Of a DNA stretch of 64,000 nucleotides, positions 1-64,000 are shown piece by piece; within the stretch, counting starts at the first letter, position 1; each line of letters opens with the position of its first letter. The DNA lies in the NCBI GenBank assembly GCA_030272155.1, contig CP126192.1, positions 7,660,501 to 7,724,500 of the forward strand, given 5' to 3'. The DNA comes from Tetradesmus obliquus (taxonomy: Eukaryota > Chlorophyta > Chlorophyceae > Sphaeropleales > Scenedesmaceae). A program made the translations under genes and the position numbers. The notes beneath the pieces were generated by a model. The model ran no database searches and was not told the origin of the DNA. It saw nothing but the letters and a program-made list of their open reading frames with translations.

Positions 1-937
1 TAAGCTTGAGCAGGCTTGTGAGGCTTAGGGCTTATAAGTAGCGAGCGTAGATCTACGCTCTCTAGACTACGCGTGGCGGCGGCCAGTCCAAGATTGCAAT
101 CCAACCAGACGGCTGAAATTGTGTGGCAGCGCGGTCACTACTTTTGGTAATCTTGATTGATAAGAGAGCTCCTCGTCTGATAGCCATTGACATCATGCTG
201 CAAGTTTTATCGTGAAACGGCAAGTATTAGATGATCGCTATCTGGCAGCTACAGACGACATAAACCGAGATTGAGCCTACAAAGGTGGGTTTGAGGGGCC
301 ACACGTCAACATCATCACCATGTTTCAGAGCCATCCGTAGCATTGACACAAGAACATGAAATGCTGCCGTCGTGCTGCTGCCCTTATTCTAAATGGCTGC
401 CGGCTGCAGCCGCTGCACCGTGCTACACCAGGAAGGCCACAACTGCTGGCCACAACTCAGCCAGCTGAAAATCACCACGTGTGTATGGTACGCTGCGCCA
501 CAACAGCAAGGCTCTGGGCACGTACATGCTGGTGAGCCGTATGGCTCATGCATGATTATAATACACATCTGGTGTTACCTGTGCTGCAGGACGCCTAAGG
601 CCAAAACACACAAGCCGACTTGGAGTTCTGCCCAGTGCATGCATCGATGCATGTGCAACGTTTTGACATGCAAGAATATCGGCACAACCCAGTTTGGCCG
701 GCAGTAAGTGCCACAGCTGCTGCAGATCACATACTATGCAGAACAGTATGTCATCAGTCATGCATCGGGTGCCATGCGGCGATGACATGCGTGCAGGCAG
801 CAGTTCTGGCATTGCAGCCCTGTACCACAGTGCAATGTGCTAACCCCGTTGCGCGCTGCTGCTGACGCAGGCAATCACATGCAACCCTTATGCTGTCGAA
901 TCACAAGCCGCACAGGCTGTGAACAGCAGCCCAGCTC
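1..937. other. Left edge, no supported gene
   Basis: No open frame here has convincing protein character; the short frames on both strands are Cys/His-rich and patternless. The part nearest 937 is probably the 3' UTR of the minus-strand SWEET gene. Nothing else is seen. Confidence 0.5.
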
Positions 938-3900
938 TCAACTGCCCTCCTGATCACGACCCAGCTTCGCCATTTCCGATCCCGGCGCACCAGCAGCTGC
1001 TGCTCCCGCTGCGGCTTCCACATCTGCTGCTGCTGCCTTGCCGCCTTCAACACCCTTCTCCTGCTGCCCCACCACCACCAGATCAATGCCCTGCACCTTG
1101 CAATCCGGGGTTCCACTATCCGCCGGACTGTCCATGCTGCCTCCTATCCGCGCTGCTGCAACCGGCAGCACATCATCATCAGGCCCTGCAGCAGCACCTA
1201 GCTCTGCTGCGCTGCTGCGCCGCATACTGCCGAGCCTGCCGCCGCTAGCTATCCTGAGGAAGCTCCCCACAACGCCGCTGCGCCAGCGCATCTGCGAGAC
1301 GTCAAAGAAGCCTCCAGCTGTCGCCGGCGATTCAAATCCGCGCGCGCCGGTCTCCGGGTGCCGCACGGACTGCAGGCGCAGCACGCCCCAGTTTGCTGCG
1401 GGGTTGACCTGTCCTGCAAGCCTGCTGCGGCCCTTTGCAGGAAAGGCGAAGCAGAAGACTACGCATATCACGTTGAAGGCTGCTCCCACGCCGTTTGGCA
1501 CGCCAACAAACCAGTCCTTCAAGGCCTGAAAGTAACAGCAGCAGCGCGCATAGACAGGAGACAGCGGCAGTGGTGAGGGTGAGGCGCCAGAGCAGATAAG
1601 GGGCCGGCAGCCTACTGCTATGATGGCATGATGCTGGACAGCCGTGCCTGCGTGTACAGCCCACTTGGAGCGCCAGGAGCCTTCGGGCAGGGGGGGGGGG
1701 GGGGGGGGGCTTCTGGACCAGCATTGCTTGCAGGTGAACGGTTGCATTTACCATGTCTAAACCTGTCATATTACTACATACTACGCACACAGCAATCAGG
1801 GCCGACTGGCTTGCTGTAGTGTACGAAATTTAGAAACGAGTCCTGCAAGCCATTGATACGGAACTGTTACCACCAGAAGCAGAATGTAACTGCATATAGA
1901 AGGACAGAGCTGCATGCTAGAGTAGTAGGGGCAGCAGCAGCAACCTTCGCACCATGCCGTATGCGAACCAGAGGGTGCCGTTGATGACGTTCATGCAGCA
2001 CAGCGGCCAGTGCAGGCTGGAGGAGTCGCGCTGCGCCACCACCTTTGCGAGCGAGGTGAGCGGCGCTGCGTAGTAAATCGCCAAAATAGCTACGCATGTC
2101 GAGCCCCTGCAGGTGCAACATCAGAAGGGGAAAGAAGGTTAGGGAATGCTAGATGCCATCACCTTGGCCAGTGAAGTGAGTGGCGCTGCGTAGTAAATCG
2201 CCAGGATGGCTACACAGGTTGAGCCCCTGCAGTTGCAATAGCGGCAGAGTGTCTTCAGTGCTGGCGTGTCCAGCTTGGCAGCCAGGCCATGCTGCACTAG
2301 GTACGAAAGTTCTAGGTCTCGACTCAGCAAACAGGCTGCAAGCCACTTGAAGCAGCAGGCTAGTACATGCAGCAACACAACACGTGCGCTGCAGTGTTCA
2401 GAACCCCTGCCATGCCATGCATGCGCTCAGTCAGCATCTGTGCAGCCCCCTGCTACTGGAGGCTCACCAGAGTGTCCTAAGTGCTGGCGTGTCAAGCTTA
2501 GCAGCCAGGCCATGCTGCACTAGGTACAAAAGTTCAAGTCTAGACTACAGCAACAGGCTGCAAGCCTCTTGCAGCAACAGGTAAGTACATGCTGCTGCTG
2601 GCTCACCAGAGTGTCTTTAGTCCTGGCGTGTCCAGCTTGGCAGCCTGGCTGACTAGCCCCACCACGAAGAACAGCATCACTGCGCCTAGAAAGATGTTGC
2701 GCAGCGTGTCTTGAGCCTATATGTTGAACGAAAGGCGGTTAGCAGCGGAGGAAAGGAGGGACAACAGTGAGCGATGTTGGCGTGAAAAAAGAGACAAGGT
2801 GTTGGCTGCTATGTGGAATGGCAGGGCTGCTGAAAGTGCTCGGGTTTTTGTTGAGCTGAAAAGATATAAGCAGACTCTGCCCCAAGCAAGCAGAAGAAAG
2901 CTTGTGCTGACCCGCTAGCAGCTTTCTGCCTCCTCGAATCCTGGCAACCTTTGAAGTTCCACCGCGCAAGCAACAACCATATGCGCCACAGACATGCATG
3001 ACCAGACTAACCGCACCTGCTCTTTGGAGAACTTGTAGCAGGTGAGCACGTAGAACATGCCAAACATCAGCCCTGGTATGTTGCCAAAGTAGATGTACCA
3101 ATCCAGCCCAACATAGCCGTAGATGATCCAGGAGAAGCAGTTTGCCGCCATGGCGATGAAAGGCAGCACATTCAGCTCCTGCAAGGAGTAGGCAATTCAG
3201 CAAGCAAGACAGTAACCAAAGTACGAGTGAGGCAACACTACTTGCTCAAGTGCACAAGTGTTGGTGGTTGTTTTGCCGTGGCAGCGGCTTGTTTGACTTG
3301 GAAACTGCACGGCAGAGCAGGCATGTTGTCGCGTGCCGGTTGCTGCCGTACTTGTTCACTTTGCAGTCCACACAGCAGCAGGTTGAACTGCTGTCATTGC
3401 TGCTGACACCAAACACAGCCGCACGCACGAGTATCTGGGTGCTTACAATGCCAGCTGCTGCATGCTTGCTGATTCTCGTGCTGTCTGCAGCTGTTGATGA
3501 GTCATGCTGCTGCTGCTGCTGCTGTTGTTGTTGACGCCGCTGTTGCTGCTGCTGCAAACTTGAGCTGATGTGTGCTGGCCACCCACCCCTACGCTCTTCT
3601 TCCTGTTAACTTCAAGGACGGCCTGCGAGAACCAGCAAACAGCAGCAGCAGAAGAAATATCATCAGTTTACCAGAGCTTGATAGCTGCTGGTCGCAACAT
3701 CGTGTCACCATGCAGGCACCTGCTATGCGGCATTGTGTGCTTTCCTGCAAAGTGCTGCCTGAAAAAGCTGTAAGCAGGCTATTGAGGACTGCATGGGTTC
3801 TAGCCTGCTGCTCTTCCTGCAAGACAGAACTGCGAGACAGAACTTTGGCAAGCCCAAGCATGCTGCGTCTGCTGCCGCCCATTGTGCTGTCAAGTGCTGC

Positions 3901-4007
3901 ATATCCTTGCACACCTTGAGTGGGGAGCTGAACAGCACAAAGGCGATGCCCACCCCCAGCCCAGGGCACACATGCTTCAGCAGGATGTCTGTCGTTGATA
4001 TAGGCAT
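938..4007 (-). CDS. SWEET: SWEET (MtN3/saliva) sugar transporter
   Basis: A bidirectional sugar uniporter of the SWEET family, expected in a membrane with two three-helix bundles. Five exons chain in phase: 4007-3915, 3178-3017, 2716-2607, 2106-1953 and 1525-938, about 368 residues. Exon 1 gives helix 1 (VGIAFVLFSSPLK). Exon 2 carries the hallmark ELNVLPFIAMAANC followed by SWIIYGY. Exon 3 is a helix (NIFLGAVMLFFVVGLV). Exon 4 carries ILAIYYAAPLTSLAKV and then INGTLWFAYGM. Exon 5 carries VGVPNGVGAAFNVICVV, the usual last helix, then a long Ala/Gly-rich tail. About a dozen residues normally found between helix 1 and the LPF motif are missing, so a micro-exon in the 3914-3179 intron is likely. 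Two introns contain partial copies of exons 3 and 4. The intron 1952-1526 holds a run of about 20 G (plus strand, near 1690-1709). The family assignment is secure; the exact N-terminal structure is not. Confidence 0.85.
2155..2233 (-). repeat. Partial copy of SWEET exon 4 start, with acceptor
   Basis: It repeats the intron end, CTGCAG acceptor and first part of exon 4 (same frame reads CVAILAIYYAAPLTSLAKV), and lies just upstream of the true exon at 2106-1953. It stops before the NGTLWFAYG part and has no donor of its own, so it is probably not a usable full exon. Confidence 0.8.
2240..2565 (-). repeat. Two copies of SWEET exon 3 end, with donor
   Basis: Segments at about 2249-2345 and 2462-2565 repeat the 3' end of exon 3 (AAKLDTP followed by LKTL). 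They lie downstream of the true exon (2716-2607) in the following intron, with a period of about 220 bases. The 2462-2565 copy keeps the CTCTG/GTGAGCC donor; the 2249-2345 copy has lost it. The start of exon 3 is not copied. Confidence 0.75.
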
Positions 4008-5420
4008 GGCTGCCTGATGATTGCTGAGCCAGCAGCCTCAGCTGCAGGCACCTGCCCAGCCCTGATGCCTGCAGGCAAAATGTTGATGGCAGTCAACCCA
4101 GCAGGACGCATCAGCTGCTGCCTAAGGGTTACTTGCAGCACCAAGACCAATATCTAAGTGCTAAGCAACCGTGTTGCAACGGCATGCAGGCGTTATGGCC
4201 TTTTGGATTGTGGGCTCCAAGGGTTGCTGCTGCTGCTGCCAGGGCCACTCACCTCAGGCGCTGCTAGCCAGCCTGGCTAAAAGACCAGCAATGCCCTAAC
4301 CACGGCTCTTACAGAGCAATGTTTGTGGTGTTGGTAAAGGAGTACGGCGTTGCTGGCTGTGACGAGCACCAAACTCTTGGTTATTCGGTAGCGCTTCCAG
4401 TCCGAAACACCTGACGTCAACGTCGCACAGATAGGATAAGTATCGGTTTGAAACACTGGATTGTAAGTAGGGTGGCTGTAAGAACGCTCAAGTTGTGTGC
4501 TGGTGCGGTGGGTGTTGCAAGGGTGCAATCCATGTTCTGGCTGCGTCGCTTTCAAGTTTTAGACCACGCCCGAAATGTGCTTGCTGCCATTTGGACATCG
4601 ACTCTCGCAGGAATAGGTGCAGATGCCCTGCCGAGTACGAACACCTTGCTTTTCAAACTAAGCGTCCTTGGACGCGTTGGACCCTGGTTTCAGAGAGAAC
4701 TCACACGTTGATCCACGCCACGCATTACTCTTCTCAGTTGAATATCCACACAAGCTGCAGCCAAGCGCCTGCAACGCCTGGTGCTCTGCTGCTGTGCGCA
4801 AGGCTGCACCAACAGCTACTGCCCAACAAAATCTGCAGAGACAGATAGCTGTCGCTGCTGCCTGCAGGCATCTTACTTGCATAAACGCACTCACATGCAC
4901 CTTGCTGGCCACCAGTTGCCTTGGCGGCAACTGCACACTGCCTGACAACAAAAGAGAGAACCTCGCTACACACCGCACACGCGTGCAGGAAAGCAGCTGA
5001 ACTGCAGCAGCTGCTACAGCCACCAGCTCAACCCGCAGCGCTGCTGCTCCTGCTGCTGCAGCAACAAGAGAACCCTCCACACGCTGCTCCCCTCGCAGGC
5101 TAGCAATGCCCCCTGATGAGAGGCCTTGCTAGACATGCACGAGCTGAGCAGCTCTACCTTCTTCTGCTGCAGCAGCCATCGCACCCACACCACACATGCT
5201 GCACGTTGCTCGACGCCCTGCATCTCGCAGCACTGCTGACACAGCCGCGCAACACTCGCAGGAAACGCCGCACAACCGCTGCGAATGCTCGTGCTCAGCC
5301 AACATGCGCCATGACAGCTCCGCAGCTGCACACGCTGCCGCACAAGCCTCGCCACTGTACCATCGGCTGCCAGTTGGTCAAACTGCGGTCAAACAGTTGG
5401 TCAAACTGTGGTCAAGCTGC
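4008..5420. other. Intergenic: SWEET upstream and ATP synthase 3' region
   Basis: This lies between the SWEET start and the ATP synthase stop codon, both on the minus strand. Frames here are short and lack family features. A short array of GTCAAA-type units at 5376-5416 sits directly below the ATP synthase stop. No clear promoter was recognised. Confidence 0.4.
5376..5416. repeat. Short GTCAAA-type array
   Basis: Four spaced units of the form GGTCAAAC/GGTCAAGC, directly 3' of the ATP synthase stop. The same unit recurs at 15428-15640. Confidence 0.6.
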
Positions 5421-7715
5421 TTACACCTTCACGCCCTCTGGCAGCACGCGCTTGAGCACCTCGCTGCTGATCTTCTCTGCCTGTGCGTCCAGGCTCTTCA
5501 GCAGGCCCTCGCTCTCCTTCTCCATGGCAGCGATGGCAGACTCGGTCTCGCGGGTGACCTGGCGGCAGCAGCAGAGGGAGAAGTGAGCGTGTGTCAGCAG
5601 ACTATTTGGGGACGCAAGCAGCGGCCGTGCAGCACACTTGTGCCGAATAATGGCAAGGAACAAGTGGGAGGCATCTGAGGCATGTCACTTGCAGTGCGGC
5701 CAACCGCAGCGCATGCCATGTTGAAGCAGTCACTGCTGCGTCCGCTGGCTACAGCCCTGCTGCTTCCACACGCGACAACCTCCCAACACCACACAGCAAG
5801 CCATCACAACAGATAGCACCGCCGCGCACCTTCATCTTGGCGTCGTTGTACACCTTGTCCAGCTCGCTCTGCTTCTCGCTCTTCTTGGCGTTGACCATGG
5901 CGGACACCTCGCTGCGGGCATCCTTGATCAGCTTCTCAGCCTCAGCAGTGAGCGCGGCCAGCTCAGAGCTGCCGTCCTTCACGCTGCCCAGCTGGTTGCG
6001 CAGCAGCGCGTCACGCTCGTCCAGCACCTGCGATGCGGCGGCAGCAGCAGCAAGCATTTGATGAGTAAGACCACATTGTGTGCGTGAAAAAGCAGCTGAT
6101 GCCCGCAAAGGAGAGCGAAAATTGCCCTCGGGAGCACCTACAAAGCGGCGGCAGCAACAGCAGCATGTTGATCAGCTTCTCAGCCTCAGCGGTGAGCGCA
6201 GCCAGCTCAGAGCTGCCGTCCTCCACGCTGCCCAGCTGGTTGCGCAGCAGCGCATCACGCTCGTCCAGCACCTGTCATGCGGCAGCAGCAGCAGCAGCAG
6301 ATGCCGGAGATGTGTTGGGTCGTGTTGGTGTGTGAGAGAAGCAGCTGATACAGAGCTACTGCTGGTGTTGACCAACACGTGGCGTGATACACGCACTGAC
6401 CCGCTGTGCTGAGGATGACTTCCCGCGTCTCAGGTGCCAGGTAAGCCTGCCTGGCATGTGCAATTGCTGTTAATTCTTCTGCCGGCTTCACTGCTGCCTT
6501 CTGTGCTGTCTACTCTTGTCGCCGCTTCACGCACGGCACACCCACTCCAAGCAAAGCCGATGCTGCTGTGTCGCAAGCACTGACAGCTGGCCGCACGGGA
6601 CACACGCGCAACCACAGCAAACGGCTGCAGCAACAGTGCACGGCTTTTGCAGGATGACCTGAAGCCTTATTTTATTGCTGCTGCTGAGGTGCAAGGTGAC
6701 AACAGCTGCCAAACGGCTCCACCTTCTATACTTATTGTTGAGCACGGTCCCTTGCGGGACAGCTGCTGCCACATCCAGCTGCATGTTCTCCATCCAACTG
6801 CGCAACTGCCGCACCCCAACATGCGGGTGCTGATCACATCAGGCATTGCCCGATGTACAGCCTGTGCAGCATCATAACCGCCGCTGCTGCTCACCTTGCC
6901 GACGGGGGTGAACCAGAACTTCTCCAGGAACACCATCAGCAGCAGGATCTCGCCGGCCATGATGGGCAGCGTCAGGTTGAAGTCGAACAGCTTACCGGCC
7001 TCGGCAGCTGCGGGCATGGCCATGATGATGTTGGCCACTGCAGTAGAAGAAGGATACAAACAAATGAGTTGCAGGCAGGCAGGCAGGCAGCAGGTCAGAA
7101 GGCAGGCACTGTGCCGGACAGTGTTGAGGGTGGGGGGTAAAGGACTGCTGAGGGGGTGCTGACGGCATCCAGATGAGAACTTGCTATGTTGACTAGCGGT
7201 TATTTGCCACGATGAACAGCTGCAGGCTGCAAGCTGGCAGATGCATTAGGATTAGGGGCCCAAGCTGCTGCAGGTCCCTGATGCTGCCCCAGCATGGTGC
7301 TGCTTATGGTCGAATTGTCTGCGTCAACGATCGCTGACAATCTGCGTAGCTGAGGAGCTGCAGGGCCTGCTCATTGCTGCGAGGGCTTTTGGACAGCGTG
7401 CGAAGGGGTGCTGCAGCTCGCCGGCAGCAAACTCCTGAATCCTGCCTCCGGCCTGGCTCTTTCATTGGCTGAAGCTGTAACAATCTAAACAATTGAAGGA
7501 TCCTTGCTGCTGTCTGCGCCTGAAGGCCTGCCTGGTGCAGCCATGCCCTGCCAATGACTCTGACCTGCGGTTGCGATGGCTGGCTTCACAACAGCTGGCA
7601 GCTGCTGCTTCTGGCCGCTGGCACGGACCACCATGCGCACAGCGCGGGTGGGCTGTGCAGGCCTAGCAGTGCTAGCGCCTGCGAAGCACTTGGTGCGTGA
7701 CAGCATGCAAGCCAT
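5421..7715 (-). CDS. ATPG: Chloroplast ATP synthase CF0 subunit II (b')
   Basis: Nuclear gene for the b' stalk subunit, which with subunit b forms the peripheral stalk joining CF0 in the thylakoid to CF1. Four exons chain in phase: 7715-7565, 7037-6895, 6027-5830 and 5558-5421, giving 209 residues, the normal family length. Exon 1 (MACMLSRTKCFAGASTARP, then a basic stretch) is a chloroplast transit peptide. Exon 2 holds the import/processing region and the one membrane helix (FDFNLTLPIMAGEILLLMVF, then WFTPVGK). Exon 3 starts with VLDERDALLRNQLGSV and continues as the long charged helix. Exon 4 ends in EVLKRVLPEGVKV. The start was chosen because the next upstream Met lies before a stretch lacking transit-peptide character. 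Intron 2 contains a copy of the start of exon 3. The family match is clear and unbroken. Confidence 0.95.
6028..6270 (-). repeat. Tandem copy of ATP synthase exon 3 start within intron 2
   Basis: A unit of about 243 bases (intron end plus first 97 bases of exon 3) is repeated in tandem. The extra exon piece is at 6270-6172; it has an acceptor-like AG and reads VLDERDALLRNQLGSVEDG in the same frame, differing from the true exon by a Lys-to-Glu change and a few silent sites. It stops at KLIN and has no donor. Mostly silent differences suggest either recent origin or gene conversion. Confidence 0.85.
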
Positions 7716-9370
7716 TGTGCCGGATTTGAGTGAAAATGGCGATGAGTCAACGCACTGCAACAAAGGTGACGCAATGCGCTCAATGCACGCCTATTGGCGA
7801 GGATCGAGCCTCATGCACCCGCCCTAAACCCGACCTGCACTGTTCGCCTGCGAAGCACGTTCTAACGCACAATTGCTGCGTACTTTCCTTTTTGAACAAA
7901 CTGTAGCATCAGGTTTGACGTCTGTCGTGAAGCGAAGCAAGTGCTACTACTGCTGTTGCCCCTGGGCAAGTGCTTCTGCTCGGGGAACATTCAGCGCTGC
8001 CTGTCCTGGGTGGATGTGCTGGTACACCTGACGTGATCGACGTCTCATGTCCTGGCTCGCACCCTGATATACGTTTGTGTACGATGCAGCAGCTGCTGAA
8101 CACCAGCTGCTGTTACTGCAGCCTGATGCTGTGCTCTGTTGCCAGAACAGTCGGCGCACAGCAGCGCAGGGCGCAATAGGTAGCCACAAAAGCAATGCAA
8201 CTAATTCTGGGATAGCACAGCATAGCAGTTCTGTCTGGATACGCTGCTTCACCAGCGATTTCAAGGCAGGTGGTCTCCTGCAGACTAGGCGGGCAGCAGG
8301 CTTGGAGAGGACAGCCGTTTGTTGCGTTAGCGGCAGGGCAGCTGACATATCCTTGCACAGACATTACCACACGCACTTCATTATGGCTGTCGCACGCTCT
8401 TCAACTGTATCCCACATAGCAATTTGCTTAACTTCACCAAAACAGTCCTGCCATGGGAGACCTGCAGATTTACATTTGCATATGTGGTCAGTGGGCATGC
8501 ACAGCAACTCTCTCCCCAACAAGTTGCAGAAGCAGCTGTTTGATAAGTTGCGCTGTTTGATGAGCACCTGCACAGCTCAGGATACTTACATGCTATATGA
8601 AAACCCTGTCAACAGCATCAGTACCAGCTGCAGCAGCAGATGCAACTCCCACGCACAAGTCAACAGCCCACTCTGATCACCAGAGGACTTTATCAGGGGC
8701 TTCTGGTCCAGCATTAACATTGTTCGAAGGTGTGCAACTGCCACAGGTTTCTAGGCACAACATTAACATCTTGGTCGACAATCTCAGAGGCTCTCATGCT
8801 TATCATGAAAAAGGTCGTTCAGCACTGTTACATGAGCAGGAGTAGCATATGGCAACAAGATGACAGCAACACTGTATGGTTCCTCCAGCAGCAGCATCGC
8901 AAGTAAAAATCCCATTTTAAACTTTAACAGAGTGCGCATTCAACCATTCAACAAACTGCATGTGGAGAGCACCCGTAACTGCCAGATACAGTGTTGGCAA
9001 CCTTGGCATCAATTTACCTGCTGAGTTGACACAATTGAGCAGGAACATGGAGCCATAGCACTGCAACAACAAACTTTCAGCTGTGCTGTCAGCTGATGCA
9101 ACTAAACCCCGCTCAAGCAGAGCCTGATTCAACATTTGGAAGAAGGCAGTACAAATGTACACAACTTGAGCTTTTGGACAGCATTTACCACTTGGCAGGA
9201 TGCAATCGAGCAATGATGACAAGCCTGCACCCATATGGGACGATACTGGCAATCACAAGGACTTGCAAATGAACACATCTGACACATCAAACTGTGACTC
9301 TCCCGTAACATCTGTTGACCTGAACTGAACAGATCATCCGAGAGTCCCCACTAAGCTCAATCACACCAAG
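7716..9370. other. Intergenic stretch with unresolved coding hints
   Basis: This region is less GC-rich than its neighbours and has almost no CAG/CTG runs. Frames on both strands look mildly protein-like (minus strand 8917-9252 and 7947-8348; plus strand 8597-8845), but no family is recognised and no splice chain is convincing. It may hold a diverged gene or the remains of one. Confidence 0.35.
8917..9252 (-). CDS. Possible exon of an unknown gene
   Basis: A frame of about 110 codons with balanced composition (for example LLQCYGSMFLLNCVNSAGKL) and no triplet-repeat bias, unlike the shadow frames elsewhere. The first codon listed is not needed as a start, since it may be an internal exon. No domain is recognised. 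It could be chance in an AT-richer stretch. Confidence 0.25.
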   Translation of the reverse strand: MPVSSHMGAGLSSLLDCILPSGKCCPKAQVVYICTAFFQMLNQALLERGLVASADSTAESLLLQCYGSMFLLNCVNSAGKLMPRLPTLYLAVTGALHMQFVEWLNAHSVKV

Positions 9371-9379
9371 GCGTAGCCA

Positions 9380-9885
9380 CGCCATCATCCGTTCATCTGC
9401 ATCGCCGCCCACGCTTGTTGTACACATGTGTAACTCCACCAGCCGCCTGCTCCTACAACACCGCTTGGTCCACGCCATGCCTCACCATTAGGAAAGTTGA
9501 ACCCATGGAACGTGGGAGAATACCACAACAACACGAGCAACCCTGGCATACCTGTGGACGCTGAACAAATCATGCTCCTCAACAGGCCACTACCCTCACC
9601 ACGAGGACAGCACACACCACACCGGCAATCACTCATTCATCTGCATAGCTGCCACCCGCCAATTGTGCTGCTCCACCAGCCGCCTCAGCCGCTCCTGCTC
9701 CTGCAGCACCGCCTTTTCCACTCCGTGGCTGACCATGTGCATCTCAAGCGCCTAGATCAGCTGCGCCCCTTGCGTATTATCACTATCCCCATCAGCACCC
9801 AGCGCATGGATGCTGCCTTTGCGGGTGTGCCATTGCGCAGGGCTGAAACACGGGGCACACCCAAGACGATGGCTTGGCGCAGCGC
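9380..9885 (-). repeat. Two degraded copies of the last exon end of the 9886-18233 gene
   Basis: Segments at about 9630-9830 and 9380-9480 repeat the 3' end of the last exon (about 9886-10080), including the stretch coding for LERLVEQHNKR-like sequence and the region around the stop. They lie downstream in the 3' flank and are increasingly diverged, the outer one only partial. Confidence 0.7.
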
Positions 9886-11114
9886 TCACTCATTCATCTG
9901 CATAGCTGCCACCCGCTTGTTGTGCTGCTCCACCAGCCGCTTCAGCCGCTCTTGCTCCTGCAGCACCGCTTGATCCACGCCGTGGCTGACCATGTGCATT
10001 TCAAGCGCCTGGATCAGCTGCTCCCCTTCTTGTTCCCCATCATTGCTTGCATCAGCACCCGACGCATGGATGCTGTTCTTGCAAGTGTGGCCCCTTGACG
10101 AGCTCTTGCGCCGCACGCGGGGCTTGATCGGCGCCTGCATCTGGCTTGCAATCTGCGGCTGTAGGAAGCCGTGTGAAGACAGGGGAGACAATGGCGAGCC
10201 TACAGCTGGTGCAGCGCCTGCTGCTGCTACTGCTGCAACGGGCCATGACTGGGGGGATTGTAATGTAGCGGGACTCGCGAAGATACCAGAGGCACAGAGC
10301 TGCTGCTGCTGCAGTAGGTGAGGCTGACTTGGCAAGCTGGTCGCCCTCCTGCCTGCTAGGCTGCCTGGGGTGCCAATGAGAGGTGGAGGCTGCTGCAGCA
10401 GAGACCCCGGTGCTGCTGCTGCTGCTGCTGCTGGAGGTGGCAGTAGCGGTGGCGGTGGTGGCAACATTGCGCCTTGCTGCAGCAACCCTCCAGCTGGTGG
10501 AGCTGCTGCTTGCATGAAGTCTGCAGCTGCAAAAGGTGCTGCACTCGCAAGTGCAGGCTCTGCTGCTAGCTGCTGCAACTGATCAACTTGCCATGGCTGC
10601 TGCACTGCTGAGGCGTACATACCGTATGCACTAAAGCCCGCACTTAAAGCAGCAGGAGCAGCAGCCGTGGAGACAACGGGGGAACCAGCACCTGCAAAGC
10701 CAGCGACACTGCTGCCAAACTCCACCACTCGCGCTGCAGCAGCTGCGGGCTGCATCACTGGGTACCAGCTGTCAGGAGGACCGTCATTGTAACGCTGCAT
10801 AGGAGCCGCAAGCGGACTGCCTGCAGCAAAACCTTGCTGCTGCCGCTGCTGCTGCTGCGGCGGCGGCGGCACTCCATAGGCAGATAGTGGCGGTTGCAGC
10901 TGCTGCTGCTGGTAGCTTTGCGGCAGCGGCGGCAGCATGCCGCCAGAGCCGACTCTGCTTGCGGGGTAAGCAGATGGCGGCCTGCAGTTGACAATCTTGC
11001 TCACTGTGCGACCGCTGCTGCTGACACCGCTGCTGCTGCTGTTGATGATGTGAGGGATACTGCTGGGTGCCCAGGACTGGGATCTGCTGAGATCTGTGAG
11101 GCCAGCAGGCTGCC

Positions 11115-11146
<32 letters not shown>

Positions 11147-11180
11147 GGTTGGTGGTAGTGCTGCCGGCGATACACATGCC

Positions 11181-11215
<35 letters not shown>

Positions 11216-14200
11216 GGTACGGCCCAACCCGACCCACCAAAGCCATCAGCAGCAGCGGCAGCCGCAGGATTGAAGGCATCGCTGTTAGCGCGTTTAAACT
11301 GGGCCACTGCAGCAGCAGCGGCTGGGCTGAGCTGCAGCTGACCTGGCAGGGCCGGCTGCTGCGGCGGCGTCATTTCGTCAAGTAGCCTGTTACATGACAT
11401 CATGACGTCACTCAGCACCTGCAGGCAGCAGCAGCAGCAGCAGCAAGCAAGTGAGTTTGGTACTTCAAGCGTGGAAGGTCACAGCTGCAACAGAAGACAG
11501 ATCCCAAGCCCTGGTCTCACAAAGCCAACCGCCCCGCTTGTGCCCTAGATTGCAAGTGGTCAGGTAGAAGGCGTGGAGCCCAGGGGCGCCGCCCCTGGCC
11601 ACACGCGCCCTCTCCAGCCTCAACTTACCCAGGAGCTGCAGAGCTGCCTGGGTAGTCGCTCACTCACTCACTCTCACAAAGCCTAGATTGAGGCTTCCCA
11701 TAGCGCTCTTGCTTTCCCCCCTCACCTGCCGCACTGTGAAGTACACGGATGGTGCGAAGTTCGCACCCGAGGCAGGTGTGAAGTTCACGACAGCAGAGCC
11801 TGTGAGCCTCAAGCTGCTGGCTTCACTGCCATCGCCACAGCCACCCTCAGTAGCATCAGAAGCAGCAGCAGCAGCACCTGATGTTGCTGCTGCTGCTGCT
11901 GCTGCTGCTGTTTTTCCCAGCATGGACGCCCCGCCTGTCCTGCTCGAGGTTGCATTTGACGGCGCTGCTGCTGCTGCTGCTGCTGCTGTGCCGACACTAG
12001 CAGTAGCTGCTGCAGAACGGTCACAAGCAGCAGCAGCAGTGTGCTGTAAAACTGGGCTGGCGCCAATGCTGCTTGCTCGCTGCTGCGGCTGCTGCAGCTG
12101 CTGCAGCTGCTGTTGACCTGTGTATGCGCCGCTCTGCATAAGCTGATCACCCAAGCGCTGCTGCTGCTGTTGCTGCTGCTGGAAATGCTGCTCTTGCTGC
12201 TGCCAGGCATAGGTATCCTGCTGCGGCGCAGAGCCCATAAGTGTATGCCCTGCTCCTGCACCCCCGGCTGCTGCTGCCCCTGCTGCCGCCGCTGCTGCTG
12301 CACCTGCTGCTATTGCTGCCAGCCGTTCTCTAGATGTCGCATGCTGCTGCAAGCCGCCAAGCTGCAGAGGCGGCCTGTCAGGCAGTGCTGCTGCTGCTGC
12401 CATCTGTCCTCCCAACCCACCATACACACCACCTGCTGCAAACAACCCCCCTGCTGCTGCTGCTGCCATCTGTCCTCCCAACCCACCATACACACCTGCT
12501 GCTGCAAACAAACCCCCTGCTGCTGCAGATGATGGAGTAGGTGCTGCAGCTAGCAATGCAGCCGGCATGGGCTGCTGCGGTGTGGGAGGAGCTGACCACA
12601 CGGGCCTAACAGCAGCAGCAGCAGCAGGAGTGGGTGCTGCTGCCAGATCTGTTAAGACACGGCAGCAGCAGGACAGCAGCTTATCAAGCAGCATCTGCTT
12701 GGCCCTGTGCTGCACTCTGGCTGCGCTCCAAGCACGCCTGCCGCCGGCACCAGCTGAGTCTGGCCCAGCAGCAGGAACAGCAGCAGATTGGGCAGCTGCA
12801 GCAGGAACCCAGTTTGGCAGCCCCAGCTGCTGCTGCTGCTGCTGCTGCTGTGTGGCTGTAACAAAGCTTGCCATCATACCGCCTGATGAGGCGTATGCTG
12901 CTGGTGGAGCTGGTGGCAGGCCCCAGCCCTGTACAGGCAGCCCTTGCATGCTGGCCATGCTGCTGCTGACCGCTGCTGCTGCTGCTGCTGCTGGTGTGCT
13001 GCTGCCGCCAGCATAGCCCATAGTGGGTGCCACATCAACATCCATAGGAGTCAGTTGCGCGCTGTACTGTGCACCAGCGGAGGCACCAGCTGCAGTAAGC
13101 ACACCAGACACTGGCACCCAACCCTGCTGCTGCTGCTGCATGCCGTCAAACGTCATGTCCTGTGGTGGTGCAAATGCTGCTACTGCTGCTGAGCCTGCTG
13201 CAGCAGCTTGGCCCAGAGGCGCAGGCATAGCAGCTGCCTTACTGCTGCTGTTCAGCACACCTAGCACCTCCTCCCAATTGCCAGTAGTACCTCCCATTAA
13301 GTTGCCAGTGAACCCTGCTGACAGAAGAGCTGCAGAGCCGCTCTGCAGCAGACCAAAGTCAAGCAGATCCAGTGCCATACTTGCACCCTGGGGTGCTGCT
13401 AAGCCTCCACTAGCAGCTGTAGCTGCAGCTGCATAATCAGCAAGGCTGGCTGCTTGCGGATGAGCTGCATCAACACCCGCTGCTGCTGCTGGTGGTGGTG
13501 CATCTATTTGAGCGCCTTCAGTGTTTGCTGCTGCTGCTGGAGTTGTCCTGCCGCCACCTGCCGCCGCTGCTGCTGCTGTTGGCGGCGGTGACGCCGTGCA
13601 TTGCTCAAGGAGTGACGCTAACTCAGCCGCCAGCAACTGATCAAGTGACAGCAGCGAGGAGCCCTTGGCGTGCACCAGGCTATCCCTCATAGCTAATGAA
13701 CCCCAGAAGCTGTCCTTCATCTGCAAAGGGTTTTGTGAGTGCGGCTGCAGAGGGTTTAGCAGGCTGCTGCGCATGTGGAGGGGCCATGATGGGCTGGGCG
13801 CACGATCAGCTGCTGCTGCTGCTGCTGCTGCCAGTGGTGGATTGCTGCTGCCAGCAGCAGCAGCAGCGTGCTGAGGATCCTGCTGTTGCTGCTGCTGCTG
13901 CTGCCGCTCAATGAAGGCTCGCAGGTACGCACTGTCGAGGAAAGAGTCCATAAGAGACAGCTTGGGCTGCTGTAGAGGCTCTGCTGCATCTGCATCTGCT
14001 GCTGCTGCTGCTGCTGCTGCTGGTTGTGCATTGGATGTGGCTGGTGCAGCTGCTGCTGCCGGCTCACTATCATGTACTGACAGCTGCAGCAGCATGCTTG
14101 CTGCATTCAGGCTGGCGGCAGCAGCTAGTGGTGACACAGCATGTTGTGCTGCTGCTGGAGCTGCGCCTGCTGCTGCCGCTGCAGCAGCAGCAGGGCTTGC

Positions 14201-17200
14201 TGCAGCAAAGGGAGTATACATGTCATCGGCCATATCCGGCAGGCCTGCTGCTGCTGCTGCTGCTGCTGCTGCAAGAGGCGGTGACGCCACTGCTGCTGCT
14301 GCTGCTGCCAGCAGTGGTTTCGTTGCTGCACTGGCGGCTTGCCTCGCTCCAAGTGATTCTGGTGCCTGCAGCTCTAAGCCACTGGCCAGCTGAGGCCAGG
14401 TGCTGGACCTCTGTAGCTGCAGCTGCTGCTGCTGCTGCTGCTGGTCCTCCGGTGTGTGCTGCTGGGAGTGCTGCTGCTGCAGCACCTTGCCCCTTGCAAT
14501 CTGTGCGCGCAGCTCTGCAGCAAGGCCGGCTATCTCCAAGACCGCATTATCACCTGCTGCTGCTGCTGCTGCTGGTGGTGTTGTTGCCTCGTTTGCTGCT
14601 GTGTTGCCATCAGCTGCAGCAGCTGTGGCAGTGGTGTCGTCTGCACTTGCTGTGGCCAGTGCAGGAGAGGGCTGCCACTGCTGATCTGGGGATGGCGTGA
14701 TGCTGCCACTGCTGCAGCCAGCACTCCTATCTGCCGGTTCAAATGCTGGCATGCCTGCTGCTTCTGCTGCTGCTTCAGGCTGCTGCATCAGCATGTCTTC
14801 ATCCATGGCAGGTAGAGCTGCGGGCAAGTGCCCGGTTGATCTTCTCAGCAGCGTCGCAACAGCAGCAGCGGCGGCAGCAAGCAGAGGAGGGGCATCCAAA
14901 GCAAACCCAGCTGCTGACGTGTCAGCTGCAGCTGCAGCAGGCCATGCTGTTGTGCTGTCTAATGCTGCTGCTGCTGGCAGCGCTGTTGCAAGTTCAGGGT
15001 TGTCCACTGCTGGTGTGGCTGGCCTGCTGTTGATGAGCTGCATGAGTGTGGCAGTCCAGGTTGACACCCTGCGCACTGCTGCTGCTGCTGCTGCTGCAGG
15101 CCCTGCTGCTGCATCCGCCTCACCCTGCTGCTGCTGCTGCTGCATGGCGGCTGCTGTTTCTGTGAAGTGTGGCGGCATGCAAGCTGGCGGCGGCATAGCA
15201 CCAGGAACCAAACCTCCTGCCCCTTCTGCTGCTGCTGCTGCTGCTGCTGGTGCTGCTGCTGCCAGTGCTGCTAGGAACTCCTGGTCTGCTGCTGCCTCCT
15301 GGCTGGCAGCAGCAGCAGCAGCAGCGTCACTGCTGCTCCTGCTGCTGATGTGGGGATCCAGGTCCATCCAGCTGGGCTTTGCTGCAAGGCGGGAGTGGGG
15401 GTGGGAGTCGGACCTGAAGGCAGCCAACCGTCAAATGCTGGTCAAACACTGGTCAAAGATGGTCAAACAATGGTCAAGCAACGGTCGGACCTGGTCAAAC
15501 TTCATCAAACCTGATCAAACTTCTTCATCAATATGAACATGCTGTCAGGGCCAAGGTGCTAGCGCGTATGCATGCTGGGCCTGCAGGCAGCCAGCGGTCA
15601 AAGCAGTGGTCAAACACTGATCAAATACTTGTCAAACACAAATTGAACATCGGCCAACTGCATGACGCCCACACAGCTATGCCGGCAGTGCCAAGGCAAT
15701 GCCACTTTGTGTACTTGCCCTGTGATGCTTCGACTTGTGCTCTTCGCGCCTGTCATGCGCTGTAAACACAAACATCACTGTCCAAAACCCTGCCATCAAT
15801 GTTATTTTACTCACCCCAGTATGTCCAGCAGTGCATTAAATGCCAGGCCCTACCCACACACCCCAACTTTCCTTAACACAATACAACATCAGTACCCTGT
15901 CATCAAGCCTTACTCACCCTAGTATCTCCAGCAGGGCATCAAATGCAAGGCCAGTTGTGCTGCGCCGCACCACACCAGCAGCATCTACACTGACACCAAG
16001 TGTGCCGCCACCAGCTACAGCAGATGCAGCAGCCGTTGTGCCTGCTGTGGGCGCTGCGAGTATGTCAAACACCTCCCCAGCAATACTGCTGCCATCCTCT
16101 GGCAGATCTGCTTGCCGCTGCCGCTTCTGCTGCTGCTGCTGCCAGCTGTCAGTGCCTGCTGCGTCCAGAACTGCCGTTGCTGCTAATGACCGCTTGCCTA
16201 GTAACCCTTCTGCTTCCCCTGATGCTGCTGCTGCTGCTGCTGCAAACAGGGGCACTGCCTCCACCCTCCTTGCAGCTGCACCTGCTGTGTTATGAGAAGC
16301 AGCAAAGGCAACTGCCTCCTCTCCATGCTGCTGCAGTGCATGCTCCTTCCTCGGCCGGCCCCTGCCCCTGCTGCTGCTGCTGCCGCGCAGCCTCCCAGGA
16401 CCCCTGCTGCTGCTGTTTACGCCCCTGCCGCTGCTGCTGCTGCTGCCAAGAGCTCGAACCGCACTCTCTGCAGGCAACCCTGCTGCTGCTGCTGCTGCTG
16501 CTGGATGCTGCTGATCCACTTCTGGTGGTGTGCTCAGGTCCAACACAGGCCTGCGCAGCAAGGCAGCTGGCGACGGCTGCACTGCACCAGCAGCAGCAGC
16601 AGCAGCAGCGCTGCGGGAGCCAGGGCTGCGGGAGCCAGGGCTCCCCACAAGACTAAACCCTGTGGCTGCTGCTGCTGCTGCTGTGGGGTGAATGCCAGCA
16701 GATGCATTTGCAACAGGCATGGAGCCTGTAGTGAGTGTCCTGCGTACTGCTGATGCATTCAATGTTGTGTGCTGCTGTCGATGCTGCTGCTTGGCTTGCT
16801 GCACTGCCAGCAGCAGCAGGCCGAAACGGGAAGAGCTGTCTGGTGATGGCCGCACATGCTCTTCTGCTGCTGCTGCTGCTGCTGCAGGCTGCGGCATGGT
16901 GGATTTGATGATTGCTTGGTCTGCAGGCTGCAAGAGGGCATGTGGAGCTGCACTGCAGCTGCCTGCTGCTGTTGCTGCTGCCAATGTACCTGCCGGCTGC
17001 TGCATTTCTTGCAGCAGTCTAGGGCTGGCTGATCTGGAGGAAGTGGCAGAAGCAGATGCTGATGTGGGTGCTGTATGTGACAAAATGCTGCCGCCAGCAC
17101 CTGCTGCTGCTGCTGCTGGTGGTCCTGCAGGCTGTGTGGCTACCACTGCAGGAGACCGGTAAGTTTTAGCGAGCAGCGACCCCAAAACCCCAGGTTTGAA

Positions 17201-18233
17201 TGTCGGCAGGGGAGCCACAGCAGCCAGCCAGGGGCGCTGCGCTGCACCATGCTGCTGCTGCTGCTGTTGGTGATGGAAGAGGGCAGCAACCTGCTGTGCT
17301 GTTTGCTGCTGCTGCTGCGGCAGCTGTACACGCAAGCTGGCAGCTGCGATCCCTGCAGGATTGTTGACGCGGTGAATGTGTGCTGCTGCTGCAGCTGCAG
17401 CAGCTGGTGCTGAGGCTGGCACAGGCAGTGAGGTCAGCTGCCACTGCAGGGTGCTGTTGCTGCTGCTGCTGTGCTGGCGCAGTGCAGCAGCACGAGCAGC
17501 AGCGGGCCCCCAGCAGCGGCTGTTGCGGATGCTGTGGGGGTGGCTGCGGAAGCTGCTGCTGCTGCCACCTGCTGCTGCTGTTGCTGCTGCTGCTGGCCCA
17601 GTTGCCAGGTTTGATGCTGTTGCGGGTGCTGTGCCTGTTCCTGCAAGGCCATGGCGCACTGAAGCAGGCAGCGCAGCACGCTGCTGCTGCTGCTGCTTGA
17701 GCTGCCGATCATACTCCCTGTCGGTGTCAGAGGTACTGCCCCAGGTCTTAGTGCGGCGCACTTGCAGGACAGGCGTTCCTGCAAGCCCATGCTGCTGTTG
17801 TTGTTGCTGTTGCTTTAGCAGCAGTTCCTGCAAGCTGGATGCTGCAGCTGCAGGTGGCAGGCTGTTGGGTGCTGCGGCTGCAGGCGCTGGGGCAGACAGG
17901 CAGCTGGCTAATCTAGCAGCAGCGCTTGCTGATGTGGTGTTGCTGTGGGTGGGGTTGACTGCGCAATCAGCTGCACAAGCACCAGCAGCCCATGCACAGC
18001 CTCCTGCGCACCAGAGCAGCAGCACGTATTCAGACAAGAGGTATTGCAAGTTGCAGGTGTTCAAAAGCCTTATGTGTGGCGGTACGACGAATTTCGCCAA
18101 AGCCAACACTTACAAAACACGGCATGGAAGATTTGGGCACTCAACTGCCCAAACAGACACCTGCCGCTGCTGGCGAGTTCAGGCTTCGCGTGCGACTTTC
18201 ATGCTTGCTTCGCGGGCAGTCAAAGCGTGTCAT
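9886..18233 (-). CDS. Giant Ala/Gln-rich probable transcription regulator with AT-hook
   Basis: I do not recognise an ortholog. Three large exons chain in phase: about 18009-15918, 15413-11726 and 11418-9886, roughly 2,440 residues. A first small exon from an ATG at 18233 (MTRFDCPRSKHESRTR) is possible but its junction is unresolved. Most of the protein is Ala (GCA) and Gln (CAG) runs. Islands of ordinary sequence include an AT-hook-like GRGRPRKE, a basic RVRRKSSSRG near the C-terminus, helical acidic-hydrophobic pieces (LMDSFLDSAYLRAFIE; LDLLDFGLL) and a recurring basic-Ser/Thr-Trp motif (RRTKTW, RRVSTW, QRSSTWP, RRSTTGL). The C-terminal island QALEMHMVSHGVDQAVLQEQ followed by LKRLVEQHNKRV is probably a coiled coil. 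DNA binding and transcription control are inferred from composition and the AT-hook only. The three exons could also belong to two genes. Confidence 0.6.
11555..11690. repeat. Dispersed repeat, copy A (intronic)
   Basis: About 125 bases that recur at 26285-26410: a GGTAGAAGG-GTGGAGCCC start, a GC-rich arm ending GGCCACAC, then ACTTACCCAGGAGCTGCA, CTGCCTGG and a run of CTCACT. It lies in an intron. The GC-rich arm here forms a near-perfect inverted repeat (CCAGGGGC with GCCCCTGG). It resembles a short non-autonomous element; no target-site duplication was identified. Confidence 0.7.
12380..12525 (-). repeat. In-frame tandem duplication in coding sequence
   Basis: A unit of about 70 bases occurs twice and encodes GGLFAA.GVYGGLGGQMAAAA twice in a row inside the large Ala/Gln-rich protein. 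The two copies are nearly identical, so this is a recent in-frame duplication. Confidence 0.85.
15428..15640. repeat. Cluster of GGTCAAAC-like short repeats
   Basis: At least ten loosely spaced units of the form TGGTCAAAC/TGATCAAAC in an intron, in two blocks (15438-15530 and 15596-15640). The reverse complement contains TTGAC, the core of plant W-boxes, but nothing shows that they are regulatory. Confidence 0.6.
15811..15850 (-). repeat. Copy of exon end and donor
   Basis: It repeats the end of the exon finishing at 15918 (coding FDALLEILG in the true copy) together with the GGGTGAGTA donor, about 95 bases downstream in the intron. Confidence 0.75.
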
Positions 18234-18239
18234 GTTGAC

Positions 18240-19219
18240 CACTAGCTGTCACATGCGCGTCTGCTTGCAACGAACAGCCCACGGTGTACGCTGTAAGGTC
18301 CTGCCAGCACCGTGGGGCAGCTGCATGCAACGCACGCACCTGCTTGCATGACTGCTTGATATGAACGATTTCGGAACTCTAGGATTACGCGAACTCAGCT
18401 TCTAACGGAGGCGGGGCGTCGAACAGAGTTGCGAGGGGGCAAGAAGTGTCCTCGACATTGCATCAAGATGCTGCATTGCGGCCGACGTACGTGTGCAAAC
18501 GTCTTGTAAACACGAGCATGTGCCAAATCAGGCGCTGTTTGTGCCCTGATGCATGTAAAAAAAGCACCTGCCCTTTGGACGTCCAAGGTAAGGTTCAGGC
18601 TTCAAAATTTGCAGATTTCTGTCAGCAAGTATATTCGCGTGTTGCGGCAGCGCTGGCTAGCCAACCAGTACGAGATACAGCATGATGTATTCGACGCCAG
18701 CTCATAAATATTTATATGGGCTTCGCATCCCCTCGGTGGACCAGAGCAAACCAGTGCTTGCACCCCTAAGCGGCCTTCATGGCATGGATGCATGCAGGAT
18801 GCCATGCAGATGCCTCCATTCATTTAATATTATGAGTTGCAGTAAGACATTGCAGTGAAGCATAATGCAGCACAATGCGTACTCACATGGCTAGATGGCG
18901 CCTCCCAAAGCACCGTGGCTGAACCTCTGATAGTCATCTGCGGCTTCTCCTCCATTTCCCAGTCAGCAGTTTAAACCAGGTGACACCTTTTGCTGCACAC
19001 AACACTGCAATTACCACTGTTTGTGCTGTGCCACCACCTGTGCGGGTCTACAAGCACAAATTGGTTAAACCAAGGGCCAGTTGCCGCTTGCAAGCTGGCC
19101 TGCTGCTGTGGTCGTATTGGAAGGACACACCCTTTCAAACAAGCACATCATCACAAAACTCACGCGACCGCACATGCACCCATCAGCACTGCAACACAGC
19201 CAGCCAGTTCAGAACTCCA
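18240..19219. other. Intergenic between the Ala/Gln-rich gene and the ZGPAT-like gene
   Basis: AT-richer sequence with no convincing frames. It should contain the 5' UTR and promoter of the gene to its left and the 3' UTR of the gene to its right, both minus-strand. Confidence 0.4.
18706..18719 (-). promoter_or_regulatory. Candidate TATA box
   Basis: Read on the minus strand it is CATATAAATATTT, a canonical TATA form, about 480 bases above the candidate first ATG (18233) of the Ala/Gln-rich gene and inside an AT-richer intergenic stretch. Position suits a promoter with a long 5' UTR; it could be chance. Confidence 0.35.
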
Positions 19220-19266
19220 TCCATTTCTGTGTAGCCTCCCTACCAGCCACTGCCTTGTGAAGCTGC
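19220..19266 (-). repeat. Copy of the last exon end of the ZGPAT-like gene
   Basis: It repeats the final part of the last exon (19331-19385, coding VAGREATKKWMKF and the stop) about 120 bases downstream in the 3' flank, with several substitutions. Confidence 0.75.
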
Positions 19267-19330
19267 TTCCCCCACACCAGACAAGAACCCTCTGGACCTC
19301 CAAACTATCTTCCATACGGCCCCATCACAT

Positions 19331-23111
<3,781 letters not shown>

Positions 23112-25169
23112 GTTTGCACCAGACAGCTGCGTACGTTTGCGTTCGATGTCCCTAGCTCATAAGCAGCATTAATCCGGTTCCTATAGAAAGCGAGTGCGAT
23201 TGCATCTGTTTGGTTGCCAGTCTTTTTGGCCAGCAAAATGGAGCTGGTCGGTGCCACCAATGGTGTCAAACCCTGTCATGTGATTTGAACAAGAGCTTTC
23301 CAACATGTGCACGAATGTGCTCCACATACGTCGTCTAGGGGACCAATTCAACGTGTTCAGACGTTTGTACTCATAGTCATACGAGAAGCACACGCCTGTA
23401 ACTTGGCACTGGCAAACAGAAGCCTGACCTACAGCTGCAGCTGCAGCTGCAGCCGCTGGCGGCAAGACAATGAAAAGAGACCTTGCGCAAGTTGCATCAA
23501 GCCCCTGCAGTCCGCCTTTTCATTTACGGCTGAAAACATTCAACGAAGTCGAATAAGTGCAAGGCACATGTCTCACCCTTGGATGCGAGTTGCATGCAGC
23601 GCCATGGCGTCAGAACACACCTTGCCACATGATGTGATGTACTGCAACGCCAAGCATCTGAGTGCACTTGCACAGGATTTTCACAGCAGCACTGCTACGC
23701 CAGTGCCGTACCTGGGCTGAAGATCTGCTTAAAAACACACCAATCTTGACTGCATGGATGCATCACTACCCGCCTTTGAAGCTGGTCTGGATGTGTTATA
23801 AACCTTGGACTGTGCAAGAACACATCCTAAACATCATCTGCATGCGGCTGCTGCACAAGACAGCTAACGCATCAACACTTACTGAAGATGTTCTACGTTA
23901 TCAAGTCAGCAAGGCTACTCATCGCCAGCCAGTACAACCCAAGCCATGACATGCCAACAACACACCGGCGCCAAAGGTTGCAGGTTAATTTGCTGCTGCA
24001 TGTTATGCAAGAAATGCTGCAAGGCGCATGCCCGCAGCCTGCTAGTAGCAGCTGGCCAGCAACACTTGCCCAGTAAGGGGTGCGTACCGGCTTGACAAAG
24101 CACTGGGGCGAAGCACAGTTAGCAATGCGCAGCAAAGCACAGTATCAGCACAACATGTGCTGAGCAGACAGGTAGGCAAACATGTGTGCAGCCACCAACA
24201 CAAAACTGTGCAAACCGGTGAGCTGTGCATATGTACCGCTAGCGGCTTTTCATGCAATTCCGGACTGTCAGCACTGTGCAAGCTCGCATTTGCAAGCTTG
24301 TAAGCTGCTTCAATGCTGGTGCTGCTGCAGCAACACCCTACTCCCAAGTCAGCACCTGAACAGGCCACTAAAAAACCTGAAGATGCACAGGCGTCCGCTA
24401 ACTTTTGTCAGGAGAATCAACCAAATCATAGCTGTTTATCACAACTGTACAGTTGTCTGCCGTCCTGCGGAACCTATCTACAGTGCTAATTATCAAACTG
24501 CAGAACAAAAGTGCCGGGCCGTTGCTGCGGCCCACAAAACTGCTGGCAAGCGTTGCAGCTTGCAGCGAGCCCCAAGTAGACAAACAGGGATTGCCAATGC
24601 ATGCCTGCTTTACAGCAGGTCCAAATGAGTGCTATAAATGTAGCCGTGTTGTCGTAATAATGTGAAAATGCATTGGCAAGACAGCCTGCCAGTCAATCCA
24701 CGACGACTTTGTGCATAATGCATAGTCAAAAATGAACAGAACAAGCCAGCCATATCACAAAATCCTCATGCTTTATTGCAGCAAAAGGTGTGGCCTGCTT
24801 CTGCAACAATGAGTGTCTATCAAGCATCTTTCCCTGACACGGTGTCATCCAACTGTTGTACATATGGTGCTTTGAAGATATGCACTCTCTGGTGTGTGTG
24901 GCGGGCATGCAGCGCAATTGCTTGCACGCTGCCACCGCTTGTCAAAAAGGGAGCTGTCAAAAAGGGAGCTGGGCATTATAGCGCCAGCTTTGCAGTAGCA
25001 AGTACCTGTAACTCCTATGCAGTAGACACTTGCATGCAGACGCTGCATGCATGCACTGCTCAAGTAATGCTGGAGAAGCTCTATTCCACCTTGTGCCATC
25101 AACTCAACACAAGCATGGCGTCTCTCCAGATCAGTCACTACAAATGCTTGGTTAGACGCAATATTCTGC
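23112..25169. other. Two-kilobase stretch with candidate minus-strand exons
   Basis: No gene model could be built. Minus-strand frames at 24398-24583 (LGSLQAATLASSFVGRSNG; ALLFCSLIISTVDRF) and 25050-25145 (TDLERRHACVELMAQGGIEL) look protein-like, the latter faintly like an armadillo-type helix pair. A 15-base tandem repeat (GTCAAAAAGGGAGCT) lies at 24940-24970. The composition resembles 7716-9370 and may reflect the same kind of diverged gene. Confidence 0.35.
24398..24583 (-). CDS. Possible exon of an unknown minus-strand gene
   Basis: About 60 codons of balanced composition including ASSFVGRSNGPALLFCSL and DNCTVVINSYDLV. Not recognised. No ATG is required if it is internal. Could be chance. 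Confidence 0.25.
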   Translation of the reverse strand: MSTWGSLQAATLASSFVGRSNGPALLFCSLIISTVDRFRRTADNCTVVINSYDLVDSPDKS

Positions 25170-26763
25170 TCACCGCGCTGCTGTTGCCGTGTTTGGTGTC
25201 AGAGCCTTCAGCCGCCTGCCAATACTCAGGCTGAGACTAAACAAATTTGCAAAGTCAACAGCAGCACCGGCATGCGGCATAGTCAACATCTGCACCCCAT
25301 CGCTGCTGCTGCTGCTGCCATCGCTGTCGGTACCACTGCCGCTGCTGCTGCTGCCAGTTGTGGTTGTTTTCAAGCAGCCTGCTCCTCTGCAAGGGCACGC
25401 GTCTGCTGCTGCATTGCAGTACCAGGGGCGCAGGCCGTACAGCTGAGTCAGCAGCTGCACCTTCTTGAACTGCACGTCGCGCCAGGTGTCTGTCGGGCCA
25501 ACGATGCCTTTAGTATCGCCTGCAGTGAAACAAGCACGCCAGAAAATGCATCAAACCTTGAGTGCATGTAGCAGTGCTGCATCTTCAACTCAGCATCATG
25601 CCTCCAAACTTGGGCATGCATCGTTGGCCTTTGAAAAGAACTTGGTGGCACAACACCCCCACTAAGTTTGAAGGCTTTCGAATGGTTGCCTCACACAATC
25701 TGCTGCTGGCATCCCGCTGATACAGAGTCTGTCGAGCCACACAACCAACAGGCCAATGAAATCCAACAAATGCCCCTCAGCATTAGCACACGCATGACAA
25801 TCACACCTGCTAGATTCAAGCACGCCTCACCTGAGTTGGCATTCCATGCCCACCAGAACCAGCTCACTGTTGCGCCCTGCACCTCCAGCCCCCTTAGATA
25901 TTCCGCCAGATCTTGCAGGAATGTAACATCCACGTCAGCAATGCTGGCAAAGTCGCCAGCTGCTGCTGCTGGTGTTGAGGTAGGGTTTTGGGGTGATGGC
26001 GGCTGGGGTTTACCGTGGTCCGGAACCCCAAACTCTCCCAGGATGACTGCCATGCGGTCAAGGGGCTGCATCTGCAGCGGTAACAGAAGCATAAACATGA
26101 GGAAGCTGTTGTCAAAGCATGCAAGCTTCATGTGGTGAGTTGCGGGACACCAAGCTCGCCCAGGATAGGTGCCATGCGGTCAAGGCGCTGCATCTGCAGT
26201 GGTGACAGTGAGATTGCATTTGCAGCACAACATGCACTGGCTCAGTCGTAGGTGAACCCTTACATGTCACATTGACTGTGAGTATATGTGACAGGTAGAA
26301 GGTGTGGAGCCCATGGTGAGAAGGGGTGCCGCCCTGGCCACACACACCCTCTAGGCCATAACTTACCCAGGAGCTGCAAAACTGCCTGGCTAGTCTCTCA
26401 CTCACTCAATCACTGGCCATTCACATTTCAGCCCAGGTGCCTGTCCAGCATGTGGCACCCACATATGCAAAGCATGCTCAGCATATGCCATGCGCTGCTG
26501 CAAGTTTCAACAAAGTTGGCTGCTCATAGCAAAGCATGCTCATCATATGCCATGCGCCAGGTCCCTGATGAGTGCTTTCAGCCCGAAGCTGAGGTCCATG
26601 CCATGCATTGCTTGTCAAGTGCACTGCTGCTCTTGTCGTGATCCATGAATGCTAGTATGTACTCACGTCTGAGCCCAGGTCGCGTCCCAGTACTTTGAGC
26701 CCGAAGCTGAGGTCCAGCCGCGCAAACAGGCTGGCCCTGGACTGAGTGTCAACTCCCAGCCCT

Positions 26764-26861
<98 letters not shown>

Positions 26862-27610
26862 GGCAGCAGCAGTGGCGCAGCGGCAGCCTGGAGGTCAGTG
26901 CAAGGTGCTAAGCAAGGAACTTGGTACTTCCAGTGATTTGCAAGAAGAGGGTGAGCCTCGCAGCCTGATACTGCCGGCAACAAGACAGGTCAAGCCCAGG
27001 ACCATCTCTGCAAGGTGGCGCCGGGTTGATGTGCACATGCTGCAGCTTTAGCAGGAGCAGGGTCAGACAAGTCGGTATACTAAATCACAGGACTCGCTCG
27101 CGAGTACCATCCATCCCTGAAACCTAGGCCAACAGTACACACCTGTGAGAGTGGCGGGGTACACGTGCGGTGCCAGCACTAGCTTGCCGCTGCTGCCAGC
27201 GGGCATGTCCTTGAAGAAGCTCAGCGGGTCGGAGATGCCGGTGGCTGCGATGACTTCTTTGCGGGTGATGGTGCCTTCACCATAGTTCATCCCTGCAGCA
27301 AAGGCATTATCTTTTATCGAATCAAACAACATGCGGAGCCTAAGACATCAAAGAAGGTAAGCGCCACAACAAAACACATGGAAGTGAGCAGCAGAGAGTT
27401 GACCCGCTGCGCTGATGTTTGGCTAAGTATCCCGAGTGGCTCTCATGTTCGAGCCAGCTCAAAGCTGTTTCACAGTGTGCAGCATGACCTGGCTTGCTGC
27501 TGCCAGCAGTGCTGCCATCGCTGAAACCCAGTGCACCGTTGAAGAACTTTCTGCACGTTGGGAACTTCACCGGATTCACATATGCCTGCCCCATCACTGC
27601 TGCTGCTGCA

Positions 27611-27681
<71 letters not shown>

Positions 27682-30600
27682 AGCGCTCACCTTTGAAGAA
27701 CTTTGTGCATGTTGGGAACTTCACCGGATCCACATGCGCCTGCCCCATCGCGTTTGCCAGCACTGGCACATCGGGGTCCCAGCTGTGAATCGCTCTCATG
27801 GCTTCATGGTACAGCCAGGCCCCTGCTGCGCATGCTTTTTGGCCCTGTGCATCAAAGCACTCCCGCTCCCACTGACAACCCCAGCGGCTGGGCTCGTTGA
27901 CGAGATCTGGGGGCAGCAGCAGCAGCAGCGGCGGAATATAAAGTGGCAGCAGCAGCAGCCAGCAGGCTGTTGGCGCTCACAGACATGTAATGGAGGAGGA
28001 AGATGACTGCATCAGGCGTACTATTACGTACTACGTATGCGCCTGAGAAAAATGGCCTCGATGTATTGCCCTCAAAACAATCATCAGCCACTCAATCTTA
28101 TCGCAGCGGGTCAACACAGCCTGCAGGAAACCACAACTGCGCACACATGCGCACCTGCAAAGACGCGGCCCTTGATGTGCTGCTCGTACCCCGGCAGCAT
28201 GGTGATGGTACGCCACAGGCTGTCCCAGTTGGTGGCTTTGACGCGAGCTCAGGTTGATCCACAACTAACTACAAGTGCCTCAGGCAGGCGCATGTGTGTT
28301 TACCTGCAAAGACGCGGCCCTTGATATGCTGCTCGTACCCCGGCAGCGCCGTAATGGTACGCCACAGGTTGCCCCAGTTGGCGGCAAACAGTGCGGGGTT
28401 GAGCATATTGGGATCGCGGTCTTGGTAGCTGTGGTGGTCCACAACCACGTAGAAGCCCTGCGGCACACAAAGAAGACATGGTAAACAATAAGTGTGGCTG
28501 TGCAATGCACATGGTGTGGGGTTGAGCGTATTGGCATCGCGGTCTTTGTAGCTGTGGTGGTCCACAACCATATACAAGCCCTGCGGCAGCAGTTGCGGCA
28601 GGAAATCTCGATGTTTGAGTTTGCTTTGCAATGCACATGGTGTGTGGTTGACCATGTTGGGATCGTGCTCTTGATAGCTGTGGTGGTCCACCACCACATA
28701 GAAGCCCTGCGGCAGCCGCGGCGGCAGAACAATCTTGATGTTTGAGTTTGCTTTGCATTGCACATGTGCGGGGTTGAGCATATTGGGATCACACTCTTAA
28801 TGGCTGTACAGCCATGTGGTGGTTCACAACCATGCAAAAGCCCTGCGGCCAGCAAATCACACAATGCTCTGAGAACGAGCTGTGCAGTAACACATACTTT
28901 GGTTCTGAGCATGTTGCGTGTGCTTTTGTTCAATGGCAGCTTATCACGGCAGCAGCAGCTTTCTGCTGATGCGTGTTTCCGTTCTCGCTGGCTGCATGAT
29001 ACAATGACAATTCATGTGCACGTGAGGAGCTCTGAGCACCCTCAGCCTCACCTGTGCAACCAGGTACTGCACCCTCAGCCTCACCTGTGCAACCAGGTAC
29101 TGCACCTGCCACAAGAAGCGGTGGATGGCCTGCACACCCTGACCCTGCGGCAGGTACCTGCGGCAGCAGCAGCATCAGCGGCAGCAGCAGCAAGCGCTCT
29201 GAACAGCACAATCAGGGTTCAGCGTGGCAGATCAAAGACACATCACAATGCACGGGCTGCAGCCCGTGTTTCTTCATCGCACACCACAGCAAGCATGCCA
29301 CGGTCGATCGCAACAAGCAGGCACACACAACATTGGAGCACCCACAGTCTGTCTGCATTCTCACCAGTTGCACATTGTCAGCTGCAGCTTGCCTTCATAC
29401 TGCTCTGCTGCTTTGTAGCTGCTCTCAAACGGCACCTCCCATGTTGCAGCACACGCTGCATCGTCATCTGGCTTCAGAGGTGGAGGGTGCTGCATGCCTG
29501 TGTAAGCTGGCGCTGCTGCTGCGAGCTGCTCGGGGCTTAGGTTTGTGAGGCTGGGGTCTAGGGTTTTGTTCAGGTTGATGTAGTCGATGGGATCTCTCTG
29601 CATGGAATAGCAGCGGGCAGAGCTGGTCAATTGAGCCTGTCATTGGCTCCTCAGGAACACGCGAGGCTACTTTTGGGATCTGCAACATTTTGAAAAAATG
29701 TGACAAGCAGATGCTGGAGGCACTTCATGCCATGCACAAGTGTGATGCAGCACTGCTGTTTCTCAGCAGGGCAGCATTGACGATCACAGCTCGAAACAGG
29801 GCAACATAGACATGCTGCGGCCAGCAGAAGCATGGAAGGCAGCATGTGACACACCACCTGCAGCTGCTGGATCAGCTAGAGATGTTGTGTTACCTTTGCG
29901 TCACACAAACCGCTCACGTGGTGGTAGCAGTTTATTGCAGGCAGGGGCTGTGCTGGTACACTCCCCCTGATGAGCCTCTCGCTGGCTCCTGACTGGGGTT
30001 CCCAATCCTTGTTTGAGTGGAGCGTGTACAGTGATATAATGTAATAAATATTATACTCACCACGCATGAGTAGAACTCTGTTGCGTCCCACTTTGGCGCT
30101 GGCAGGTCCTTCTGCAGGTTGGTGAAGTTGAAGGGCAGCCGCACCGCATTGAAGCCTGCAGCAGGTAGCAGGGCAAGCCACAACAGCATCAGTAAATACA
30201 AGTGACAGCAGCAGCTGAACGGCAAGTTTACTGAGTGGGAAAGGTTGGGCAGCCACACTGCACTGGGATGGCCACGCCTGCAGCGGCAGGCATGGCCATT
30301 CGCAAGCGGCAGCAGCAGCATTCACCACTGCAATTCAGCCAGTCTCGTACAGCTGCGTGCTGTTGCCGCTTTCCGTTCTTACTCGCCCAGTGCCTTGCTG
30401 CAGTCCACCACGGCTGGAAACTCATCGGCCACGTGCTGCTGCTGCCACTGCTGCTGGCGTTTCTTCTGCCTGAATACCAGCTACTGCTGCACCATTTGTA
30501 CCCACCCAGTGCCTTCATGCGGTGCACCACCGTTGCAAAGTCGTTGGTCATCGTGCGCTTGCCCCAAAAGTCCACCCCGAGCGCATTGATGGACGCATGG

Positions 30601-31063
30601 CTCACAGCTGAGGTGGGCGGCAGCTCGGCGTCATCATAGGCCTGCAGCATTACAGTGAGAGGAAGAATACATGTGCATTGTCAGAAGCATGAGGGCAGCA
30701 TAATGATTATGCGTCATCTTAGGCCTGCAGGTTTTTAACTAGTATGAGGGCAGCTTTTAGTCCGATGTTTAACGATTGACGCCTGCCATCATCAAGTTGA
30801 CGTTCTGCTGTGGGTCAAATAGGCATGGCTGCTGGCTCAGCAGGCATCGAACAGCAGTGTTCAACATCAACAGCTCCGGCTGCTGCTGCCACTTCCACTG
30901 CCACCGCCGCCGCTGACGCTGACGCTGCATCTGCTACTGCTGCTGCTGCTGCTACTGCTGGTGACTCACCCACAAGCCATCTACACTGGGACTCTCAGTC
31001 TCTCAGCCAAACCAATTGATGCCGTGCAGCCTGCCGGCCTGCCTGCCTGCCGGCCTGCCGGCC

Positions 31064-31127
<64 letters not shown>

Positions 31128-32410
31128 ATCATTATCCACTCACCCACAGGCCGTCCACAGTTGGGCTCTCAGTCTCCCAGCCGAACCAGTTGATGCCATG
31201 CAAACTCGCCATCTTGCCGGAGGCTGCCTCAATCAGGTCCCCTTTGGGTGACAGCTTCAGCGCTGGAGGCACCTGCGCATCATGGTGCATGTGGAGGGTC
31301 AGCTTTCAGCTGCAGCCATGAACAGCACAACTGTTGGTTGAGCAGCAGCAGCGGCGTCATTGCTGTTGAGCAGTCAAGTCTGCCAGCCAGCAGTAGATTA
31401 CGGTTCTTTAGAACAGCTGCAGCGCCTTTGAACCTCACCTTGCTGATGCCTGCGATGCTGTCCCAGGGAGAGGGGCAGCCTGACGGCACTGCCCGCTTTT
31501 GCACGAGGCCCCCTGGCAAAAAAACACCAAGGTGTGACCCTCCACAACAGCTGCAGCGCTTGCTCACCTTGCTGGTGCCTGCGATGCTGTCCCAGGGGGA
31601 GGGGCAGCCTGACGGCACTGCCCGCTTTTGCATGTCCACCCTGCAGGCACAGGCCTTTGCAGGCATTGGCCGGGGCGGGTAGCGCAGGAACGCTTGGGAG
31701 GGTCCCAGGTTGGAGGCTTGCACAGGGGATGCTGTTGTGATGCAGAAGTAATAAAGTGACAGGCAGCACAGTGAGCAAGTGTGACTGTACAAGAACACAG
31801 TAGCACAAGACCGCTTCGGAAGGTCCCAGGTTGGAGGCATGCACCGGGGATGCTGTGGGGATGCAGGGCGATGAAGGGAGGAGCAGAAAAATATTGGGGT
31901 AGTACAGTGAGCAGGTGTTACAGGAAAGACACAGTAACACATGAATGCTTTGAAGGCTCCCAGGTTGGAGGCGTGGACTGGGGCTGCTGTGGGCGCGAGT
32001 GGAAGGCAGGGCAGAGAAATATTGGGGTAGTACAGTGAGCAGGCGTTAGAGGAAACACACAGTAGCGCATGAATGCTTCGGAGGGTCCCAGGTTGGAGGC
32101 TTGCACTTGGGCTGCTGTGCGAATCAGGGGAAGTGAGCTTGCAGCGTTGAGAGCGTAGCGGGTCAGGTGCAGCGCGAGCAGCAGCAGGGAGCTGCCTGCG
32201 GTAGGGTCAATATCAGAGGAGAGAGACTCTATACATGTGGCTGTTTCTTTGCTGGCAGCTAAAGCATAAGAGTTCGATTTGTGAAGCTGTAACTGCACAG
32301 CCTTACAGAAAATGCTTGAAGTGGCACTTACTGCTCAACAGTGCTCCCAAGATGCCCCCTGCCAGCAGCCGCCTGAGGGCCTGGCATGAACTACTGCGCT
32401 GCGTCGTCAT
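25170..32410 (-). CDS. GH5-family endoglucanase/cellulase-like enzyme, membrane-anchored or secreted
   Basis: A glycoside hydrolase of clan GH-A, family 5, expected to cut beta-1,4-glucans outside the plasma membrane. An ATG at 32410 opens MTTQRSSSCQALRRLLAGG, followed by a hydrophobic stretch (SSLLLLALHL), so it is a signal anchor or signal peptide. About 14 exons follow. Landmarks in order are HGINWFGWETESPTVDGLW (near 31200), DFATVVHRMKALG (30540), GFNAVRLPFNF (30160), AIHRFLWQVQYLVAQ (29110), VVVDHHSYQDRDPN (28430), DLVNEPSRWG with the acid/base Glu (27890), LVLAPHVYPATLTG (27170), VILGEFGVPD with the nucleophile Glu (26040), VSWFWWAWNANSG (25850) and a C-terminal Ser/Gly-rich tail. Both catalytic Glu motifs are intact. 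Nearly every exon has a partial copy beside it. The junctions after the anchor (near 32100) are uncertain because of the copies. Confidence 0.85.
26134..26197 (-). repeat. Copy of the GH5 nucleophile exon start
   Basis: An upstream copy of acceptor plus exon start: it reads DRMAPILGELGVP where the true exon (26075 downward) reads DRMAVILGEFGVP. It is truncated after about 60 bases. Confidence 0.8.
26285..26410. repeat. Dispersed repeat, copy B (intronic)
   Basis: Partner of the repeat at 11555-11690: same order of GGTAGAAGG, GTGGAGCCC, GGCCACACAC, ACTTACCCAGGAGCTGCA and a CTCACT run, with an altered GC-rich arm. It lies in a GH5 intron and in the same orientation. Confidence 0.7.
26540..26606 (-). 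repeat. Copy of a GH5 exon end
   Basis: It repeats the end of the exon at about 26770-26666 (coding LDLSFGLKVLGRDLG), downstream in the intron, with substitutions. Confidence 0.65.
26764..26862. repeat. (CAG)n tract, about 32 units
   Basis: On the sense (minus) strand of the GH5 gene this is (CTG)n, and it runs directly into the CTGCAG acceptor of the next exon. It appears to serve as the pyrimidine-containing tract of that intron. Confidence 0.9.
27530..27682 (-). repeat. Copy of a GH5 exon end plus a CAG tract after the donor
   Basis: At 27600-27530 the end of the NEP exon is repeated (VNPVKFPTCRKFFNG against VDPVKFPTCTKFFKG in the true exon). Between the true donor (27692) and the copy lies a sense-strand (CAG)n tract (27682-27597). 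Confidence 0.8.
28155..28256 (-). repeat. Copy of a GH5 exon end (WRTIT exon)
   Basis: It repeats the exon end coding LWRTITALPGYEQHIKGRVF with its flank, about 145 bases downstream of the true exon (about 28462-28310). Confidence 0.8.
28500..28842 (-). repeat. Three upstream copies of the GH5 VVDHHSY exon start
   Basis: Copies at about 28500-28590, 28625-28715 and 28745-28842 repeat the acceptor and exon start (variants of VVDHHSYQDRDPNMLNP). The outermost is the most degraded. They lie upstream of the true exon in the preceding intron, with a period of about 125 bases. Confidence 0.85.
29039..29104 (-). repeat. Perfect 33-base tandem repeat over a GH5 exon end and donor
   Basis: The codons for QYLVAQ and the GTGAGGCTGAGG donor occur twice with no visible difference. 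Either donor would keep the reading frame (33 bases, 11 residues), so the two isoforms would differ by one short repeat. Confidence 0.9.
30378..30418 (-). repeat. Copy of a GH5 exon end (KALG)
   Basis: It repeats the end of the exon coding DFATVVHRMKALG in weakened form, about 120 bases downstream, with a GTGGACTGCAGCAAGGCACTGG-like core of which only the last 12 bases are exact. Confidence 0.5.
30960..31130 (-). repeat. Copy of the GH5 GINWFGW exon end, with a CAG tract
   Basis: At 31022-30960 the exon end coding INWFGWETESPTVDGLW and its GTGAGT donor are repeated with a stop-creating change. Between the true donor and the copy is a sense-strand (CAG)n tract (31127-31062) and a run of CTGCCGGC-like units. 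Confidence 0.8.
31431..31512 (-). repeat. Copy of the GH5 PSPWDSIAG exon end
   Basis: It repeats QKRAVPSGCPSPWDSIAG with the following GTGAGG donor, downstream of the true exon (31735-31568). The reading is preserved almost exactly. Confidence 0.85.
31795..32137 (-). repeat. Three upstream copies of the GH5 ASNLGPS exon start
   Basis: Copies at about 31795-31868, 31922-32010 and 32043-32137 repeat the acceptor and exon start (variants of VQASNLGPSEAF), period about 125 bases, upstream of the true exon start near 31735. Each carries the same following intron-like filler (CTGCTCACTGTACTACC). Confidence 0.85.
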
Positions 32411-32419
32411 TCTTACAGA

Positions 32420-33395
32420 AGCTTCTCGCAACTTCTTGCTGATTCTTCTAATATCTGCTCCCGCTCAAGGCGTCTCCTTCACGTCTGGCGGGAAAGGGCG
32501 GGTGGAAGGCGCGAATGTGATCACGTCTCCTCTGCACAGTCTTGATCTGAATATGTCTCTGATAACGGTGATTACCCTATATAAACAATTTTGTGGATGC
32601 TAAGATGCTCTGCTTTGGCAACTGCATACCCTGACGTGGCGCAGGAGGTTCGCACGAGGTAGCCACCGACGGGATGCGTAAGGCGATGACATTTTGATAT
32701 GATTATAACGTTAAAGAATATAGTTAGGGTCACATTGATTGTCTATTCAATGCAGCATATCTCCGTGTGTGGCTTGGAGAAGCTCTTATGCACTGCAACA
32801 CATGCACTCCTGATTGTTTTGATAAGCGAATGGTGCGTCGTAACTAACTCAGTTGCTACTATAGATTTCATGCGGAGAAGTCTGAGTTGTCAAGCGCTTA
32901 TGGCACTTTCGCTTTTCAGCTCCCGGCTGGTCCCAGCTGTCCATGTCAGCATCGCGCCGGCTGCGACCAACCTGTTGCGTTGCCGAGTCACCTATATCAT
33001 AATACGTAAACGCTATCGAAGCACCAATTGTGATTGGTTGTAGTTCTGCTGTCGGGTCTGCACGATCGTCGGGAGCAGGAAGCATGGAGCAGTACTGGGA
33101 TGGTGCCGGACAATAATAAGCGCGGTTAAACAAAGCTTCAACAGCGTCAACGATGTTGGAATATACACAATTTACCGAACAACAACACAGCAGACAGGAT
33201 GAGGAAGCCAACATTCACCAGTCAGCCTGAGCGCAGCACACTCTGCTTTCAGCCCCCAACAGCCTGACTGCGTATGCGCACAAATAAACCAGTGCACAGC
33301 ACCCCCAATCAACTGCAGCACTCCAACTTTCAACTTTGCATACAACACGTTGACATCATAGCCAAACCAGCGCGTACAGCAACACACGTTCCGCA
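32420..33395. other. AT-rich intergenic stretch
   Basis: Between the 3' end of the ELG1-like gene and the start of the GH5 gene. Composition is clearly less GC-rich than the genes. A minus-strand frame (32849-33214) is not convincing. It should hold the GH5 promoter and the ELG1 3' UTR. Confidence 0.5.
32577..32586 (-). promoter_or_regulatory. Candidate TATA box of the GH5 gene
   Basis: Read on the minus strand it is GTTTATATAGGG, about 170 bases above the proposed ATG at 32410 in an AT-rich stretch. Placement suits a promoter. Confidence 0.4.
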
Positions 33396-34706
33396 TCACG
33401 CTGTGCCAAACATGCACCGCAGCACCTCCAAAAGGCCCCCCTGTGCCCCAAGTCCCGGCACTTTCCTGCAAAGGTAGTGCTCAAAAACAGGAGCACGCCG
33501 CGCTGCCCTACTCGGCATCTGCTGCATCTGCAGCTGCCTGCCTGCCTCTGCCCTGCACACGGAGGACAATGCAGATAATCTGTCTGCTGCTGCTGCTGCA
33601 GCACCACCACTCAGGCAGAACGAGGCAGGGCCGGCTAGCAGCAGCACATTCGCAAGCCAGGAGAGCTTGCTCAGCGGCATGCGCCAGCTGCTACTATTAT
33701 TGCTGATCCTGCCGCCAGCGGCAGCTGCTGCTGCTGCTGCTGCTGAGGATGTGGGTGAGGAACTATACTGCTGCTGCATCTGCAGCAGCTGCGCCTGCAG
33801 CAGCACTTCCCCTACCGCCTGCGCAACTGACAGCTCCGCCGTGTAGCTGCCGCTGCTGCTGCTGGGCTCTGCACCAAACTGCCCCACAGACAGCTGCTCA
33901 TCTGCCTCTGCAAGTGCTGCTGCAAGGCTGGCACCATCACCACCCCTCACAGCCAGCCCTGCTGCCCACTCTGCTGTTGACAGCTGCACACTGAAACCTC
34001 CACCAACACCACTGCTGCTGCTGCTGCTGCTGCTGCTGAGGCCACTTTGCTCCTGCTGCAGCAGCCAGTCTGCAGATGCTGCTAGCAGCAGTGCATTGCA
34101 TGCGGGGTGGGGCTGCTTGTATGGCAGTGCTGTGGTTTTGTGAACCCTGGGGCAGGCTCCTGACACTGGGACTGACAGGTCAGCTGGGCCGGTCAGCAGA
34201 TCGACATCGGACAAGCGCCCTGCTGCTGCTGCCAGCTCATGCAATGCCGCTGCATCGCCTGCTGCAGTTGCTGCTGCTGCTGCTGCTGAACTATCTGCTG
34301 CTTTTGCCATAGGTGGTAGATCTGGAACCTGCAGCAGCACCTGCCGCAGTGCAGCTGCTTCTTCTGCACCAGTAGGCAGGGGAGGAATTGCCAAAGACGC
34401 ACCTGCTCCTGCTGCTGCTGCTGCTGCTGCTGGTTCGGGTGTGAGGGCGGGTGCTGCTGGCTCAGGAGTAGCTGCTGCTGGCTCAGGCGATGCGGTACGT
34501 GTTGCTGCTGCTGCTGGTGCTGGAGTGCCGGCTTCTGCATCTGCTGCTGCTCCTGTAATGTCATCCCCAAAGAGCAGTGCTGCTGGGCCTGGCGTGCCAC
34601 ACCTGGCTGCTGCTGCTGCTGCTTCTGAAGCATGCGGCACTTCTGCTGCAGCCACATCCATTGCTGCTGCTGCTGCTGGTACAGGGCTGGTGGCAGGCTT
34701 CTGCTC

Positions 34707-34740
<34 letters not shown>

Positions 34741-34862
34741 GGCGGCTGCTCGTCTATCTCCATTGCATCAGCATCAGCATCAGCTGCACCTGCTGCTGCA
34801 GCTGCAATGCTCTCTTCCTCTGCCGCAACACCCGCAGCAGCCGCACCTTCTTCCATTACATC

Positions 34863-34899
<37 letters not shown>

Positions 34900-36212
34900 G
34901 CATCACTTGATGGCACCTCCAGCTGCACCAGCAGCACCTCTGCCCCATCCACCCCAACATCCACATGCAGCTGCAGCAGCACCACCCGCTGCTTCAACTC
35001 CTCTGCTGCTGCTGCAGCAGCCTCAGCCGCTGCCTGCCGCCTCGCCCTGGCTGCTGCAGCAGCAGCAATGGCAGCAGCTGCTGCTCTGCCGACTGCTGCT
35101 GAGCTTGCGCGGGCGCGCAGCCTGCTGCTGGCACCTCGGCCCGTGGATGCTTTCCCGGCTGCTTGCCTGCCTTTGCGAGCGCTGCTACCGCCAGCAGCCT
35201 CTGCTGCTGCTGCATCAGCGCCAGCTGTGGCGAGCTGAGTCTCAGGTGTTGGTGTGAAGTCCAGTTGAGGTGTCCCAGGGTATGTTGATGGTGTGTCCCA
35301 ACCAGAGTCCCAGTCAGACCCAGCAGCAGCAGCAGATGATGCCAAACTCTTGCGTAGCTTTTTCGACAGGGCCAGCTGCTGCTGCCGCTGCTGCCAGGCG
35401 GCCTGCAGGTGCAGCAGCAGCTGCTGCTGCCGCTGCTCGTGCAGTGCGGCTTGCTGCTTGCGGCGTGCGGCCGCTGCAGCTTCAACAGCTGATAGCTGCT
35501 GCTGCTGTAGTGGCAGCACGACATCTGGCTGTTCAGCTGCTGGGACTAGAGCCTGCTCTGCTGCTGCAGCCCAAGCAGCCAGCTGCTGCTGCCGCTCCTG
35601 GAAGCACCACGGCTGCACACTCAGCAGCCCACGCTGCTGCTGCTGCTGCTGCTGTTGCTGGGGGTCTACTGACCAGAACTGCAGGGCCGCTAGGCAGGCG
35701 CGCACATCATGCCCCGTCTGCCGCACCAGCTGCACAACATCTTGCAGTTGTAGCCCCACCCTTCCCTCAGCAGCAAGCACCAGAACCAGCAGCCTCACTA
35801 GCTCCCCCTCACCTGGCTGCAGCAGAGACACCTGCTGCACCTGCAAACCTTGGACACTGCTCAGCACTGCCGGCAGCTGCGGTGAATTCAAACACAGCAC
35901 GATAGGCCTGCGGCTGTCTCGGATCAGGCCAGGGAGGGCGGCTAAGAAGCCGCGATCTGCGTCGAGCAGCGTGTCAGCTTCGTCAAACAGCACTAGGGTG
36001 AGTGCCTCTGCAGACTGGCCTGGCGCTGCTGCTGCTGCTTGCGGGTCATCCTGCACTGCTGCTGCTGCTGCTGCAGGGGAAGGAGAGGGGGCTTTGACTG
36101 GCGAGTGCAGCTGCTCACGGGCTTTGCGAGAGTCTGCAGTGCGGCGCTTGCGCGGCACAAACAGCTCTGCTGAGTCATCGTCATCTGACCTGGCTGCTGC
36201 TGCTGCGGATCC

Positions 36213-36248
<36 letters not shown>

Positions 36249-36466
36249 CTCTACCTCCTGGTCCTCTATTATTGCAGCCAGCTGCCGCTTGCCCCTGCCC
36301 CTGCTGCCTCTACCTCTACCACTGCCCCTAGCAGCTGCTGTGTTTTCAGCAACATCGCCATCATCAGCTGCTGCTGCTGCTGCACCTCTGCCGCTGCTCC
36401 TGCCACGCCCCCTGCCGCGGCCTCTGCTGCCCTGCTTAGCGCCTGCAGCAGCTGCACCAAGTTGAG

Positions 36467-36497
<31 letters not shown>

Positions 36498-38749
36498 CTG
36501 TGTAGCAGCTGTGAGCAGCGCCTGCTGCTGCTGCAGCTGCTGCTGCTGTGCTGCTTTGGCATCCAGCCGCCGGGAGCGGGTGGCCTCGCGAACCATCCGC
36601 AGCACCTGGCAGGCAACACAACATACCCACAAACACAGCATATGCTGGAAGTTGGAACTGTGCATCATCCACATGTCTGGGTGCATGATAGGACACATCG
36701 GTGTGAGCACCAACACAAGTATGCACAGCACTCAGCACTCAGAAAGCTGCACTGCTGCCAGCATCGGGCACAGCACCTGCGACAGCGCTGTTATCCCCTT
36801 CACCTATCTGGCCTGCGGTGCGCTCCACGCTGCAGCCGCACAGCACAAACCACACTGCAGAAAAAAAACACAACACAAGCAAACACACAGCACAAACAGC
36901 AGAGCAGCAGCAGCAGCAGCAGCAGCAACCCACCTGGCCTGCGGTGCGCTCCACACTGGGGTTCACCTCCAGCACCCTGAACCCCAGCTCCTCAGCCAGT
37001 GCGTAAGCCGCGGCGGTTTTGCCAGCGCCTGACGGACCCAACAAAGCAAGGCAGGCGCACCTGCAGCAGCAGCAGCACCAGCAGCAGGGCAAGATGCAAG
37101 AGCCTCACAAAGTTTGCATTGCATGCAGCGCAGTAACACCAACAGCGTGTCAAGCAGACGACCTGTTAGTTGTCATCTTGTCATAATCCATCACTGATTT
37201 TTTGGACGTCTCACTCCCCTGCTCCTCACCTGCCAAGCTCTGCCTGCCCATCCAGCAATGAGCTGGCCCCGTCTGTGCGTGCCGACTGCCACCAGCTGCT
37301 GTCTGACTCAGTCTGCGATGCAGCAGCAGCAGAAGCTTTGCTTTTCACCCCTCCCTGCTGCCCTGCGGCTCCCGTGCCGCCTGCAGCAGCTGCAGCAGCA
37401 GCAGCAGTTGCTGCTGCTTGCTGCTGGATGATGCCTGCCCAGTCTTGCAGGAACTGCTTGAATGTGGCGACAGCTGCTGCATTGCCGCACATGTGTGCTG
37501 CTGCAGCCGGGGCATACTTTGCTGCCCAGAGCATACTGCTGCTGCTGCTGCTGCCGGCACCAGCTACTGCTGCCTCGGCATCTGCAGGAGTAGCAGCAGC
37601 AATATCCAGCACAGCTGCACTGCTGCGTCCGAGGTTTGCCTCAGCAAGCGCTTGCAGCTGCAGCAGCTCCGACTGCAACTGCAGCAGATGGTCCCCTGCA
37701 CTGGCCACATCCAGTAGCGCAGCATCTGATGCATGCATGCCTGCTGCTGTCGCTGCTGCTGCTGCTGCCTGCTGGTGCAGCAGCGATGCAAGCTCAACCA
37801 ACAAAGGGTGTGCCTCACTATCAACTGCTGCTGCTGTTGCTGCAGGGTTCGGCACCGTCTGCAGAGCGGTTGCTGCTGCCGGCAGCGCTACAGCCCAGTT
37901 CCTGCAATCTTCTGCCTGCAAGCCGCCGCTGCCGGCAGCAGCTGCTGCAGCTATGCTGTAGCTGAAGCTGTTAGGCGGCCGCTCCTGCAGCAGCTGCTGC
38001 CACTGCTCCCTGCTGCTGGCTGCTGATGTAGCATCCAACTGCTGCAGCACGCCACGAACCCTAACACCGCCAGCTCCCTCTGCTGCTGCTGCTGCTGCTG
38101 CTGCCTCTGTGCTGTCATCAGCTGCACATGCTTGCGTGACATGCAGTGGGGCTATCGGCAGGCCGAAGGTCCTGCCACCTTGCTGCCGGCCAAGCAGCGG
38201 CGTCCCTGCTGCTGCTGCTGCTGCTGCTGCATCGCCGTCCCCTGCTGCTGTCTGTTGCTGCTTTGCTGGCTTAGCGAAGAACGGATGCACCGGCCCCGGC
38301 GTGCCTTGCTGCTGCTGCTGCTGCTGTCCAGCTGCTGCTGCTGCTGCTTCTGCTTTGAACTTTTGCTGTTCGTCTTGCTTGCGCTGCTGCTCCTGCTGCG
38401 CCTGCTCCCGCTGCTCCTTCTGCTGCTGCAGCTCAAGCGCCCGCTTCGCCTTGCGCTGCGCTGCTGACATGAATATGTCAGGCACTTTGCCAGCTGGCAC
38501 AGGTGCTGGTGTAGCAGCAGCAGCAGCAGGTGTTGCCGCCTCATCAGGTATTACATCTACCTCCTTAGTGAGCAGCACATCGTCGTCATCACCATCTGCT
38601 GCTGCTGCTCCTGCTGCTTCTGCTGTTGCCTCATCACCACCCAGCTGCCGTTTGCCTGCTGCACTGCGTGTGCAGCGGCCCTTTGTAGCAGCAGCGCCAG
38701 CAGCAGCAGCAGCAGCAGGCCCTTCTGGAGAGTTGCAGAGGTCCAGCAC

Positions 38750-38794
<45 letters not shown>

Positions 38795-39142
38795 GGTACC
38801 GGCAGCAGCCTTGCCCTGTGCAGCAGCTGCTGCTGGCGTTGCCGACTTCCTGCGCTTACTGCCATCACTTGCTGCTGCTGCTGCCTTTTCAGCGGAGCCA
38901 CCCCGCTTTTGCGGCCTGCTGGGGGCAGATTTGCCAGCCCTGCCCCTACCCCTGCCTCTGCTGCTGCTGCCACCCCTCCGGCCCCTGCCCCTGCTGCTAC
39001 CCGCTGCTGCAAAGTCACTGTCTTCCTTTTCATCCTCTTCATCTTCACTGTCAGACAGTGCTGCGCCTTCACTTTCACTCTCTTCCCCATCTGACAGGCC
39101 CTGCTCACTGCTGCTCTCAGCAGCGCCGTCATCCTCGTCATC

Positions 39143-39181
<39 letters not shown>

Positions 39182-39467
39182 GCCGCTGCGGCGTCGCCTG
39201 CTGGCTGTAGCACTGCGGACGCGCTTGCGAGCACGTCCTGTGGGTTGATCACCAGCAGCAGCAGCAGCTGCTGGCTTCGCATCAGCGGTTGCTGCTGCTG
39301 CTGCTGCTGCTGCAGCAGCAGCAGCCTTCTGCTTGCCCAAATGAAGCTTCTGACGCTTGGCTGTCGGCTGCTGTACATCAGCACCACTTGCTGCTGCTGC
39401 TGCAGCCGGCTCTGGCTCAGCAGGTGCTGCGTCTTGTACTTTCACGGCTGTTGCGGCCTCTGCTTCT

Positions 39468-39523
<56 letters not shown>

Positions 39524-39679
39524 CTGTTCTGCTTTGCCGCCCTTCTTGCCACCTTTGGCAGCTGACTGAGGTTGCTTTGCTGCCGGCCGAGCAAACAGCT
39601 GCTTGAACTTGGCAGCAGCTGCTGCATTCACTTCAGGATCAATCTGCCGCTGCTGCTGCTGCTGTTCAAGCGCTGCGTA

Positions 39680-39721
<42 letters not shown>

Positions 39722-39879
39722 AGCTGCTGCTTCTCCCTCGGCTGCTGCTGCTGCCTGAGCCTGTGCATCACCTGGCTGCTGCTGCTGCTGCTGCTCTGCC
39801 GCAGCATCCTCTGCTACATCAGCCATTGCAGTGTCACTGACATCACTGATGACGATCTCTGCCTTGTCAGCGTCACCGT

Positions 39880-39910
<31 letters not shown>

Positions 39911-41766
39911 CTTGCCCTTGCCCCTGCCACGACCCCTGCCTGCTGCTGCACCCCGGCCCCTGCCTGCCTTCTTTGCTGCTGCTGCTGCTGCTGCTGCTGC
40001 TGGCTGCTCAGCCGAGTCAGCATCACCGGACACATATGCCGTAACTGCCTCGTCAGCGGCAGCTGCTGCCTTGCGCTTGGCTCTGCGCTGCTTAGGTCCT
40101 GCCGGAGTCACAAAGTCATCTGGTGACTGCAGCTGCTGCTGCTGCTGCTGCTGCTGCTCTGCCACCTGCTCGCCAGCAGCAGCAGCAGCAGCAGCAGTAG
40201 CAGTAGCAGCTGGCAGGGTTTCTGCTGCAGGTTTAGCTGCTGCAGGCACGGCGTCATCTGTAGCTTTCGGCTCTGCTGCTGCCGCTGGCTGTTCTACCGC
40301 TTCTGCAGGTGCAGCAGCTGCCTCCACACCTTGCTGCTGCTGCTGCTGAGTGCCCTTCTGCTGCCGTTTCGGCTTGCCCTGTGGCACCAGTGCACCAAAC
40401 AAGTTGCGCTGCCCTGCTGTGTGCTGGTTGCTCTTGCGTGCAGGCTTCTGGCTCCCAGGCTTTGCTGCTGTCCCTGCTGCAGCTGCTGCTGCTGCTGCTG
40501 GTGGCTGTTCTGCTGCAGGAGGTGCAGCACCTGCAGCAATACTTGCAGGAGCAGCAGCAGCAGCTGCAGCTGCTGCTGCTGGCGGCGACACTGGCTGCAG
40601 CCTGCCGCCAAATGACAGCTTGGCCTGCTTCAATGCCTTGCTGGCGCCCTTGCAGGAATCTGCTCCAGCCGCCACCTGGCTTGCAGGAAGCGCTGCAGCA
40701 CCACCAGCAGCAGCAGCAGCTGCAGCAGCATCTGCGGCGCTGCAGGGCGCTGCGTAGCGGCTGCAATGATCTGCTGCTACACCACTTTCAGCTAAAGACA
40801 GTGGCAGCTGTTCAAGATCATCCAGCTGCGTGCCCTGTGTAGCGGGCAGCAACTGCTGCCGCTCCTGCTGTTGCTGTGAGGGGTGATGCAGCGGGGAGTT
40901 GTCTGCGACACTGGCTGGCTGGCTGGCAGCACAGATGCCCAGCTGCTGCAGCAGCGAGGGCCGGACAGCTGGCAGCGGCGTGAAAGCAGCATCAGCTGCC
41001 GGGCTTTCCAGCTGCTGCTGCTGCTGCTGCTGCTGTGGTGGATGCTGCTCTGGTGATCCCTCAAACAGCTCAGTAGCACCTGTGTCAGGCGCTGCTGCGT
41101 CTGCTGTGGGCTCAGTGCCCGCTTGCATGGTTGCTGCTGCTGCGTCTGCTGCTTCTGTTGCTTTTGTTGCCGTGACATCTAGCTGTGGTGTGCTGGTGCT
41201 GCTGTGTATAGGCTCTGCAGACTTCAATGTAAGGCTGGCTCCCTGTTCTTGTGCTGCTGCTGTTGCTGCCTGCTTTAATGCACCCGCGGCATCGCCAGCT
41301 GCAGCAGCAGCAGCAGCAGCAGCTGTAGCAGCGGGCTTGCTGTGCTTTCCTTGCTGCTTGTTCTGCTTCTGCTGCTGCTGTTGCTTGTGGCTGCCATTCT
41401 TTGCCTTCAGAGGGTGCTGCCCGCCTGCAGGAAATGGCGGCAGTGGACAGCAACAGCCACCTCAAGCACTGCGGCAGACTGATCATCATGTGTCAGTCTT
41501 CTGAGTTTATGCGATGTAGGGTAGATTAAATGGCAGCTGATGGCAGCATAGATGGTAACATGACGATGATGGCAGCTGCAGTTCCATAGTCGGCAGCAGA
41601 GTTCAACTGCATTGTGTGGGCGATATACCTACAGCCTATGCTCACCTGTCAGTGCCTCAGCAACGCTTCTGCCAGCTGCCTTGCTATTGTCGGACTTTGT
41701 ATGGTCCCTGCAGCGAAGGAGCAAGGTGTTCAGAGCCCTTCCAGCAGAAGGCTCGGATGCCATCAT
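33396..41766 (-). CDS. ELG1: ATAD5/ELG1-type AAA+ subunit of the PCNA-unloading RFC-like complex
   Basis: Large subunit of an RFC-like complex that removes PCNA from DNA after replication; nuclear. Four exons chain in phase: 41766-41646, 41424-37230, 37060-36934 and 36605-33396, about 2,550 residues, longer than known relatives because of Ala/Gln runs. The N-terminal 1,300 residues are low complexity with basic GRGRGR patches, an acidic Ser-rich stretch, HPLKAK and VHPFFAKPAK motifs and a weakly PCNA-box-like KQAKLSFGG. Then come MLWAAKYAPAAAAHMCGN (the LW.EKY box), Walker A GPSGAGKTAAAYALAEELGF, VLEVNPSVERTAGQ, Walker B LVLFDEADTLLD, sensor-1 region IVLCLNSPQLP, and the LIRQTGHD-like VRQTGHDVRACLAALQFWS. 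Interrupting low complexity separates Walker A and B. The Walker A to Walker B order and flanks distinguish ELG1 from RFC1 and CTF18. Confidence 0.88.
36795..36836 (-). repeat. Copy of the ELG1 exon 3 end, donor decayed
   Basis: It repeats the codons for SVERTAGQ about 140 bases downstream of the true exon end; the donor GT has become AT in the copy. Confidence 0.75.
39471..39521 (-). repeat. Triplet tract inside ELG1 coding sequence
   Basis: A (CAG)n-class tract of about 17 units read in frame as Ala. It is one of many in this gene; other tracts of the same triplet are read as Gln. Confidence 0.8.
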
Positions 41767-42785
41767 GATGTGGCACTGCTGTCTGCTGCTGCTGTTGTTG
41801 CACTGACGGGCGGTGCTCTGCCTGCCCACCTGTTCTCTGCATCGTTCCGACGCGGATTTACTGGCGAATCATCGAGGTCGGGATCCAGCGAGTAGTGCAT
41901 GGAGCAAGGTACTCCAAAAGAATTTGAATTCCGGGCGCTCACGAATGGCTGGCAGACAATGTGAAGCTGCCCATTGAGATTAACAATGCCAGTTCTGAAG
42001 AAAGAATCAACAGAGACACCTCAACGGTTTCAACGGTGACCTCTCAATCTTTGGCTCAGGTCAGTACGTCACAGCAGGTCCTCAAACTGCTGGGCGTCTA
42101 TGGCCTGGCTACTGCATGCAGTAAAGCTGCAAATTATCATCAACTGATGGAGGTGGAGGCCGGCAACGCCAAGGGCAGTATACTCTGCACAGGGCACAAT
42201 GAACCAGTGTCATCGACCAGGGTTCAGCACATGGTTTGTTGCGTGCAAGAGCACCTTCAGAGAGGATGGGAAGGCACGTTAATGAGGAACCTCGTGGTTA
42301 AAGTTCTGCAATGTATGCAGTTGACAATGGCGTGTGTTCAATGGGTTGCACACCAAGCACAGCACAGCACCAACCATGTGGGTGCTGTCAGGTTGAGTAA
42401 AATCCAAACGCCTGCAACAACGCCCCATTGTTACACCCAAAGCTAGACTCAGTACAGTCAACACCTGTGCTTGACATAGTAGGGCGTCAGGCCGGGCCCA
42501 CTGTGGGCCCCAATTCCTCTGGTCATCCGAACTGCAACCATGACAGATGGCATAAACCCTACAGCCAGCTGCTGGACCACAGCTTAGTTGCACGGTCCTG
42601 GGCTGCTCCGATTGTATATTACTCTTGCATTTGAAGCTTTTTCTGCCATCAGCCGTACAAATCCGTGCATGCTCTGTTTAATTTATTGTACATCTGGCTA
42701 CTGAGGTTGACAGCGCTACTTTACGACCCAGGGCACAATTTCGAACGAGTTACACCTTGAACCACAGTAGAGCGTTGTAGCTGTG
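41767..42785. other. Intergenic between divergent genes, with one odd frame
   Basis: ELG1 (minus) and the membrane-protein gene (plus) start at the two ends, so both promoters should be here. A plus-strand frame at about 41930-42446 (for example HEWLADNVKLPIEINN; LLGVYGLATACSKAANY) looks protein-like and lacks triplet bias but has no ATG and is not recognised. Confidence 0.35.
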
Positions 42786-45700
42786 ATGTTGCAGCAGCAG
42801 CTACACAGGAGCTCGTTGTCCCAGTGTCACAAGGCGAGCCCGCTGGGTATCCATGCAGGCCTCGGTTCGCCTGTACTGGCTGCCAAATGGCACAAAGTAG
42901 TCTCCAGTCCTCTACAGATCCCGGCACACAGCTACTGTCGCAGCAGGTGCGTTGGACTCTACAGCACCAGAGCAGCAGCAGAGAAGCACCCTTGCCACCA
43001 TGGTGCATGGCATGCACTATGCATGCACGCACAATTCAACGTTAATTATGCTTTGTGTTCAACAAATACTTTAGTATATGTGTAGCAGAGGGAACCCATG
43101 TAGCATATGCATGCCCTATGACCCCAACGTCTGGCCGCAGCAGCTGCTGTGCAGGAGTGGCTGCGTCCCTCTGCATGCAGTGACGGCGAACGCCTCGAAC
43201 TGAGAATGTGGTGAAACCTGCACTGACTTTTCATCAGCTCTAGGCATCCACCGTCTACGGCGTAGGCAGCAACCCCTTCTCTTAGCCTGGAAGGCCGCTG
43301 TTTGCCGTCGACACTCATACTTTCCTGCCTGTTCTTTTGCACCATTCATCTTTCCTGCAACTCAGTCATGCTGCTTTCCTGCAAGCCCCCTGCAGCTGCT
43401 TCTCTGGGCCAGGCCGGTGTGTGCCGTGTTTGGTGATGTTGACCGCCTATGTCTGCGTCTATCGTGCTGCTTTCCTGCAGGCCGCTGCAGCTACCCATCC
43501 AGGCCAGGCGAAAAGGCGGCTGGAGCGACAACAGCAGCAGCAGCAGCAGGCGCAGCAGGGACGACAAGTCCTTCCGCCTTAAGTTCAACCAGATAGATGT
43601 CAGCCTAGCAGAGGACCAGATGTGGCGGCTGGCGCTGCCTTTTGCAGCTCTGTTTGGGCTCGCAGTATTCATTGGTGGGTGTGCTGTCAAGTTGCAATAG
43701 CGATGTTAATTAGTGTTGTTCAGTCGTTCAGGGTGTCAGCACCTGCACTTATATTTGCCATGTAGAGCTGCAGGACCATAAGAGAAGCGTGGTCATTTGC
43801 AACTGGTCTTGGGATGACGTTGCCGTTTGCGTCAACTTTGCGCACATGGCTCCTGTTTATTTGCATCATGCCTGCGTCCCTGCCTGCACTTTCATCCGTA
43901 CCCTACCTGGCATTACCCACCTTTCAGGCCAGCTGGTTGTTAGCATCACCGTGTCGGCGCAGCATTCTCAGCTGGCGCGCTTGCCTTCACCAGGCTGCTG
44001 CTGCCGCCTTTTATGATGCCTGTAAACATCTGCCTGCCTGCACCCTGATTGTCCTGCAGGCCCCCTAGTCGTCGGCATCACCGTCTCAGCCATCGCAGTC
44101 AGGGCAGCATTCTCAGCAGAAGCCCTGGTCTTCACCAGCCTGCTGCTGCCTCCTTGTTGATGCTATGCTATTCATTTGTATGCTGCCTGCCTGCCTGCTT
44201 GCCGGCCTGCCAGCCTGCAGGTCCTCTGGTTGTTGGCATCACCGTGTCAGCGCAGTCGGCACAGCATTCTCAGCTGGCGCACTGGCTTTCACCAGGCTGC
44301 TGCTGCCTCCTTTCTCACAACCCCATACATGCGTGCCTGCCTGCCCGCCTGCATTCTGATTGTCCTGCAACCTGCCTGCCTGCAGGCCCTCTAGTTGTTG
44401 GCATCACCGTGTCAGCCATTGTAGTCGGGGCAGCATTCTTAGCAGGAGCTCTCGCCTTCACCAGCCTGCTGCTGCCTCCTTTTCCGTGCTTTATGCTATT
44501 CACTTATTATATGTTCCTGCCTGCGTGCCTGCCTGCCTGTCTGCAGGTCCTTTGGTTGTGGGCATCACTGTCTCAGCCATTGCAGTTGGGGCAGCATTCT
44601 CAGCAGGAGCGCTGGCTTTCACGAGTTTGCTGCTGCCGCTGATCGTGTTGAGCGGCATCGGCGGCCTGATGAGCTTTGGCGTCGTTGCTGCATTGGGGGC
44701 TGCGCTGGTGGTGCCAAAGATGATCTTCTCCGCGCTGTCGCTGGTGAGTTACCAGCTTTCTATGCATATGTGTTTTGGAGAGTGCTGTGCTTACCTGATG
44801 TTCTCACATTGCTGTCATCAAATGTGTAAAAGGATTTTAAGAGCTGCAGCTGTTGGTTGTCCTGTGTGGCATTGGCGGCTTGATGAGCTTCGGGGTTGTT
44901 GCTGCGCTTGGGGCGGCGCTTGTAGTGCCCAAGATGATTTTCTCGGCACTGTCACTGGTGAGTTGCTAGCTTGCACGTGTCCTTTTAGACTGCCCTGTTT
45001 TTGTTGTATTCATATGCCTGGCTCAAAAACTGGGTAGAAACGCTAGTTTTGCGCAAAACCCGTGAAAATGCGCGGCATCCCGTGAAAATGCGCGGCATCA
45101 GGGGCTTAATGAGCTTTGGCGTTGTTGCTGCGATGGGGGCAGCGCTGGTGGTGCCAAAGATGATCCTCTCCGTGCTGTTGCTGTTGAGTGTTGGGCGCGT
45201 TGCAGGGTACATGTGCTGAAATTGTAGGGTTGAGGTTTATTTGTTTGTGGTGAGGCGTTTTTGCACGGCGAACAGTGCACAAGTATGGGGACAGCACTGC
45301 AGGATGAGCTGGTTGTGCTCAGCGGCATTGGGGGCTTGTTGAAGTTTGGTTGGTGCAGTGGCTTTGTAAGGGCAACGCTGGTGGTGCCCAAGATGATGTT
45401 TCCGGCGCTGTCACTGGTAAGTACTGAGGGTCACAGGTGTTGAATGTAGGGTTTTTTTGTGGTGTTGCATGCGTTGAGGCGTTTTTCTGAGAACACTGCA
45501 CCGTTTGACTGCGCTGGTGGCGCCAAAGACGATATCTCTTCGCTGTCGCCTGGTGTGCGCGCTGAGGCAGGGAGATGTCTCTGTGCAAACATGTCTTGGA
45601 ACAGCAGTGATGCAATAGCTGATGTGCCTGTACTGCCGAAACTGGTATCTTTTCACGCAGGGCCGTACTGGAGTTGTGCAGAAGCCCGGGGCTGCATAGT

Positions 45701-46229
45701 AGCTGGCTGCCGAGTTGGGGGTGGGGGCTGGGACCAGCGGCAGCTTAATAGCATCCATGTGTAGCGTAGCCGCCGCAGCCAGTGATGCGGCTCTTGTGCA
45801 CCTACATGTACTGCATGTGCATTCCCTATGCATGCCATGTTCATCAGCCTTTGGTGCAAGCGCGGACAGAGCTGACTTGTTGCTTGCTGCCCTGCTGCTG
45901 CTGCTGCTGCTTTGCATGATGCTTTCCTGCAGGCTGTTGTTGGCGGCGGACTGCTGCTAGGGTGGGGCGGCGTGAACTGGCTGCTAGCACAGCAGTCCAG
46001 CGGCGGCAGCAACACATCAGACACCGTCATTGACATCGATGACGGCAGCAGCAGCAGCAGCAGCAGGCGAGAAGACCCCAGAACTAACAGAAATGACAGT
46101 TATGTGACGGCAGATGACGGCAAGGATGTGCGGAGGGTGGCGAGTGAGCTGCGGGAGTTTGATGAGATGCTTGCAAGGGCTGAGGAGCGGCGGCGTGTGG
46201 AGGAGTGGCAGCAGCAGCGCAAGCTGTAG
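42786..46229 (+). CDS. Unrecognised, probably plastid, multi-helix membrane protein
   Basis: Four exons chain in phase: 42786-42946, 43481-43674, 44547-44743 and 45933-46229, giving 282 residues. Exon 1 (MLQQQLHRSSLSQCHKASPL, then Ser/Arg-rich, acid-poor sequence) looks like an organelle transit peptide, more likely chloroplast. Exon 2 is basic, then LALPFAALFGLAVFIGG. Exon 3 encodes helices ITVSAIAVGAAFSAGALAF and GGLMSFGVVAALGAALVVP. Exon 4 opens with VVGGGLLLGWGGVNWLL, then an acidic Ser-rich stretch and a charged C-terminal helix ending EEWQQQRKL. I do not recognise the family; no transporter or enzyme motif is visible. Exon 3 is surrounded by seven partial copies of itself, four upstream with its start and three downstream with its end. 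Confidence 0.8.
43364..43422 (+). repeat. Copy of the exon 2 acceptor and start
   Basis: It repeats GTGCTGCTTTCCTGCAG and the following exon bases, about 96 bases upstream of exon 2 (43481). Confidence 0.75.
43921..44481 (+). repeat. Four upstream copies of the exon 3 start
   Basis: Copies at about 43921-44012, 44048-44154, 44211-44311 and 44379-44481 each hold a CTGCAGG-type or CTTTCAGG-type acceptor and the codons for LVVGITVSA through FTSLLLP, then leave the exon at the same place (CTGCTGCCTCC). The fourth is closest to the true exon (44547-44743). Confidence 0.9.
44852..45422 (+). repeat. Three downstream copies of the exon 3 end
   Basis: Copies at about 44852-44962, 45083-45190 and 45306-45422 hold the codons for GIGGLMSFGVVAALGAALVVP and most of FSALSL. 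The first and third end at a GTGAGT or GTAAGT donor; the second has lost it. Confidence 0.9.
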
Positions 46230-46268
46230 CTTGGCGTGGCAAAGTTTGTGTGGTGCTGCTCTTGGCCC

Positions 46269-46334
46269 ATGTTACTTGCAAGGGCAGATGAGAGGCGGCG
46301 CGTGGAGGAGTGGCAGCAGCAGCGCAAGCTGTAG
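46269..46334 (+). repeat. Copy of the coding end with its stop codon
   Basis: It repeats the last 60 bases of the gene (coding RRRVEEWQQQRKL and TAG) 105 bases downstream in the 3' UTR. Confidence 0.85.
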
Positions 46335-47446
46335 TACGGCATAAGAAGTGCTGCTACTGCCATCTGCGATGCTGGTGGACCAAGAAGGCCCCGTTTGGTG
46401 TGGAGGACATGTCTATCATCATGGCTTTGAATCCAGCATGTTTTTTTGTGCGGCGTTGCTTGGCTGATCCTTGTTCTGCATGCATTCACAGCGCTGCCGA
46501 CATACACACAGAGCGTTGTGTATGCACAGCAGTCGTCAGCTGCCAGCGTTGCAGTGTTGCAGCAGCAGGGCAGCTTCACAACTGGGAGCAGGTCCACAGC
46601 GACAACAGGTGCATGTTCTCAGTAGCAAGCTGCTGCTGTGCTATTGGTACCGTGCACCGTGCATCATGATGATTTCCATCTTCATTCTTTGCTTCAGGCG
46701 TTTACAAGCAGCCAGCAGAGCTATGAGTTAACCGCGTCTACTGGACTGGCATTCCATGGCACTGCATCACATCGCATGCTTGCCTGGTATATTGTTGATG
46801 GTGGGGAGTGAGGCGATCGCCACTCTGAGGATTGGAACGAAATCAGTGGTCCTTGTAAGTGGTTTCACTGCTGCCGCATGCGTATGAACGTCTGCTCAGG
46901 ATTTGGCCCGCGTCAGCAGTTGACACTCCATGTCTGCAGAGCAGCAGAGCAGCAAGACGCGTGGTGTTGCCTGCATTGCTGCATTGAAATCGCAGACCTT
47001 CATAGCTTTCTCGAAACGCCGGTCATGTAAGTTTTGGCGTGGTAACATTCTTCTCCCCCCTTACCTAATCCCTCACCTTCCAAGAAGCTTCTTAAGGTGC
47101 ACAAGGGACTAGGGTTCGGCAAACTCGGCTTAGATTCTAGTTCATCTTGGTACATATTTAATACCATGTTGTAAATAGACAGCAGCGAACACCTCCATGG
47201 TGAACATACTCAATGCTCGACGTTGCCAAGCAGTTTACACCGTACTTTCAGCACCCTTGCGGAACCCGCCATCGGGACTAGGCCATAGAGGCAGCAGATA
47301 CAGCGACATATACCGGCAAATATAAGTACAGTTGTTCAAGCTTTTGGTTTCCAGGACGTCCTCAACGGGGCTTGACATCAGCTTTCAGGCCTACTGGCTA
47401 GGCGGGAGCTGAGCGTTTCGCGGCTACGCTGAGCCAGCAACTACAA
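46335..47446. other. Intergenic, upstream of the GBP-like gene
   Basis: No convincing frame. A possible TATA form (AATATAAGTA) lies near 47322-47331, about 120 bases above the GBP-like ATG. Confidence 0.4.
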
Positions 47447-48865
47447 ATGGAAGGCGCCGAAGCAAACATACTTGATGAAGTAGAAAACTCAGTATCACCA
47501 CCTCAGCCAGCGGCCATGGCAGCCCTGCAGCTGGTGAAGCAGCTGCCTGATGGCCGCACCTTTGAGCTGTGCATATGTCACAGTGCAGCAGCTCTGTGCA
47601 GCAGCTGCAGTCCATGGGCGACTGCCCCGTGGCAGTGGTGTCCATTTCTGGCCCGTCCAGGCAGGGCAAGAGCTACACGCTGAACCGCCTAGTCAGCGCA
47701 GCCGGGGGCTTCCCTGTGTCCCCCGGGATGAAGCCCTGCACGCATGGCATCTGGATGTGGCCGCAGGCATTGGAGGTGCAGGGCAAGCCCCACAAAGTGG
47801 TGAGTGCTGCAGCACATTATGCTGGAGCAAAACTGACGGCCATTGCTGTGCATTTTAATGGTTTCATCCAGCTGATGCTTAGCTGTTGTTCGTCAGTGAA
47901 GACAGGGACAATGGCATAGTGGATATACTGCAGTTCACCTTCAGACTTGTCACAGGATAGTATCCTGACATAGCGTGTGCTTGTTGCTGCCGCTGCTGCA
48001 GCTCTTCCTGGACTCTGAAGGCATTGCCACCAAGGAGCAGGTGCGTTGACTTGGGTTCGTGACTGCCTAGCAACATTGCAAGCACACTTTACCATGCTTA
48101 GAATCGTCCTATTTACACTGCAGCGCAAGCTTTGCCTACACACCTGTCAGCACTTAGCCTCAACCCCAGCACCCTTTGCATTCTGCTATGCCGCTGCTAG
48201 TGCCCTGTATCACCTGCTGCTGATGCTGCTGCTGCTGCTGCTGCTGCTGCAGTCCAGCCAGGCCGGCAGTACGCTGGTGGCGCTGGCTGGCGTGGCCTCC
48301 AGCCTGATGATCGCCAACCAGTTTAACAACCTGAACGAGGACAGCCTCGGCCATCTCAGCGTGGCGGCGGCTGTCATGAGGGGGCTCTTCAGGAGCACCA
48401 CAGGTGCGGGCCGCTGATAAAGCTCAGGCAGTGTGCCACACTGGCAGATCTAGCAGGATTGTAGCATTGCTGATGGAATTGCGCACATCACGTGGGGTCA
48501 TGTGCTGAGGTTGCAACTACATCATGCAGTTTGAAGATGATGTTGAGCAGGCTGAAGTTGCAGCCAGTCAAGCAGCACAGCTTAGCAAGCATGAAATCAC
48601 ATGCATTTTGCTAAGCTGACGTGCTGCCTCGCTGCAACCCTGTGCCTGCTGCAGGCTCCGTGGCGGCTGGTTGCCAGCCCCCCTGCTCGCCCCCCGAGCT
48701 GCTGTTCCTGCTGAGGGACTTTAACCTGCACTCTGAGGTGAGGGGAGCAGCAGTGTTGCGGCTGCATGCCTGAGCCTTGTTCAGATGTCGCTGCACCTGC
48801 ATCAATGTCAAAGGCTCAGTGCTGTGTTGACTTGACAGGCAACCAATGCATGCATGTGACAGCAC

Positions 48866-48897
<32 letters not shown>

Positions 48898-51800
48898 CCA
48901 TCACGTTACCCATGATGTGACAGCACCTGTGTATAATGCAGCATCGCAGCAAGCTGGTGGCATGACATTGTAACACCGACACACCATGCATGCTGCGTCT
49001 GATTGGTGTGACGCTGTTGCAGCTGTAACCTTTTCGAACTCTTTGCCTGCTGCCGCTTTGCTGCTTCGTCACTGCAGAAGACGGCATCAGAGTAGTACCT
49101 CGAGCAGGAGCTGCAAGACCTCGACCCAGAGGAAGCCCTGGACGAGGCCGCCATCTGGGCCAAGAACGGCATGCGCGCACAGATCCGCGCCGCCTTCCCG
49201 CACCGCAGCGCGATGTTCCTGAAGCACCCGGGGCCCCCAGATGCCGTAGATGTGGAGCGCCTGCCTGACAGCGCCCTGAACCCGGGCTTCGTGCAGGTGA
49301 GGGGCAAAGTGAAGCAACTTAACACTTGGCCGTGACCAGGTGTGCAGGCTGGCATGTGACATTAGCCTGGCTTGTAATCATCGGGCTGATGCTGCTGTGG
49401 CTGTCTTATTTGTTGTGGCTGCCAGCGCACTGAGCCCAGGATCTGTGCAGGTGAGGGGAGGCCTGGGGCAGACTGCAGCTGGCTAAGCGTGTTCTGCTTG
49501 TGCTTTACCAGTTCCTATCGGCTCAGTTGCAATGCATGTGGGCGTGGCAAGGTGAATCAGCTGTCAGGTGGCTGCAGCATCGGTTCAACTGGTCAGGGCA
49601 ATGCGTACCTACAGCTGCTGCTGCCTTCTCACGTGTCAATTGTTGTCATGCCGCCTCTCCTGTGCAGGGCCTGTCGGAGCTTGCGTCCATGGTGTTTGAG
49701 CGCGCTGCGCCCAAGACCTTCCGCGGCGTCACCCTGACTGAGCCCCTGCTGGTGAGCCTGCTGAGGGGCGCAGTGGCAGCTGCCAACAAGTCTGAAGGCA
49801 AGATCAACATTGGCAGCATGTGGAGCGCCATGCTGGATGCTGAGCTGGCAAGAGCTGCTGCTGCGGCGCGCGCGGCGTATGAGGAGGGGACCAAGCAGCT
49901 GGCAGCGTGCAGCAGTGCAGAGCAGGCGGAGCAGATGCACAAGGTGGGTGGGTTGATGCGGCTGCTGTGTGCTTTGCTCTTTGTATGGTGGCTAGACAGC
50001 CGTGCAGATACAACTGTGCCAGCAATAGGGTTCAGCCTGTTCATTAATACAGGCAAAAACTTCAACCCTACCCTGCTTGACGTACAGCTTATTGAAAGGC
50101 AGACCCGCAAACACCAGAAGCAGCAGGCAGCTCTAGCCTATGTGCCACTTGAAGAGATCATGCCAGCAATCAAGTTGTGCAAACTCATGCATCCTGCAGA
50201 GATGTGGCAACTAAACAGCCATGTTTGGTTGAGCTGCATCACCAACACAACACTGCTTTCCACTCTCGCAGGACGCCCTCGCAGCAGCAAAGAGCGCCTT
50301 CACAGCCAGCATCGAGTTTGCCGACGCTGCCAGCCAGGCCGGCGCCTGGGCTGCTGCTGAGTACCAGCTAGCTCAGGCCTTTGAGGGCCTGCTGGAGCGC
50401 ATCAAGCGGCAGGAGGCGGAGCGCCAGCTGGCATATTCTGTGCTGCTGGCTGAGGCCAAGGCAGCGGGCCCGGAGGCGCTGGACAGGCCGGGTCTGCTGA
50501 AGCTTCTGGAGGGCAACTGCAGCGAGGAGCATGCAGTAGCGATGGCGCAGGTGAGCAGCAGGGATGTTGCTGTGGTGACTGCTAGAAGTTATGACGCAGA
50601 GAGCTTGCATTTTGCTTTTCAGGTTGTGCAGTCTGCACAGTGTGAGAGGGTCACATGTAGGAGTTTGCAGCACAAGCTGGCATCTAGGTTGATTGTGCAC
50701 AACACACGTGACATGATGTTCTGCCGACTGGGGCAAAAACAGTGCTTGCAACTGCTATGTCGTTGTGGCCTTGCTGACGGACTGTCTCTGTTATGATTGC
50801 TACTGCAAATTCTGCAATACTTCCACCTGCCTTGCACGGTCCCAAAGATACGCGCTGGCTCCGCACAAAGCACCTTTGACACCCGCTTGAAGGCCTGGAC
50901 AGGAAAGGCGCCCCAGCAGCAGCAGGCAGCGCTGGCAGCAGCTCAGAGTGAGCTGGCAGCAGCTGCAGATGCCTTGCGGGACGCTGCGGTGCAGCATGCA
51001 CGAGCTAGTGCTGCTGCTGATGAGCAGGAGCGCCTGCAGCAAGAGCGCGATCTGGACAGCCTGCAGCAGGCGGCAGTGTCAGATGCTGTGGCTGAGTACA
51101 AGCAAGAGATGGAAGACTTGTTCCACACCAGCAGCGACGTTGAACATGTGCACTCGCAGCACTGGGTGAGTGCAGCAACAGTAATTTGTGTTGACTATGT
51201 TGAGAGCTGAGCTTCCTCAGCACAGAAAAGCAGTGATACACATCTTTGATGCATAATGCCGCGCAATTTGCAGCAGCTGTCAGTAATCAGCTGGTTCATT
51301 CAGTGCTGCCGCCAACATTGGCACTGCACCTGACAAGTGTACACATGTGCTGCCATAAATGTCGCATGCAGGACGTGCTTGATGAGTTGAAGGCTGCACT
51401 GCCTGACAGCGGCCTTCCTGAGCACAGGGTTGCAAGTGCATATATAGAAATGATGCACCGCTGCAACGAGCTGCGCGATGCCGGCATCACCATCATCGAG
51501 CAGCGCAAGGAAGCGGAGCAGCAACGCAAGCAGGCTGAGGCCTGCTCAAAGCTGGCAGGTGCTGAGCGGGCTGCATTTGCAGCGTTCAAGTCTGCTCTGG
51601 GCGACCGCGTGCCTACCGGCTTCACAGATGAGCAGGCTGCACGCTGGTCATGTGAGGTGCGGCATCGAGTTTGGGGTGTGGTGTTTGCATCTTCAGCCAG
51701 CCTCGTGTGACAGCAGGGGCATGATGCCTGGCTTATCACTGCAGCAGGGCTTCAGCAATACTCCAGCAGGCTGCAACCTTCACTATATCATTATATGTGC

Positions 51801-52607
51801 TTACTCTGAATAGCATTCCCACGTCGACTACAGGCCGCAGCTGACAGCATTGCAGACCACTGCTACCTGCCTTCCCTTAGCAGCCTCTACTGCATGTGTC
51901 TAAGCAAGCTGCTGCTGTGTGTGTTGCATTGTTGACAGGCGTGTCAGTCTGAAGCATGTCATGCCTTGTGGAATGCTGCCTTTGACCTGGGCCTCCTTAC
52001 CAGTCCGGAGCGTCACGAGAAGCACCGGCAGCACGAGAAGCACCTGCAAGACAGCATGGACAGCTGGTGCAATCAGGTGTTGGCCACTGTCAAGGCCAAC
52101 GCTGAGCAGGCAGCCCAGCTGGAGGCGCTGAGGCAGGAGGCAGAGGAGGCTGCGCGGCGCAACGCTGCGACAGCAGCTGAAGTGGAGGCATTGCAGAAGA
52201 AGGCAGATGAGGCTGCAGCTGAGGCTGTTCGGCGCGCACAGGAGCAGGCCGCGGAGATCGAGCGGCTGCGAGTGCAGGCAGTACAGCCACCGCCGCCACC
52301 ACCGCAACATGACAGGGCAGTCTCTATAGACCTGCGTGATCTCATCGGGCTGTTCAGACCCTTCCAGCAGCAGATGGCAGCACCTCAAGCCCTGCAGCTG
52401 CCTTGGGGTGGCAGCTGCATCGTGGAAGAGCCAGATGACTTTGGTTTTGGTGCGGGATACTTTGACGAACCACGTGCACGGTATGGCAGGAGCAGCAGCA
52501 GGAGCGCTGGCGCAGGCAGGCGCATTGGCATCACTGCAAAGGGCAAGGACTGCTCGAACTGCCTCAAGGGCTACAACTGCGCTGCAAATCATGCATCATA
52601 TCGTTGA
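47447..52607 (+). CDS. Guanylate-binding-protein-like large GTPase
   Basis: A dynamin-superfamily GTPase of the GBP type: N-terminal globular GTPase domain and a long helical tail. From 47584 the exons chain in phase: to 47799, 48002-48040, 48253-48403, 48655-48737, 49096-49296, 49668-49943, 50272-50550, 50848-51165, 51372-51656 and 51939-52607, about 880 residues. Motifs: P-loop GPSRQGKSYTLN, switch region GIWMWPQAL, G3 FLDSEGIATKEQ, and the GBP-type RDF in ELLFLLRDFNLHSE. The tail is charged coiled coil (AEQAAQLEALRQEAEEAARR) followed by Pro-rich sequence and a C-terminal Cys/His cluster (CSNCLKGYNC then H). The start (MEGAEANILDEVENS) joins the P-loop exon only through a frame change; a 50-base intron at 47534-47583 would fit, but it could also be a sequence error. 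No prenylation box ends the protein. Confidence 0.85.
48863..48898. repeat. (ATC)n tract, about 12 units
   Basis: A short ATC run in a GBP intron, the same triplet as the long tract at 21271. Confidence 0.85.
49424..49462 (+). repeat. Copy of a GBP exon end and donor
   Basis: It repeats the exon end coding SALNPGFVQ with the GTGAGGGG donor, 160 bases downstream of the true exon end (49296). Confidence 0.75.
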
Positions 52608-53685
52608 GAGTGGCAGTGTGTGAAGGAGAGCTGGTGGTTCAACGGGATATGGGCTGCTGTGCCTGAGGGTGTCGGGATGTGACCTGGGCCTGCAGTATAA
52701 TAAAGTGTAGCTCAAAGTAACCACGCAGGCCAAGACAGCCACAGCTCAGTGGGTGGGAGGGATCCTCAGATGTCAGCTTAGCTAAGCAATAAAAGATTGC
52801 ATGCAAGTCCTCCTGAGGCCGTATTAGGCTCAGCTACACAGTTGCGGGCTGGTGAAGTGCTTTGCCAGCCACTTATGATGTCTGCTAGTAGCAGGTGCTA
52901 GCCGCTTGCCAAGCGGCAGGGCTTCCACGAGAAACCTTGGAAAACTAAGCTCTTGTGCTGGTGCTAGCAACATGGAGTTTGCAGTTCACCCATCAGCATA
53001 GGCCAGTTGAAGGTGCTGCACGGTCCTGCCAAGCAGCATTGTCTGATCCGATCATGCTGAGCAGCTGTCACAGCACTAGGCTAGTGCTGCAACTTTGTTC
53101 AGGTGAAGCAGCAGCTACTGTCATTCAAAAGACTGTAAAATGTGCCTATGACGCCCTGCAATGAAAATCATTGTTCAAAAGGCTTCAGCGTCGCGTGCCG
53201 TGCTTTGGAAGCTTTGCCCAAAATTCACACCGAGCTTCATCCTACGCAACTTGGAGGCGCAGCTTTGATAGGAATGCCTACACGTGCTATTTGATTAGAT
53301 ATAACTGATATGAGGATAATTTGGTGAAAGCAGAGTAGGGTGAGCTCTGGTTGGGGCGGAAGTGTTTAGGGCGAACACTTTGTCATAAACTTTGTACATC
53401 GGAAGCCGCAGCTAGCACGCATTGAACTGATATACATATATCACGTTTAAAACTGCTGCTATATGTGAATATCAGGGATCGCTGGAAATAGCAGAAAAGT
53501 AATCTTTGTATGCCACTGTCGTGTCCGTCTGGCAGGCTAATACACCATATTACGTCATTTATAACAAAAGTATTCCATCTTGCTGCTGTCGTGCGGCTGT
53601 ACCTCGCGAAGTAGACGGGCGAACCGCTGCTGTCTTTTTCACGGGGAGGCTCAAGCAGCAGCTGTGGGCCAGCGAGCTCAGGACC
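52608..53685. other. Intergenic
   Basis: Between two plus-strand genes. No convincing frame. AT-rich from about 53270, where the promoter of the next gene would lie; no unambiguous TATA box. Confidence 0.45.
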
Positions 53686-54020
53686 ATGGCAGGATGCCAC
53701 CTGGATTGGCTGGTTGTGTTATTGGCTGTAGGAATTCCTTTGCTGGAAGCATCACCTACAGGTGACAGGCAGTGCTGCTTACAGCAGCAGCAGCAGCAGC
53801 AGCAGCATCAGAAGCAGCAGCAGCAGCACTACTGCCAGCTGTAGCAAGGCTGTGAACACTAGCAATGGTGCTGCAAAGCTAACGCACAGCCTGTTACACT
53901 TATCATTACGCATAAAGCAAAGAGCAGCCCTGTGTGCTTTGCTGATATTGCAGCTTATCACCCCTGCAGCGGCACATTACATCATCGGCTGCGGGGAGCA
54001 CCGCAGCGCAACTCAATCAG

Positions 54021-54060
<40 letters not shown>

Positions 54061-54764
54061 TGCTGCAGGCCTCAACTTGCCGCGGCTAGATGTTGCCGCG
54101 CCGCATTACGGCGGCAGCTGGGCATCTGCCTCCAGTGCAATTTTCACGAACCTGTTCAAGGTGCATTGTCGTTGGTGCTGACGTGCAGCAGCAGCCGCAG
54201 CAACAGCATCAGCAACAGCAACAAGTTGCAACAACTGTTGCCTGTATGGCTAGTATTTTAAGGGTTTGTGGCTCAGCAAACTTTAGTAAATATGGTGCCT
54301 GCTGCCGGCACCGATAGCAGTGACTGCAGTGAATCTCCAGCTAGCACACTGCTGCACCTGCTACCCCAGCATGAAATAAGCATTATAGCTTTGCTGCATG
54401 ATTATCATCGTTCGCTCTTGCCTTTCTGACCTGTTTAATGGCCTGTGTGGTTGTGATTGTGCAGCACTCCACGCCGTTTGAGTGCCAGAGCAGAGGCAAG
54501 GGCAGCACTGGGGCCTGGGGCTGGGGCCCAGGAGAGGCGCTGACCTGGGTGAGAGTATAATATATATTCCTAATTATATAATTACTGGTAACATTATGCT
54601 GATCTGGGTGAGAATACATGTTATGATTAGTGGTAACGTCAATGCTAGAGACGATATAATAGGTCAGGCCTGCCTGCCTGCCTGCCGGCCTGCCTGGTTG
54701 AATGTCGGCTTGCCGGCCTGCCTGCCCGCCTGCCTGCCCACCTGCCTGCCTGCCTGCCTGCCTA

Positions 54765-54804
<40 letters not shown>

Positions 54805-56103
54805 AATGACTGCTTGCCCTGCAATGGCGCTCGACTTGCACAGCTGCAGCCCAGCGCTTCACTCCTTCATCACTCCTTCAGCAGCTTCAGCTCCCCGCCT
54901 GCCTAAAAGACAAGAGGGTGCCTAGTTCACCTTGAATATCTGCTGGGCTACCTGCCTGCAGCGGCCTGACGGCTACCCTGCAGAGACTTAAGCCTGAAAA
55001 GCTGACCTGAGCGCTGCATACCATGCTTTTTCGAGTAAACAGCTGTTCATGCCTGCCTGCCTGTCCTGCAGCGGCCTGACGGCTACCCAGCAGAGATCAA
55101 AAGCCTCAACAGCTGGTCCGAGTACTGCGCAGTGGCCAGGGTCGCCACAGGCGCTGCATACTACGCTGCTGGTGCGAGGACAGTGCAGCAACGGCAGCAG
55201 TTGGAGTAGCTGCGCGAACTCGCAGCAGCAGCAGCAGCAGCGGTACTGCAACAGGATAGCGGCTGGTGGTTCTTTTTCTTGTGTCCCTCATGTGCTAGTC
55301 TGGCTTTACACTGTGACTGGGACACATTAGATGGCTAGGCACACAGGTGGTATATGCCTACGCTACTACTAGTAGCGGTTAGTAGTAGTAAACGTCTGTT
55401 TGTCCCGCCAACTGCCCTTCTGCTTGCCAGGCAAGTACGTGCTGCTGTACAGCGGCGATGGCAAAGTGACACTTGAGGGTGACGCCAGCGTCACTGCTGA
55501 GGGGCCTGGGCGGCTGGAGTTGAGCATCAAGCCGGCAGCAGGTGCGAGGCGCAAAAGGCAGGCATGCCTTACCTGCAGCAGTCAAAGCGGTAAGCTGGGG
55601 CCGGCACATGCTACATTTATGTGTGTAGCTTTTGTTGCATTTGCAGGTGCAGTCAACATGTGCTGATGTTTGAGCCGGCTTTACTTGCAAGCTCGCAGCA
55701 GGCGCAAGCAGCTGCACGAGACAAGCTTGCTGCTTGTCACTTGGGAGGAGATGACCAATGCACGCGGCAGCAGCCTGTAGTGAATCAAAGCACTTTTGAG
55801 CAAACGTTTTTGTGCAACCTTGCAATAGTAGGTAGGGGCGCACCTGGCATCCAATGTATAGGCAAGTACAGCATGGGTACAGCAGTCACCACAATAAGCA
55901 GCTAAGATTTGCCATGGTGAAAGTTTGGCTGTGGCTGCTGCTGCTGCTGTTCCTTGCTCCTGTTGCACAGGCTTTGCTGTTCGCATTGTGAGGACGATTG
56001 CGACCAACCCGGTGCGCAACATCAGCATTGTGCCTGCTGCAGCAGAGTTCAACTTTGCAGACACCCCCTACCAGGCCTCTTTTCTGGAGCTGGTGAAAGG
56101 TGC

Positions 56104-56167
<64 letters not shown>

Positions 56168-57950
56168 TTACTTGTGTGCTGGCATCCACCTCCTCATCAC
56201 TTGCGCCCATGCCACACGCTCTACGCTTTGCCAACAATAGCACATCAGGGCCTGTGTGCATTCAGCTGCAACACTTTACAACTTCCATAGATGGCAGCGC
56301 TCACCACACGTTGTTTTGCGATTGGATTGCTGTTGCAAACGCACACGAACAGGATTTGACGTGCTGCGCTTTGCCTGGTGGCAGCGCATCTGGGGCGACG
56401 CACGCAACCCTCAAATGCTGCGCAGCCTTGCCGATCGCGCCACGCCAGCTAGCGCAACCTACCTGGGCAAGGATGGTGTGTCATGGCAGGACATGGTGAC
56501 GCTGGCAAACCAGGTGACGGCATGACTATGTTTAACAAATGGCCTTTGACTGTATCATTTGTGGTCGGTGCATACATCGAAGTGTAAGCTACCTGGGCAA
56601 GGATGGTGTGAGCTGGCAGGACATAGTGGCCCTGGCCAACCAGGTGATGCACGATGAATGTTTGTTTCAATGGCTGGAACATGCTGTCGTGTTGCTTGAT
56701 GTGGCAGTTGAGTGCTGCCATTCAGCTGAGGGCACCTTAGTTCAAACTCCCCCTGGCTGCCACCAACAGCAACCCGTACGCCACTTTTGCTGCCGCCACT
56801 GCTGCTGCTACTGTTGCTGCTGCTGCTGCCACCGCCACGCAGGTTGGTGCTGACCCCTGGTTGAACCTTCCACTTGCTGCCACTGACAGCGACCCTTACG
56901 CCAACGCCATGGCCACCTATGTGGCACAAAATCTGGCACCTGAGCGCAGGTGAGTTGCCCTATGTTAAACCCTACATATTCAACCTGTTGTGGCTCATAC
57001 CATTTATGATGGTGCCAGGACCCACATGTAACTATCCTTTCTCAATTTGTAGCAGCCAGGAAGCTCCTGTCTGCGTGGCTGGTTTAATGTGGAAGCCAGC
57101 GCATCTCGAATCATTCCCGTATTGTGCCAGTTGTCACATATGACATGTGCAGTGCTGCTGCTGATCCGCTGTCTGCCTGCTGCAGGGTGTACATTGAGTA
57201 CGGCTTTGCTGCGCCCGGTTGGATGACTACTGAATACGTGAGTGTAAATGCGAGCACGGTCTTGCCTGCAATACGAACAACTTGTCCGCATATGCTTTGC
57301 ATGAGTCCAACACGCTCCCTGCTTGCTGCTGTTTTATTTGCTGACACCCCCAGTACCTGCCGCGTGAGTTTACAAAGCCCATTTACATCTGCTTCCCTGC
57401 TGCTGCCACCCCTACAACCCCCTCCTACTGCGCATGCACAGCCGACAAACCTGCTGCGCGTCGCCCGCATCTGGCGAGCCGCCTTTGCGGCAGCCGGCCT
57501 CGACAGCAAGCGAGTGGTGGTGGTGGCCACGTACGAAGTGCCTGCCTGGATCCCGTACCTGAGCAGCACTTTTGGCGCAAACATCAGCCAGGTGGACGCT
57601 GTTGCAGTTGTCGGCAGCTACGGTGAGTGACAAACCCCGCAGGGTTTCAGTACTTTGAAAGTGCTTGCCTGGATCCCGTATTTGAGCAGCACGTTTTGCG
57701 CCAACATTAGCCCAGTGGAGGCTGTGGCAGTGGTTGCCAGTTATGGTGAGTGCCAACGAGAGAGAGTTTTTAGAGGACAAGATTGTAAATGTGTGCCATC
57801 TGTCGGGCTGCTCTCCATCACTGCAGCCCCACCAGCCCGCACTGCAACATCAGCAACAACCGTACAGCCTTGTCCACTGCCCGCATCAAGTAGAGCGTGC
57901 GTGCACTGATTGTTCCCACATACACACGTGCACTAAGAACGCCCACCAGC

Positions 57951-58009
<59 letters not shown>

Positions 58010-59221
58010 AGGCTCTTACCGCTCCTGGAACTCCAACAGGCCCTGCTTCTACGAGTTCAGCAGCAACACCTTTGCGCAGGACCCCAAGAATGCAGGCATT
58101 GATCTAGACCGGGTGCTGCAGTTGGCTCGCAGCAGTGTGATCCATGCTGATGTACTGCACAACAGCTGGCACCAGCGGCTGAGGGCAATGGGCAAGCGCC
58201 TCATTGCCGTGCAAGGTGCGTTGGCCGGGAGTGTTCATCCACTGTTCAACAGAGTTGTTTGTCGAGCCTGGGTATTGTGAGTGGTCTGCAACTTTAGTTT
58301 GAGGTGTTGAGTTCTTTTCTCAGGCATCAAAAAAGGTGGGACTGAGTGCTGCAGCTGGCTTGCAGCAGCGTGATCTACTGGCATGGCATGCCGGCGTGCT
58401 GCACAACAGCTGGCACCAGCGGCTGAGGGCAATGGGCAAGCGCCTCATTGCGGTGCAAGGTGCGTTTCTTGACACACCGTGCTGACATGTTAAGCAGTGC
58501 TGTTAATGTACAGTTGGTGACAGTGAGATTGCAGTTTGCAGTTTGTTGTGCTCGAAGGTGTTATGGTGGTGTGCAGTCGTGCGGATGTAGCGTGAACACG
58601 CGTTTGCTGCTGTGCTGTTCAGAGATTTTTTGTGAGCTGTGTGTGCCATTCTTCCAGCCTAAGACTGTGTGCATCTAGTCCATCCGCAGCTTGGTTTGAA
58701 ACAACGCACAAACTTCAAATGCACCGTTTTCCGCCATGCAGGCGGCCCTGACAGGAGCCAGATGGCAGCTGCCTACTACAGCATGCGCCAGAACTACAAC
58801 AACATCCTGGGCTGCAAGTGAGTGACATGTCGCTACAATGCTCATGGGCTGCGGTGTGGCTTGTCAAGCCTTCCTGTTTTCAAAGGACCTTTGCCTGGCC
58901 AGCAGCAGTCATCTGCAGCTTATGCACACGTCTTGAGTGACACAAGTGCATTTGCAAAACGTAATAAACGATTGCGTGCTTCAGCTCTGCTGTAGACTAA
59001 CGTTCATCATAGGACTCAGGCAAACGTTTCGTGCCTTCATGTTGCAACTGAATCGCTGCTGCAGGAGCTACCCATGCACGCGCAGCGGCCTGTTCCCTCC
59101 CGCCAGCCCCAGCAGCATGACCTTTGCCTCAGAGGCAGAGCGCAATGCAACACTGGCGCAGTTCTGGCCACAGGCGCAAAATGAGTGGAGGCTCGACGAG
59201 CTGCTGATGCAGGTGCGCTGA
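53686..59221 (+). CDS. Secreted GH-A-like / carbohydrate-associated protein
   Basis: A secreted protein resembling the large group of bacterial and eukaryotic proteins with a beta-sandwich region followed by a GH-A-like barrel, often annotated as cellulose-binding; substrate unknown. Thirteen exons chain in phase (53686-53761, 54069-54160, 54465-54548, 55072-55171, 55431-55541, 55971-56099, 56353-56513, 56843-56949, 57186-57237, 57442-57622, 58012-58215, 58742-58817, 59065-59221), 509 residues. The start (ACCATGG context) opens a signal peptide MAGCHLDWLVVLLAVGI. Landmarks: GKYVLLYSGDGKVTLEG, NPVRNISIVPAAA, GFDVLRFAWWQRI, KDGVSWQDMVTLANQ, DPWLNLPLAATDSD, VYIEYGFAAPGW, RVVVVATYEVPAWIPYLSS, HNSWHQRLRAMGKRLIAVQG. 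In relatives the VYIEY stretch is usually followed by an Asn-Glu pair; here it reads GFAAPGW, so catalysis is doubtful. The end is unsure: the final CAG-GTGCGC may be a donor, with more exons beyond. Confidence 0.7.
53780..54068 (+). repeat. Intron with CAG tract at its start and CTG tract at its end
   Basis: Intron 1 (53762-54068) carries an interrupted (CAG)n at 53782-53828 just after the donor and (CTG)n at 54022-54066 ending at the acceptor. The two tracts are complementary in the RNA and could pair. Confidence 0.85.
54660..54806. repeat. (CTGC)n tetranucleotide tract
   Basis: About 145 bases of CTGC/TGCC units with a few interruptions, in an intron. Shorter runs of the same unit occur near 7075, 31040 and 44190. 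Confidence 0.9.
54957..55030 (+). repeat. Copy of exon 4 start
   Basis: It repeats CTGCAG, the codons for RPDGYPAE and further decayed exon sequence, about 110 bases upstream of exon 4 (55072). A stop interrupts it. Confidence 0.8.
56105..56166. repeat. (CAG)n tract after a donor
   Basis: About 20 sense-strand CAG units beginning within eight bases of the donor at 56100. Confidence 0.9.
56585..56647 (+). repeat. Copy of exon 7 end and donor
   Basis: It reads YLGKDGVSWQDIVALANQ where the true exon end (56460-56513) reads YLGKDGVSWQDMVTLANQ, and keeps a GTGATG donor. It lies 130 bases downstream. Confidence 0.85.
56740..56800 (+). repeat. Copy of the exon 8 start
   Basis: It repeats the stretch coding LPLAATDSDPYA in weakened form, about 140 bases upstream of the true one in exon 8 (56843-56949). 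Confidence 0.6.
57651..57750 (+). repeat. Copy of exon 10 end and donor
   Basis: It reads AWIPYLSSTFCANISPVEAV against AWIPYLSSTFGANISQVDAV in the true exon, with a GTGAGTG donor, 125 bases downstream. Confidence 0.85.
57952..58011. repeat. (CTG)n tract before an acceptor
   Basis: About 19 sense-strand CTG units running into the CTGCAG acceptor of exon 11 (58012). Confidence 0.9.
58352..58463 (+). repeat. Copy of exon 11 end and donor
   Basis: It repeats the stretch coding HNSWHQRLRAMGKRLIAVQ and the GGTGCG donor almost perfectly, about 245 bases downstream. Confidence 0.85.
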
Positions 59222-59861
59222 TCTTCGGAAAAGTGTGTGTCGTTTGGCAGCGGTGTGTTGTTGTTGGGACGCTGCCTCAGAGGCGGAGCGCAACGCGACG
59301 CTGGCGCAGTTCTGGCCACAAGCGCAAAATGAGTGGAGGCTGGATGAGCTGCTGATGCAGGTGGGTATATTGTTACGTTTCAATATGTTATGTTATGTTA
59401 CAGGCTCGACTCCTGGTTGCAGATTTGCAGTCCTCACCGGTGCACACACTCCCAATCCTGCAGCGCTGACAACGCCACATGCTCAAAGGACGTGTTGCTG
59501 CTGCAGCCACACACATGTTGTAGTACAGCGCCTGGCGCATGCACAGCAGTCAAGCCTCCGCAGAAGAGTGCAGGCAAATGCCATTTGTCGGACACCACGT
59601 CCCTGCTGCATGTTGCATTTCGACTGCAGTCACAAATCACATTCAAGATCCAAAGAATGCTGAATACGTTTGCAGCAAGCACTGGGAAATGCCTGCAACA
59701 GTAGTCCTACACACCCAATGCAAACTGAAAGCAACGCCTAGCATGACTCGTCAAGATGATCTACACACAAACACACTGCCACAACAACATGCTACTGGCC
59801 TCTGCCGCGTGCCAAACACTCATGTGTGCCTGGTTGAAGTCTACAGCTCTCAGACCTGCTC
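59222..59861. other. Gap between convergent genes
   Basis: It holds the exon copy at 59268-59366 and the 3' UTRs of the two converging genes. No further gene is evident, though extra exons of the secreted protein could lie here. Confidence 0.4.
59268..59366 (+). repeat. Copy of exon 13 end
   Basis: It repeats ASEAERNATLAQFWPQAQNE and WRLDELLMQ with a GTGGGT donor, 150 bases downstream of the true copy. A conserved donor in both suggests that 59214 may be a real splice site rather than the gene end. Confidence 0.85.
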
Positions 59862-62179
59862 CTACTGAGACAGCGACGCCTGCAGCAATGCCATCAGCCG
59901 ACGCCGCGTCTCCTGACTGGCGCTGGCCAGCAGCTGCATGACATCACCAGGCTGCTGCTGCAGCTGCTGTGGCGCAGGCTGCTGCTGTGCGGGCTGCTGC
60001 TGTGCGGGCTGCTGCTGGCGCGGCTGCTGCTGGCGCTGCTGCTGCTGCAGCTGCTGTGGCTGCTGCAGCTGCTGCAGCTGCTGTGGCGCAAGCCGCTGCT
60101 GTGCCGGAGGCTGCTTTGGCTGCTGCTGCGGCTGCTGCTGTGGCTGCTGCAGCTGCTGCAGCTGCTGTGGCGCAAGCCGCTGCTGTGCTGGAGGCTGCTT
60201 TGGCTGCTGCTGCGGCTGCTGCTGTGGCTGCTGCAGCTGCTGCAGCTGCTGTGGCGCAAGCCGCTGCTGTGCCGGAGGCTGCTTTGGCTGCTGCTGCGGC
60301 TGCTGCTGTGGCGCAGGCGGCTGCTGTGCGGGCTGCTGCTGCTGCTGCTGCTGCTGCGGCTCAAGCTGCTGCAGGGTGGGCTGCCGCAGCAGCTGAGCCA
60401 GGGCCAGCGGGTTCACAAACGGCAGGGGCTGCTGCTGCTGCTGCTGCATTGCAGCAACTGCAGTGAGCTGGGCGATCTTCTGGTCGATCATGCTGCTGAT
60501 GGCAGCCATGGTGGCGGGCGTGTCATCTGCAGTGCATGCAGCGCAAAAGTCTGTGAAACATGTATAAAAGTGCTGCAACCCCCACCTGACCAACCAGTGC
60601 ATGCGGGCCAATCGCTGAGGCAATGCTCTGGGAACAAAGCAACAGTGAAGTTGATGACGTGCCAAATGGCGACATTCCATCTGCTGTCAGCAGCACATGC
60701 TGTATTAGTTAGATCTGCAATGTATCAGCTGGGAAGTTTGGACAAACCAAACATCCTCACAATGTGGTTAGTCTGGGAGGACGGCACGCATCGCCACAGG
60801 GAACAAACGACAGGTGCTGCCACTGTCAGCAACGTGGACCTTGCAGAACCCACCTGGAACGCCCTGCTGCTGAACACTCTGCGCCAGAACAGCCTGCGGG
60901 GGGTTGCCCAGGGAAGGAGCGCCGTGCGCCGCAACGCGCTGCAGGGGGTTGCCCTGCTCTGGGAAGCCGCGCTGCAGGGGGTTGCCCTGCTCTGGGAAGC
61001 CGTGCTGCAGGGGGTTGCCCTGCTCTGGGAAGCCGCGCGGCATGTGCTGTGCAGCGTCATCATCGCCTGCAGCAGATTGTGAGCAGTGCAGAGGGAGCAG
61101 AACAACGTTAGTCATGACTTGCTGGTCTGGGTTGTTCTTGCAGGAATTGAACCAAGCGTGCTGGATTGGGCATGTGCTTGCAGGAGCGAGCAGCAAGCGC
61201 TTACCTGAGCTGTTGCTGCTGTCTTCCCTGCGCCGCTTCTGGCTGCTCCAGGCCACTTTGCCTGCAAGCAGAAAAAACACGGGTGTGTCAAGATGTGAAC
61301 AGGGTGAGAGCACGAGCGCGCAACATCCGCCAGGAGTGGCGCATACCTTTGATGTATTTCAGCGCTTTCCCAAACGCCGCCTTCTGCTTTGCTGCGTCCT
61401 TGCTCTTGTCGTCGGCGATGTTGAGCTTGCCTTTCCTGCGCGCAGCACAGAAGGCAGGGTTGTTAACAGAGAAATGCAGTGGATGCATGGGAGCAGGCGA
61501 AAGAGTGTGATATGCGCAATTCGGGAACATTGGGAGAGTGTGACAGCATGCGGCAAGGGCTCCCAGTCTGGCATGTCTGGCAGGTGCAGGCATTGATGAG
61601 TAGCATGACATCACAGGAAAGTATGACAGCACGTGCAGAGTATGCATAATTGCGGCAGCAGCCGCTTGCTCACTTTGACAGGGGCACGATCATGTGCAGC
61701 ACGTACTCCAGCCACAGCACGTAGGCGCCGTCTGACAGCTGCTGCGGCTGCGGCTGCTGTGCTCCATCTCCTGCTGCATCTCCCTCGAGCGTGATAGGGC
61801 CAGCTGGGCCCTGTGGCCCAAACATGGCAGGGTCTAGCGCCAGCCAGACGTTGCTGATGCTCTCCTGCAAGGCCTTCCTGCCTGGCTGCGCAAGCGGCAG
61901 TTCGCTCCAGGCAGGTGGCATGGGGATGCCAAGCAGTGCCCCGTGCTGCCGCGTGTTGTACTGCAGCAGCTTGAATGCTGCCATAGCGCCGTCAAGGTGT
62001 GGGATGCGCTCTACGGTTACGCATAGCGCGTTCAGGTTGCGTTTGCTGATGCGCTTGACTCCTGTTGTTTTGTCAACAGTGGCTGTGAGCCAGGCAGCCA
62101 GCTCGCGGCCGTGCCTCTTGTAGTAAAGGCTGGTCAGCTGCTGCACAAGTCGAAACTTGTCTTGGTTCCTGTGAGACAT
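59862..62179 (-). CDS. Unknown 509-residue Gln-rich protein
   Basis: I do not recognise it. Five exons chain in phase: 62179-61674, 61435-61347, 61261-61205, 61066-60854 and 60526-59862. The ATG (MSHRNQDKFRLVQQLTSLYY) follows a CTGCAG acceptor directly, after what looks like a 5' UTR exon. Residues 1-200 are ordinary globular sequence (RHGRELAAWLTATVDKTTG; WSELPLAQPGRKALQESISN; VLWLEYVLHMIVPL). Then come a basic helix (KQKAAFGKALKYIKGK), a nuclear-localisation-like KRRRED, three 11-residue repeats (GFPEQGNPLQ), a short helix (MAAISSMIDQKIAQL), then long Gln runs with a 28-residue Pro/Gln unit three times, and a C-terminal helix RRRLMALLQASLSQ. A nuclear role is inferred only from the basic motif and Gln-rich tail. 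Confidence 0.75.
60070..60312 (-). repeat. Three-copy 84-base coding repeat
   Basis: A 28-residue Gln/Pro unit (starting PPAQQRLAPQQLQQLQQ) three times in tandem, in frame, nearly identical in DNA. Confidence 0.9.
60940..61040 (-). repeat. Three-copy 33-base coding repeat
   Basis: Eleven-residue units GFPEQGNPLQ(H/R) in tandem, in frame, almost identical in DNA. Confidence 0.9.
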
Positions 62180-62458
62180 CTGCAGATGCATGGCAGAAAC
62201 AGTGCAGGCGCATCAGCAGGTCAGACATGCTGCTCTCTGGAACCATGCGCAGCCGCGGCGCTGCTTGTGTGCGCTCAAAGGCTGCCGCCAAATTTCTATG
62301 TGCTCAGAACACGGAGCAGACCTGCAAATCAAATCTTCGATGCCATTTATGAATCTAGTTTGAATCGTTCAGCGAAAAGCGGCTGCACAAAACACGCCAG
62401 GTGGCAGTGAGTCGTCCTGCAGCTGCAGGCCTGATGACCTGGCTGAAGAGGCTTACCT

Positions 62459-62770
62459 TGTTGAGCGAACAGGCGCAGCAGGTGTCTCGTTAATCTTGCT
62501 CCTCGCACAAATCAGGCGTGAACAGGATAGCAGCGGCAGCCAAGCAGGCGTAGCAGGCGAAGGGACGCAGCTTGGCGTTCGAAAGGGGAAGCCGACTGCA
62601 CGTTGAGAGGTGCTCTGATTCTGTAAGTTACTGGAGTAGATCAATGTCTAGAATGAGTGCAAGCAACGCGACCTCAGCAATGCAAGCAGTTGTGATGCTC
62701 AAACGTGGCAGCCTTGCGGTCGCAGAGGCCAAAGCGAATGATGCTGGACGCTCTTCTTAGAATCAGCCCT
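62459..62770 (-). other. Proposed 5' UTR exon of the 59862-62179 gene
   Basis: Minus-strand stretch with no ATG that ends in a clean donor (CAACAAG/GTAAGC at 62459) and starts just below a TATA box. Splicing to an acceptor near 62180 would place the ATG at the very start of the next exon. Inferred, not shown. Confidence 0.45.
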
Positions 62771-62779
62771 CCATGCTGC

Positions 62780-62791
62780 TGTATTTATAGC
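62780..62791 (-). promoter_or_regulatory. TATA box
   Basis: Read on the minus strand it is GGCTATAAATACA, a canonical TATA element, placed just above the proposed 5' UTR exon. Confidence 0.6.
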
Positions 62792-63560
62792 CTGGAAATC
62801 TAGAAAGACTTGCAAACGTGTTGCCCTACGTCATTTACCCTACGCGGAGGCGTCCACGCGTGTGCATGCTGACGCGTACATTCGCGCCAACTTGTCCGAC
62901 ACACGCAGCACACCCTGTGTCCAGCAAAATTCTGTGTTTTTGACATCTCAAACCTACTTCAAACATGCTGCAGTTGCTTGACAGAATCAAAAACTGCCTG
63001 AGATGGTAACCCTAGGACGGGTCTGCATCTTCAGGCCTGTAACTGTCCAGCAACGTCTAAAGCAGCAGGCTGTTGTGTGGCTGCATGAGGCAGACACCCT
63101 AAGATAATCGTCCTATGTGCTTGAGCCTCTTGAGATTGTGTGCAGCGCACACTGCAAATGCATTTGGTGGTTGGTGAGCTGCTGCTCAGCTGCAGCTGCT
63201 GTGTGGTGCTTGATGTGCATGATGAGTCATCAACATCACCCTAGCACAAGTTCAACGGCCGTTCGTGCACTTGTACAAACGCGTGTGTGTGCACCGTACA
63301 CCGCATGGCTGTGTGATAACTGCAGAGCGTGGCTCAACCAGGCTGGCAAGCCAACATGTGTAAAAACACATTTACATGTGTGTTGCTGTGCTGCCAGCGG
63401 CTGTGCGTTGTGGTGTTTATTGATGTTTGCGCTTGGTGCATGGGCTGGCAAATGTGCAGTAATAACTATGGGAGCTAGCGTGCAGTGGGAGATGACAATG
63501 ATAGCATACAAATGATGTCTGTCCCATGAGCTAGCAGCTCATTGGTGTTGTGCCGCTTGC
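62792..63560. other. Intergenic
   Basis: No convincing frame on either strand. The plus-strand gene at the right edge may have its promoter or early exons here. Confidence 0.4.
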
Positions 63561-63564
63561 AGGC

Positions 63565-63610
63565 CAAGCTGCGAGGACCCATGACCCTGCAGCACACACG
63601 CGAGCTTGCT
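63565..63610 (+). repeat. Upstream copy of an exon start
   Basis: It repeats the CAG acceptor and AAGCTGCG-AG-CCCA-CAGCACA of the exon at 63685, 120 bases upstream, with an altered reading. Confidence 0.7.
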
Positions 63611-63684
63611 TGCTGCATGGGCTTGCTGACTGTATGCGTTTGCTGAAGCATGACCATGCATGTTTGCTGCCTTGCCGGCTGCAG

Positions 63685-63996
63685 GTCAAGCTGCGTGAGC
63701 CCACCACCAAGCAGCACATGCTGGACCACCTTTCGCGATGTGAGAAGGCCGGCGCTGCTGCGGCTGCTGCTGCTCTGCTGCTGCTGTTGCTGCTGTTGCT
63801 GCATGCACATATACTATCAGCATGAGCTGCTGGTGATCAAACCACGGCAATGTGCCTGTATAATATACACCCTTGCAGCCGGCACGTCTGTTTCAGCCAG
63901 CAGCATGTATGCTGGAGCACACATGCAGATGCTGACACAGGTGCTTGAGCACATGTTTGACAGCGCCCTGGCATGCGAGGAGAGCGCAGCACACAG
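63685..63996 (+). CDS. Partial gene at right edge, unknown
   Basis: Two exons, 63685-63739 and 63879-63996, join in phase and read VKLREPTTKQHMLDHLSR, then GTSVSASSMYAGAHMQM and LTQVLEHMFDSALACEESA, with a donor at the window edge. The helical character is ordinary; no family is recognised. Earlier and later exons are unknown. Confidence 0.5.
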
Positions 63997-64000
63997 GTGC

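Follow-up and report, generated by a model that had tools for sequence, protein, structure and literature searches.

The window analysed here, a stretch of 64,000 nucleotides within an 8,847,849-bp contig of Tetradesmus obliquus, carries genes in which many exons are accompanied by partial copies of their own edges (Table 1). These copies mostly follow one rule: copies upstream of an exon contain the acceptor and the exon start, and copies downstream contain the exon end and the donor. Self-BLAST recovered the copies that a first-pass annotation had listed for SWEET (2035-2118/2155-2238), AtpG (5924-6052/6168-6296), ZGPAT (repeat region 20562-20999), GH5 (28391-28849 and 31412-32133), the membrane protein (43953-44637 and 44629-45422) and the secreted protein (56451/56581, 57536/57659, 58107/58340 and 59125/59273). 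Two listed copies were recovered as weak matches in a more sensitive search, one in the ELG1-like gene (36802-36832 versus 36928-36958; 31 bp, 90%) and one in the GBP gene (49416-49458 versus 49262-49304; 43 bp, 81%). A further GH5 copy proposed at 29039 was not found. The annotation had placed copies in every main gene, which is overstated, since the window exon-class table contains no copy for the gene models 15914-18233 and 59862-63804. A repeat at 60935-61042 sits inside a predicted coding exon. The 48 rows of this table comprise 30 polar, 4 anti-polar, 7 interior and 7 whole cases. In each of the four anti-polar rows, the exon model used as reference is short (28155, 44060, 44850 and 45303) and looks like a copy itself, as is supported for the membrane protein by the annotated protein P0121, in which each segment occurs once.

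Table 1. Exons and exon-edge copies in the window.
Position	Strand	Feature	Evidence
1953..2106	-	SWEET exon (PF03083), start copied	Gene model, Pfam
2155..2238	-	SWEET upstream copy: 12 bp of intron end, acceptor and exon start, 85% identical	
2224..2373	-	Downstream copy of exon end and flank; matches 2447-2595 and 2607-2649	Self-BLAST
2447..2595	-	Second copy of the exon end also copied at 2224..2373	
5830..6027	-	AtpG (ATP synthase b') exon	Gene model, Pfam, protein relatives
6168..6296	-	AtpG upstream copy: exon start and acceptor, 94.6% identical	
9629..9829	-	9.6-15.4 kb gene: downstream copy of last-exon end, reaching the stop codon	
19213..19266	-	ZGPAT: terminal exon end copied, beyond the stop codon	
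20243..20318	-	Upstream copy of the start of exon 19689-20179	
20478..20608	-	ZGPAT exon (G-patch PF01585) with four upstream start copies	Gene model, Pfam
20657..20991	-	ZGPAT array: four copies of intron end, acceptor and exon start, spacing ~91-107 bp	
21201..21302	-	Downstream copy: end of exon 21562-21808 and donor	
26143..26208	-	GH5 upstream copy: start of exon 25831-26071 and acceptor	
28155..28236	-	GH5 downstream copy: end of exon 28304-28457 and GT	
28304..28457	-	GH5 exon, both edges copied, each on its proper side	
28514..28842	-	GH5 array: three upstream exon-start copies, unit ~123-126 bp	
30970..31043	-	GH5 downstream copy: end of exon 31144-31272 and donor	
31412..32133	-	GH5 5' part: array of local copies, unit ~121-134 bp	
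36802..36832	-	ELG1-like gene: short downstream copy of the end of exon 36934-37060	
43953..44481	+	Membrane protein OEZ86_001110: array of exon-start copies upstream of the true exon	
44547..44743	+	OEZ86_001110 true exon; P0121 has these segments once	
44843..45422	+	OEZ86_001110 array: three downstream copies of exon end and donor	
46275..46334	+	OEZ86_001110 copy of terminal exon end; homology ends exactly at the stop codon, 93%	
49416..49458	+	GBP gene (PF02263): downstream copy, end of exon 49108-49296 and donor	
54948..55017	+	Secreted protein upstream copy: start of exon 55072-55171 and acceptor	
56586..56647	+	Secreted protein downstream copy: exon end and donor	
57659..57756	+	Secreted protein downstream copy: exon end and donor	
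58340..58466	+	Secreted protein downstream copy: exon end and donor; 11-bp insertion relative to exon	
59273..59363	+	Secreted protein downstream copy: exon end and GTG; mismatches 7/7 at third codon positions	

The exon-edge copies are real and recur across the sampled genome. In a 344-kb sample, which consisted of the window and 14 sites of 20 kb each, a direct copy within 2 kb was found for 121 of the 321 exons of at least 90 bp. This amounted to 274 matches, compared to a single match in the inverted control and a single match when the flanks of other exons were searched. Repeat pairs showed the same orientation, with 50 direct versus 2 inverted pairs inside the window and 160 versus 1 at ten sampled 20-kb sites. 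The direct orientation and close neighbourhood expected of duplications from failed synthesis-dependent strand annealing and end joining are thus both properties of these copies. After removal of 12 of the 121 exon models, which were copies themselves, polar and anti-polar cases stood at 193:13 matches, or 108:6 exon-by-class rows. The polarity and density seen in the window hold across the sampled genome. Nearly all copies are partial, although the earlier statement that they are never complete exons is too strict, since 2/243 filtered and 13/273 unfiltered matches cover a whole exon. A duplicated cassette or mutually exclusive exons would be complete exons with both splice sites, which does not fit the 2 whole copies among the 243 filtered matches and the inner edges, where no splice sites above the control were found. 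The copying prefers exons. Noncoding-only loci made up 5/36 at identities of at least 93% (43% under random placement), 4/72 at 85-93% (38%) and 10/73 below 85% (28%).

Differences between exons and copies are mainly synonymous (S 766, N 514), and the exon-copy omega is 0.25 (0.21-0.29). Copies compared to each other gave an omega of 0.33 (0.26-0.41), and a branch test on 39 triples gave 0.09 (0.03-0.20) on the exon and 0.37 (0.29-0.48) on the copies. By reasoning, a copy unconstrained from its birth out of that exon onwards should show an omega of at least 0.5. Synonymous divergence peaks at 0.20-0.25, none of the 104 copies of at least 20 codons is identical to its exon, and the synonymous counts are over-dispersed (index 1.93). 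The copies contain 47 frameshifting versus 8 in-frame gaps, and 14 of them have gained stops. Copies modelled beyond stop codons show an omega similar to that of the others (0.24; n = 10, S 24, N 16). In the first two units at L008 3200-3760, 2 base differences separate the exon parts, each of them non-synonymous, while the intron parts have diverged far more strongly; this suggests exon-limited conversion.

The coding signature is one of the observations that could suggest a function of the copies in splicing, as alternative or poison exons or as decoy or spare sites under selection. The outer splice sites are of nearly normal strength (donor 6.1 versus 6.3; acceptor 5.6 versus 7.0), and the dinucleotides are kept in 77/104 (GT) and 82/92 (AG) copies. 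The corresponding site was scored in 97/106 and 89/96 of the exon models themselves, so that copies have lost somewhat more sites than would be expected from a short free phase. However, the partner site that a functional exon would need at the inner edge does not exceed the control (acceptor 3.6 versus 4.2; donor 1.5 versus 3.0). The best inner site, although weak, is in frame in 50/103 end-type and 36/86 start-type copies, compared to one third by chance, and 16/41 and 4/11 of the inner sites scoring above 4 would allow an open in-frame cassette. This frame excess may stem from in-frame CAG codons of the copied exon part. At the protein level, the AtpG entry P0001 of T. obliquus repeats 15 residues from the start of the exon, as would result from a gene model that mistook the copy for an exon. 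The annotated proteins P0121 and P0135, in contrast, hold each segment once and omit the copies. Together with the gained stops, the predominance of frameshifting gaps (47/55) and the similar omega beyond stop codons, this makes a role in splicing improbable, and the earlier suggestion that the copies tune splicing or act as poison exons found no support.

Entries from other sources also bear on the possibility that the copies are an assembly artefact, caused by haplotype stitching or transcript-guided gap filling. The synonymous differences do resemble allelic divergence. However, the 2,249-bp contig P0129 from another source runs from the exon across the intron into the copy (98.7% at the protein level over window 44360-45034), an argument against misassembly, and P0127, from a third source, contains that segment twice within a single reading frame. 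Moreover, arrays reach up to 10 copies, and the UTEX 3031 assembly, from which our contig set probably derives, is described as gapless and telomere-to-telomere in the title given in a reference list. We therefore consider an artefact very unlikely.

The first-pass annotation had explained the polarity by a tandem duplication across one exon/intron boundary. One such unit yields exactly the observed polarity, and tandem arrays are present at 47 loci, but as the whole story this explanation appears to fail on the flanks and the synonymous bias. The outer intron flank was recognisably duplicated (above the 95% control) in 77/196 polar matches and not recognisably so in 119/196, so that one neutral tandem duplication per copy appears insufficient. 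By exon identity, the flank was recognisable in 17/40 matches at 95% or more, 30/70 at 90-95% and 30/86 below 90%; even in the highest class, 23/40 had no recognisable flank duplication. An analysis of spaced pairs, 119 in number, showed on average no anchored extension (1.008 versus 1.031 and 0.983 versus 1.188), with 13/119 and 14/119 pairs exceeding their six controls. Inspection by eye of 32 young spaced pairs showed that similarity extends no more than 15 bp beyond the splice site, or stops at a stop codon, in 21 pairs; 6 pairs had an overhang of 17-26 bp and 5 were unclassed. A sharp edge at the splice site is nevertheless not general, since the intron overhang of 73 junction-crossing pairs had a median of 18 bp (quartiles 6 and 61) and was at most 15 bp in 36 of them.

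Successive offsets had a median of 132 bp, with 76/199 at 120-139, and the distance from an exon to its nearest copy was below 40 bp in just 4 of 115 families. The distribution of T+S was not narrower than expected for T and S varying independently, which indicates that there is no fixed unit. The spacers between direct repeats, with a median of 79 bp, recall mobile intron-like elements with long target-site duplications. However, their lengths vary, and in a whole-genome search three out of three spacers matched their own locus alone, without any repeated spacer family, which leaves such elements with hardly any probability. The first tested spacer also holds one more local copy. In the two cases tested, the own locus was the sole match of exon and copy, the loci being present once in this haplotype. 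Intron gain through internal tandem duplication that activates AGGT sites has been described in Drosophila (PMC2891723, consulted in part), and AAGGTG occurs within the SWEET copy. Yet AGGT is not enriched in copied segments (14/112 versus 44/400 control exon segments), and the copies lie beside introns that are already there and do not break up exons, which makes this origin highly improbable as well.

In a wider form of the duplication hypothesis, slippage, paired nicks or polymerase-theta joining on the same chromatid would generate ordinary, self-templated tandem duplications locally and at a very high rate. Polarity would then result from geometry and purifying selection, intron parts would diverge faster, and exchange between exon and copy would keep the copies coding-like. 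The 47 tandem loci, the clustered offsets and the co-duplicated flanks fit this proposal, and insertions in rice include tandem and partially tandem duplications, according to the parts of PMC7407515 consulted. Nonetheless, copies that arose from the neighbouring exon and were free afterwards should not show omega values of 0.25, 0.33 and 0.37, and by reasoning gene conversion alone would not bring omega below 0.5. The deficit of identical copies, the rarity of noncoding-only young pairs and the lack of a fixed unit also count against it. We regard this origin as possible but rather doubtful.

Our preferred, still tentative explanation is that DNA double-strand-break repair with a diverged homologous chromosome as template left these copies behind as scars, and that they are not a splicing device. 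T. obliquus UTEX 3031 is reported to be diploid with divergent haplotypes (title of Biondi et al. 2024 as cited in PMC12636532, and remarks in the latter). We infer the following course. A break would fall within an exon, and the broken end would invade the homologous exon on the diverged chromosome, exons being the main stretches similar enough to pair. Synthesis would copy the remaining exon, cross the splice site and continue for tens of bp into the intron of the other chromosome. This intron tail could not anneal to the second broken end, synthesis-dependent strand annealing would fail, and the ends would be joined directly. Extension of the left end would leave exon end and donor, an intron stretch, and again exon end and donor; extension of the right end would leave the mirror-image start-type copy. 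Arrays may later grow by ordinary unequal exchange, events that disrupt the message would be removed by selection, and surviving copies would decay. Such a course would produce direct orientation, proximity, polarity, partial copies, often unmatched intron flanks and mainly synonymous exon differences. Against the repair reading stand the co-duplicated flanks (77/196) and the 47 tandem loci, which self-templated duplication explains equally well. The synonymous over-dispersion, the non-general sharp edge, L008 3200-3760, the splice-site losses and the frameshifting gaps also count against it. Two loci carry HELQ/POLQ-type sequences (contigs C4 and C9, matching PF20470 and PF21099, with one PF21099 match below the cut-off), and loss of such a helicase is hence not indicated. 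More tentatively still, we envisage a vegetatively diploid, hybrid-like alga whose diverged haplotypes pair in exons alone. Tracts that leave the exon would abort and be end-joined, outward arrays of allelic fragments would form at exon edges, and introns would lengthen in this way and preserve a legible record of earlier exchanges with diverged chromosomes.

If the repair explanation is true, the introns of this alga would hold thousands of break-repair records, as extrapolated from the 121/321 sampled exons. Recombination outcomes between diverged homologues, which are usually inferred from crosses or mutants, could then be read from one genome, and there would be a specific mechanism by which introns grow and arrays form. 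Even with a self-template, copies at over a third of the longer sampled exons make this genome very well suited to testing ideas on duplication mutagenesis and on the speed of intron turnover. The findings also call for caution in gene prediction, since one AtpG entry seems to take a copy as an exon and exon-like intronic sequence need not represent alternative exons.

Arrays of similar exon-derived segments are known from mutually exclusive tandem exons of the Dscam type; the T. obliquus copies, in contrast, are partial, one splice site short and absent from two annotated proteins. Intron gain by tandem duplication, reportedly also a subject of Hellsten et al. in 2011, is a further relative. 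As in the form described by Lehmann et al. 2010 (PMC2891723, in the parts consulted), exonic sequence is duplicated locally in genes, but the T. obliquus exons have no new internal intron and AGGT is not enriched. The repeats of Rogers and Bendich 2025 (PMC11782384, consulted in part) are likewise direct and close to splice sites, but they measure 4-30 bp and lie at both intron ends, whereas those of T. obliquus are longer and involve one exon edge at one end. The patch-mediated insertions of rice (Vaughn and Bennetzen 2014, as described in PMC7407515) are similar in that short stretches are duplicated directly and nearby, not always in strict tandem; the parts of that description consulted do not mention the exon-edge polarity present in T. 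obliquus. In C. elegans helq-1, according to the parts of PMC8654963 consulted, failed annealing followed by end joining through polymerase theta gives tandem duplications from ~100 bp up. These resemble the present copies in being direct and adjacent, in sizes starting at ~100 bp, and in a copied tract that is the extended break end, as proposed here. They differ in their template, given as a sister homologue, their median of ~1 kb and the lost helicase, whereas the T. obliquus copies are tied to exon edges, carry coding-type differences and occur in a genome with two HELQ/POLQ-type loci.

Copies of exon edges were counted in 344 kb of the 104.66-Mb source genome (17 contigs), comprising the window, ten 20-kb sites at positions that we picked ourselves and four more, with 5 kb of this sequence being N. 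The exon set was produced by a self-trained, uncurated gene finder (625 exons, 113,571 coding bp), whose models sometimes label copies as exons. As a check on the models, the exon positions predicted for two genes of the window mostly agree with annotated proteins, namely P0121 (OEZ86_001110 of T. obliquus, which matches the membrane-protein gene) and P0135 (the secreted protein). The SWEET, ATP-synt_B, G-patch and GBP genes of the window are confirmed by Pfam; the Pfam search matched no family for the secreted protein of the window, and the Rfam search of the window gave zero matches. Individual features are collected in the table.

Location and nature of individual features (L-numbers denote sampled genome sequence; joined neighbours are given with a plus sign)
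Sequence	Positions	Feature
Window	6167-6271, 5827-6027	regions compared with the database AtpG (ATP synthase b') entry P0001
Window	60935-61042, 12386-12531	in-frame 66-bp tandem repeats within predicted coding sequence
Window	9629-18233, 33396-41424, 59862-60526	predicted proteins containing very long tracts of Ala, Gln and Ser
Window	about 1690-1709	run of ~20 G
L002+L003	19320-19859	end of an exon, presumably ClpP-like, repeated as a 118-bp tandem array
L008	3200-3760	array resembling exon-limited gene conversion
L012+L013	17326-17967	~20 tandem 32-bp units, each an acceptor-like run joined straight to a donor (cctttcag|gtgagt)
L022+L023	16300-17450	large array of exon-start copies (5 in family count)
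L024+L025	9900-11520	large array of exon-end copies (10 in family count)

The first-pass annotation had proposed counting the copies by type. With inverted matches and the flanks of other exons as controls, the count gave a clear outcome: 121 of 321 exons in the sampled sequence had a direct match within 2 kb, versus one match in the flanks of another exon and one inverted match (probes of at least 90 bp from gene models of at least 300 bp, low-complexity ones excluded). A search without the low-complexity filter gave 175 inverted matches; with the filter, on 321 of the exons, the number was 1. In the window, 24 of 58 exons had such a direct match, and the proportion of exons with copies ranged from 1 of 26 (site L010) to 13 of 16 (site L018). 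Local repeat pairs were likewise direct rather than inverted (160:1 at the ten sites, 50:2 in the window). When the 273 unfiltered matches of exons of at least 90 bp were classified, 104 were exon ends downstream, 92 exon starts upstream, 13 starts downstream, 13 ends upstream, 38 interior and 13 whole, which amounts to 196 polar versus 26 anti-polar copies. We read many of the anti-polar and whole-exon rows as copies modelled as exons. Dropping the 12 exon models (30 matches) that were themselves covered by a match of a longer exon left 101 ends downstream and 92 starts upstream against 11 starts downstream and 2 ends upstream, with 35 interior and 2 whole copies. The polarity claimed earlier is thus borne out, and the statement that copies are never complete exons is overstated in view of the 2 whole copies (13 before filtering). 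Among the matches listed for open-licence papers, titles and abstract openings contained no description of polar exon-edge copies; an earlier description is possible.

Repeat pairs lying purely in noncoding sequence were scarce compared to the same geometries placed at random, with 5 of 36 loci versus 43% at identities of at least 93%, 4 of 72 versus 38% at 85-93%, and 10 of 73 versus 28% below 85%. Decay should matter little for this deficit in young pairs. The two exon-copy stretches that were tested each had one genomic locus. Mobile spacers were rejected as an explanation, since the three spacers tested between exon and copy each matched a single genomic locus.

The outer splice sites of the copies are nearly intact, which is in line with the earlier idea that copies act as spare splice sites or poison exons. 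However, partner splice sites at the inner edges were not found above control, and the annotated proteins P0121 and P0135 carry each segment only once. The best inner site is weak, but it preserved the reading frame in 50 of 103 end-type and 36 of 86 start-type copies, in both groups more than one third. Cassette exons were rejected on account of the missing inner partner site and of the near absence of whole copies after filtering. In the database AtpG entry P0001, 15 residues of exon start (VLDERDALLRNQLGS) are present twice, and they occur once in the transcript-derived relative P0002; judged by these sequences, it is as if the P0001 gene model had treated an intronic copy as exonic. Within the reach of these tests, the copies appear not to be exons in use. 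An mRNA template was considered and rejected: AG is retained in 82 of 92 copies and GT in 77 of 104, so they derive from unspliced sequence. Intron gain at AGGT was likewise rejected, with AGGT present in 14 of 112 copied segments versus 44 of 400 control exon segments.

Most copy families (71 of 115) consist of a single copy, and arrays reach 10 copies. The median offset from one copy to the next is 132 bp (120-139 bp in 76 of 199), but a fixed unit of nucleosome or Okazaki size was rejected because T+S was no less variable than with shuffled T and S (in 1960 of 2000 shuffles the spread did not exceed that observed). The gap between an exon and its nearest copy has a median of 79 bp, and gaps shorter than 40 bp are confined to 4 of 115 families. 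In start-type copies, a shorter gap might remove the branch point and pyrimidine tract on which the true acceptor depends, which may account for this floor; under the repair model, short mismatched tails would be trimmed. In 32 young spaced pairs read by eye, similarity stopped no more than 15 bp beyond the splice site, or at a stop codon, in 21 and extended to 17-26 bp in 6, the other 5 being unclassed. The intron overhang of 73 junction-crossing pairs of any age had a median of 18 bp and was at most 15 bp in 36; the copy edge is therefore sharp in many pairs but not in all. In the 118-bp tandem array, two 186-bp stretches had identical intron parts and five mismatches, all synonymous, including two adjacent glycine codons changed together. 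Two compared 259-bp stretches of the array of back-to-back splice sites were identical. We regard the in-frame 66-bp repeats as the same tendency to duplicate, seen within coding sequence.

The copies carry a coding signature. Mismatches at codon positions 1, 2 and 3 were 0.062, 0.053 and 0.188 between exon and copy, and 0.079, 0.078 and 0.190 between two intronic copies. In 202 copies, 766 synonymous and 514 nonsynonymous changes were found versus 351 and 929 upon random placement, and 14 stops were gained versus 34. When the mutation spectrum was that of noncoding columns, pairwise omega came to 0.25 (0.21-0.29) between exon and copy and to 0.33 (0.26-0.41) between two copies. A branch test on 39 triples, with 22 three-state sites set aside, gave omega 0.09 for the exon branch (S 60, N 15) and 0.37 for the two copy branches combined (S 141, N 143). 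We argue that these values are conservative, because a search by similarity does not prefer synonymous to nonsynonymous changes, and errors in the frame would push omega up. For a copy free since birth a branch omega of 1.0 is expected, and the simple neutral copy model is ruled out by the values of 0.25, 0.33 and 0.37. Exon-limited gene conversion, which one locus (the L008 array) resembles, cannot by our argument push omega below 0.5 as the sole force. Ten copies modelled beyond a stop codon, and hence out of reach of translation, still had omega 0.24 (S 24, N 16); some of the stop calls are gene-finder guesses. Many copies decay, since 47 of 55 gaps are frameshifting and omega is higher in gapped (0.39) than in gapless copies (0.20). 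None of 104 copies was identical to its exon, and synonymous divergence had its mode at 0.20-0.25.

The first-pass annotation attributed the polarity to tandem duplication across one exon/intron boundary. Plain tandem duplication requires the spacer to match the outer intron flank beyond the copied splice site. In 119 non-redundant spaced pairs, the anchored match was on average not above control, whereas a freer test found co-duplicated flanks in 77 of 196 polar copies, so that this explanation holds only in part. By exon identity, flanks matched in 17 of 40 copies (at least 95%), 30 of 70 (90-95%), 16 of 49 (85-90%) and 14 of 37 (below). Among aligned bases of the matching intron parts, 18.8% are mismatched, the same level as at codon position 3 in the exon parts; intron and exon parts were therefore copied together. 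Non-matching flanks seem either never to have been common to both copies or to have been lost via larger changes. The main rival to the repair process that we propose is self-templated duplication followed by exchanges of the exon with its copies; this rival is favoured in places by the co-duplicated flanks, by the tandem arrays and by the L008 array. Both processes may be acting.

The proposed process is failed repair synthesis (SDSA) followed by end joining. It would begin in the exon and copy outward past the splice site, and direct joining of the product would yield direct, partial and polar copies. A diverged homologous chromosome as template would explain the exon preference, the often unmatched flanks, the mainly synonymous differences and the absence of identical copies. 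The secreted protein of the window differs from P0135, another T. obliquus entry, at 14 of 490 residues; with omega near 0.1 this would put synonymous divergence in the order of 0.1-0.3, a rough estimate that serves as a plausibility check. By its title, Biondi et al. 2024 (cited in PMC12636532) report the gapless and phased genome of a diploid, Scenedesmus obliquus UTEX 3031, in which heterozygosity is significant and the haplotypes are divergent; we infer that the contig set is one of these haplotypes. One chromosome of this strain is reported to be homozygous (PMC12636532). In C. elegans lacking HELQ, an extended break end that is unable to anneal is end-joined, resulting in tandem duplications of about 100 bp to 10 kb (PMC8654963). 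HELQ loss in the worm shows the chemistry of the proposed process, whereas in the alga HELQ/POLQ-type matches are present at two genome loci, and loss of such helicases is therefore neither needed nor indicated.
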